A DNA stretch of 41,467 nt from Polyangiaceae bacterium (lineage in GTDB: Bacteria > Myxococcota_A > Polyangia > Polyangiales > Polyangiaceae), in NCBI GenBank assembly GCA_025353725.1, contig JANXOF010000020.1:1-41467 (forward strand), read 5' to 3'. Position 1 is the first letter of the stretch; every line of letters starts with the position of its first letter. The notes under the pieces were generated by a model. The model saw only the letters and a program-made list of their open reading frames with translations. It made no database searches and had not been told where the DNA came from. The translations under genes were made by a program, and so were the position numbers. Of the stretch, positions 1-41,467 are shown in pieces.

Positions 1-139
1 ACCCACGCGACGCTCTTCAAGTCGATACCGTCTTTGTGCATCTCATAGAGCGGGGACATGTCTCGAAGCGAGTTTACTTTGCCGATGACGAGATCGGCCA
101 CGAAGTCGACCTCTTCTTCGGTATTGAACCGACCGAGAC
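1..139 (-). pseudogene. iscS: C-terminal shard of IscS-type cysteine desulfurase
   Basis: Read on the minus strand from position 139 towards 1, the frame gives [12 protein letters not shown], then [10 protein letters not shown] and [10 protein letters not shown]. This is the conserved C-terminal tail of IscS/NifS, the PLP enzyme that takes sulfur from cysteine for Fe-S cluster assembly. The few terminal residues lie beyond the window edge. Upstream, where the PLP-binding body should continue, the sequence switches abruptly into repeat A copy 1, so the catalytic part is absent and the shard cannot be functional here. Family match is by recalled motif; the truncation is seen directly. Confidence 0.8.
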
Positions 140-249
140 CAGATCGGTCGGTATTCCGCTGGGGCTGGAACTTTCTGCAACGATCGTCGTGAATTGCGCG
201 TTACGTCTTCTCTCGGCTTCCGCCTCGACCGTTTGCGCTACCTATTCGC
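140..249 (+). repeat. Repeat A copy 1 (110 bp)
   Basis: Starts CAGATCGGTCGGTATTCCGC and ends GCGCTACCTATTCGC. Identical to copies 3 and 4. Left flank is an iscS shard on the minus strand and right flank a nucleotidyltransferase shard on the plus strand, so the copy sits exactly at a joint between two unrelated genes. No target-site duplication is visible. Confidence 0.97.
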
Positions 250-469
250 CATCGAACAGAGCAACGGCTTCGACTTGGGCGAAGGCATCAGCCTGACGAC
301 ATGCTCGGCTCAGAATCTTATCGTCCACAAGACCTTTGCTGCGTGCGAAAAGGATTGGCTTGATGCTCGCGGTATCAACATTCGTCAGGGCTCTCGACTC
401 GAGCGATGGCGCACACGCAAAGCCCTGCGGCAGTCGTTGTATTGGCCACTAAGCTCACGACCGTTTTGA
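250..469 (+). pseudogene. C-terminal shard of a nucleotidyltransferase (DUF6036/AbiEii-like)
   Basis: Immediately after repeat A copy 1 the frame reads FDLGEGISLTTCSAQNLIVH, then KDWLDARGINIRQGSRLE, and stops at 467-469. The pattern of an SAxxLIVxKxFA segment followed by DWxDxxGIxxRQGxxLD is typical of the second half of MNT-like nucleotidyltransferases, a family found in toxin-antitoxin and abortive-infection loci. The N-terminal catalytic GS..D.D part is missing. The frame runs open from the repeat into the shard. The last ~25 residues do not look like the family, so a second break is possible. The assignment is from motif memory. Confidence 0.6.
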
Positions 470-660
470 ATAGGCGGCCGCGCAAAACTGAGTGATGTGG
501 CAGATAGCCGAGACTCAATCTTGTTCCACTTCCTCGTGGCCGGTGGCTAGTGGTGTCTAGCAATCCGACGCTCAAGCTCCGGCGGGGAGGGTATTGCGCA
601 TCGAGTGCCCGCCGGTCGCTCCCGCCATCGCCGACCACGACGATGCAAGCCGCGACGTGG

Positions 661-1914
661 TCAGGGAAAGCCTACAACGTCCGCGGGCACGAGGCCCTTG
701 ACCTTGGTGTTGTTGCCGAGTTGGCCGTAGTTGTTGGACCCCCAACACTTTAGGCTGCCGCCGGAGGTAAAGGCACATGTGTGCTTGTAGCCCGCCGCCA
801 CGGAAGTGACGCCGCTTGTAAGGCTATTAACATCGACGGACACGAGGCTTTTGACTTTACTGTTATCGCCAAGTTGACCTTCGCCGTTGTCTCCCCAACA
901 CTTGACGCCGCCGCCAAAGGTAAGCGCACAGGTGTGGTAGTCGCCTGCCGTCACGGCAATAACTCCGCTGGTGAGACCGATTGCGTCGACTGGCACTAAG
1001 CTACCCTCAGTGCCATTATTGCCAAGTTCGCCGAAGGCGCCGCGTCCCCAACACTTGACGCGGCCGCTGGAGCCGAGCGCACATGTATGAGCGGAGCCCG
1101 CCGCCAAGGCGGTGACGCCGCTGCTCAGGCCGTTCACATCAATGGTTACAAGGCTTGTGACTTTGCTGTTATTGCCCAGTTGGCCACTGCCGTTGTCTCC
1201 GAAACACTTGACGCTGCCACTGGAGGTGAGGACACACGTGTGAGCGGTGCCCGCCGCCAAGGCTGTGGCTCCACTGGGCAGGCCGTTCACATCGACGGGC
1301 ACGAGGCTATTGACGTTGCTGTTGTTGCCTAGTTCGCCGTTGACATTTCTTCCCCAACATTTGAGGCCGCCGCCGGCGGTCACGGCACAGGTATGGACGT
1401 CCCCGGCTGTAACGGCAACGACACCGCTGGGGAGGCCATTCACATCGACGGGCACCGGGCTATTGACGGTGCTGTTGTTGCCAAGTTGGCCATAACCGTT
1501 GTCTCCCCAACACTTGACCCCGCCGCCGGAGGTGAGCACACACGTGTGGGCGTCGCCCGCTGTGACAGCAGTGATTCCGCTGGGCAGGCCGTTCACATCG
1601 ACGGGCACCAGGCTGCTGACGGTGCTGTTGCTGCCAAGTTGGCCGTCGCCGTTGTGTCCCCAACACTTGAGGCGGCCGCCGGAGGTAAGCGCACACGTGT
1701 GGGCGTCGCCCGCGGCAATCCTTACCGAGGCCGGCATGGCCTGAATTGCGTCCGGAATCCCGCTCGCGTCCGAGTTGGCGTGGTTGGGAGGCGGCAGACC
1801 GGCGTCCGGCGCGCCCAAGACGCCAGACGGATCCGCGACGGACGCGGCGCACGCGGCTGCTGAGAGTGCAAGGATTAGGGCACGAATGGTGTGGTGCCTA
1901 ATGGCAACTTTCAT
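661..1914 (-). CDS. RCC1-repeat lipoprotein
   Basis: A 417-residue secreted protein. The N-terminus (MKVAIRHH...LALSAAACA) is a signal peptide with a probable lipobox cysteine near residue 22-23. After a Pro/Asp-rich linker come about seven ~50-residue RCC1 units, each with a GDxHTCALTSGG strand, a KCWG motif and a GQLGNNS turn; these fold as a beta-propeller, usually a binding scaffold. Two cysteines per repeat suit an extracytoplasmic protein. Such RCC1 lipoproteins are common in myxobacteria; the ligand is unknown. The protein stops right after the last unit (DVVGFP), slightly early for a closed propeller, so a small C-terminal loss is possible. No partner gene is adjacent. The start is the only Met before the signal peptide. 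Confidence 0.88.
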   Translation of the reverse strand: MKVAIRHHTIRALILALSAAACAASVADPSGVLGAPDAGLPPPNHANSDASGIPDAIQAMPASVRIAAGDAHTCALTSGGRLKCWGHNGDGQLGSNSTVSSLVPVDVNGLPSGITAVTAGDAHTCVLTSGGGVKCWGDNGYGQLGNNSTVNSPVPVDVNGLPSGVVAVTAGDVHTCAVTAGGGLKCWGRNVNGELGNNSNVNSLVPVDVNGLPSGATALAAGTAHTCVLTSSGSVKCFGDNGSGQLGNNSKVTSLVTIDVNGLSSGVTALAAGSAHTCALGSSGRVKCWGRGAFGELGNNGTEGSLVPVDAIGLTSGVIAVTAGDYHTCALTFGGGVKCWGDNGEGQLGDNSKVKSLVSVDVNSLTSGVTSVAAGYKHTCAFTSGGSLKCWGSNNYGQLGNNTKVKGLVPADVVGFP

Positions 1915-2054
1915 GGATTTCTTTCAGGTGTAGACCGCCAAGATGGCCATAACGGCGCATCAATGTGCCAAGTCGTGGTGGGGAAGGCGCATGAAGAGCG
2001 CCAAGATGGACGTCGGCGGTTGAAAGTGCGTCCAGAACTATCACGCTTTTTTTA

Positions 2055-2078
2055 GAGATATGACTAGCAGTTGTGGAT
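2055..2078 (+). repeat. 24-bp motif shared with 6246-6269
   Basis: GAGATATGACTAGCAGTTG plus TGGAT matches 6246-6269 at 19 of 24 positions, all five differences being transitions. One copy lies 110 bp before the IS256 shard and the other directly before repeat A copy 3. It may be a remnant of a shared mobile-element end. Confidence 0.35.
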
Positions 2079-2164
2079 CGGTGTGAGCTGAAAAGGCCGC
2101 GTACCTTTCGAGGTGGACCAACCACCCACGGTGCCCCCGGGCAGGGCGAGAAGGCACGCCGATA

Positions 2165-2440
2165 TTGGCGGCAGTCGAGAAGCGGCACGGGGACGAGACC
2201 GAGCGCGAGGTGTCGGCGCTTGATCGCCTGGCACGTGAGACCGCGCCAAGGATGTTGGAGCGAGCCCTGGAAACAGAAGTCGAGTCGTACATCGAGCGGC
2301 ACCGCAATGCCCGGGACGAAGGCGGTCACACGCTCGTCGTGCGCAACGGGCGGTCTCCAGCTCGCTCCGTGGTTGTGGGCGCCGGCGTGCTCGGAGTGCG
2401 GGCGCGTCGTGTCAACGACAAGCGAGTGGTTGACGGCGAT
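2165..2440 (+). mobile_element. N-terminal shard of an IS256-family (Mutator-type) transposase
   Basis: The frame from a TTG at 2165 reads LDRLARETAPRMLERALETE, then VESYIERHRNARDEGGHTLV and VRNGRSPARSVVVGAGVLGV, then RARRVNDKR. This is the conserved N-terminal region of IS256 transposases (ER-rich helices, then the VRNG...V..G.L.V..PRV.D strand). After about residue 90 the similarity ends and the DDE catalytic core is missing, so this is a dead fragment. Inverted ends were not found. It lies among other transposase shards in this 6.7-kb decayed zone. Confidence 0.8.
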
Positions 2441-2852
2441 CGACAGAAGTCCACGAGACTTAGGAAGAGCGCGGAGAACATAGATTTTGCCTTGATCGCC
2501 ATCATGAAAGAGAGCCGTCGATTGCTGCCGCCCGTGAAGTTACAACACTTCGAGAGCCGACAACGCGATGCGCGTTACGTGATGTAACAAACGATGCGAG
2601 ATCTCAACGAGTAGACGGTCGAGCCCCGAAACGTTGCATGAGACTAGTTCCGAAACCGTACGGGTACGCGACAACAGCGCCGCGTCGAGCGAAACCGCGC
2701 TCAGCAAGACTTTCTCGATGATACGCGTGCGCCAAAGACTGCTCAGCGAAGGCGAGAGTGCGAGAAGGCGATGCCGACCTGGTCGCTAGGATGTGATCGT
2801 CGAGCGCGTAGCCGAGCAGCGATTCTCGGCGACACGGCCGCCTAACGATTCC
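2441..2852. other. No recognisable gene
   Basis: The open frame from the IS256 shard runs on to 2587, but the residues after 2440 match nothing I recognise and codon choice becomes irregular. No RNA gene, terminator or further insertion-sequence end was seen. It is probably decayed sequence between the IS256 shard and repeat A copy 2. Confidence 0.6.
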
Positions 2853-2962
2853 CAGATCGGTCGGTATTCCGCTGGGGCTGGAACTTTCTGCAACGATCGT
2901 CGTGAATTGCGCGTTATGTCTTCTCTCGGCTTCCGCCTCGACCGTTTGCGCTACCTATTCGC
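2853..2962 (+). repeat. Repeat A copy 2 (110 bp) with a duplicated 3' tail
   Basis: Differs from copies 1, 3 and 4 by one transition (GTTATGTC instead of GTTACGTC). Its final 17 bp, TTGCGCTACCTATTCGC, are repeated immediately at 2963-2979, as if a 5'-truncated second copy or a slippage product had been added at the 3' end. The flanks are not recognisable genes. Confidence 0.97.
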
Positions 2963-3023
2963 TTGCGCTACCTATTCGCACAAGATAGTATCTATACCCA
3001 CACGTTCGTCAAGCGCCTTGCGT

Positions 3024-3491
3024 TCACTCTCTCTTCGGGGCGCAGATCGGGTCGCGCCCTCTGTGGAGGCGCTGGCAGCAATAGCCCTGGTCGCCGTCCC
3101 ATTCCCCGACAACGCAATCCGGGTCGGGGATGCTGATATTGGTGCCGGGCTCGACGGCGCACTCACCGGAAGGGCCCACGGGTCGCCCTGGCCACGGGCA
3201 GTTCTGCTGGGCGTCCGGAAGCGGGCCGACGCAGAGGCAAGCAGATGAATTGAGTACGTAGTTTGTGGGGCAATACAACTTGCAAGCCCATACCCCACAC
3301 AGGTGGGCTTCCTTCGACGGGTCGGTCCCGCAATGGGGTTCCGCCGCGCGCACCGACGCGCGTGTCTTAACCGCTGGTTTCCTCGCGATCTGGGATTCCG
3401 ATTCGCCATCGCTAGACGTCGGAGATGCGCTGCACGCGATGGCTGTAGCCGCTGCGGCGATTGCGAACGAGGTGCAAAAGAGGCGAGGCAT
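3024..3491 (-). CDS. Cys-rich secreted lipoprotein of unknown function
   Basis: Predicted 155 residues. MPRLFCTSFAIAAAATAIAC is a lipoprotein signal with the lipidated cysteine at residue 20. The mature part is about 135 residues with some 12 cysteines (for example HLCGVWACKLYCP, ACLCVG, GYCCQ), suggesting a disulfide-bonded extracytoplasmic domain. I do not recognise the family. No coding neighbour shares its strand, so it is probably monocistronic; its upstream region runs into shards at 3650. The ATG is the first in frame and directly precedes the signal peptide, though no strong ribosome-binding site is visible. Confidence 0.75.
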   Translation of the reverse strand: MPRLFCTSFAIAAAATAIACSASPTSSDGESESQIARKPAVKTRASVRAAEPHCGTDPSKEAHLCGVWACKLYCPTNYVLNSSACLCVGPLPDAQQNCPWPGRPVGPSGECAVEPGTNISIPDPDCVVGEWDGDQGYCCQRLHRGRDPICAPKRE

Positions 3492-3703
3492 AATATACTT
3501 GTGACTTTCTTCCCAGCGGGTGTTGGTGTTTTGCGATGCTCAACCTAATAATCTACTTCCAGCCAATTCACATGAGACGGCTCACAGATGTCGGCCCCTC
3601 GGATGAGTTCAGATCGCCGACGAGCATCGGGTTTAGCAGCGCGCCGTGAGTGCGCAAGAAGCCTACGTCGCATTCACCCTCTTCCCCACCCTACGCCCGC
3701 GCT

Positions 3704-3757
3704 ATCTACCCGGTGATGATGGCCGGCTTCTTCATGGATCCGATCCATGGCGGCGAC
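3704..3757 (+). pseudogene. Possible shard of gluconate 2-dehydrogenase subunit 3-like protein
   Basis: The in-frame peptide AGFFMDPIHGGD resembles the conserved GFFxDPxYGGN signature of the gluconate 2-dehydrogenase subunit 3 family, the small periplasmic partner of GMC-type dehydrogenases. Only about 17 residues remain, and the frame passes directly into an IS5-type transposase C-terminus. The shard is too short for certainty. Confidence 0.4.
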
Positions 3758-3871
3758 GCGCGCTCGGAAATCGAGTGCACATTCAGCCTCCTCAAACCGG
3801 CCCATCGTTTTGCAACTCGCTACGAGAAGACGCGAACGAATGCGGTGCGGGCCATTCGGTCGAGGAGGTAA
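3758..3871 (+). mobile_element. C-terminal shard of an IS5/IS4-superfamily transposase
   Basis: The frame reads SEIECTFSLLKPAHRFATRY, then EKTRTNAVRA, and stops at 3869-3871. This matches the E-containing C-terminal helix of IS5-type DDE transposases (xIExxFxxLKxxRRxATRYEK). The same segment occurs on the minus strand at 6497-6640 in a different version (SENECTFSLLKQARRFATR), so at least two copies of related elements once lay here. Upstream catalytic aspartates are absent. Confidence 0.7.
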
Positions 3872-4009
3872 GCGCGTCCAAGTACATCGACCTCGAAATC
3901 GCCATACTCGCTGCTTGGCGTCCACGAATCCCGGAGAGCAACGAAGCTCTTCACCTTACGCTGGACGCCATCTACGTCTTCGGACCCTTGGAGTGGGTCA
4001 AATCGGTGA

Positions 4010-4110
4010 GCAGTTCCGCTACGGGCGGACAGATCTGGGCGAGGTCGCATCATTGAGCGTTAACGTCGCCTCCCTACCCGCAAGTACCCCGCGTGGACGA
4101 CCTATCCGCT
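4010..4110 (+). repeat. Repeat B copy 1 (~101 bp)
   Basis: Starts GCAGTTCCGCTACGG and ends GACGACCTATCCGCT. About 90% identical by eye to an inverted copy at 5135-5234. Shared features with repeat A are an ATCGGT just upstream, TTCCGCT at the start, an ATTGnGCGTTAnnGTC core and ACCTATyCGC at the end, in the same order and at similar spacing. Right flank is a YncE-like shard. Confidence 0.85.
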
Positions 4111-4359
4111 CACCGGACGGTGTCGCTCGGCTCAATCTACGAACGACCAACCTTGAACGTCGGACGTCATTTCCGAAAAACAATGTACGCTTCCGTATGC
4201 CATTCGCATCGCTAAAGACAAGCGAACGTACGTGGCTTGCGAAGGGGACCATCGCGGCCCCGGAACCGTCCTCCAGCTCGACACGAATACGCTAAGCGTT
4301 ATTCCATCATGGACCGCACGGGTTTATCCCGACGGCTTGGCATTCGGTGACGACTAAAT
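4111..4359 (+). pseudogene. C-terminal shard of a YncE/YVTN-type beta-propeller protein
   Basis: After repeat B the peptide DGVARLNLRTTNLERRTSFP, and then, after a frame change near 4190, IRIAKDKRTYVACEGD and GTVLQLDTNTLSVI ... RVYPDGLAFGDD are readable, ending at a TAA at 4357-4359. This resembles the last blades of YncE-like surface beta-propellers (xVxxLDxxTxxV and YPDGIA motifs). The N-terminal blades are missing and a frameshift is present, so it is a pseudogene piece. The match is from memory and moderate. Confidence 0.5.
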
Positions 4360-4429
4360 ACAAGCGACTTCGAGCCGCGCGCGGTGCAAACAGAACTGAC
4401 CCGCAACCCTTCCCTATTTCGCTATTGCT

Positions 4430-5275
4430 TCACGGAAGGAGGAGAATTTTCCCAACACTCTTACGACTTTCGATAAAGCGATGCGCTTCCTGCCCTTCAG
4501 ACAATGAAAACCGTTCCCCGATTTCGATCTGCACACTCCCGTCTCGAATCCACTGAAATAAGTTCGTAGCGCGCCGGAGTCGCTCGCTCGGCGAAGTCAA
4601 CACGTTCAAGAGGTCATCTCCCGAAAGAGTCTTCGAACCGTCCATGAGGATACGAGGGTCGACTGGCTTTGGCGTTCCGCCCGCCATGCCGTAAAAAACC
4701 ACGTGGCCTCCGATTCGAACGGCTTGAAGGCTTATGTCCAGCGTTGACCCGACCGAGTCGTAAACGACGTCGACCCCGCCATATTCGCCAAACGCCCGAG
4801 CCCTAGCAAGCCAGTCGTCGCCGTACGTAAGGGCGCATTCGGCCCCAGCGGCGAGAGTCGCCGCTGCTTTTGCAGGAGAAGAAGTAAACGTAAGGACCCG
4901 CGCACCGAGCGAACGCGCGAACTGGACGAGCAACAGGCCCACGCCTCCGGCCGCAGCGTGAACCAACACGCTCTCGGAGGCACACAGCGGATAGCTGTCG
5001 GTAACGAGATACTGGGCCGTAAGTCCTTGCAGGAGCACCGCCGCCGCCGTCTCAAACGAGATGTCATCGGGGAGCGGAATGACCTTGGCCGCAGGAACGG
5101 AGACTCGTTCCGCATTCGCGAACGGGCTATCGGCAGCGGATAGGTCGTCCAAGCGAGGTAGTTGCGGGTAGGGAGGCGACATAACGCTCAATGATGCGAT
5201 CTCGCCCCAACCTGTCCGTCCGTAGCGGAACTGCCACCAGTTGGCGACTCGGCACCGACCGCGACGTGTTCGCAT
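4430..5275 (-). pseudogene. Zinc-type quinone oxidoreductase, N-terminal half replaced by repeat B
   Basis: From about 5134 down to 4430 the frame encodes the NAD(P)-binding and C-terminal parts of a QOR-type medium-chain reductase: AAAVLLQGLTAQYLV, the dinucleotide-binding HAAAGGVGLLLVQFARSLGA, GVDVVYDSVG, GGHVVFYG, and the tail LSEGQEAHRFIESRKSVGKI. These enzymes reduce quinones with NADPH. Normal proteins have ~110 further N-terminal residues forming the catalytic fold (GGPEVL..., GxDxAGxV). Here those are replaced by 35 residues read from repeat B copy 2, preceded by 14 unrelated residues to an ATG at 5275. The frame is open across the joint, so a chimeric protein could be made, but activity is unlikely. 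Confidence 0.82.
5135..5234 (-). repeat. Repeat B copy 2 (~100 bp), inverted
   Basis: Reverse-complement partner of 4010-4110; about ten differences and a one-base gap. In the quinone oxidoreductase frame it reads QFRYGRTGWGEIASLSV and continues without a stop into the enzyme. The copies lie 1.0 kb apart and point towards each other, enclosing the YncE shard and the truncated oxidoreductase. Confidence 0.85.
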
Positions 5276-5484
5276 TGCCGCTCGAAGACATGACGCCCGC
5301 GGCGTTCAAGATGATGCTCGGCTGACGTCCACGCACGACTCCGCGCGACCTGCATCCCGTCATAGCTGATGGCTCACCCAGCCGCAGCGACTGCAGAGCC
5401 ACGACGTAGCGCGTGCCCTTCGCTCGTCTCGTCTGGCTGGCGAGTGCAGCTTGCCCCCATTGATTCGACTGCTAGACCACGCCG

Positions 5485-6051
5485 ATGCACACATTCGCAC
5501 TGCCAACCCCATCGCTAATTGCCAGCCTGATTTTTTCGTCGTCGCTTCTTGCCTGCACGGCGACAACCGAAGGTCCGGAACACGACGGCATGATTGAATC
5601 CGCGCTCTACTGCGGCGGCGTTCCGGACGCCAATGGGACGACCTCAGGTGCAGACTGCGCAATCATCCCGAATCGCGCGATGCCGGACTTGCCGGCACGC
5701 CAGGTCTTCGAGGTCCGACGTTTGTGCAAACGCTTCAGTCGTGGAGACATCACGGGCCACTACGTGAGCCACGCCGGCGGCACCGTACGAAGCATCCGCT
5801 GGACACAGGAGATCCAGTGGCCGTCAATCGATGAAATTGCAAAAACCGGCGGTAAAATTTCAAAACATGGGTTGCCCCTGGATTATTTCGGAACGTATGA
5901 TCCAGCCATAAAGACGAGCACTAACAGCGCGATCGGCCTGGCGAATAACATCGAGGTCAGATGGGCCCTCGACTCGAAAGGTGCTATCAACCTAACCAGT
6001 TTGTCGGGGTCAATTTACGACCTTTATGACTGTCATCCGGTCGCCCGCTGA
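5485..6051 (+). CDS. Secreted lipoprotein of unknown function
   Basis: Predicted 188 residues. MHTFALPTPSLIASLIFSSS followed by LLAC gives a lipoprotein signal with cysteine at residue 24. The mature part contains six further cysteines and a moderately conserved-looking core (VRRLCKRFSRGDITGHYVSH, LPLDYFGTYDPAI), ending DLYDCHPVAR. I do not recognise the family. The ATG is preceded by no strong ribosome-binding site. A short plus-strand peptide at about 5250-5325 ending DMTPAAFKMMLG may be the end of another lost gene. Downstream lies an uncharacterised 225 bp, then repeat A copy 3. Confidence 0.72.
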   Translation: MHTFALPTPSLIASLIFSSSLLACTATTEGPEHDGMIESALYCGGVPDANGTTSGADCAIIPNRAMPDLPARQVFEVRRLCKRFSRGDITGHYVSHAGGTVRSIRWTQEIQWPSIDEIAKTGGKISKHGLPLDYFGTYDPAIKTSTNSAIGLANNIEVRWALDSKGAINLTSLSGSIYDLYDCHPVAR

Positions 6052-6276
6052 TCGAAGAGACAAATCTCGAATCAAGTTGAGTCAGCGCATCGCGGCCCCG
6101 CCCCGGAGGGTTCCGGATCGAGCGGCGCTTCGTGCTCGTCGATGTCGGCTGCTGCATGAAGCCTGCGACGCAGTTACGCCATCGGTGGGTGTCAAAGCAA
6201 TTGTCGCTTTTTTCTCATGCGCTGTGGAGTGGCGAGTGACAACGCGAGATATGGTCAATAGTTGTGGATTGAGGTC

Positions 6277-6386
6277 CAGATCGGTCGGTATTCCGCTGGG
6301 GCTGGAACTTTCTGCAACGATCGTCGTGAATTGCGCGTTACGTCTTCTCTCGGCTTCCGCCTCGACCGTTTGCGCTACCTATTCGC
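6277..6386 (+). repeat. Repeat A copy 3 (110 bp)
   Basis: Identical to copies 1 and 4. Right flank begins TCAGCGATCAG and holds ~110 bp of open but unrecognised sequence before the inverted IS5-type transposase end. Left flank is directly preceded by the 24-bp motif also seen at 2055. Confidence 0.97.
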
Positions 6387-6496
6387 TCAGCGATCAGCTC
6401 GGCAAGGCGACGATCGTCCGCGTTGTAGCGAAGCTCATCAAGCTCGCGATGAGCTTCGAGGACGGGCGAGGCGCCCCCGAAAAAAGCCGCGACGTC

Positions 6497-6720
6497 TAGC
6501 TTCTAAGCCACAGGAGAGCGCATCCCATCGCGGCGGCGTAGTTGCGCAGCGTCTTCTCCTCGCGGGTTGCAAAGCGACGGGCCTGCTTGAGCAGGCTGAA
6601 GGTGCACTCGTTCTCCGAACCCGCCTTTTAGCATTCCTTGTCGTACGGCAGCTTCTGCGCGCGGCTGCCGTTCGACGGCCATGACGGGGATGCAGTTCTG
6701 TGCCGCGACCGATCTCGTCT
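6497..6720 (-). mobile_element. C-terminal shard of an IS5-family transposase with an internal stop
   Basis: On the minus strand the frame gives PSNGSRAQKLPYDKEC, an in-frame TAA, then KAGSENECTFSLLKQARRFA and TREEKTLRNYAAAMGCALLW ending LRS. The YDKxxYKxRxxxExxFxxLKxxRRxATRxEK arrangement is the C-terminal third of IS5 (IS427-like) transposases, with the stop in place of a tyrosine-like position. The catalytic N-terminal part is gone, its place taken by the end of the Cys-rich lipoprotein gene. The element is dead. Confidence 0.75.
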
Positions 6721-6749
6721 CGCTTCACGGCGCCACGTAGGGACAGGCC

Positions 6750-8327
6750 CTAGGGGAAGTGGCAGGTGCCGCTCGTGCAAGGCACCTTTGAGCAGCAGTC
6801 GCTCGCCTGCGCGCACGACTGGCCGTAGAGAGCGCAGACTCCACCGTCGCCCGCCGTGCCGCCGTCGGTCGTGGTGACGGCGCCCCCGCCGTCGGTCGTG
6901 GAAACGCCGCCGTCCGCGAGCGTGGTTCCGCCGCAGACCCCCTTCGTACTGCCAGTAGGGATGGCGCACGTGGTACCGGCGCAGCAGTCGGCGTTCGCCG
7001 TGCAGCCATTGCCGCTCGGGACGCACGACCCTTGAGCGCCGCAGAGGTTGTTGACGCACGGGGCGCCGCAGCAGTCTGCGCTCGTGGCGCAGACCGTGCC
7101 GGCCGCGGGCCGCGCACCCACACAGTCGAGGGGCTTGATCGTACAGCGCGGAACGCCGAGAGAGTCGCGGGCGCAGCACTTTTCGGGGTTGTTCTGACAG
7201 TAGTTCGACGCATACCCCACCGGGTCACAGCATCCGTTCGACGCGTTGCAAACGCCGCCTCCCGCAGGCTTCCCGCAGATCGTGCCCGGCTCCGTGCAAG
7301 CCTCGCCCTTGTCGCAGAGACCGAACTCCTGCGTGCTTACGTCTTTGCGGCACGTGACGAAGCCTTTTTTCGGGTCGGGCGAGCCCGACCAGCCGCAGCA
7401 GTCGCTGTCGCCGCGGCAGAGATCGCCCGTGACATGGCAACCTGATGCCGGCTGGCAGACTGACGTCTGGGTGACGCCATACGGCGCGCACGATCGCGAA
7501 CAGCAGTTTCCGCCACAAGAGCTGCCTGAAGAAGTGCATAGCGTGCCGGCCACATCGCAGCCGCCCGCACCCGTGGCGGCCGTTATGCCGCAGAGCCCCG
7601 CCGTCTTGCCCGGCGCAATGGTGCACGCACCGCCGCAGCACTGGACACTCGAAGAGCAGACGTCACCGTTTTGCGTGCAGAAGGATGTCTCGGTGCACAC
7701 GCCGTTGTTGCACGCCTTCGAACAGCAGTCGCTCGCCGCGCCGCACGGGTTGCCGGCCGTCTTGCACGTCGCATTGAGCGCAGCACACTTGCCGCCGCCA
7801 AGACCGTCGGGAGCGCAGCTACTTCCGCAGCACTCCGCGTTGCTTCCGCACGCTGCATTGTCGGCGACGCATTGCTTGCTCGAGCAAACGCCGCCGATGC
7901 ACGAGGACGAGCAGCAGTCCGGACCGGCCGCGCATGCAATTCCCGCGAGCTTGCAGCTTCCGATTGGCTTTTCACAATGAAGCGTTAGAGCGTTGCAGTT
8001 CGCACTGCAACAGTCGGTGCTCTTCGTGCAAGCTGCTGCTTCGAGCTTGCAGACTTGCGCGTCTGGATCGCGCCCACCGTCCGTGATCGCGTCCACGAAG
8101 GCGTCGACTGGTGCGTCGGCGACGCCAGCGTCGCTCGTCGATCGCTGCGTCGAGTCGACGGTGCTGTCGCTCCCCGGGGCGATAGCGTCTAATACCACTT
8201 CGTTCCCCCCACCCGCGTCGCTAGTTTCGTCGATGGCCGCGTCCTCGCTACCGCATCCGACAGAAACGAAGTTCATGAGCCCGAACGCCGCGATGAGGCC
8301 AAGGGCGGCCGACGGAACCCTTTTCAT
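6750..8327 (-). CDS. Large Cys-rich repeat lipoprotein
   Basis: A 525-residue secreted protein. The signal peptide MKRVPSAALGLIAAFGLMNF ends in a lipobox with the acylated cysteine near residue 25 (VGCGSED). A ~65-residue Asp/Ala/Gly/Ser linker follows, then about 12 irregular units of 30-40 residues with the signature GxxCxxxxDCCSxxC (for example ACTKSTDCCSANC, CGAASDCCSKACN). The pattern suggests small disulfide knots in an extended stalk, as in Dickkopf- or keratin-associated-like bacterial proteins. It probably stands on the outer surface; binding function is unknown. GAGGGA ahead of the ATG serves as ribosome-binding site. It is likely monocistronic. Confidence 0.87.
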   Translation of the reverse strand: MKRVPSAALGLIAAFGLMNFVSVGCGSEDAAIDETSDAGGGNEVVLDAIAPGSDSTVDSTQRSTSDAGVADAPVDAFVDAITDGGRDPDAQVCKLEAAACTKSTDCCSANCNALTLHCEKPIGSCKLAGIACAAGPDCCSSSCIGGVCSSKQCVADNAACGSNAECCGSSCAPDGLGGGKCAALNATCKTAGNPCGAASDCCSKACNNGVCTETSFCTQNGDVCSSSVQCCGGACTIAPGKTAGLCGITAATGAGGCDVAGTLCTSSGSSCGGNCCSRSCAPYGVTQTSVCQPASGCHVTGDLCRGDSDCCGWSGSPDPKKGFVTCRKDVSTQEFGLCDKGEACTEPGTICGKPAGGGVCNASNGCCDPVGYASNYCQNNPEKCCARDSLGVPRCTIKPLDCVGARPAAGTVCATSADCCGAPCVNNLCGAQGSCVPSGNGCTANADCCAGTTCAIPTGSTKGVCGGTTLADGGVSTTDGGGAVTTTDGGTAGDGGVCALYGQSCAQASDCCSKVPCTSGTCHFP

Positions 8328-8495
8328 GATTCATCCCTCTGGCGGTCAACAGAGGTAATACCGCACGTTTGAATGGTGTCAGAACGGGGCCTCTATCGCG
8401 CAGCAATCGGCCCTATCTTGTTTTTTCGTACGTGGGTGTCGGCGTTACCCGCTGTTCTTCGCCGGGGGGGCTACGTGACGCCGCGCGTGGACGGG

Positions 8496-9230
8496 TTACA
8501 GCAAAAAGCGGTAGCCTATCGCGAGGCTGAGCGCCCCCGTGTTCGAGTTGCCCGTTGCCATGTGGTCGAGACTGCCGTACTCGAATAGAAACTCACCGAT
8601 CACGCCGCCCGGACCGAGTTTGAGCTCCGCGCCGAACGGGAGGCCGAAGCCCACCTTTGTCGACTGCTCGGTGGTCTCTGGAATCTCCACACTTCCGACG
8701 GCACCGCGCACCGTGCTCCTTAGCAAGTAGATGCGCGGACCGATGCCGACATACGGGACGACGCGCCCAAGCTTCGTATACCGGTACATGGCAACGGGCA
8801 TGAGGGTGAGCATCTGTTCCGTTAGGTGCCAGTCGTAGGTGCCGCCGGCAACGCGCGCGTCTCCTGCCTGCGTGCCCGAGCTCTTCGGCGCGGCGTAGTC
8901 GGCGTCGAGTAGGAGCGCGAAGCTGCGTTCCATCCACGGGAAGACGTAGCCAAGCTCAAGGCCCACGCGGGCGTTGGGGTCGAGACCGCCGAACGAAAGC
9001 AGTCCGCCGACTTTCGCGCCGGCCAGGAGCCCTCCTCGCGCCGGTGCTTTGTCCTCGGCACGAGGCTGCTCGGCCGATGCCGGAAGCGACTCGACCGCGG
9101 TAGGCGACGCCGATGCGTTCGAAGGTACGGCGGTCGCAGTTTCTGTCGGGGGTACAGCCTTCTGCGCCGTTGCCGTGAGGGGGAAGAACAACGCTGCGGC
9201 AGCAAGGAAGAGCGAGAGAGACAATCGCAT
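8496..9230 (-). CDS. Outer-membrane beta-barrel protein (OmpW/OmpA-barrel type)
   Basis: Predicted 244 residues from the ATG at 9230, chosen over an ATG-free extension to 9266 because it directly precedes a classic signal peptide (MRLSLSLFLAAAALFFPLTA) and has GAAAGAG about 10 bases upstream. A Pro/Thr/Ala linker of ~45 residues is followed by an eight-strand-like barrel with alternating aromatic strands (VGLELGYVFPWMERSF, VVPYVGIGPRIYLL, GALSLAIGYRFLL) and a C-terminal phenylalanine-leucine end suited to BAM insertion. It follows the TIG/propeller gene by 29 bp on the same strand, so the two are likely one operon and may act together at the cell surface. The exact family was not identified. 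Confidence 0.82.
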   Translation of the reverse strand: MRLSLSLFLAAAALFFPLTATAQKAVPPTETATAVPSNASASPTAVESLPASAEQPRAEDKAPARGGLLAGAKVGGLLSFGGLDPNARVGLELGYVFPWMERSFALLLDADYAAPKSSGTQAGDARVAGGTYDWHLTEQMLTLMPVAMYRYTKLGRVVPYVGIGPRIYLLRSTVRGAVGSVEIPETTEQSTKVGFGLPFGAELKLGPGGVIGEFLFEYGSLDHMATGNSNTGALSLAIGYRFLL

Positions 9231-9259
9231 GGGCTGGTACTCTTTCGTACGCGTCACCA

Positions 9260-10470
9260 TCACCACACCACCAGCTCAGTCGTGTTCGAGCCCAATCCGC
9301 CCCCGGTATCGCCGCCGATGAGGAAGATGAACGCGCTCTGAACGGCGCTGCCCATGAGGTAACGAGACTGTAGAAGCTGGATGCCCTCGGAGTTCCACGC
9401 GTTGTTTGCGAGCGCAGGCGCCGGCCCAGCGAAAGAAGCCGAGGTTGCGCCCTTCGACGGGGCGCCGCCGGCGCCGCCGAACGTAAAGAGCTGGTTGTTG
9501 GCCGCGCAGACGCCGTAACCCGCTGCGGAGAACGGTTTCGACGCGGCGATAGCGCCCAGGTCGCCGCCCGCCACCACCTTGCCGACGTGAACGCCTGTCG
9601 CGGCGGCGCCTGCTGCGGTAAGGCCGCCGCCGAAGAAGATATAGGCATCGGGCGCCGCGATCGTCGTCGACACCGTGGCGTCTACGGACCACGCTGCCGC
9701 TTGCCAGCGTGGTTGGGGAATTGCGGCCCCGGCGCCGCTGCCCGTGGTCCACGCGCCTGCGGCTTTTTGGTGGCCATTGACGTCGATGTCTACGCGCAGG
9801 AACTCGTAGGACCCGAGGGCGGTATTCGAGGCGTCGAGGCCGAGTCCCGCATAAACGTAAAACCGCTTGGGATTCGTCGGGTCGAAGGCGGCCGCTCCAG
9901 TCGGACCTTTTCGCGGCGCCGCCATGCTGGGTAGGGTCAACCACTTGCCCATGCTTCCGAGCGGGAGCGGAGTCTCGGTTCCCGCCACGGCGGTGCCGTC
10001 ATCAGAGAAGCCTAACGTCGGAGTCGTGGCGATAAGCACTTCGCTCCCCGCAGCGCCGTTGGCGAGCTTCGTCCGGTAGACTTTGTAGCCCGAGACATTC
10101 GGGAGCTTGTTGCCGAGCGCGTCGACGGGCTCGGTCCAAGACAAGATCACTTGCACCTTTTTCCCGGGGAAGGCCGGTACGCGCACAATGACCTCGCGGC
10201 TGGGCAGCGAATCGCCGAGCGGGTTGTCCACGTCGACGGCGCCAAACGTCGCCGACACGCGGTAGAACCAATACCCCGCGTCGAGCCCAACAGTCTGAAG
10301 AACGAGGTCGTTGATGGCAAGCCCGGGGACCTCTTGCGGGTCGAGTGTCATGGCGCGCCTCGCCGAAGCGAGGTTAGTCAAGCCGTCGCTTCCGCCGAAC
10401 AGGTACGTGTAGCGCGCTACCTTCGCCGTGCCTGCGAAGCTGCGCGCGCCGCCGATGTCGTAGCGCTCGC
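9260..10470 (-). pseudogene. C-terminal part of the TIG protein: FN3-like and kelch/propeller region (out of frame)
   Basis: About 400 residues continuing the gene that starts at 12867, but in another frame. It opens with YDIGGARSFAGTAKVARYTY and LFGGSDG, a kelch-like blade, then a fibronectin-type segment (VQVILSWTEPVDALGNKLP, GYKVYRTKL), then further blades (APDAYIFFGGGL, NNQLFTFGGAGG, AFIFLIGGDTG), ending ELVVW. The segment has no signal peptide or plausible start of its own; its apparent first codon is an internal TTG. The break lies near 10440-10510, where both frames are open. It may be a real frameshift or a sequencing error in a GC-rich run. Confidence 0.78.
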
Positions 10471-12867
10471 GTCGACGGCGCTCGCGACGAGCGCGCGGCG
10501 TGCGCTGGTCATGTTCGTCCCGGCGAGGGGCGGCTTTTGCAGGTTCAGCGATGAGCCCGTCACACCAATCGCCGAGTAGTCCGCGAAGGTTGCGTCACCG
10601 TTTGTCACACGCAGAATGCACACGTTGTTGTCGCTTGCCGTGAGCGTCGAAGCGTTGATGGTCGCCACCTGCGTGCAACCTGCATTGGTGCACGTCACGG
10701 CGCCCGATGCGACGGAAGGCGTTGACGTCACCCCACCCGCGGTCTTGCACGTGAGGGTGACCGTCGAAGCGCGGAAAGATTGGCCCGATACCGTGACCAC
10801 TTGACCAGCGGCGCCCACGATCGACGCAGGAGTCGTCGACGAGATCGTCGGCGGCGGACTCGTCGCGGTGGTCTCGGTATAAGCGCTGGCTAGAAAGCCA
10901 ACCGTGCCGTCGGGATTCGTTACGAGGAGGTCATAGACGCGCGGCGGAGTTCCCTTGGGCACGATCGCCGTGAGGGTATTGCCGTTCACAAACGAGACAG
11001 ACTCGAGAGGAATGGTGACCGCCGCCACCACGCCCGCCGGATTCAAAAAGGCCCTTGGGGGCGCGATAAACGGCTTGTCCCCCGGTGCCGGCGCGGCGGT
11101 GTCGCGGAAGATCGTGATCGCGGTATCCTGCGCGGTGGAGCCGAACGGCGGCACGACGTTCTTCAGGGTGATCGTGGTCGCCGCCTTGACCGTGATGGCT
11201 TTGGCCAAGAACGCGCTGCAGCCGGTGCTGTCGGTAAGAAACACATCATACACTCCGGCCGCCTGCGCCTTAGGCACCGTTGCCTCGACGCGGTTCGGGT
11301 GCCCTTGAACCGGGGTGTACGTCAGCGTAGTAATGGGCGCCGCCGCTCCCGCGGGCACCATGGTCACTGCGTTCCCAGGCAGGGGTAGAGTGAAGCCCGT
11401 GCCGTAGAGGGTGATGCCCGTGTTAACGCCGTTGTAAACGACTTCGGGATCAGCCAAAAACAAGACCGGCCCCGTCACCACATTCACTGTCTTGTGCGGA
11501 AGAGGGACGTCGAAGCAGCCGTCAGGATTCGTGACCACGAGGTCGTACTTGGTGCCCACTGTGGCGCCCGGGCCGAAACGCGTGCTCAGTTGCGTGCCGT
11601 CGCCGTTCACGGTCGTGTTTGTCGCGGTGAGCGTGGCTTGACCGGGGGCCTCAAGCGTGACGGTCGGGGTGCCCAAAAATCCCGTGCCCGCAATGGTCAT
11701 TTTGGTGCCACCCGAACAGATCGTCGCGGGGGCAGCGCTCGTGACGATGGGCGGTGCCTCGTCGCGAAGCGAGACCATCTGTTCCGTTTTGCAGGCTGCG
11801 GGGGAGGGGTTGGTCACTGAGACGGGATAATCACCCGGCGTAAACGTTCCCTTTAGGACGGTGATCGCGAGGGACGTGCACTGCTGGACGGCGCCCTCGA
11901 CGAATGTGCCGGCGACCGGCGTACAGCCTCCCGCCGCCGTCGGCACGATCGACCGTGCGCCTATGGTCAGGGCCGGGAGCGTGGACCCAACCTGCAGAAA
12001 GCCCGAGCCATTGATCGTGATGGTTTGGTTCGTCTGGTCATCGCAGATAGCTGTCGGCACAAGCGTGGCGATCGTCGGCGCCGGGACCACCGCGACCGAG
12101 AGCTTGTCCGTCGATTTGCAGCTAGCTGGCCCCGGGTTGACGAGCGAGACGTCGTAGTTTCCGCTCTCGAGGGAGCCCTTGGGGATGACGAACGAGGCGG
12201 TCTTGCAGAGTTGCACACTGCCCTCGACGTGCGTGCCAGGAACGTCCTTGCAGTCGGTGAGCGTCGACGCCGGAAAGTCCTTCGCGCCGATGTGCGCGAC
12301 GGGAAGCTTCGGGCCGATTTTTAAAACGTCGGTGCCGCTTATCGTAATGGTCTGGTCGGCCTCGGCATCGCAGAAGAGGTCGGGCGTAATCTTGGTCGCC
12401 ACCGGACGCGGCACGGCGGCGAGCGCGCCGGGAAGGGACGTGCTTTTCGTCCCATCAGGGTTCGTGACTTGAATGTCGTAGAGGCCCGGTGAGAGCGCGA
12501 GCTCGGGCGAGACATCGACCGTGATCTGTTGCGGGCTGAGCCAGTGCACGTGGTTTGCCGCGGGATTTGCAGCGTCGTCAGCGATCGTGAAGCTTGCGTT
12601 AGCTGGTGCGCCATCGAGGCTCTGCTGCTGCGCGAACACCACCTTCGGCATGACGATACGCACGCCATCGGCCAGTGTATCAACCGGCATCGGCACGAAG
12701 CCGTCGCCTCGGATCGTCACCGGCGTTGTGAGCTGCTCCACGCAGACCACGTCGGGGTCGACGGGCGGCGCGGCCAACGGGCTTGGGCTGTCGATGACGT
12801 GTCCGCAACCCACGGCTGCGAGCACCCCGAGGATCAGAATGGCGCCTATCGATGTACGAGTGGTCAT
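10417..12867 (-). CDS. IPT/TIG-repeat surface lipoprotein, N-terminal part
   Basis: 816 residues from the ATG at 12867, which begins a lipoprotein signal (MTTRTSIGAILILGVLAAVG then CGHVID) and has GGAG 8 bases upstream; longer in-frame starts lack both. The protein is a string of about eight IPT/TIG immunoglobulin-like domains of ~90 residues, each with a PxxICxxxxxxTITIxGxGF opening and a YDVxVTNPD end. TIG arrays project other domains or bind ligands at the surface. The last sensible residues are GTNMTSARRALVASAVDA; after that the frame degrades and stops at 10417, while the true continuation lies in the next frame (9260-10470). Read together the protein would be ~1,200 residues. Confidence 0.85.
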   Translation of the reverse strand: MTTRTSIGAILILGVLAAVGCGHVIDSPSPLAAPPVDPDVVCVEQLTTPVTIRGDGFVPMPVDTLADGVRIVMPKVVFAQQQSLDGAPANASFTIADDAANPAANHVHWLSPQQITVDVSPELALSPGLYDIQVTNPDGTKSTSLPGALAAVPRPVATKITPDLFCDAEADQTITISGTDVLKIGPKLPVAHIGAKDFPASTLTDCKDVPGTHVEGSVQLCKTASFVIPKGSLESGNYDVSLVNPGPASCKSTDKLSVAVVPAPTIATLVPTAICDDQTNQTITINGSGFLQVGSTLPALTIGARSIVPTAAGGCTPVAGTFVEGAVQQCTSLAITVLKGTFTPGDYPVSVTNPSPAACKTEQMVSLRDEAPPIVTSAAPATICSGGTKMTIAGTGFLGTPTVTLEAPGQATLTATNTTVNGDGTQLSTRFGPGATVGTKYDLVVTNPDGCFDVPLPHKTVNVVTGPVLFLADPEVVYNGVNTGITLYGTGFTLPLPGNAVTMVPAGAAAPITTLTYTPVQGHPNRVEATVPKAQAAGVYDVFLTDSTGCSAFLAKAITVKAATTITLKNVVPPFGSTAQDTAITIFRDTAAPAPGDKPFIAPPRAFLNPAGVVAAVTIPLESVSFVNGNTLTAIVPKGTPPRVYDLLVTNPDGTVGFLASAYTETTATSPPPTISSTTPASIVGAAGQVVTVSGQSFRASTVTLTCKTAGGVTSTPSVASGAVTCTNAGCTQVATINASTLTASDNNVCILRVTNGDATFADYSAIGVTGSSLNLQKPPLAGTNMTSARRALVASAVDASATTSAARAASQARRR

Positions 12868-13198
12868 TCTAGAAAGCTCCGTGAGACAAGGAGGTGCCGC
12901 TGCAGAGCGCATGGTCTCACGGCGTGACGTGCCAGGGTTAGATGTCGTATCGAAACGCGCCAGCACCCATGCAAGGACCACGGCTACAACCGTCCGAGGC
13001 GACGTTCCAGCCGATGTTAATCTCACCGCCCATCGCACGTCACGGATGTACCGAGCGCGCTCACTGCACCGGCTAAGTTCTCGACCTTAGACGCTGGAAC
13101 CAGATCGAGTCAGACGAGCCCCGAGCTCCTTGGCGCGGCGTAGTCGGAGTCGGACAAACTACGTACCGACGTGGTTTCGCCCTCCGGTGTTCGCTGCT
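12868..13198. other. Intergenic, no gene recognised
   Basis: 331 bp between the TIG gene and the M4 protease stop, both on the minus strand. It should hold the TIG gene promoter and the protease terminator, but I could not identify either with confidence. Open frames across it are extensions or shadows of the neighbours. Confidence 0.6.
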
Positions 13199-14833
13199 CT
13201 AGTTTCGGCGCGCAGTCCGACCCGCGCTAGACCCGGACGCGCAAGTGATGCCGACGTCTTCGAAAGCATCGCGGAGGGCGTTGTGTTCGACTTCCGAAAA
13301 CCCGAGTGCAGTGGCAGCGTCGAGGACTCCCTTGCAGCCCTGGACGAACGTGGAACGAGCGGTCCAGTAATTGGCATTCGCTTCGTACCAGGCTTTGCCA
13401 GCGCGCCGAACGGACGCGGTTGTCGCAGTGCTGGTCGTCGTCCCGCCACTCAAGCGACGGGCGGCCATGCAGAATGCCTTGTTGAAGATTCCGCTCGAAA
13501 AGTGAACGTCGACTGAATTTCGGTACTTCGAAACGTGGTCGATCGAATCTCCGTCCTTGGTCGGGTCGCACATGTAACGAAGCGCACCGTTGGCGGACTT
13601 GAGGATATCTTTTCCAATATCGAAGTCAGCCGCGTCACCGTTTCGGTAGAACTCGGCGAGTGTACCGGCAACGTCAGAGAACGACTCGTTCATCGCCCCC
13701 GACTGGCCCGAGTAGACGAGTTTCGAATGGAATGACGTAAACCCGTGATTAATCTCGTGGCTCGCAACGTCAAGGGCGCCGCTCAGGGGGTAGAACATGG
13801 AAGCGCCGTCGCCGTACGTCATCTGCGTTCCGTCCCAGAAGGCATTTTCGTAGGCCACGCCGTAGTGAACTCGATTCACGATCTTGAAGCCTTGGCCGTC
13901 GATCGAGTTGTAGCCCATCCAGTCTGCCATCATGGCCAACGTGGCCTCTGCAAAACCGTGTGCATCGTTGACGGCAGCGTCGCCGATACCATCGAGCGCG
14001 CCGGAAACGATCGTTCCCGAGCCGGTCGTGGCGCTGGCCATGTCGAGGGTCCGAACGCGCGGCGTATCCATCTGCCATTCGCCCGCAGTGCGGGCGTCAC
14101 CTGACGCTTTTGGCGTTACGTCGAGGGCGCGTTCCCAAACGCGAGGGCCCTTCGTGTTTCCCCCGGGCCCCGTCGCTTCGGCTAACGTATGAAGGCTATT
14201 GAACTTATCGACGACTTCACCCGACTTCGCGTCGACGAAGTAACTCCACGCTCCGGGCGCCCTTCCGCGTTGCATCTCCGTAAAAAACTGAGACAGCCAC
14301 ACGAGGCGCGGCTGGTCGTCATCGCGCACGAGCATGAGGAGCTCGGACGAGTCGCGGCCCGGTGCGAACTCCGCGTCGGCGCCCTTCGCGAAGTCGCGCT
14401 TTGCAGTGGCCATCGCGGCGTCGCTGGATACGGAAGGTTCCGTGGTCACATGCTGCAAGTCAGGACTGACGTTGCCCGCCATCCCGAGGACTTGGTTAGC
14501 TGCGGTGTGGACGACAAGATCACCACCGAACACACGGACCCCGTTGTAAGACTGTTGTAGTCTTACGTGCGCGAGTCCCCCTGCACCGGCGGCGGTCGAC
14601 ACAACGTGCAGCGTGGTGGCGCGAGCGAGCCCATCCTGAGCGAGTCGGTCTAGCGCGTAAAACCGGGCGGACGTCTCGATGGATCCCGAAGTGGGCGCCA
14701 TCGCAACCTGGGTCTCCGCCGCACGCAACCCGTTGGAAGAAGCCGTGAGGGCGGAGTCAGAGCCTCCTTCGGCGCAGGCCGTGAGTGCGAGACCTACACA
14801 TCCGAGCCACGCCGCTTGTTTCGACCGTTTCAT
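13199..14833 (-). CDS. M4 (thermolysin-like) zinc metalloprotease, lipoprotein
   Basis: 544 residues. The start at 14833 opens a lipoprotein signal (MKRSKQAAWLGCVGLALTAC) and has GGGAGAAG upstream. Residues ~50-200 match the FTP/PepSY propeptide (HVRLQQSYNGVRVFGGDLVV; GAWSYFVDAKSGEVVDKFNS). The catalytic domain contains GYNSIDGQG, then HEINH at about 359-363 (zinc ligands and catalytic Glu) and NESFSD near 382-387 supplying the third ligand. The C-terminal helical domain includes VHFSSGIFNKAFCMAA and DAFEDVGI. Secreted M4 enzymes digest extracellular protein, consistent with a predatory or saprophytic lifestyle. All core residues are present, so it should be active after propeptide removal. 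Confidence 0.93.
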   Translation of the reverse strand: MKRSKQAAWLGCVGLALTACAEGGSDSALTASSNGLRAAETQVAMAPTSGSIETSARFYALDRLAQDGLARATTLHVVSTAAGAGGLAHVRLQQSYNGVRVFGGDLVVHTAANQVLGMAGNVSPDLQHVTTEPSVSSDAAMATAKRDFAKGADAEFAPGRDSSELLMLVRDDDQPRLVWLSQFFTEMQRGRAPGAWSYFVDAKSGEVVDKFNSLHTLAEATGPGGNTKGPRVWERALDVTPKASGDARTAGEWQMDTPRVRTLDMASATTGSGTIVSGALDGIGDAAVNDAHGFAEATLAMMADWMGYNSIDGQGFKIVNRVHYGVAYENAFWDGTQMTYGDGASMFYPLSGALDVASHEINHGFTSFHSKLVYSGQSGAMNESFSDVAGTLAEFYRNGDAADFDIGKDILKSANGALRYMCDPTKDGDSIDHVSKYRNSVDVHFSSGIFNKAFCMAARRLSGGTTTSTATTASVRRAGKAWYEANANYWTARSTFVQGCKGVLDAATALGFSEVEHNALRDAFEDVGITCASGSSAGRTARRN

Positions 14834-15051
14834 CAGCGTCTTCTCCCAGGCGTCCGGTTGCAGTCCCTCCCTTGTACCGGAGAAGGGGCGTGCGCCTAGC
14901 CTGTAGAAACGAATGAGACGTAAGGGAAATCCGGAGGGGCGGGGGAGCTGTCGGCGTCCGCCCTCACGCTGCTCGAACTGCTCGAACCGTGGGCGCCAGG
15001 GCGCTGGGGGCCGGAGGCGAGCCACTGGCGTCGTACCGACTCGGAATCGGT

Positions 15052-15855
15052 TTAGTCTGCGTGCGACGATAAAGTTGCGAGCACCACGTCCGTGAGCGAA
15101 GCGTCGTCGCGCGACGAGAGGTCAAGGACGAGCGACGTGACGGAGGCCGCACCTCGGTCGTAGGCGTCCGTGTCGCTACCGGGGTCTGGATCGTGGCGTA
15201 CGCCCGGACCTCCGACCCAGAGGTATTCTCGTCCTCTAGGGTCGACGCGGAACTCGATGTCTTCCTCGTAAAGCCGAGCGCCGAGGCGCGTCTTTTGTAT
15301 CTCGCCGTTCCATTCGAGCGGTACGTTCAGATTGAGCAGAGGCGTGTTGCGGACCACTGACGGACCCGGTCGCGGTCCCGCACCGAGAGCGCCGTGCGTG
15401 GCGTCGTAAAGACTTCGAGCCAAACGGGAAGTGAGTGTGGCCACGCGCACGAGGTCGGCGTTTACGTCGGAGCTCGAGGCTATCGCGGGAATACCGCGGA
15501 GCGCGCCTTCACGGGCGGCGGCGATCGTCCCTGAGTAAAACGCGTCTTGGCCTAGGTTCAAACCGCGATTGATGCCCGAACACACAAGGTCGGGCCAGCG
15601 AGGGAGAAAACGCGTCGCAGCGTGCAGCGCAACATAGACGCAATCGGCGGGTGTCCCATCAATGGCAAACATGCCCCGCTCGACCTCGCGCGTTCGCAGG
15701 GGGCGGTAAAGACTGAGGGAGTGGCTGGTGGCACTTTGCTCGGTCTCGGGCGCCACGACGACGACCTCCGCCCACGTCGAGAGCGCATCGCGCAACGCAC
15801 GAATCCCGGAGCTTTGATAACCATCGTCATTCGATACAAGGATTAGAGGACGCAT
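15052..15855 (-). CDS. surE: 5'/3'-nucleotidase SurE
   Basis: 267 residues, the usual family length. SurE is a metal-dependent phosphatase that dephosphorylates nucleoside 5'- and 3'-monophosphates. The N-terminal ILVSNDDG carries the paired metal-binding Asp; EQSATSHSLSL contains the catalytic Ser/His loop; GTPADCVYVAL, SGINRGLNLG and YSGTIAAAREG are the other signature motifs, and NTPLLNLNVP follows. All expected residues are present. The gene stands on the minus strand between the protease and a ferritin-like gene and has its own gap of ~57 bp, so co-transcription with 15913 is possible. In many bacteria it neighbours pcm and rpoS, which is not the case here. Confidence 0.95.
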   Translation of the reverse strand: MRPLILVSNDDGYQSSGIRALRDALSTWAEVVVVAPETEQSATSHSLSLYRPLRTREVERGMFAIDGTPADCVYVALHAATRFLPRWPDLVCSGINRGLNLGQDAFYSGTIAAAREGALRGIPAIASSSDVNADLVRVATLTSRLARSLYDATHGALGAGPRPGPSVVRNTPLLNLNVPLEWNGEIQKTRLGARLYEEDIEFRVDPRGREYLWVGGPGVRHDPDPGSDTDAYDRGAASVTSLVLDLSSRDDASLTDVVLATLSSHAD

Positions 15856-15912
15856 CGTTCGTCACGCAAACCTACCACGGCGGCCAAGCGCACGTGGGTG
15901 CACGCTGCGCGG

Positions 15913-16305
15913 TTATTCAGGACGGCCTTCAAGTAGTGCCGTGAGCAAGCCGAGCTGCATGTTCGCATTGACCGGGGCGGCGCCGCCGAGATCCATTGCC
16001 AAACGGCTTGCGAGTTCGACGTGCGTCACTTCGTCCAGCACAAAGTCAGCCGCCATTCCGACGAGGTCGAGCGGCGCTTTGGCTACGGCCAGCGCGCGAA
16101 CGACATCGGAAAAGGCGAGCACCGCCCGATATTCGCTAATCGCAATTTCAGTCCAACTCCACCGCGCACTATCGAGAAGCTCCGGTGAATACTTTGCGAG
16201 GTTGACCGAACCCCACGGCAGATCGTCAAGCCCCGGGCGAGTGCTCCGGTAGTGGCACTCCGCGATGCCTCCCAACCATTCGAGCTCAAACGCGCCTTCA
16301 GTCAA
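15913..16305 (-). CDS. Ferritin-like domain protein
   Basis: 130 residues beginning at a TTG whose bases overlap the stop of the upstream gene (TTGA), implying translational coupling. The sequence is helical, with SWTEIAISEYRAVLAFSDVV carrying an E/Y pattern and FVLDEVTHVELASRLA providing DExxHxE, the di-metal binding pattern of ferritin-like four-helix bundles. It ends at NANMQLGLLTALLEGRPE after only the first two or three helices; related myxobacterial proteins are usually longer, so it may be truncated or the annotation may hide a frameshift. Function (oxidoreductase, iron handling) cannot be set from sequence. Confidence 0.7.
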   Translation of the reverse strand: MTEGAFELEWLGGIAECHYRSTRPGLDDLPWGSVNLAKYSPELLDSARWSWTEIAISEYRAVLAFSDVVRALAVAKAPLDLVGMAADFVLDEVTHVELASRLAMDLGGAAPVNANMQLGLLTALLEGRPE

Positions 16306-16559
16306 CGGTCTCGCTCCGCGTCACTCACGGCGGCGTCCGCCCGGGGCGTTTGGTTTGGATCGTAACAGGTATACCCGGGCTTTGGTGTATTCGACCGGAC
16401 CCCTGCGGCGTCGGCGCCGGCATCACTGGGAGTACATGTATACAGCACGGAAGGTAAGCCCACGGCATCGCCGCAGGCCGCAGTCGTAGCGGTGACTGCC
16501 GTAGCAGTAGCCATTGAGGCTCGGGCAAGTAGGCTTCGTGGCTTCCGTAACCTCTTCAT
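16302..16559 (-). CDS. Small Asp/Ala-rich lipoprotein
   Basis: 85 residues from the ATG at 16559, chosen because it directly precedes an arginine-rich, possibly Tat-compatible signal (MKRLRKPRSLLARASMATAT...AACGD) with cysteine near residue 28. The mature part has two cysteine-flanked segments (VLYTCTPSDAGADAAG and PGYTCYDPNQTP). Similar short lipoproteins sit in front of ferritin-like genes in myxobacterial genomes, in my recollection, and here the stop codon overlaps the start of the ferritin-like gene, so the two products probably work together. No enzyme motif is present. Confidence 0.65.
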   Translation of the reverse strand: MKRLRKPRSLLARASMATATAVTATTAACGDAVGLPSVLYTCTPSDAGADAAGVRSNTPKPGYTCYDPNQTPRADAAVSDAERDR

Positions 16560-16763
16560 TGGGTTCACGATAGGCTTCGTCACGCTACGTAGCGAGACCG
16601 ACGCGCCCCTCCCAGCGTCCGCTGACGCCGTGAGGTTGCTGAAAACTGCCTTTCGCATTTGCTTGTGCATCACTGGCGTCTGGGCGGGAACGCCGGACTT
16701 GGAGACCACGCTCGACGAACGCCCTGCACCTCGCCTAGGATTCCCGAACTTTCAGGAGGAATC

Positions 16764-17345
16764 ATGCGCGCCTTCATAGTTGCCGTTGCAGGTCTTACGT
16801 TCGTCTCTTCCGTCGCCTCGGCTGAACCGCCGCCAAAGGCGTCCGGCGCTCCTGCCTCTGGCGCTGCGGCTATGCACGGCGACAGGAAGGGCGAAGGTGT
16901 CGCCGTGCACGGCGAGAAGAAGGGTGAAGGCGCCGTGGAGCCCGGCGACAAGAAGGTCGAAGGAGCTACGGCTCGCGGCGATAAAAAGGTAGACGACGAC
17001 GATGACGACGCGCCCGCAGGTGCCACCGCCGCTGCCGGCAAGCCCCCGGTGGGTCGTCGCACGCCCGCTCAGCTCGCGTTCCGCCAGGAGCTATGGAAGC
17101 GTCGTGAGCAGGCCATCGAGGCAAAGGTTCACAAGGGCGGAAGGCGATTGACCGAGGAAGAGCGCGAGGCAGTCAAGGCGCACTGGCTGCGCGTCAGCCG
17201 CCTCATGCGAATCCGTGAGTTAGCGCAGGAGGACAAGGCGGACGCCATCGTCAAGCGCGCCGACGCGGCCCTTGCGCGTGAGGAAAAAAAGATGGACACG
17301 AAGCTCGATAAGATAACCGCCAAGGCGACGGGAGGTGTGAAGTGA
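16764..17345 (+). CDS. Secreted charged-repeat protein of unknown function
   Basis: 193 residues. AGGAGG lies 5 bases before the ATG, and MRAFIVAVAGLTFVSSVASA is a clean Sec signal cleaved after SA-EP. Residues ~37-75 hold four imperfect 12-residue units (HGDRKGEGVAV, HGEKKGEGAVE, GDKKVEGATA, GDKKVDDDDDD), a run of Asp follows, and residues ~100-190 form a basic, probably coiled-coil region (RQELWKRREQAIEAKV, LTEEEREAVKAHWLRVSRLM). No family is recognised. The stop overlaps the GTG of the next gene by four bases (GTGA), so both are one operon. Confidence 0.82.
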   Translation: MRAFIVAVAGLTFVSSVASAEPPPKASGAPASGAAAMHGDRKGEGVAVHGEKKGEGAVEPGDKKVEGATARGDKKVDDDDDDAPAGATAAAGKPPVGRRTPAQLAFRQELWKRREQAIEAKVHKGGRRLTEEEREAVKAHWLRVSRLMRIRELAQEDKADAIVKRADAALAREEKKMDTKLDKITAKATGGVK

Positions 17346-17659
17346 AGCGCGCACGGCTTGTCACGCTCGCCGTCGTCGTCACACTCGCCGCTGTCGGAGC
17401 CTGCACTCCGAAGGAGACTGCGGCGACAGCTGACGCGCAAGCGTCGACGACCGGAAGCACGCCTACGACCGCCTCTTCGACGACAGCCGCGGCGACGCCG
17501 AGCGCGTCTGCGGCCGCGTCGACCGCGTCGACCGCGGTGGGCGCGACGGGGCCCGACTTGTTGCCGAGTCACGGTGAGATTGCCAAGCAGGTGCGCGGCG
17601 AGGTCACGAAGCAGAACTACAAGTCAGAGCTCGACAAACTCGAGAAGGAGCCTGAGTAG
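17342..17659 (+). CDS. Small Ala/Thr/Ser-rich lipoprotein
   Basis: 105 residues starting with GTG at 17342, overlapping the previous stop; the GGAGGTG inside the upstream gene is its ribosome-binding site. MKRARLVTLAVVVTLAAVGA precedes the lipobox cysteine at residue 21. A low-complexity Ala/Thr/Ser stalk of ~45 residues leads to a short charged C-terminal helix (HGEIAKQVRGEVTKQNYKSE). The coupling suggests that it anchors or assists the charged-repeat protein encoded just upstream. No homologue is recognised. Confidence 0.8.
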   Translation: MKRARLVTLAVVVTLAAVGACTPKETAATADAQASTTGSTPTTASSTTAAATPSASAAASTASTAVGATGPDLLPSHGEIAKQVRGEVTKQNYKSELDKLEKEPE

Positions 17660-17703
17660 CTGGTGCTAATCAGGCCTTAGAGTTGCGAGGGGGCGCGGAG
17701 TCG

Positions 17704-18261
17704 CTACCGCGACCACAGGGCCCCGAGCTCGAGTTCCACGGCATCGAAAGGTGCTACGCGCACTCTGTCGAAGTCTTCGTGCGTCGCGATAAGCAGGTAG
17801 CTGTCACCTTCGCTACGAAACGCTTCGAGTGTCTTAGCGAGGGGGTCAATTAGCCAGAGGTAGGCGACGTGCTCGCGCGCGTAGATGCGTCGTTTTGGCC
17901 CGCGGTCGACCTTGCTCGTGTTCGGGGACAGCACCTCGCAGATCCAGTCTGGTGCCATGGTGAAGTACGCGGCCTCGGGCATCTCCGGCATACGCTCGCG
18001 GCGCCACCCGGCCAGGTCCGGCACTACGATGTCGCTCTCAAAATGCAGTTCGGGCTCATCGAGAATGAGCCATCCGCCGGGCCCTCCGCGGCCCCGGTCG
18101 AATGGCCCGCCGATATCGATACCGAGCGTCGATGCCGCGCGCGCGTGGGGGCTGGCGGGTCGTGGATGCGCATGGAGCACACCTTCTACGATTTCCGCGA
18201 CCTGGGGCTCGGGAACGGCGAGGAGGTCCTCGTAGGTGGCCAAGCGATGCGCCTGAGACAT
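17704..18261 (-). CDS. Uma2-family (DUF820) PD-(D/E)XK nuclease-like protein
   Basis: 185 residues from the ATG at 18261 (MSQAHRLATYEDLLAVPE); longer in-frame extensions are low-complexity and unlike the family. Key elements are the opening YEDLLAVPEPQVAEIVEGVL, the DIVVPDLAGW strand with the first catalytic Asp, WICEVLSPNT (the D/E-x-K-like strand), and DRGPKRRIYAREHVAYLWLI DP. Uma2 proteins have a restriction-endonuclease fold, are often highly paralogous, and have no settled function; a role in DNA metabolism or mobile elements is inferred. The gene converges on the lipoprotein gene ending at 17659, with 44 bp between stops. Confidence 0.88.
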   Translation of the reverse strand: MSQAHRLATYEDLLAVPEPQVAEIVEGVLHAHPRPASPHARAASTLGIDIGGPFDRGRGGPGGWLILDEPELHFESDIVVPDLAGWRRERMPEMPEAAYFTMAPDWICEVLSPNTSKVDRGPKRRIYAREHVAYLWLIDPLAKTLEAFRSEGDSYLLIATHEDFDRVRVAPFDAVELELGALWSR

Positions 18262-18577
18262 GGCTTTAATGCTAGCATGCCCAGGCTGACTGGGCCGATG
18301 CGCCCTCGGGCGCCGAGACGCTCCCGGGCGTTGCCCAAATACGTCCGCGGGGCGGTTCGCAGGCGCTTCCCCCGCGGTCGCGACTTCCTGGCTGTTAGGC
18401 GCCTTCCCGGTCGTTGGGGCACATCGTGCCACCACGGCGACAAGCGTTTGTCTAGCCTTTCGCGCCGGCAACCACCTACGCTTTGTTTCGGAAGAAGCGC
18501 CGGTCAGAGTTGAACCCGAAGCTCGGCGAGGGCCGGGAGTCAGGCCAACAGATGCGGGCTTCAAAAAGGAGGCGGGG
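18262..18577. other. Divergent intergenic region, no gene recognised
   Basis: 316 bp between the Uma2 gene (minus) and the glutaminase shard (plus). It should contain both promoters. A strong ribosome-binding site, AAGGAGGCGGGG, ends it at 18577. No coding or RNA feature was recognised. Confidence 0.6.
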
Positions 18578-19066
18578 ATGACGACAGGCTCCGGTAGCGC
18601 GCGACCACCCAGGACGAGAGCGATTGCAGACTCGATGGTGCCGGGATCGATACCGCCTCCGGTGGTCGAATTGATCTCGGAGGAGACGCGCGACCGGCGA
18701 CTGCTCCGCGCGCTCGACGTCAGCGGCACCGGACAGATCCCGCGTCGAGCATTGGCGGAAGCGGTCGCACGCGTCGGCCTTCGCGCCGATGACGTCCGGC
18801 TCGCAGAGTCGATGCAGCGCTTGGCGGAATATAGAGACGACGCGGTTCTTTCCACCGACGAGATGGTGCAGGTGATGCGCCCGAACGTCTCGCTTATCGA
18901 GCGCGCGTTGCGGGGTAACCTCGTGATCCCCGATTTTCCGGGCTTCTGTGACGAGATCCTCGAAATCTACGAGGAAACCCGGAACATCGGGGGCGGAAAG
19001 GTCGCTGATTATATCCCGCAGCTCGCGCGCGTGCCGGCGAAGCATTACGGCGTTTCGGTCTGCACT
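18578..19066 (+). pseudogene. glsA: N-terminal shard of glutaminase A with EF-hand-like domain
   Basis: The gene starts well (AAGGAGGCGGGG then ATG). Residues ~25-100 form an EF-hand-like pair (LLRALDVSGTGQIPRRALAE, DAVLSTDEMVQVM) as in glutaminases with that fusion. Then come LIERALRGNLVIPDFPGFCD and GGGKVADYIPQLARV, typical of the glutaminase N-terminus, and YGVSVCT just before the point where the family continues DGQRxSxGD and the catalytic SxxK. Exactly there repeat A copy 4 begins, and the frame runs 37 codons into the repeat before a stop at 19178-19180. The serine-nucleophile domain is missing, so no glutaminase activity is expected. Confidence 0.82.
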
Positions 19067-19176
19067 CAGATCGGTCGGTATTCCGCTGGGGCTGGAACTT
19101 TCTGCAACGATCGTCGTGAATTGCGCGTTACGTCTTCTCTCGGCTTCCGCCTCGACCGTTTGCGCTACCTATTCGC
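19067..19176 (+). repeat. Repeat A copy 4 (110 bp)
   Basis: Identical to copies 1 and 3. It joins a glutaminase N-terminal shard on its left to an FGE C-terminal shard on its right, both on the plus strand. In the glutaminase frame it reads [18 protein letters not shown]. Confidence 0.97.
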
Positions 19177-19433
19177 GTAGCGCACCGGGGGGCGATGGGC
19201 GGTGGGGTCACGCTGATTTAGGTGGCAATGCGTGGGAATGGAATGCCGACGGGTATCAAGTCTATTCGACGCTATGCATCGATTGCGCAAGCTTTACCCA
19301 AGCCGCCGATCGGGTGATTCGGGGCGGTAGTTTTAACAATGAAGCCTCGAAATTGCTTGCTTCAACGCGCGGCAGCGTTCCGCCGACGAATCGGGGCAGC
19401 GATGTCGGCTTTAGGTGCGCGAGAATTCCCTAA
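19177..19433 (+). pseudogene. C-terminal shard of an FGE/SUMF1-like protein
   Basis: Right after repeat A copy 4 the frame reads GDGRWGHADLGGNAWEWNAD, then ADRVIRGGSFNNEASKLLAS, then NRGSDVGFRCARIP and stop. This is the complete C-terminal portion of the formylglycine-generating-enzyme (SUMF1/EgtB/PvdO) fold, with the GNxxEW, RGGSF and VGFRCAR signatures. The N-terminal two thirds are absent. It is very close to the matching part of the gene at 20785-21932 and keeps a G that is missing there, so it documents the undamaged reading of that paralogue. Confidence 0.85.
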
Positions 19434-19570
19434 CCGTGGTCGCGCTTGCCTCCCAGCGCACGCAAGAATTGCCGCGCAATATGCTTCTTATCCATCAGGC
19501 GCTCAGGAGTAAGCAGTGCACCCTCACTTGCATACATGACCTTCGATGCTAGTACGTCGTCGGAGGAGTG

Positions 19571-20209
19571 ATGACCATGAACTTTACAAAGATTGCTGGG
19601 GTAGCAATGCTGTTTGCAGCGTCGGCGAGCCTCGCTGGATGCGCGGAATCCGTGAGCGATTCCAGCCAGGAGGTCGAAAACCTGACCCCTTCGGGCACGG
19701 CGAGCGCGGCACCCTTTTACAAGGTCTCGATAGGGCGGGCCCCGGAGGCCTCACTCATCTGGACGTACCACCCTACGTTCACCGCTCCAGCGTCCCGCTT
19801 GAACGCAAACGGCATCAAGTTTCATCGCAACTACACGCGGTTCGGCGACACCATCCCCGTGCAGCCGGGCAAGTCGATTCGATTTACCAATGACGCGGCG
19901 TTCGAGCTAAAGATCGAGGTCACCGTCATTCATTTCGGGGGCGGTCAAGAGCCTCCGTGCGATGCGCCGGCGACGTTTGACCGGCGACCGACGGTGACGC
20001 TCGCTCCAGGAGCGACGCTTGACGCGGTCGTCCCGTCGCAGTTCGGGGATATCGTCGAAGTCGTCATTCCGAGGGGTCAGCGAAGCTACGAGCAGTCGGG
20101 GACTCTCGTGCACGATAACGCATTCGACTACGTCGCTTCGAAAAGCGACACAGCGCTCACGGGAATGGGAACCTGTCACGGAGGCCCGCCCGGAGGCGCA
20201 TCCCTGTAA
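19571..20209 (+). CDS. Secreted lipoprotein of unknown function
   Basis: 212 residues from the ATG at 19571, behind GGAGGAG. MTMNFTKIAGVAMLFAASAS followed by LAGC is a lipoprotein signal with cysteine at residue ~24. The mature part is beta-rich (ASLIWTYHPTFTAPASRLNA, DTIPVQPGKSIRFTNDAAFE, VEVVIPRGQRSYEQSGTL), resembling a cupredoxin- or Ig-like sandwich, with a short Gly/His-rich tail (MGTCHGGPPGG). No family is recognised. A stem-loop about 100 bp downstream probably ends the transcript. Confidence 0.78.
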   Translation: MTMNFTKIAGVAMLFAASASLAGCAESVSDSSQEVENLTPSGTASAAPFYKVSIGRAPEASLIWTYHPTFTAPASRLNANGIKFHRNYTRFGDTIPVQPGKSIRFTNDAAFELKIEVTVIHFGGGQEPPCDAPATFDRRPTVTLAPGATLDAVVPSQFGDIVEVVIPRGQRSYEQSGTLVHDNAFDYVASKSDTALTGMGTCHGGPPGGASL

Positions 20210-20304
20210 CGCAGGCTCTCGCGAAGGGTCGCCGAAGCGGGCGGCACATGTCCGTAGAAACGTACGGCTCATGTTTGCCAACCACGACCGGAGATGGTGA
20301 CGTG

Positions 20305-20338
20305 AGCGCCCAGGACTGGCGAGGCAGTCTTGGGCGCT
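20305..20338 (+). terminator. Stem-loop, probable transcription terminator
   Basis: Arms AGCGCCCAGGACTG and CAGTCTTGGGCGCT pair over 14 bp (one G-U) around the loop GCGAGG. No T-run follows (TACCT). It lies between the lipoprotein gene ending at 20209 and the VOC gene starting at 20370. Confidence 0.6.
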
Positions 20339-20369
20339 TACCTGCGGTTCGGTGTAGTAGAGCGACCTG

Positions 20370-20744
20370 ATGCATCGTTCACGGTTGGCGGGGTTTATCA
20401 TCGACTGCAACACGGGGGATTTGGACGCCGCATCTGCGTTTTGGGGAGCGGCGTTCGGAATGCCCGTCATTGAGCGTGAGCCACCGAGTTACGGGAGGCT
20501 CGACGCGAGTTCGCGCGACCTTCACATTGAGGTCCAAAGGGTTGACCATCCAAGTCGAGTCCACCTCGACATTGAGACTGACGACATCGATGCCGAAGCA
20601 AATCGCCTCGAACGACTCGGTGCACTGCGCATTGAAAAGATAAAGCGGTGGTGGGTAATGGAGGCGCCGACTGGGCACCGCTTTTGCGTCGTTCGGGCAA
20701 AGTCGGACCTTACCGAAGGCGTCGGCGTGAGCATCTGGCGTTGA
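20370..20744 (+). CDS. VOC-superfamily (glyoxalase/bleomycin-resistance fold) protein
   Basis: 124 residues with paired beta-alpha-beta modules: LAGFIIDCNTGDLDAASAFW opens the first and RVHLDIETDDIDAEANRLER the second, ending EAPTGHRFCVVRAK. The family binds a metal in a fold assembled from two modules and includes glyoxalases, dioxygenases and antibiotic-binding proteins; the short, single-domain form here resembles the uncharacterised glyoxalase-like group (Glyoxalase_6). HLD in the second half and GHRFCVV at the end are typical. The substrate cannot be predicted. No close operon partner: the FGE gene follows 40 bp later and may be co-transcribed. Confidence 0.87.
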   Translation: MHRSRLAGFIIDCNTGDLDAASAFWGAAFGMPVIEREPPSYGRLDASSRDLHIEVQRVDHPSRVHLDIETDDIDAEANRLERLGALRIEKIKRWWVMEAPTGHRFCVVRAKSDLTEGVGVSIWR

Positions 20745-20784
20745 ATTTCACCACGCGTTGGCTCGTTGCAGGTAGCTCTTGAAG

Positions 20785-21932
20785 ATGCGAGGACGTGGGA
20801 TGGCTGTCGTGTTGGGTTGCGTCGTTACGGCGCCTTTTGCAGTGGCGTGCGCGGGCATCTTGGGCATCCACGAGCTGCCTTTGGACGACGGCCCTGACGA
20901 CGCCGCTGCGCAGGGCGAGGGTGGGCTCCCCGAAGCACGCGACCCACGTGACGCGAGCTTTCTTTCTGACGTCGGCGACGTGCCTGGTCCGCCGGACGGC
21001 AGCGTCATCGTGGCGCTGCTTCCCCCGAGTTGCGGCGTCGGCGACGCGGGCGGCCTTGGCCTCTCGAACTGCGGCCCTGTTCGCAACGAAAGCTGCTGCG
21101 CAAGCCCGCTTGTTCCGGGGGGTACGTATTACCGAGGCTACGATGGCGTAAGCAACAAGGACACAAGCGCGCCTGCGACGGTGAGCAGCTTTCGCCTCGA
21201 AAGGTTCGAGGCAACGGTGGGTCGATTCCGTAAGTTTGTGGCGGCTTCATCGGCGGGTTGGGTGCCCCCAGAAGGATCGGGGAAACACACCCACGTCAAC
21301 CATGGCGAAGGACTTTTGCAAGGCAGCTCGAATGTTCACGAACCAGGGTGGGACAGTACTTGGAATACCAACTTGGCAAATTCGCAAGCCGCATGGACGG
21401 AGAAGCTCTCGTGTGATTCGACCTACCAAACATGGACGGGTACACCAGGTGCAGACGAGGAACGCCCGATCGTCTGTGAATCATGGTTCGAGGCTGCGGC
21501 ATTTTGCATTTGGGACGGGGGGTTTCTGCCGAGTGAAGCCGAATGGAACTATGCGGCTTCAGGTGGAGACGAGCAGCGACCCTACCCCTGGTCCAATAAC
21601 CCTCCAACGTCGATAGATGTGGATTGTGGACGTGCGAATTATTCTGGATGTGCCGGAAGCACAATCAAGGTTGGTAGCGCACCGCAAGGTGATGGGAGAT
21701 GGGGCCATGCGGACTTGAGCGGCAATGCGTGGAATGGAATACAGATTGGTATCAAGCCTATTCAACGCCGTGCACGGATTGCGCAAACTTCACTCAAACG
21801 ACTTACCGCGTGACTCGAAGAGCAGGGTTTGGCAACGGCGCGTCAGAACTACTTGTTTCAACGCGAAGAAACTTTCCACCAGATCGGTCGGCATTCCGCT
21901 GGGGCTGGAACTTTCTGCAACGATCGTCGTGA
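20785..21932 (+). pseudogene. FGE/SUMF1-like lipoprotein, frameshifted and with its C-terminus replaced by repeat A
   Basis: Starts at ATG 20785 with a lipoprotein signal (MRGRGMAVVLGCVVTAPFAV then ACAGI). After an Asp/Ala linker the formylglycine-generating-enzyme fold follows: GGTYYRGYDG, SSFRLERFEATVGRFRKFVA, PIVCESWFEAAAFCIWDGGF, LPSEAEWNYAASGG, GDGRWGHADLSGNAW. At about 21733 one G of a GGG run is missing compared with the shard at 19190, shifting the frame to a stop at 21813. The true continuation (DWYQAYSTPCTDCANFT, then VTRRAGFGNGASELLVST) is in the next frame and runs into repeat A copy 5, ending [18 protein letters not shown] at 21932 instead of a normal VGFRCAR end. Confidence 0.85.
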
Positions 21933-21989
21933 ATTGCGCGTTACGTCTTCTCTCGGCTTCCGCCTTGACCGTTTGCGCTACCTATTCGC
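21880..21989 (+). repeat. Repeat A copy 5 (110 bp)
   Basis: Identical to copy 6; differs from copies 1, 3 and 4 by two transitions (GGCATTCC, CTTGACC). Left flank is the FGE gene, cut about ten residues before its normal end; right flank is non-coding sequence leading to the AbiEi-like gene. Confidence 0.97.
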
Positions 21990-22067
21990 CCATCCGTTCG
22001 AACTTTCGTGCGCCTTGCTCGTACGCCAGTTGCACCGTATCTTTTCTTCGGGAAGTCGAGAACAGTT

Positions 22068-22648
22068 GTGACCCACGCAGGAAAACCCGAACTCGACCCC
22101 GGCCGCGTTTATCGGACGCGCGACCTGAGCCGTTGGAGCGCAAATCCCCACGTCTTGCGAAACGCCTCGTTCGGTCCGGCGAGCTCGTCCCGCTTGCTCC
22201 TGGCCTGTTCGCGCATCCGAAATGCGGTCGCTTCGGGACCGTGCCGCCCGGCGACGAAGAGCTCCTGCGCGCGTTTCTCGATGACACCCCGTTCGTTCTT
22301 ACGGGGCCCGACCGTTGGAACGCGCTCGGCCTGGGAACGACGGCAGTCTTCGCAGAGACCTTAGTCTACAACCACAAGCGGTCTGGCCGCTTCGTGCTCG
22401 GCGGTCGCGCCTTCCAGCTGCGCCGCGTTGCGTTTCCCGATACGCCGGTGCCCGAGTGGTACGCCGTTGACCTGCTTCAGCACGCCGACCAAGTGGGAGC
22501 AGCGCGCTCCGACATCGCGAACGCACTCGCTCGCGCGCTAGCCGTAGGACGCTTCGACGGCGACCGGCTGCGGGCGATGGCGGCGCGCTATGCGACGCAA
22601 GCCATCCGCGAGCTCCTCGACTCGGCCATGGCGACGTCGCCCGCATGA
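22068..22648 (+). pseudogene. AbiEi-like / DUF6088 antitoxin-type protein, frameshifted
   Basis: From a GTG at 22068 the frame reads LDPGRVYRTRDLSRWSANP, then shifts at a CCCC run near 22147; the rest is in another frame: PRLAKRLVRSGELVPLAPGL, FLDDTPFVLTGPDRWNALGL, VYNHKRSGRFVLGGRAFQLR, then PEWYAVDLLQHADQ. One additional C would restore SANPPRLAKRL. The N-terminal winged helix and C-terminal domain are typical of AbiEi/DUF6088 antitoxins, which repress their operon and neutralise AbiEii. The stop overlaps the next start (ATGA). Whether the indel is real or a homopolymer sequencing error is open. Confidence 0.8.
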
Positions 22649-23241
22649 TATTCGTCCACGACGACCCGGATTTCGAAGACCGTATGCGTATCGTCGCGCG
22701 CGATCGTCGTCTGTCCGGGGTGCTTCGCCCGTTCGTTCTCCTCGAGGTGGGGAGTGCCCGCGTGACGCCAGCCGTCCATAAGGACTTGACGTCGTTTGTT
22801 CATGAGCATCTTCACGACCTCAGGCAGCTCGAATTGTGCGATTTGAACCTCCCGGCGGCGGTGAGGTGCGTGCACCCGCTCGTAACGCTGCTCGAGAAGT
22901 TCGACGCGATTCATCGACGAGCGCTCAAGCCAGAGGCGGAGCCCGCGACGTTCGTGCGGCCTTTCGAAGACGCTGCGCGCATCATCGCCGCCGCGCCGTC
23001 GCTACCCGTGTTGGCGGACAACACGGACGTTCGGACGCTCGCAGCGGAAATGGTTAAGCAGAAACAGCTCGCTTCGCTCCCAAGTGCGACAGATGTCGCA
23101 TTCGCCCCCGATCAGGGCTCGCGATGGAACGACATCCGCCGCGCACACGAAGCCATCGCGCCAATGTTCTGGGGAGAGCACATCTCGCTTGACGATGCGT
23201 GCGCCGCCATTTGCGGATGGATCGCACGGTTGTACGCGTAG
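22645..23241 (+). CDS. AbiEii-like nucleotidyltransferase toxin, N-terminal third missing
   Basis: 198 residues starting at an ATG that overlaps the preceding stop. LRPFVLLEVGSARVTPAVHK, then HEHLHDLRQLELCDLNLPAA, HPLVTLLEKFDAIHRRAL and PFEDAARI match the middle and C-terminal parts of AbiEii/AbiGii nucleotidyltransferases. Full-length members have ~90 more N-terminal residues with the KGGTSLSK..x..RFSEDxDL catalytic motif; no such sequence is found here, and the frame opens with IFVHDDPDFEDRM. Without the GS-x-D-x-D site the product should lack transferase activity. Together with the broken antitoxin this is a decayed abortive-infection pair next to the restriction operon. Confidence 0.72.
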   Translation: MIFVHDDPDFEDRMRIVARDRRLSGVLRPFVLLEVGSARVTPAVHKDLTSFVHEHLHDLRQLELCDLNLPAAVRCVHPLVTLLEKFDAIHRRALKPEAEPATFVRPFEDAARIIAAAPSLPVLADNTDVRTLAAEMVKQKQLASLPSATDVAFAPDQGSRWNDIRRAHEAIAPMFWGEHISLDDACAAICGWIARLYA

Positions 23242-23731
23242 CGGCCTGATGGGCAGCTGCTAACTCTTACTTCGCAACGCGAAAGCTTACGGCTGAAGCG
23301 GAGAGCTTACGAATCCTGTTGGACGCCTTCGGATCGGAACGCGCTTGGGCGCGGATTGATTTCGAGCGTCTGCGGGCGTGCCAAGCGGGCGTCCGCGCGA
23401 TGAGGCCAACGCTCGTGGGCGGAATTGCGAGCTCCTCGGCTGGCATCGGAAGCCTGGCGACGAGCTATCGCGCACTTACGCGAGCGGCTCGCATGCCAAA
23501 AAGGCCGCGCTCGATGGGTTGCGCGTGGTCTCCCACCCGCGCAGACGCGCTCCGTAAGCCTCGACGCCGTCCCGGAAGGCTCCTTTCGGCGCGATGTCTG
23601 TAAGTCCAAGGTAAGTTACGTCATCGCGCACGTTGCGCGGCGATTCCGCACGGCTGGCACGGCACTGGACTTCCACTGCTTTGCATCCCCGGTCTCGGTG
23701 CCTATCGCCTACACTCGCGCTGCGAGGTGGC
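23242..23731. other. No gene recognised between the AbiE pair and hsdM
   Basis: 490 bp. Several open frames exist (for example a 94-codon frame from 23319) but none has a ribosome-binding site, a familiar motif or consistent codon use. The right end (GAGGTGG before 23732) supplies the hsdM ribosome-binding site. It probably carries the restriction operon promoter and decayed DNA. Confidence 0.55.
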
Positions 23732-25564
23732 ATGACAACCAAGCGCGAGACTCTGGACTTTCTCACCCGTGACGAGTTGCTCGCCGCCGTAGACCGCTTT
23801 GAGCTCTCCGTCGCTGACCGGCGTGCGAAGGCCGGGCTCGTCGATGCCGTGGCGTCGTCGAAGAAAGCGACGCTCCCCGAGGTGCTCGCCGACCTCTCGC
23901 GCGATCGCTTGAAAGAGCTTTGCCGCGCGCTCGGACTCGATGACTCGGGGCGCGAGAAGGCGTCGCTTGTCGAACGCTTGAGCGGCGCGAAGCCGGCGCA
24001 CGCCGCGCCAACTCCGAGCGGCGCAAAGTCGAATGGCGCCAAGCCGAGCGCGTCTCCGTCTGAGGTGCCCGATGTCGCCGGTACGCTCACGGTCGATAAG
24101 CTCGAAGGCTACCTTTGGTCGGCAGCTGACATTCTCCGTGGCTCGATCGACTCCTCCGACTACAAGAATTTCATCTTCGGTCTGCTTTTCGTCAAGCGTC
24201 TTTCCGACCGCTTCGACGAAGAGTGCGAGGCGCTCGTGGCGGAAGGCGCCGACCCCGATGACGCCGACGAACACCAGTTTTTCGTGCCGCCGCGTGCGCG
24301 CTGGGCTTCCATTCAAAAGACCGCGACAAACATCGGCGATGCGCTCAACAAGGCGTGCTCCGCGCTCGAGGAGAAAAACACCGGGCTCGAAGGCGTGCTC
24401 GCGGGCATCGACTTCAACGACGAGCGAAAGCTCGGCGACGCCCGCAACCGCGACGCCGTGCTCGCGCGACTCGTGCAGCATTTTTCGAAACTGAATCTCA
24501 AGAACGCGAATCTCGAAGAGCCCGACATGCTCGGGCGCGCGTACGAGTATCTCATCGAAAAATTCGCCGACGACGCGGGCAAGAAGGGCGGCGAGTTCTA
24601 CACGCCGCGCATGGTCGTGAGGCTGATTGTCGAGATTTTGCGCCCCACGGAAGGGATGCGCATCTGCGACCCGACGTGCGGCTCGGGCGGCATGCTCATC
24701 GAGTGCGCGCACTACCTCGAACGCCACGCGCAGAACCCGAAGAACCTCTCGCTTTTCGGCCAGGAAAAAAACCTCGGCACGTGGGCCATCTGCAAGATGA
24801 ACATGCTGCTTCACGGCCTCGCGAGCGCGAAGATTGAGAAGGGCGACACCATCCGCGACCCGAAGCTCGTCGATGGCGGCGCGCTCCGCGTGTTTGACCG
24901 CGTCATTGCGAATCCGCCTTTCTCCCTCGACGAGTGGGGCCGCGAGGTCGCGGAGCGCGATGGCTTCGGGCGCTTCCGCTTCGGGGTTCCGCCGAAGACG
25001 AAGGGCGACCTCGCGTTCGTGCAACACATGATCTCGACAACGAACAAGACCGGCATGGTCGGCGTCGTGATGCCCCACGGCGTGCTCTTTCGCGGCGCCG
25101 CGGAAGGGGAAATTCGCAAAGGGATCCTCGAAGAGGACCTCGTCGAAGCGGTCATTGGGCTCCCGTCGAATCTTTTTTACGGCACTGGCATCCCCGCCGC
25201 GATTCTCATCTTGAACCGCCACAAGCTCGCCGAACGAAAGCGCAAAGTGCTGTTCATCGAGGCTTCGCGCGCGTTCAAGAAAGGCTCAGCGCAGAACTAC
25301 CTTCGCGCCGAAGACGTGACGACGATTGCCACGGCCTTCCACGCGTTCAAGGACGCCGCGAAGTACGCACGCGTTGTTGACGTCGAAGAGATTGCGAAGA
25401 ACGACTTCAACCTGAACATCTCGCGCTACGTCGAGACGGCCGACGCGGCCGAGAAGGTCGATGTCGCCAGCGCGATCGCGAAGCTTCGCGAGTTAGAGGC
25501 GAAGCGCGGCGAGGCCGAGACGCGGATGAACGCGTATCTCAAGGAGCTTGGGTATGACTCCTAA
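23732..25564 (+). CDS. hsdM: Type I restriction-modification methyltransferase subunit HsdM
   Basis: 610 residues from the ATG at 23732 behind GAGGTGG. Residues ~5-85 look like two SAP-like helical modules (LTRDELLAAVDRFELS; LPEVLADLSRDRLKELCRAL), then an Ala/Pro linker, then the HsdM N-terminal helical domain (LEGYLWSAADILRGSIDSSD). The N6-adenine methylase core has DPTCGSGG at ~313 (SAM binding) and NPPF at ~394 (catalysis), and FYTPRMVVRLIVE ahead of them. The C-terminal helices contact HsdS. HsdM methylates the adenine in the target site and pairs with HsdS. It heads a tightly coupled operon and overlaps hsdS by 11 bp. All key residues are present. Confidence 0.95.
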   Translation: MTTKRETLDFLTRDELLAAVDRFELSVADRRAKAGLVDAVASSKKATLPEVLADLSRDRLKELCRALGLDDSGREKASLVERLSGAKPAHAAPTPSGAKSNGAKPSASPSEVPDVAGTLTVDKLEGYLWSAADILRGSIDSSDYKNFIFGLLFVKRLSDRFDEECEALVAEGADPDDADEHQFFVPPRARWASIQKTATNIGDALNKACSALEEKNTGLEGVLAGIDFNDERKLGDARNRDAVLARLVQHFSKLNLKNANLEEPDMLGRAYEYLIEKFADDAGKKGGEFYTPRMVVRLIVEILRPTEGMRICDPTCGSGGMLIECAHYLERHAQNPKNLSLFGQEKNLGTWAICKMNMLLHGLASAKIEKGDTIRDPKLVDGGALRVFDRVIANPPFSLDEWGREVAERDGFGRFRFGVPPKTKGDLAFVQHMISTTNKTGMVGVVMPHGVLFRGAAEGEIRKGILEEDLVEAVIGLPSNLFYGTGIPAAILILNRHKLAERKRKVLFIEASRAFKKGSAQNYLRAEDVTTIATAFHAFKDAAKYARVVDVEEIAKNDFNLNISRYVETADAAEKVDVASAIAKLRELEAKRGEAETRMNAYLKELGYDS

Positions 25565-26819
25565 TGGATGGAAGGCCATTCGTCTCGCAGAAGTCGCGGC
25601 AATCCGTCATGGGTTCGCGTTCGCAGGTCAGCACTTTCGGGATGAACCGGCTCGAGACATCCTATTGATGCCCGGCAACGTCAAGATTGGCGGCGGATTC
25701 AAGCGCGACAAGTTGAAGTACTACGTAGGGCCTGTAGAGACGGAGTACGTTCTTCGACCGGGTGATCTTGTGGTCACCATGACCGATCTCAGCAAAGCCG
25801 GTGACACGCTTGGTTATAGCGCCTTGCTTCCCGCGATCGTTGGACATCGCTTCCTTCACAATCAGCGGATTGGACGTGTAGAGGTCGTCGGCGAAGACGC
25901 GGCTCCACACTACGTTTCGTGCCTGATGTCTAGCGATGGCTATCGCAAGCATGTTCTGGACACCGCCAGTGGCACCACCGTTCGGCACACTTCTCCCGCC
26001 CGCATTCTGGATGCTGTCGTCCTCCTCCCGTCCCTCGGGGAGCAGCGGAAGATCGCCGCGATCCTCTCCTCGGTGGACGACGCCATCGAGGCGACGCAGG
26101 CGGTCATCGAGCAGCTCCAAGTCGTAAAGAAGGCAATGATGGCCGAGCTTCTGACCCGCGGGCTCCCGGGCCGTCACACCCGCTTCAAGCTCACCGAAAT
26201 CGGCGAAATCCCCGAAGAGTGGGAGGTCGTCAAGGTCGGGGCGATCGGACGAGTGATTCGTGGGGCAAGCCCGCGACCAAAGGGAGACCAACGTTACTAC
26301 GGAGGTTCGGTGCCGCGATTGATGGTTGCCGACGTTACGCGGGATGGGAAATGCGTCACACCTCGTATCGACTTCCTAACCGAGGCGGGCGCAGCCCTTA
26401 GTCGTCCGGTTCCCGCCGGAACCCTAACGATTGTTTGTAGCGGAACGGTCGGAGTCCCCGCGCTGCTAGCGGTAGACGCTTGTATCCATGACGGATTTCT
26501 AGCGGTTCTCGATCTCGGAGCGAATACACGAGCCGAGTTCCTTTACTACTCGCTAAGCGCCGTTCAGCACCGGTTTTATAACGCCGCCACGCACGGAGGC
26601 ATCTTTACGAATCTCACCACCGAAATCCTCCGAGAGTTCCCGATCGTGCTGCCCGACGTTCAAGAGCAAGAACGGATCGCGGCCGTCCTAGATGTGCACG
26701 ACAATAGGTTCAACATTGAAACTGACAATCTCGCGGGATTGCGCGCTGTAAAATCCGCCTTGATGTCCGTCCTACTCACCGGCGAGGTTCGCGTGAAGCC
26801 CGACGAGGAGGCTGCGTGA
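25554..26819 (+). CDS. hsdS: Type I restriction-modification specificity subunit HsdS
   Basis: 421 residues from the ATG at 25554 inside the end of hsdM, with AAGGAG just upstream. It has two target-recognition domains, each followed by a conserved helix: the first (residues 1-~165) ends in LPSLGEQRKIAAILSSVDDA; between them lies the linker FKLTEIGEIPEEWEVVKVGA; the second ends PDVQEQERIAAVLDVHDNRF. The halves each recognise one part of a bipartite DNA site, separated by the coiled-coil spacers. The DNA target cannot be read from sequence. No repeats suited to spacer-length variation or inverted partial hsdS copies were seen nearby, so specificity shuffling is not indicated. Confidence 0.94.
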   Translation: MTPNGWKAIRLAEVAAIRHGFAFAGQHFRDEPARDILLMPGNVKIGGGFKRDKLKYYVGPVETEYVLRPGDLVVTMTDLSKAGDTLGYSALLPAIVGHRFLHNQRIGRVEVVGEDAAPHYVSCLMSSDGYRKHVLDTASGTTVRHTSPARILDAVVLLPSLGEQRKIAAILSSVDDAIEATQAVIEQLQVVKKAMMAELLTRGLPGRHTRFKLTEIGEIPEEWEVVKVGAIGRVIRGASPRPKGDQRYYGGSVPRLMVADVTRDGKCVTPRIDFLTEAGAALSRPVPAGTLTIVCSGTVGVPALLAVDACIHDGFLAVLDLGANTRAEFLYYSLSAVQHRFYNAATHGGIFTNLTTEILREFPIVLPDVQEQERIAAVLDVHDNRFNIETDNLAGLRAVKSALMSVLLTGEVRVKPDEEAA

Positions 26820-27736
26820 TCAAGCGCCCTGCACGCATCCAAGATTGGTCAATAGACCTCGTGCGCGAGATCGCCGCCAGTGCAATGACGGAAAACGATT
26901 GGTTCGACCTCAAAGAAAACCTTCAAGGGCAGCCCGAGGACCAACGGAAGATCGTCGCGGCTTTCGCAAACACGCAGGGCGGCTTCCTTGTGTTCGGGGT
27001 CACCAACGGCCGCGCGGTCAGCGGAGTCGCCAACCTTGAACTGCCGCGAGACTTTGGTAGCAAGCTTACACATGGGCTTAGCCCCTCGGTTGCATTCCGG
27101 TTTGCCGATCCGTTGGTCGTTTCTGGCGCCGCTTCTGTATGGATATGCGAGGTGCCGCGAAGCCAACGCGGGCCGCACGCAGTGCTCGTGAATGAGCATT
27201 GGGTGTTCCCGAGACGTACGGAATCCGGAAGCAATGTCTCGATGAACGTGGAGGAGGTTCGCTTGGCGTTTCAGGACACCGAGACTCGGCGGTCAAAGCT
27301 TGCGCTTGTGGCGTCCGAGCTTGAGCTTATCGAGGCAATCGCGAAGCGCCTCCTCGACAATACGCCCACAGAACTGGCGACCGGCGTGAACTACTGGACC
27401 TTCATCACGCGCTACCCGACGACTCTCCTCGATACAGTTCTCGGGGACGCATTCGCCCTACTCGCATCAGATACAGAGACATGGGGAGCGTTGGCGTTTC
27501 TGCGCGACGCCGTGAGCAATTCCAATACCGCTGCGAAGCACCTCGGTGACCTCGCGTTCATGCCCCTTACTAACAAAGAAAAGGACATCGCGATGCTCAC
27601 CGAGCACATCCGGGCATCGGCAAAGGGAGTTATTGAAAACTCCACAATCGCTCGCCACCGCATTGCTGCGGTGCTCGGTGAAAACCTTCGTGCCCTCGTC
27701 ACGGACCCAGAAGATGCAAACACCAGGCGCACATGA
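26816..27736 (+). CDS. AlbA_2 (Schlafen-like) domain protein
   Basis: 306 residues from a GTG overlapping the hsdS stop (GTGA). Residues ~28-150 carry the AlbA_2/Schlafen-type domain: TENDWFDLKENLQG, then KIVAAFANTQGGFLVFGVTN and VFPRRTESGSNVSMNVEEVR. This fold is often nucleic-acid-binding or an RNase. The remaining ~150 residues are helical and unassigned (ELIEAIAKRLLDNTP; KEKDIAMLTEHIRASAKG). Placement inside a coupled type I operon suggests an accessory or regulatory role in defence, an inference from context only. Its partner, the next gene, carries the same domain with an ATPase-like module. Confidence 0.82.
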   Translation: MIKRPARIQDWSIDLVREIAASAMTENDWFDLKENLQGQPEDQRKIVAAFANTQGGFLVFGVTNGRAVSGVANLELPRDFGSKLTHGLSPSVAFRFADPLVVSGAASVWICEVPRSQRGPHAVLVNEHWVFPRRTESGSNVSMNVEEVRLAFQDTETRRSKLALVASELELIEAIAKRLLDNTPTELATGVNYWTFITRYPTTLLDTVLGDAFALLASDTETWGALAFLRDAVSNSNTAAKHLGDLAFMPLTNKEKDIAMLTEHIRASAKGVIENSTIARHRIAAVLGENLRALVTDPEDANTRRT

Positions 27737-29352
27737 CGACCGCGGCTAACTTCGATATCGCACCGTTCCTTGGGCTCACCGAAGGGCAGCACTTTGAGCG
27801 CAAATCGCTCTTTGAGGGAGAACCCGGCAAAAAGAAGCCGCGTGACCGCAAGAGTGTCCGCGATCAGATCGTCGAGTGCGTGGCTGCGTTTGCGAATGCT
27901 GAAGGCGGCGTTGCGATCTTCGGGCTCGAGGATGACGGAAGCGTCACTGGCCACCGGTATCCAGCGGAAGCGGTCGACGAGATGCTGCGCGCGCCGTCTT
28001 CGCGAACCCAGCCCGCACTCGCGGATGGTTTCCGACTTACTCACGAAGGTAAAGAGTTGCTCGTTTTCGAAGTGCAGGTCGCGGACGCCCCCGTCATGGT
28101 GACCGGCAATGGCTACCCACTCCGCGTTGGGGACAGCATCGTCAAGATGGCGGAGCCCAAGATACGCGCGCTGAAACTTGAGGGACTCGCGGAGAGTTGG
28201 GGCAATCGCCCGTCGCCGATGACCATGGCGGACCTCGATAATCAACTGCTTACGCGTGCGAAGGAGGGGTCCGGTTACCCCGGCATCTCCGACGAGGAGT
28301 ATCTACTCAAGCGTAAGCTCGCTGATCGCAAAGCCACTGGGATCGCATTGCGCCATGCCGCGGAGCTTCTCTTCGCCCGCGATCCGGATCATCCGAACGC
28401 GGGCGTGCGCATCTTCCGCGTCATCGGAACGGAGCGCCGCGTGGGTACCCTGTACAATGTGGAAGAACGACCGCGCATCGAAGGGCCGTTGCCCGCGGTC
28501 CTCGACGGCGCTTTCGCCGCGGTTCAAAGTTTGCTCCGAAAGCCGTCAAGGTTGCGGGGCACACGATTCAAGGAGACGCCGGAGTACCCCGAGTTTGCGT
28601 GGCGCGAGGCCATCCTCAACGCGGTTGCTCACCGTGACTACGCCAACCAAGGGCGCTGCATCGAAGTGTCGCTTTTCGACGACCACATGGACGTGACGAG
28701 TCCGGGCGGACTTCTGCCTGAGATTCGGATGGCTGCCTTGCGGGCTCGCGAGCGCGTCCACCAAAGTCGTAATCCTCGTATCGTGCGAGCGCTTGTAGAC
28801 CTCGGATTCATGAGGGATCAGGGCGAGGGGATTCCGCGCCTCTTCGCTGAGATGGAGGGCTTGTTCCTTCCCGACCCTGAACTTGAATCGTCAGAAAGCT
28901 CCTTCTGTTTGACGCTCCGGAATGCGCCGACACTCACTACGGCGGACGGCGCATTCATTGGCTCGCTCGGGTCCGAGGATCTCTCGGATCTAGAATTCCG
29001 CGCACTTCTCGAAGCCTCGCGGCATGGTCACATTGACAACGCGAGAATGAGAGAAATTGCGGGGCTCGACACGCTCGGAGCAAGCAAGCTTCTGATTGCC
29101 CTTCGAGATCGGAACCTCCTTGTGCTGCATTCCGCGGGGGCAAGCAGTTACTACGAACTGTCCGAACGCCTAACGTCCGCGAACGTCGCGCTCGAAACCC
29201 TAGGCGCGAGTAGAAGCGGTGATCGCGAGGCAGCGCCTCAAGCGGTCGGTACTTCAGCGGATGCCGTTGAAGCTCCCGGGGATAACCGGGCGGACTCCCG
29301 GGGATATCAGCCGGAACTCCCGGGGATACCCGGATTGGACCTGCTCGGGTAA
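27733..29352 (+). CDS. AlbA_2 domain / GHKL-type ATPase regulator (Schlafen-like)
   Basis: 539 residues; the ATG overlaps the preceding stop (ATGA). The AlbA_2 domain spans ~10-140 (LTEGQHFERKSLFEG; ECVAAFANAEGGVAIFGLED). Residues ~270-390 match the HATPase_c_4 domain: EFAWREAILNAVAHRDYANQ (N-box), DVTSPGGLLPE (G1-like), and RNPRIVRALVDLGFMRDQGE then GIPRLF. Residues ~410-490 look like a winged-helix segment (DNARMREIAGLDTLGASKLL). The protein ends in a Pro/Gly linker coded by three 22-bp units, and a further wHTH domain follows in another frame (29382-29594). Such proteins are common beside type I RM genes; their exact role is unsettled. Confidence 0.85.
   Translation: MTTAANFDIAPFLGLTEGQHFERKSLFEGEPGKKKPRDRKSVRDQIVECVAAFANAEGGVAIFGLEDDGSVTGHRYPAEAVDEMLRAPSSRTQPALADGFRLTHEGKELLVFEVQVADAPVMVTGNGYPLRVGDSIVKMAEPKIRALKLEGLAESWGNRPSPMTMADLDNQLLTRAKEGSGYPGISDEEYLLKRKLADRKATGIALRHAAELLFARDPDHPNAGVRIFRVIGTERRVGTLYNVEERPRIEGPLPAVLDGAFAAVQSLLRKPSRLRGTRFKETPEYPEFAWREAILNAVAHRDYANQGRCIEVSLFDDHMDVTSPGGLLPEIRMAALRARERVHQSRNPRIVRALVDLGFMRDQGEGIPRLFAEMEGLFLPDPELESSESSFCLTLRNAPTLTTADGAFIGSLGSEDLSDLEFRALLEASRHGHIDNARMREIAGLDTLGASKLLIALRDRNLLVLHSAGASSYYELSERLTSANVALETLGASRSGDREAAPQAVGTSADAVEAPGDNRADSRGYQPELPGIPGLDLLG
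29273..29338 (+). repeat. Three tandem 22-bp units at the 3' end of the AlbA_2/ATPase gene
   Basis: The 12-mer CTCCCGGGGATA occurs at 29273, 29295 and 29317, an exact 22-bp period with diverged 10-bp spacers. As 22 is not a multiple of three, each unit is read in a different frame, and one extra unit (or two fewer) would put the following winged-helix segment in frame with the gene. Confidence 0.8.
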
Positions 29353-29381
29353 GCCTCGGACCGCGACCCCGCAAGGATAGG

Positions 29382-29594
29382 TTGTGGCCCGAGATTCAGC
29401 GTTTTTGTTCCGATCAGTGGCTGACTTCGCAAGAGATCGCAGCAGCCCTTGGTCACCATCGATCCGCAGAAGAGCTTACGCGCGGACACCTCGGCCCGAT
29501 GGTCAAGGAAGGCCTCCTCGACCGCCGACACGAAGAACGAAATCACCCTCATCAGGCATATCGGACGCGAGAGAAAACAGTAGGCGAACCGTGA
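29382..29594 (+). CDS. Winged-helix domain, probable detached C-terminus of the AlbA_2/ATPase protein
   Basis: 70 codons from a TTG at 29382; the frame is open back to 29328 and beyond. LWPEIQRFCSDQWLTSQEIA then LTRGHLGPMVKEGLLDRR and NHPHQAYRTRE form a winged-helix DNA-binding domain that, from memory, ends longer AlbA_2/ATPase proteins. Here it is in frame 0 relative to the upstream gene's frame 1, with no ribosome-binding site at the TTG. Either the fusion was lost by an indel or repeat-number change in the 22-bp array, or the domain is made separately. Its stop overlaps the GTG of an hsdR relic (GTGA). Confidence 0.6.
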   Translation: MWPEIQRFCSDQWLTSQEIAAALGHHRSAEELTRGHLGPMVKEGLLDRRHEERNHPHQAYRTREKTVGEP

Positions 29595-29695
29595 GCCGCG
29601 GACGAGGCTGGAACGAAGAAAGCCTCTCTGAAATTCTCGCGAGAGCTCACGTTAAACGCGTTAGGTCGGCGCGCGTGCATCCCACGGTCCGCTAA
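29591..29695 (+). pseudogene. Relic of a second hsdR 5' end
   Basis: Starts with GTG overlapping the previous stop, and reads RGRGWNEESLSEILARAH before diverging and stopping at 29693-29695. The working hsdR starts 555 bp later with GGRGWNEESLSENPAIAH. About three quarters of the bases match over ~70 bp. The overlap coupling implies that an hsdR gene once began here; the present one follows after an interposed segment with two small minus-strand genes. Confidence 0.75.
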
Positions 29696-29804
29696 CGTAA
29701 GTTTTACGCGCCGCATCGATTCGCGGGTCGAAGCTTAAGCCATCTCTCGTAGAGCGCACCGCGTTGACGCTCGTGAAGCCAGGACCAAATCCGATAAGCT
29801 GTTT

Positions 29805-29942
29805 TTAGCCCGCGTCAGCGAACAGCGCTTGTCCCAGCCGTTCTTGCACCGAAAGTCTGACGCGCTGCCCAGGCACCGTCTGCAGGAAAGCCCACATGAC
29901 TTCGACAGGCTCATTTGGCGTTATGCGCGGCTTCTTCGCCAT
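29805..29942 (-). CDS. 45-residue protein nested with the preceding small gene
   Basis: The ATG at 29942 lies inside the end of the 65-residue gene, in another frame. MAKKPRITPNEPVEVMWAFL, then QTVPGQRVRLSVQERLGQAL ending FADAG. It overlaps its neighbour by 32 bp, suggesting coupled translation. After the TAA the same frame stays open for ~50 codons, so the protein may be truncated. No family is recognised. The size, overlap and defence context are compatible with a toxin-antitoxin-like pair, but no sequence motif supports that directly. Confidence 0.5.
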   Translation of the reverse strand: MAKKPRITPNEPVEVMWAFLQTVPGQRVRLSVQERLGQALFADAG

Positions 29943-30108
29943 CCAGAAAAAACGTGTGGGGATCAATCCGCACTACCTCGTCGCCGTCTGCTTGAACGAT
30001 CATAGTGCCGGTTGCGCGCGCAATCTGAATCGCCCGCTGCCGCGCTCGGCGTAACGCGGCGAGAGCAGCCTGCGCTTCTTCGTCTCGAGTCGTAAATGTT
30101 GGTTTCAT
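29911..30108 (-). CDS. 65-residue protein of unknown function
   Basis: AAGGAGACTATGA precedes the ATG at 30108, a good ribosome-binding site. MKPTFTTRDEEAQAALAALR, then RARQRAIQIARATGTMIVQA and DGDEVVRIDPHTFF: a basic N-terminal helix then a short beta hairpin, like small antitoxins or DNA-binding accessory proteins. It lies on the strand opposite to the restriction operon, between the hsdR relic and hsdR, and the next small gene starts within its last 11 codons. No known family is recognised. Confidence 0.65.
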   Translation of the reverse strand: MKPTFTTRDEEAQAALAALRRARQRAIQIARATGTMIVQADGDEVVRIDPHTFFLDGEEAAHNAK

Positions 30109-30249
30109 TCATAGTCTCCTTGCGCGATGCGTCGTGGGACGCGATAACGCAGTCGCTGATGGTCTAGGCCTCGATGCTCGGGTGCGCGTTCGTATTCGTC
30201 CGCCTGGAAGTGATCTCGCGGACGTTGCCTGATAGTTCTGAGCGTAGCG

Positions 30250-33200
30250 ATGACTGGCGGACGCGGTTGGAACGAAGAAAGTCTCTCTGAAAACCCCGCG
30301 ATAGCTCACCTCGAGCGCCTCGGTTGGACATACGTACGGTCCGAGGTCCTCGACAAAGATCGCGAATCGCTCACGCAAGTCGTGCTCGTTCCGCGCCTCG
30401 CGGCCGCCATCAAAAAGTTGAACCCGTGGATCTCGGCCGACAACGTCCACAAGGCTGTGCGCGCTATCACCGGCCTTCAAGTCACGAGCCTCATTGAAGC
30501 AAGCGAGAAGCTGCATACAACACTGACCTACGGCGTAGCCCTCGAACAAGACTTGGGGGACGGTAAAAAGAGCCACCCCGTGCGTTACTTCGACTTCGAC
30601 GACGCCGTCGCCAACGAGTTCGTGGTCACGCGCCAGTTCAGGGTGCACGGCGCGAAGAAAAATATTCGTACCGACGTGATGCTCTTCGTCAATGGCGTCC
30701 CATTGGGCATCATCGAGTGCAAGAGTCCGACGCTGGGCGAAGGCTGGAAGCTCGAAGCCGTCGATCAATTCTCGCGCTACCAAGAGATGGAGGACCGCTA
30801 CCGGGAGCTGGGTACGCCCAAGCTTTTTGAGACGATCCAAGTATTAATTGCGACGTGCGGGCAGGCCGCCGCGTACGGCACCGTGCTCACGCCATATCGC
30901 TTTTTCGTGGAGTGGAAGACGCCGCACCCGCGAACGCTTGATGACTTGGAACGCGAGCTTGGTCGCAAGCCCAACGCGCAAGAGATTCTCTTTGAAGGCA
31001 TGCTCGCTCCGGCGACGTTTCTCGATCTCGTGCGCAACTTTATTGTCTTCGAGCGCGACGGAAAGAGCGGGCGCACGGTCCGGAAACTTTGTCGATATCA
31101 GCAGTTTGCGGCGGTGAACAAGGCCATCACGCGCGCACGGAGCGCGAAAAAACCGACCGAGCGCGGCGGCGTCGTGTGGCACACGCAGGGCTCGGGCAAG
31201 AGCCTCACGATGCTCTGGCTCGCGCTCAAGCTACGGCGCGACGCCGTGCACGAGAATCCGACGCTCGTGATCGTCACGGACCGCAAAGATCTCGACGAGC
31301 AGCTCGCGAAGACATTCGTAGCTTGCGGTTTTCCGAACCCCGACCAAGCCGAGAGCGTGCGCAACCTTCGCGAGCTTCTCGCGGGGCCGCCGGGGAAGAC
31401 CATTCTCACGACGGTGCACAAGTTCCAAGAGGTAGAAGGGCGCGGCGAAAGCGGCACGCGTCGCCACCGCGAAGAGTTCCCGCTGCTCTCGGCGGCGACG
31501 AACCTCTTCGTGCTCGCGGACGAAGCGCACCGAACGCAATACGGAAGCCTCGCCGCGAATCTGCGAAAGGGCCTGCCGAACGCGTGCTTTTTCGGTTTTT
31601 CGGGCACGCCCATCGATAAGAAAGATCGCTCGACGCTCCAAACGTTCGGCCCGTATATCGACACGTACACGATCGAGCAGGCCGTGCTCGACGGCGCGAC
31701 GGTTCCGATCTTCTACGAGGGCCGGCTCGCCGAACTCCGGATCGTCGGCAACACGCTCGACGCCATCTTCGACCGCGTCTTCACCGACCGCACCGACGAA
31801 GAGCGCGAGGCCATCAAAAAGAAATACGGGCGTGAGGCTTCCGTGGCCGGCGCCCCGAAACGCGTCGAAGTCATCTGCCTCGATTTAATTGAACACTACA
31901 CGAAGTTTATCCAGCCTGACGGCTTCAAGGCCCAGATCGTGGCCGTGAACCGCGAAACGGCAACGCTCTACAAGGCGACGCTCGACCGCCTGAACGGTCC
32001 GCAATCGGCAGTCATTATCTCGGGCTCAAGCAAAGATGACGAAAGCCTCGTTCGCCATCACACCTCTGAGGACGAGCGAAAGGAACTCATCGCGCGCTTC
32101 TGCAAACCGAGTGATCCGCTCTCGATCCTCATCGTGTGCGACATGCTCTTGACTGGCTTCGACGCTCCGGTCGAGCAAGTCATGTATCTCGACGCTCCGC
32201 TTCGTGAGCACACGCTGCTCCAAGCGATTGCGCGCGTGAACCGCGTGTACAATGATAAGAAAACGTATGGGCTGATTGTGGACTATTGGGGCGTCTCCGA
32301 GGCTCCAAGAAGCGCTCGCCATCTTCGCCCCGACCGACGTGAAGGGGGCAATGACGCCGAAAGGCGACGAGCTTCCGCGGCTCCAAGCAAGGCACGCGGC
32401 CACGCTTCGCTTCTTCGTGCGCGTGAAAGACAAAGACGACCTCGAAGCCTGCGTTGCCGTCCTCGAACCGGAAGACGTTCGCGCCGAGCTCGACGAGACA
32501 TTCCGGCGCTTTTCCGAGTCGCTCAACATGATGCTCCCCGACTCGTGCGCGCTGCCGTACGTGGCCGACGCGCGATGGCTCGGGAAGATTCGCGCGACCG
32601 CTGCGGCCAGGTACCGCGACGACAAACTCGATATCTCCGATTGCGGTGCGAAGGTTCGCGCGCTCATCGAAGAAGCGGTCATCGCCGAAGGGATTCAGAT
32701 TCTCGTCAAACAAGTTTCGCTTTTCACGCCCGAGTTCGAGGAGAAACTCAAAGCCCTTCGCAGTGAAGATGCGCGCGCGAGTGAAATGGAGCACGCGATC
32801 AAAAACGAGATTCACGTGAAGCTCGAAGAGGACCCCGCGTTTTACTCGTCTCTTCGCGAGCGCCTCGAAAAGCTCATCGAGGACCGCAATGCGAAGCGTA
32901 TCGACGCGGCGCAACAGTTGAAGCTCTTCGAGGCCCTTCGTACCGAGCTCCGCGGCCACAACGAAGTCGCCGAAAGCCTTGGAATGAGCGAAACGAGCTT
33001 TGCCATTTACGGGCTTATCGCGGAGCCCAAGCCCATGATGCTCGCCGAGCCTCGCGGCCCCATGTATGGAGCCCACGTAGACGATGCGAAAAAAGAACTC
33101 GCCGAGATCATCGAGGAGCAACTCGCGCCCCAGGTTTTCATCGTGGACTGGTCTACCAAAGACGAGGTGCTCCGCGAGATGCGCCGCCTCATCAAGCGCC

Positions 33201-33289
33201 AACTCAAGGCCGCGAGCGTGCCCGAAGGCAAGCGCGAGACGATGGCCGAGAGCATCGTCGACGTCATGAAGCGTCGGAGGGGCCGATGA
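30250..33289 (+). pseudogene. hsdR: Type I restriction endonuclease subunit HsdR, one frameshift
   Basis: A ~1,010-residue HsdR if the frame is repaired. Residues ~130-160 hold the nuclease motif: D at ~142 (IRTDVMLF) and ECK at ~156-158. The helicase motor has Walker A GSGKS at ~314-318, DEAH at ~424-427 (LADEAHRTQYG), FSGTP after it, and motif VI QAIARVNRVY. Up to YGLIVDYWGVS (~32300) the frame is intact; the rest (QEALAIFAPTDVKGA to the end at 33289) is in the next frame, so one base is extra or two are missing. Without repair the C-terminal coiled-coil domain that docks onto HsdMS would be lost. The ATG lacks a clear ribosome-binding site. Its stop overlaps the next gene (ATGA). Confidence 0.9.
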
Positions 33290-34017
33290 GCGAGCTTGAA
33301 CGCGGTGAGGTGCGTTGGGGCGACACCGACATCCGGTACGTGATTCGCCGGAGCGAGCGCCGCAGAACGGTCGGCATCGCTGTGGAGCCCTCGGGGAGGG
33401 TGGTGCTCACTGCACCTCGTGCAGCGTCGGTACCGCGCCTCGACCGCGTCGTTCGTGAAAAGGCCCAGTGGATCGTAGACCGCGTCAAATGTCGTTCGTC
33501 AATGCCGCCTCCGCGCGGCCGTGAATTCGTTTCGGGGGAGACGTTCTTGTACCTTGGAAAGCAATACCGGCTCCGCGTACTCGCCGGCGACGACGTGCAG
33601 CCCATTGCGCTGCGCGAGAGTTGGCTCGAACTGGCTATCCCGAAAGGGCTCAACGACGCACTTCCTGCCTCATTCGCGCGGGCTGCGCTCATCGATTGGT
33701 ATGCGGGCCGCGCACGAGAGAACTTCGCGCCGTGGGTCACGCCTTGGGTCGTGGCCGCCGGGGCTCTTGAGCCCAAGGTGCTCGTGACGGACCAGGCGAA
33801 GCGGTGGGGAAGCTGCGCGAAAGGCACGCTGCGCTTCAATTGGCGCCTCGTCCAAGCGTCGCGCCAGCTCGTGGACTATGTGCTCGCCCACGAAGTCGTG
33901 CACCTGGCGCACGCGCATCACGACGCCGCGTTTTGGGCCGCCCTCGGTCGCATCATGCCGGACTACGAGGCCCGAAAAGCGCGCCTACGAGCGCTCGGCC
34001 CCGAGCTCAGTTGGTAA
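33286..34017 (+). CDS. YgjP-like (DUF45, SprT/WLM-type) metallopeptidase
   Basis: 243 residues; the ATG overlaps the hsdR stop. IRRSERRRTVGIAVEPSGRV opens the domain, then WGSCAKGTLRFNWRLVQASR and YVLAHEVVHLAHAHHDAAFW: HEVVH at 202-206 with downstream H gives the zinc site of gluzincin-like YgjP peptidases. YgjP-type genes often follow hsdR in type I operons; the role is not established (protein turnover of the complex or regulation are guesses). All motif residues are present. It closes the operon; a 14-bp tandem repeat follows. Confidence 0.9.
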   Translation: MSELERGEVRWGDTDIRYVIRRSERRRTVGIAVEPSGRVVLTAPRAASVPRLDRVVREKAQWIVDRVKCRSSMPPPRGREFVSGETFLYLGKQYRLRVLAGDDVQPIALRESWLELAIPKGLNDALPASFARAALIDWYAGRARENFAPWVTPWVVAAGALEPKVLVTDQAKRWGSCAKGTLRFNWRLVQASRQLVDYVLAHEVVHLAHAHHDAAFWAALGRIMPDYEARKARLRALGPELSW

Positions 34018-34030
34018 GCCATCGCGCTAC

Positions 34031-34058
34031 GCGTCACGTGTCAGGCGTCACGTGTCAG
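34031..34058 (+). repeat. Two tandem 14-bp units after the restriction operon
   Basis: GCGTCACGTGTCAG occurs twice in tandem; each contains the palindrome CACGTG. It lies 14 bp past the ygjP-like stop. No role is evident. Confidence 0.85.
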
Positions 34059-34159
34059 GCCGACCCCCACGAAGCTCACGCGACGAGGGGTGACTGGCGG
34101 TGAACGCGACGCATCTGGGGATTGCTCCCGACGTAACATTGAATCGTCTCGGCCGTAGA

Positions 34160-34741
34160 TTAACGCAGCTGGACGACGGGCGTATTGAACGTTACCGGCC
34201 TACAGCTGACCTGTCGCACGGTCCCCGATACCCCGACAAAAGACCCTATTGTTGGCGTGGTGACATCAAAGACGCTCGCGGGGATCCGAAAGGCAATAGC
34301 GGCATAGGCATCCTTCGTTTGCCACATTGCGTCGCTTTCGGCTCGCTCTCCGTACAGTTGTTTCTGGGACTCGAATTGAGGCTGCGTGCGAGTAAACAAG
34401 CTCGGTTGGGCGACTTTCAAACTCGATGCAATGACCTCCATGCCCTGACGGTGGCTCGCCACGAAGCAATTGCCGAATCCATGGTTGTAGTTTACATACA
34501 GAAAACGGTGAAGCGTGAGTGTGCCACCTCCCTCCACGGTGCACTCGGCGCCGCCGTTGCCTTCCTGTGTGCTTAGTTGTGGGCAGTAGATACCCCTATC
34601 GGCTTGGGTCGACACGGCGCCGGTGACGTTCGTGACGCTCGTGTCGTTCATGTCATTCTCCCCTTCGACGGGTGCAGAGCTACACCCGACGGTAAGAGAG
34701 CATCCGATTATTGAAAAAAACGCAGCATAGAAATTGTTCAT
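34160..34741 (-). CDS. Secreted lipoprotein of unknown function
   Basis: 193 residues from the ATG at 34741, chosen because MNNFYAAFFSIIGCSLTVGC is the signal with cysteine ~20. The mature protein has Cys pairs (GIYCPQL, AECTVEGGG, GNCFVASH, RQVSC) and beta-rich segments (LTLHRFLYVNYNHGF; AYAAIAFRIPASVF), but no recognised domain. A 13-bp palindromic motif, TCCAAGTTGGAAA, lies ~93 bp upstream (34834-34846) and also ~81 bp upstream of the lipoprotein gene at 40589. Confidence 0.75.
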   Translation of the reverse strand: MNNFYAAFFSIIGCSLTVGCSSAPVEGENDMNDTSVTNVTGAVSTQADRGIYCPQLSTQEGNGGAECTVEGGGTLTLHRFLYVNYNHGFGNCFVASHRQGMEVIASSLKVAQPSLFTRTQPQFESQKQLYGERAESDAMWQTKDAYAAIAFRIPASVFDVTTPTIGSFVGVSGTVRQVSCRPVTFNTPVVQLR

Positions 34742-34941
34742 GGGGTGGCTCTTGTCAACGATGCTGATTGCAACGTGCATGCTCTTGCCACTTCAATTGA
34801 ACACCCGCCAGTGCCATTCGCGCACAAGGCGTGTCCAAGTTGGAAAGACGGATTCTGACGTTTCGTGAAAGCGGCCGAAGTTAACGACTAGCGGCTCGGA
34901 AGGAAACGGCGCGGGGGGCGTGCCACCACGTGCGCTGGCTA

Positions 34942-34962
34942 TGCGCGGCGTGGCGCCGCGCA
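34942..34962. repeat. Perfect 9-bp hairpin
   Basis: TGCGCGGCG-TGG-CGCCGCGCA. It is a strong stem but no T-run follows on either strand (AAAA follows on plus), so I do not call it an intrinsic terminator. It lies between the lipoprotein start (34741) and the end of the DUF1905 gene (35042), both on the minus strand. Confidence 0.6.
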
Positions 34963-35041
34963 AAAGTCTCGTGCGACTCAAGACGGGGTCGCGAGATCGC
35001 GCGAAGTCGGTTGGAATGCCTCGAGTCAATGTTCTGTCGCA

Positions 35042-35536
35042 CTACCTATCGCGCTCGCTTATCTGTCGCTTGGCGGTTTCGACGACCTCGTGGATTCTCT
35101 TGAGTCTAGTCTCCGCTTTCGCTGCCTCTTCGATCCGCCGAATGGCGAAGTTCTTTTTACCGGGCGTGAGCGACAGGAACGCGTCGCTCACGCCCTCTCG
35201 GCGAAGCGCAGCAAGCAGATCGCTTGGGATTGTCACGTTGGCGCGATCCAGGACCGTGATTTTCAATTGGACGCGGTCGCCCTCTTTCGTTTTCGTGGCT
35301 TTACGGACGGACGCCTTGATACGAATGTAATGTCGCCCGCCGCCGATCGGAAAGGCGCTCACCTTGAATGGCTCTGAATCGTTCACCTGCGCCATGACCA
35401 AAACGGGGCCCTTCGTGCCTAAAGCCCGAGTAATTTTCTCCGGCACCGGAACTGCGCAGTAGTCCATTCCTTCTGCCCAGTTCTCCAATTTGGCTTCGAA
35501 CATCAGCTGCTGGCCTGGGACGGGATGGCGATTCAT
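35042..35536 (-). CDS. DUF1905 / YdeI-OmpD-associated (bacteriocin-protection-like) protein
   Basis: 164 residues. MFEAKLENWAEGMDYCAVPV and PEKITRALGTKGPVLVMAQV belong to DUF1905, a small beta-barrel; FPIGGGRHYIRIKASVRKAT then TVLDRANVTIPSDLLAALRR and GVSDAFLSLTPGKKNFAIRR are its end and the YdeI/OmpD-associated helical domain with a FxxLxPGxKxxxxRxI pattern. The two domains usually occur together. Proteins of this type are linked with stress or bacteriocin resistance, but the biochemical function is unknown. The start is the first Met in frame; no strong ribosome-binding site. Confidence 0.86.
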   Translation of the reverse strand: MNRHPVPGQQLMFEAKLENWAEGMDYCAVPVPEKITRALGTKGPVLVMAQVNDSEPFKVSAFPIGGGRHYIRIKASVRKATKTKEGDRVQLKITVLDRANVTIPSDLLAALRREGVSDAFLSLTPGKKNFAIRRIEEAAKAETRLKRIHEVVETAKRQISERDR

Positions 35537-35738
35537 GCCGATAGACTATCGTGGACCGGCGACAGCAATCACGCCGCCGGCAAGAGAACGCCGCCACAAT
35601 CAAGCCTGAGGGCGCGTTTCGCCGACGATCATGTTGGCTGAGTCGGCGCCGCGGAGGTCGCTGGGTGGGCGAGCTTGGCCACGCAGAAAAGGCGCTTTCG
35701 TGGGCTACAACAGGAAGAGAAACGAAGGGAAGGTCTTA

Positions 35739-36545
35739 ATGAACGCTTTGAAAAGAATGCCAGTCACGTTCCTGCCGCATGGAGGCGGCCCATGGCCATT
35801 TGTCGACATGGGGCTTGACCGCACGGAGGTCGAGGAGCTGGCAGGCTACCTCCGCTCCGTGCGCGAATTACCGAAGGTCACCCCGAAGGCAATTCTCGTC
35901 ATTTCGGCGCATTGGGAGGCGCGCGTACCTACGGTGATGACGGCGGAACGACCGCCGATGCTCTACGACTATTCCGGCTTTCCGCCGGAGTCCTACGCAA
36001 TCAAGTGGCCCGCCCGAGGTGAGCCGAAGGTGGCGGCTCGCGTGCGCGAGTTGCTCGGCGCTGATGGAATCGAGAGTGCCGAGGATCCGCATCGCGGATT
36101 CGATCACGGCACGTTCGTACCGCTCAAGGTCGCGTACCCGGCGGCCGACATTCCCACCGTGCAGCTGTCGCTTCAGCGCGGCCTCGATCCGGCTACGCAT
36201 CTCGCGTTCGGTCGCGCGCTCGCGCCGCTACGAGACGAGGGAGTTTTCATTGTCGGCAGCGGCATGAGCTACCACAACATGGGCGGCTTCGGCCGTCCGG
36301 ATGCGCTGGCGGTGTCGGAGTCTTTCGATGCGTGGCTCCGCGACACGACGCGGCGGGACGCTCGTGATCGAAACGCCCGACTGCTCGCCTGGTCGAACGC
36401 GCCATCAGCACGTGGCGCGCACCCCCGGGAAGAACATCTCATGCCATTGATGGTCATCGCGGGCGCTGCGGGTGACGAAGTCGGGCACACAAGCTTCCAC
36501 GGAAAGATCATGGGCGTGCGCCTTTCTGCGTACGACTTCGGTTGA
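35739..36545 (+). CDS. 4,5-DOPA dioxygenase-like (class III extradiol, YgiD family)
   Basis: 268 residues from the ATG at 35739 with GGGAAGG upstream; longer in-frame extensions lack family similarity. The class III extradiol fold carries its metal ligands: FLPHGGGPW (His ~14), VISAHWEA (His ~58), DPHRGFDHGTFVPLK (His ~118 and ~123) and EEHLMPLMVIAGAA. YgiD/LigB-type enzymes open catechol rings, for example DOPA to betalamic-acid-type products, with non-heme Fe or Zn. The true substrate is unknown. It is not in an evident operon; a 41-nt inverted repeat lies ~135 bp after the stop. Confidence 0.92.
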   Translation: MNALKRMPVTFLPHGGGPWPFVDMGLDRTEVEELAGYLRSVRELPKVTPKAILVISAHWEARVPTVMTAERPPMLYDYSGFPPESYAIKWPARGEPKVAARVRELLGADGIESAEDPHRGFDHGTFVPLKVAYPAADIPTVQLSLQRGLDPATHLAFGRALAPLRDEGVFIVGSGMSYHNMGGFGRPDALAVSESFDAWLRDTTRRDARDRNARLLAWSNAPSARGAHPREEHLMPLMVIAGAAGDEVGHTSFHGKIMGVRLSAYDFG

Positions 36546-36680
36546 TTTGGCGCAACGTCGCTGCTCCCCGAGCGGCAAGGGCGGGCCCAGCTTTGCGCTG
36601 CGGATGCGGCACGTGAGCCGAAACTAGGCTTCGCAGTGATTGCAAATGCGATTTTTTTACAGATCACGCCACTTGCATGA

Positions 36681-36721
36681 GATGCGAACGGGGTTTGGGA
36701 CCGAAACCTCGCGTTCGCATC
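36681..36721. repeat. 41-nt inverted repeat (10-bp perfect outer stem)
   Basis: Arms GATGCGAACG and CGTTCGCATC enclose a further near-palindrome (GGTTT...AAACC). No T-run follows. It lies between the dioxygenase and esterase genes and could be a factor-dependent terminator or an operator upstream of the esterase gene. Confidence 0.6.
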
Positions 36722-36803
36722 ACGTGCAGGTGCCAAAAAGGGGAGAGCGCCGGCACGGATCGAGTGGGTCGACTCGCCGCGTCGAGGTTGCTACGACGGC
36801 TCC

Positions 36804-38168
36804 ATGGCTCGGTGCCGCAGAGTTTTTGGCTTAGCTCTTGTCTTCTGCCTTGCCGCTTGCGGCGTACGACATGAGTTTGCGCCCGGAACGTCACAGGTTT
36901 CGGTCGTCAAGGAGCTGCCGCGGATAGCGGGCCTTTTCCCGCTCCCGCCATAGGGCGATGGCGCTCCGGCGTCCGCGAAATGGTCGATTCTAGACCGCAT
37001 TTTCGACGGGAAAAGCATTGTACTGCTGGGCGAATCCTTGCACGTGACGTCCGAATTCCCCCGCGTGAGGCTGCCGATTCTTCGCCATCTGCACGAAGAG
37101 CTTCACTTCGACGTCCTGGCGGTGGAAGGGTCGATGCTCGATGCATGGCTCGCCCAAGACGACCTTCTTCACGCAGCGCCGTCCGATGGCGACGCCATTC
37201 GGAACGCGAGCCGAACGGGCTGGCTCACCCTTTGGAACACGTCCGCCATGCGGTCGGTGCTCGAGTATGTATGGGCCAGCGGACGCGGCGAGAGGCTGTA
37301 CTTCACCTCGATGGACATTCAGCCGGGCACGGGAGGAACAGCCGTCAAGAAGGCGGTGATGCGCAGGTTTATCGAACGCATCTTTGACTACGCGGGTGAG
37401 AAAGATGCGGCCGTCGCGGCCGAACAGCTCGCTGTTTCGCTTGAGCCGCTCCGAATGTGCGGCGGCAAGCAACCCGCGCCACTTGAGCGAGTCAGTGCTG
37501 TGACACGTCTCAGCGAAGCCATAGGCAGGGCCGACGCACGAGTCCGACAGGTGTTGCCGATGCACGCCGATGCGCTTGCGCTCGTACCCACCATGCTTAA
37601 CGAGCGTCTCCATCATTGCGACGAGGTGGTTGGCACGGGCGGCACCTTCAAATCGAACGAATACTGGAAGGCATACAAAGAAGCACGGGACCGGTATCAG
37701 GCTGCCAATGTGCTCGCGTTGCGGGAACGTGTATCACGCACGCATCGGATAGTCGTTTGGGGGCACCATTCGCATGTGGGGTATCACGGAGCAGGAGCGC
37801 GAGCCGGCGTATCGATCTCCGGGGTCCTTCGTGACCGCGTGCCTGGTGAAACCTACGCGCTCGGCCTCTACGCTGGAGCAGGGCGGTATTTTCGAATACA
37901 AGATGGCCCCCGCGATAAGATAGACCTGGTGGACGTCGCAACTGCCGGCGACCCGTGCTGCGGGGGTATGGACGCCCTGCGTGGTTTCTCCAAGTCGCCC
38001 AACGGCTACCTGCTCGACTTCGGCCTGAGCCAGGGAGACCCGCTTATCTCGTTCGCGAAGGAGCGTCTCGGGTACTCCCTCGAAGGCAACGGTGTGCCTG
38101 CGGTGCTTTCGGAAGAGTTCGACGGCGTCGTTTTCGTTCCCCAAATCACGGAAGCGAAACTGGAATAG
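36804..38168 (+). pseudogene. Erythromycin-esterase-like lipoprotein with in-frame TAG
   Basis: A continuous frame of 455 codons except for one TAG at 36951-36953 (codon 50). The start gives a lipoprotein signal (MARCRRVFGLALVFCLAACG). After the TAG, GKSIVLLGESLHVTSEFPRV, then HFDVLAVEGSMLD, VVWGHHSHVGYHGAGARAGV and ETYALGLYAGAGRYFRI match the erythromycin-esterase (EreA/ChaN-like, PF05139) fold, including the GExxH and HxxH motifs. Those enzymes hydrolyse macrolide lactones or unknown esters. A TGG-to-TAG change is the simplest explanation. A downstream TTG start would lack the signal and part of the core. It converges on the next gene, 52 bp apart. Confidence 0.82.
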
Positions 38169-38219
38169 AACAGCGGTCGACCCGTAAGGCAAAGAGTGAG
38201 GGCCGTGCTTCACGATTCA

Positions 38220-38858
38220 CTAAAGCCATTGGTACGCGCGGCGCACGACATCCGTTCCATTGGACTCGATGATGCCCCCATGGCCGAGCACGATTCGCTC
38301 AGCGTTCCACGCGACGATACGGCCCACTTGCTCTCGCGCTGCGGCCCGGTTCCGAATCAGTATGCGCTCGAGCAGCGTGATGCCCGGCGCTCGCTGGCCT
38401 ACCATGCGTGCGACGGTTCGGGTGAGCCGCGACGGGTGCGAGCCGAGATTAAAGACGAAATCGGAAGAGATTATAGTTCTGCTCTTACGGTGAAAAAAAA
38501 CGACCTCGTTTGCCATCTGCCACGCACTGAAAAAGACTTTCAATATTGCGCTCCAGTTCAGGTCTTTACGTTTTCTCTCCAAACCCGGGCAGGCTGAGAG
38601 CGAGGCGCGTGGATAGGCCTTCGCCCACTCGCCTATGTAAAGGTGATGAAAAAGGCTCGGCGCTACCAAAGCCTTTACTTGCCCCAGAGCATCGACGGCT
38701 TCTTGCATTTTCGAATCTAGAGCGATGGGCGAATGGATGAAGAGGCTGCCATCGGCAAGACGCACTACGGTCATCCGTGTCCCAATCTCAACGCCAAAGA
38801 AGCGAAGCGGTTGACGCTCAATCCACACATCATCGCAAACGCGCTCGAGCATACTCAT
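38220..38858 (-). CDS. DUF4336 (metallo-beta-lactamase-like fold) protein
   Basis: 212 residues. WIERQPLRFFGVEIGTRMTV, then DGSLFIHSPIALDSKMQEAV and ALVAPSLFHHLYIGEWAKAY, then NEVVFFHRKSRTIISSDFVF are diagnostic of DUF4336, a family related to MBL-fold hydrolases that lacks the full HxHxDH site. Close relatives have ~15 more residues between the RKRKDLNW segment and the NEVVFFH strand, so a small internal loss is possible. Function is unknown. It is followed downstream by the esterase gene in convergent orientation, and the tetR gene lies just upstream on the same strand, 36 bp away, so it may be in its operon. Confidence 0.85.
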   Translation of the reverse strand: MSMLERVCDDVWIERQPLRFFGVEIGTRMTVVRLADGSLFIHSPIALDSKMQEAVDALGQVKALVAPSLFHHLYIGEWAKAYPRASLSACPGLERKRKDLNWSAILKVFFSAWQMANEVVFFHRKSRTIISSDFVFNLGSHPSRLTRTVARMVGQRAPGITLLERILIRNRAAAREQVGRIVAWNAERIVLGHGGIIESNGTDVVRRAYQWL

Positions 38859-38894
38859 TCCGCTAGGCGCTCGCGTTTCGCGTGTCTACGCAAT

Positions 38895-39641
38895 TCATCG
38901 AGCCGTAGGCGTGCGACTGCGCAACTGGCGCAGCGCCGCCACTCCGCGGCGTTTCGGGGCGAGCCCCGCAAGGTAGCCGTTGAGCATCTCTGCCACTGCG
39001 TCCGCCCAGCGATCGACCTCGACGTCCGTGGGGCGACGCTCGGAGACCTCCTTGCCGACGGCGCCGGTCGTCATCATAATTAGCTCGGTGGCGAGGCGTC
39101 TTTGGGAGGGCGATGCACGCCGTGCAGCAGCGGCCACAAATGCCGAGACGATACGCCGGCTCCGGGCGCGCTTGTCGCGTGCCTCCTGCGTGTGGTGGTA
39201 GTCAGGGGTCGCCGCGTCGAGCGCAGAGCGCATCGGCGCCTCTTCGCATTCGGAGTGAAAAAATGCTCGCATCATCGTGCGAAGGCGCTGTGCGGGTGGC
39301 TGCTTCGTGTCGGCGAGAATGGCGTCGATGGTGGAGCTCGTCCGCTCCCACTCGTCGAGCTGGAGGCGGAAGAGGATGGCCTGCTTGTTTGGAAAATACT
39401 GGTAGAGCGAGCCGACACTTACGCCCGCCGCAGCGGCGACGCGAATCGTCGTGAAGCGCAGCGCGCCTTCGCGCTCGAGAACGCGAATCGCGGCCTTGAG
39501 GATGTCTGCCACGAGCTGGGCCGAGCGGGCCTGGACGGGCTGCTTTCTTGGAGCGGTTACAGGGCGGCGAGGTCGCGACAGGGCGGGCTCCGAACGCGAA
39601 TAGCGAATGCGAACAATAATTCGTATTCTGTCCTGCGACAA
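38895..39641 (-). CDS. TetR-family transcriptional repressor
   Basis: The N-terminal HTH is clear: AQLVADILKAAIRVLEREGA, FTTIRVAAAAGVSVGSLYQY and FPNKQAILFRLQ. The C-terminal ligand/dimer domain follows (MMRAFFHSECEEAPMRSALD; ATELIMMTTGAVGKEVSE). TetR proteins bind as dimers to palindromic operators and release when bound by small molecules. The start is uncertain: no ATG lies just before the HTH; TTG at 39641 is chosen, and CTG at 39581 is an alternative that would place the operator outside the coding region. Transcribed divergently from the methyltransferase gene with the operator between, so autoregulation and control of that gene are expected. Confidence 0.88.
   Translation of the reverse strand: MSQDRIRIIVRIRYSRSEPALSRPRRPVTAPRKQPVQARSAQLVADILKAAIRVLEREGALRFTTIRVAAAAGVSVGSLYQYFPNKQAILFRLQLDEWERTSSTIDAILADTKQPPAQRLRTMMRAFFHSECEEAPMRSALDAATPDYHHTQEARDKRARSRRIVSAFVAAAARRASPSQRRLATELIMMTTGAVGKEVSERRPTDVEVDRWADAVAEMLNGYLAGLAPKRRGVAALRQLRSRTPTAR
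39605..39628. promoter_or_regulatory. TetR operator between divergent tetR and O-methyltransferase genes
   Basis: GAATGCGAA-N6-TTCGTATTC is a 24-bp imperfect palindrome (8 of 9 positions pair between the arms), 22 bp upstream of the methyltransferase start. Such a size and place are typical for a TetR dimer site. Binding by the adjacent TetR is inferred. Confidence 0.75.
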
Positions 39642-39650
39642 GGAGCGAAC

Positions 39651-40337
39651 ATGAATCACCACATTGGATCGACGAACACTCTCGAGGCGGCGCCCGTCGC
39701 CATCCTCCTCACACGACTTTTTCATGAGGCGACCGAAAGCGACGCGAAGCTCCGCGAGCTATTCGGCGCCCTGTCGCCTGAGGAGCGTGCGCGGCGCATG
39801 TCTGATCCGAACGCCGACTACCGCGAGTTCTACGGCCGCGCAAAGGAGCTTTACCTCGCCGTCGGCCCCAACACCGCGAAGCTCCTTTACCTGCTGGCGC
39901 GGGCGACGAAGGCGCGAGCCATCGTGGAGTTCGGTACGTCGTTCGGCGTGTCGACGATTCATCTGGCGGCCGCGGTGCGCGACAACGGTGGCGGTTGCAT
40001 CATCGGAAGCGAGCTCCAGCCTACGAAGGTTGTGCAGGCTCGCGCGAACCTCGCCGAAGCAGGGCTCGCCGATCTTGTCGAGATCCGCGAGGGTGACGCG
40101 CTCGAAACGCTCGCGCGGGACCTGCCCGCGACTATCGATCTCGTGCTGATGGATGGGCACAAGGCGCTTTATCCGCGCATCCTCGATCTCCTCGCACCAA
40201 GGCTCCGTACTGGCACGTGCCTCGTGGCCGATAACGCCGATGCGAGCCCCGACTACATGGCGCGCGTGCGAAAGGTTGGCGGCGGGTTCTTGTCGGTGCC
40301 GTTCGCCGACGACGTTGAGCTGTCGATCAAGCTCTAA
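39651..40337 (+). CDS. SAM-dependent O-methyltransferase (COMT-like)
   Basis: 228 residues, ATG behind AGGAGCGAAC. The class I methyltransferase fold is evident: AIVEFGTSFGVSTIHLAAAV (SAM-binding motif I, ~residue 90-110), GCIIGSELQPTKV (acidic end of strand 2), LVEIREGDALETL, and IDLVLMDGHKALYPRILDLL, the DxxK-type metal-binding/catechol-binding stretch of cation-dependent O-methyltransferases. It ends VELSIKL as usual. It probably methylates a small catechol-like or hydroxyl compound; the substrate is unknown. The divergent TetR gene and operator suggest induction by a small molecule, perhaps its substrate. Confidence 0.91.
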   Translation: MNHHIGSTNTLEAAPVAILLTRLFHEATESDAKLRELFGALSPEERARRMSDPNADYREFYGRAKELYLAVGPNTAKLLYLLARATKARAIVEFGTSFGVSTIHLAAAVRDNGGGCIIGSELQPTKVVQARANLAEAGLADLVEIREGDALETLARDLPATIDLVLMDGHKALYPRILDLLAPRLRTGTCLVADNADASPDYMARVRKVGGGFLSVPFADDVELSIKL

Positions 40338-40493
40338 GTCGACTCTCAAGCGCTCGGTCGTCGCCGCGCGCTGTCGCGCTTTCCGCTCGCCGACACGCGG
40401 GTCTTCTGATGCACCGTAACCCTCGGTGTTCCTGGTTTAGCAGCCGATTCCTCACGTTCGCACTTCATGCAAAATCAGGAGATGTAACCTCGC

Positions 40494-40508
40494 TTTCCAA
40501 GTTGGAAA
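40494..40508. promoter_or_regulatory. Palindrome TTTCCAAGTTGGAAA upstream of the lipoprotein gene
   Basis: A 7-bp perfect inverted repeat with a single central base, ~81 bp before the ATG at 40589. Its 13-base core recurs at 34834-34846, ~93 bp before another lipoprotein gene. It may be an operator; no regulator is identified. Confidence 0.4.
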
Positions 40509-40909
40509 CGAAGGCTTTCCCACCACGCGCATGGCGGACCTCGTAGGCGGTGATAGGGAAATTGCGTTCTTTTTTGAAAGGTTAAACCATGAAACTGCTG
40601 TTCTCCGTTCTCATGCTTCCCGTTCTTTCCCTTTCGTTCGGGGGGTGCGCGAGTAGCACCGAGGAGGACGTATCCTCTGCCGAAGCCGCCTATACGCGCA
40701 CAGCAACTTTGCTTGACTGTAGGGGAGTGGGTCAGTGGGACCCGTTCCTAAACGTCTCGCGCGTAGCCAGCCAGCCGGCCGCTCGCGCAAGGCACGCTCG
40801 ATCTCTATACCAACAAGCACCCGAGAACTGTCGTGACCGATATGACGTACGAGCGAGGCGTTAACGGTGGGCTAACCATCAACGGCTCGGACGTTCGAAT
40901 TGACGTCGC

Positions 40910-41019
40910 CAGATCGGTCGGCATTCCGCTGGGGCTGGAACTTTCTGCAACGATCGTCGTGAATTGCGCGTTACGTCTTCTCTCGGCTTCCGCCTTGACC
41001 GTTTGCGCTACCTATTCGC
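40910..41019 (+). repeat. Repeat A copy 6 (110 bp)
   Basis: Identical to copy 5. Sits inside an open frame and is read as [19 protein letters not shown]. Confidence 0.97.
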
Positions 41020-41306
41020 TCATTGACAGCGCACGCGGCGTACTCGGTAAGTCCTTCGACTTTAGCAATAAGACAGACCGGGATATCCGGCTTGCCGTCC
41101 TTACGGTTGCCGACCCTACGGTAAAAGCAGACGGGAAGTCCGATGACTACGTGGCTGCTAGGTTTGATATGGCCATTGAACGCGCGGCTGCGGACACTGC
41201 GTCGCTGGTAAACGTTGCTGTTATTACCGCCACTCCGGTAGCTGATAACGCGGAACCCTCACGGTTGGATGCCGCGCTTGCGCAACGTGCAGAAGACGCG
41301 GAACCT

Positions 41307-41416
41307 CAGATCGGTCGGTGTTCCGCTGGGACTGGAATTTTCTGCAACGATCGTCGTGAATTGCGCGTTACGTCTTCTCTCGGCTTCCGCCTTGACCGTT
41401 TGCGCTACCTATTCGC
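41307..41416 (+). repeat. Repeat A copy 7 (110 bp)
   Basis: The most diverged copy (GGTGTTCC, GGGACTGG, AATTTTC, CTTGACC), all changes being transitions. Read in another phase from copy 6 as QIGRCSAGTGIFCND, 287 bp further on in the same open frame. Confidence 0.97.
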
Positions 41417-41467
41417 TCAGGAGATCACGAGCGAGCGTTTCGAGCCTACAACGAGGATGCCCACCCA

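What the first reader, a model, noticed from the sequence alone, without database searches (positions are those of the whole stretch)
1..22067. Repeat A copies mark joints between pieces of unrelated genes
Copy 1 joins the end of iscS (minus) to the end of a nucleotidyltransferase (plus). Copy 4 joins the N-terminal glutaminase to the C-terminal FGE. Copy 5 cuts the FGE gene ~10 residues from its end. A simple insertion would leave the two halves of one gene on either side; that is not what is seen. Either recombination between copies has shuffled flanks genome-wide, or the element is acquired with foreign gene ends, or the assembler has walked through the repeat from one locus into another.
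Basis: partly seen in the sequence, partly recalled or inferred. Interest (0 to 1): 0.85.

Follow-up and report, generated by a model that had tools for sequence, protein, structure and literature searches.

The report
Repeat stitching unrelated gene fragments together
In this uncultured myxobacterium a 110-letter repeat sits exactly where unrelated pieces of genes are joined, in arrays whose recent copies mostly point one way, and no known cassette or transposon system tested here explains them.

Summary
Repeat A (110 bp, CAGATCGG...CTATTCGC) occurs 7 times in the window, all on +, at joints between unrelated gene pieces. The genome has about 65 copies on 20 of 98 contigs (some contigs are masked), and 6 copies of a second family, B, with the same 5' motif. 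A walk through the repeat is unlikely: contigs that share an end overlap by 141 nt, longer than the repeat, and the same assembly holds an intact iscS allele (C90-C52) beside the joined one. Flanks that could be traced never continue on the other side. New properties: a pyrimidine precedes every copy (69 of 69); the 3' end is fixed while the 5' end varies; 5 of 73 copies are followed by 3'-anchored partial copies; recent neighbours share orientation (30 of 32 pairs). An age gradient along arrays is suggestive only (P=0.0006 with chosen alleles, 0.13 with all differences). No integron integrase, attC-like fold, terminal inverted repeat or target duplication was found. Best reading: a short template is copied onto a DNA end, followed by a microhomology switch into unrelated DNA; enzyme unknown. 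Main rival: a cassette array with an unknown recombinase.

The parts
140..249 (+). Repeat A copy 1; iscS 3' end on the left, unrelated DNA on the right
   Evidence: intact iscS allele C90-C52
1..141 (.). 141-nt word shared with the end of C90 and the start of C52 (assembly fork: intact iscS versus repeat joint)
2853..2962 (+). Repeat A copy 2
2963..2979 (+). 17-nt partial copy of the 3' end of repeat A, directly after copy 2
6277..6386 (+). Repeat A copy 3 (reference sequence)
19067..19176 (+). Repeat A copy 4; EF-hand/glutaminase N-terminal part on the left, FGE C-terminal part on the right
21880..21989 (+). Repeat A copy 5; truncated FGE gene on the left
40910..41019 (+). Repeat A copy 6
41307..41416 (+). 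Repeat A copy 7, carries the old alleles at positions 25 and 87
18578..19066 (+). N-terminal piece of an EF-hand glutaminase-type gene
   Evidence: Glutaminase match below cut-off
19177..19433 (+). C-terminal piece of an FGE-sulfatase gene
   Evidence: 71-76% DNA identity to FGE genes on C15, C45, C95, C13, C49
20800..21879 (+). FGE-sulfatase gene, frame broken and cut before its end
   Evidence: 85% identical to C15:206330-207363

Best explanation
Repeat A (and B) is a short mobile sequence with a fixed 3' end that is copied onto a free DNA end. The growing strand then switches, using one or two matching bases, into unrelated DNA. Repeated at the same end, this builds a one-way array: segment - A - segment - A. 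SHOWN: the sharp 3' end and variable 5' end, a pyrimidine before every copy, a matching base on the left in most traced joints, uniform orientation of recent copies within most contigs, no continuation of traced flanks, intact counterparts of several flanks. SUGGESTIVE: younger alleles towards the 5' side. INFERRED: that the template is RNA (or another short nucleic acid), that a reverse transcriptase-like enzyme copies it, and that the array grows leftwards. NOT KNOWN: the enzyme, and whether any transcript exists.
For: 5' ends vary while the 3' end stays put: five copies of very different age (88-99% identity to A) carry about 20-52 nt more on the left (the 20-nt case by eye); two solo copies start at nt 39 and 46. 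5 of 73 copies (4 A, 1 B) are followed by a partial copy that ends exactly at the element's 3' end; 0 of 69 are preceded by one. In congener G007 two B copies lack their 5' part (start at nt 39 and 69), share one right flank and differ on the left. The base before the copy is C/T in 69 of 69. Where a left flank could be traced, the next base there equals the element's first base in 10 of 13 (P=0.0009), two or more bases in 4 of 13; on the right 0 of 7, which alone is not significant (P=0.07). Recent neighbours share orientation in 30 of 32 pairs (29 of 31 without one tandem partial), older ones in 6 of 12. Two copies have both flanks traced, to different places (C17_21402: C16 and C39; C45_8440: C83 and C95/C13).
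Against: Neither A nor B folds better than shuffles (A as DNA and RNA, B as RNA, both strands); no Rfam match over threshold. No enzyme: four RVT_1 matches are three genes - defence RT Drt5, one broken by a stop, one unclassified. 3'-truncated copies exist (C21_481, ended by an IS66-type end; one in G007). Two copies on C95 share 211 nt of right flank, which suggests duplication or recombination as well. Some joints have no repeat (C53:4155/4156; window about 20360). The age gradient depends on the measure: P=0.0006 with alleles 25+87 or 25+28+87, which were picked after comparing old and young copies; P=0.03 without the window; P=0.13 with all differences. The three B copies on C38 have mixed orientation. 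The C after the left joint could be a cutting preference rather than microhomology.
Confidence: 0.35

Rival explanations
1. A and B are recombination sites of a cassette array with an unknown site-specific recombinase: segments arrive carrying a site and are added in one orientation, as in an integron.
For: Nearly identical repeats, mostly one orientation per contig, varied cargo including defence genes: Drt5 between B copies on C11, type I restriction genes in the window.
Against: No integron integrase over the cut-off in the genome (best 75.5 of 265 bits); five tyrosine-recombinase matches, none on a repeat-bearing contig, though C32 and C39 share an end word with array contigs C45 and C80; no attC-like fold of A; gene fragments rather than whole cassettes; variable 5' end; partial copies share only the 3' end. 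Serine recombinases and transposases were not searched genome-wide.
Confidence: 0.25
2. A is an ordinary small insertion element; homologous recombination between the many copies, with losses, has since shuffled the flanks.
For: 63 near-identical core matches in the genome; two C95 copies share 211 nt of right flank but not the left; a few pairs of copies take their flanks from one locus, though with gap, offset, overlap or inversion.
Against: No terminal inverted repeat of 6 or more exact bases at the ends (one 6-bp inverted pair lies 5 and 18 nt inside); no copy with both halves of one gene among the traced ones; no traced flank finds its direct continuation beside a copy; random insertion would not give one orientation per contig.
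Confidence: 0.17
3. Most joints are deletions, duplications and translocations between coexisting strains, and A merely marks a fragile or recombination-prone sequence.
For: Array contigs share end words with intact contigs (C44/C52, C45/C32, C16/C17, C77/C78, C80/C39), as expected of a mixed population; joints without A also occur.
Against: Exact element ends in about 60 contexts and 69 of 69 pyrimidines call for a mechanism acting at the element itself.
Confidence: 0.15
4. Assembly or library artefact.
For: A metagenome-type assembly with probable strain mixture; several contigs end near copies.
Against: Word length 141 exceeds the repeat; graded mutations among copies (85-100% identity); similar copies in a separately assembled congener.
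Confidence: 0.06

Closest known systems
Chromosomal integron cassette arrays (VCR-type repeats; details recalled)
   Same: Many near-identical repeats of similar length, mostly in one orientation, varied cargo
   Different: No IntI over cut-off, no attC-like fold of A, gene fragments, variable 5' ends, no tyrosine recombinase on the repeat-bearing contigs
msDNA-like repeats of Nannocystis exedens (Retron-Nex1/Ne160; Lampson and Rice 1997, Lampson 2002)
   Same: Repeats in a myxobacterium thought to be inserted by a distant reverse transcriptase. Seen only as passages and reference titles in PMC6868368; the originals were not read
   Different: No retron RT found here, no significant fold, and the copies here sit at joints between unrelated DNA
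Endonuclease-independent LINE/SINE insertion at breaks (recalled; eukaryotic)
   Same: Fixed 3' end, 5' truncation, no target duplication, patch at rearrangement joints
   Different: Bacterial, no poly-A tail, no identified enzyme, one-way arrays
Diversity-generating retroelements (recalled)
   Same: RT-copied repeats of about this length next to FGE-type genes; an RT with a DGR-like SQ motif lies on C15 (motif recalled)
   Different: No adenine-specific change; no similarity to A within the 3.6 kb around the C15 RT

Membership tests
Integron | IntI integrase | tested here: not met
   TIGR02249: best 75.5 bits, cut-off 265; no match over cut-off in this genome
Integron | attC sites that fold as hairpins | tested here: not met
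   DNA folds of A equal shuffles, z 0.13 and -0.01; B folded only with RNA parameters, z 0.16 and 0.63
Integron | Array in one orientation, growing at one end | tested here: inconclusive
   Orientation: 30 of 32 recent neighbour pairs. Growth order: P=0.0006 with chosen alleles, 0.13 with all differences
MITE / insertion element | Terminal inverted repeats | tested here: not met
   No exact inverted pair of 6 or more at the very ends of A or B; in A a 6-bp pair lies 5 and 18 nt inside the ends
MITE / insertion element | Interrupts one gene, with target duplication | tested here: not met
   13 left and 7 right traced flanks, none contiguous with the other side; about a quarter of the genome compared
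Retron / msDNA copies | Retron reverse transcriptase in the genome | tested here: inconclusive
   Four RVT_1 matches in three genes; C15 RT scores 48 bits against the St85 retron cut-off of 235; the broken C63 RT was not classified; genome 97.6% complete
Retron / msDNA copies | Stable structured repeat | tested here: not met
   RNA folds of A and B no better than shuffles
Diversity-generating retroelement | Adenine-specific changes between copies | tested here: not met
   Changes at A are 8 of 51 distinct changes; A is 15 of 110 positions
SINE/LINE-like retro-insertion | Fixed 3' end, variable 5' end | tested here: met
   two 3'-truncated copies are exceptions
SINE/LINE-like retro-insertion | Identified enzyme and transcript | not testable with these tools
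   No RNA data; no enzyme assigned

The most novel reading that the evidence does not exclude
A bacterial copy-and-stitch system: at a growing DNA end an enzyme alternately copies a short template with a defined 3' end and then random own or foreign DNA, so the cell lays down an ordered archive of unrelated DNA fragments, including defence genes, without any recombination site in the captured DNA.
Probability: 0.18. Interest if true: 0.92.

Novelty: new variant of a known kind. Interest (0 to 1): 0.7.

Why it matters
How arbitrary DNA becomes a cassette, and how bacterial genomes acquire fragments next to short repeats, is poorly understood. Here the joints can be counted and tested: the left joint has a sequence rule, the right has a weaker one, the 3' end of the repeat is fixed and the 5' end is not. 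If the copying model holds, it would be a bacterial counterpart of retro-insertion at DNA breaks, acting repeatedly at one end. If a recombinase turns out to be responsible, it would be an integron-like system without the known integrase or sites.

Tried and rejected
In-frame tag: several genes run into the repeat in the same frame (glutaminase, FGE, MGMT, LigD), which suggested a C-terminal tag. Scored over all copies there is no frame preference (strong left frames for A: +0 4, +1 4, +2 1, -0 2, -1 1, -2 3). Rejected.

FGE origin of the repeat: its frame-1 translation resembles the end of FGE proteins by eye, but a 54-aa translation has no Pfam hit at E up to 1. Not pursued.

attC, structured RNA, Rfam: negative (one sub-threshold snoRNA match at E 3.6 near B). 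A in phages and plasmids (distant search): no match. Exact 31-mer of A in viral contigs and exact 39-mer in genome contigs: none. Relatives: A in 0 of 57 at E up to 0.001. The 5' motif with up to one mismatch occurs in 14 of 95 relatives: 2 hits in G007 and 14 elsewhere, against 4 hits of the reversed control. Of these 16 loci only the two of G007 resemble the repeat beyond about 28 nt.

IS66-type elements explained some of the shared blocks (DDE_Tnp_IS66 on C17) and were set aside. One search's printed list was cut in the middle. In one search I dropped 4 of 17 left rows and 1 of 8 right rows because they were the copy matched to itself. One of the 13 remaining left rows (C17_21402) scores 0 because a run of A differs in length.
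Full report
What the window is. The window is a whole contig, C44, of a 6.62-Mb, 98-contig genome with 97.6% completeness. The only genome contigs record with an exact 30-mer of family B is a Myxococcales metagenome bin, JANXVA010000393.1, whose contig name carries 'k141'; its sequence around B is the same as that of congener G007. In the window's assembly, contigs that share an end overlap by 141 nt, the word length I associate with MEGAHIT (recalled).

The repeat. Repeat A is 110 bp, CAGATCGG...CTATTCGC. The window has 7 copies, all on +. A whole-genome search for a 37-nt core with up to 3 mismatches finds 63 matches (42 on +, 21 on -) on 20 contigs; the 5' motif finds 71, of which 6 are family B. 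In the stretches compared there are 68 A rows and 6 B rows, partial copies included, on the same 20 contigs. Family B (109 bp) shares the 5' motif CAGANCGGTCGGYRTTCCGC, the pyrimidine before it and the length. A is absent from 57 relatives; B is in 1 of 11 congeners.

The joints. At copy 1 the window's first 141 nt equal the end of C90 and the start of C52. C90-C52 reads through as an intact IscS-type gene beside NifU_N and Fe-S_biosyn genes, whereas C90-window runs from the same gene into the repeat. Other array contigs share an end word with an intact contig: C45 with C32 (in an open frame with a partial sulfatase match; 95% identical up to the repeat), C16 with C17, C77 with C78, C80 with C39, C53 with C1 and with C52. 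C16 itself carries two copies elsewhere. Because the word is longer than the repeat, these are not walks through the repeat. I cannot tell coexisting strains from duplicated pieces.

Tracing flanks. Compared with 1.57 Mb (about a quarter) of the genome, 13 left and 7 right flanks could be followed past the joint (self-matches dropped). Identities run from 71 to 100%. In no case does the sequence continue directly on the other side of the same copy or beside another copy. A few pairs of copies do take their flanks from one locus, but with a gap of 231 nt (C15_485, C45_8440), an offset of about 60 nt (C87_1039, C58_4785), an overlap (C17_6316, C95_19288) or inverted (C77_4024, C82_2053). Two copies have both flanks traced, to different places. 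MGMT on C50 and LigD on C89 are cut by copies.

Anatomy. Left flank: C 42, T 27, no purine among 69; right flank first base: C 30, T 30, A 10, G 3 of 73. A matching base on the left in 10 of 13 (P=0.0009), on the right 0 of 7 (P=0.07). Five copies of all ages carry an extra 20-52 nt at the 5' side, with different start points. Solo copies start at nt 39 and 46. Five copies of 73 are followed by a partial copy ending exactly at the 3' end: 17, 17, 18 and 74 nt for A, 8 nt for B. In G007 two 5'-truncated B copies share the same right flank. Exceptions: C21_481 and one G007 copy are truncated at the 3' side.

Direction and age. A copies of at least 96.3% identity share orientation with their neighbour in 30 of 32 pairs (29 of 31 without a tandem partial); older ones in 6 of 12. 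The B copies are +,-,- on C38 and +,+,+ on C11. Old alleles increase in the direction of the copies (within-contig shuffles: positions 25+87 P=0.00065; 25+28+87 P=0.0006; without the window P=0.03; all differences from the reference P=0.13). The alleles were chosen from the old-young comparison, and C16 runs the other way and C50 is flat. I call this suggestive. In the window the allele count runs 0,0,0,0,1,1,2 from the iscS side.

Interpretation. A fixed 3' end with a variable 5' end, no target duplication, a base rule at the left joint and uniform orientation fit copying of a short template onto a DNA end followed by a switch into other DNA. This is an inference: no transcript was tested, the repeat does not fold better than shuffles, and no enzyme is assigned. 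Integron membership fails on integrase and site structure. Simple insertion fails on the traced flanks.

Literature. Seven searches of the open library returned capped listings. I read passages of one paper, PMC6868368, which mentions duplicated msr/msd repeats without a nearby RT in Nannocystis and lists two papers on possible retrotransposition of msDNA there. Among the listed titles I saw none describing arrays of unrelated fragments joined by a short repeat in bacteria; the other hits were seen only as title and opening of the abstract. I make no claim that such arrays are unpublished.

Limits. About three quarters of the genome was not compared for flanks; some contigs are masked; strain mixture is likely; no read depth is available; serine recombinases and transposases were not searched genome-wide.

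Noticed in passing
window 4005-4110 and 5135-5238: Inverted pair of about 105 bp (90% alike) flanking a stretch (4113-5134) that is 71% identical to C64:95824-96849, so homology stops at the arms. Similar arms also lie on C35, C87, C53, C38, C95 and C13: another small repeat that brackets a gene piece.
   Followed up: partly
window 22133-33 kb: Cargo between copies 5 and 6: weak AbiEi/AbiEii-like pair (both below Pfam cut-off) and a type I restriction system (HsdM, S, R).
   Followed up: partly
L039 (C11) 441-1982: Antiviral reverse transcriptase Drt5 (649 bits, over cut-off) lies between two B copies: defence cargo.
   Followed up: partly
L073 (C15:152392-153027): Unclassified 361-aa reverse transcriptase; best general RT model 122 bits, group II model 108 of 300.
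   Followed up: partly
window 684-1713: RCC1-like repeat protein (153-nt tandem units, 6.7 copies).
   Followed up: no
window about 20351-20372: Joint without the repeat: sequence like C9:2117-2673 (85%) passes into sequence like C32:14479-14867 (81%).
   Followed up: no
C15:206320-207474, C45:5119-6240, C95:16502-17644, C13, C49: At least five relatives of the window's FGE-sulfatase gene in the genome (about 71-89% DNA identity); those on C15 and C45 lie within about 350 bp of a repeat A copy.
   Followed up: no
C21:1-424, C79, C7, C30, C43, C54 and others: Many diverged copies of a block that ends |GTATCCCC, taken for IS66-type element ends; one truncates an A copy on C21.
   Followed up: partly
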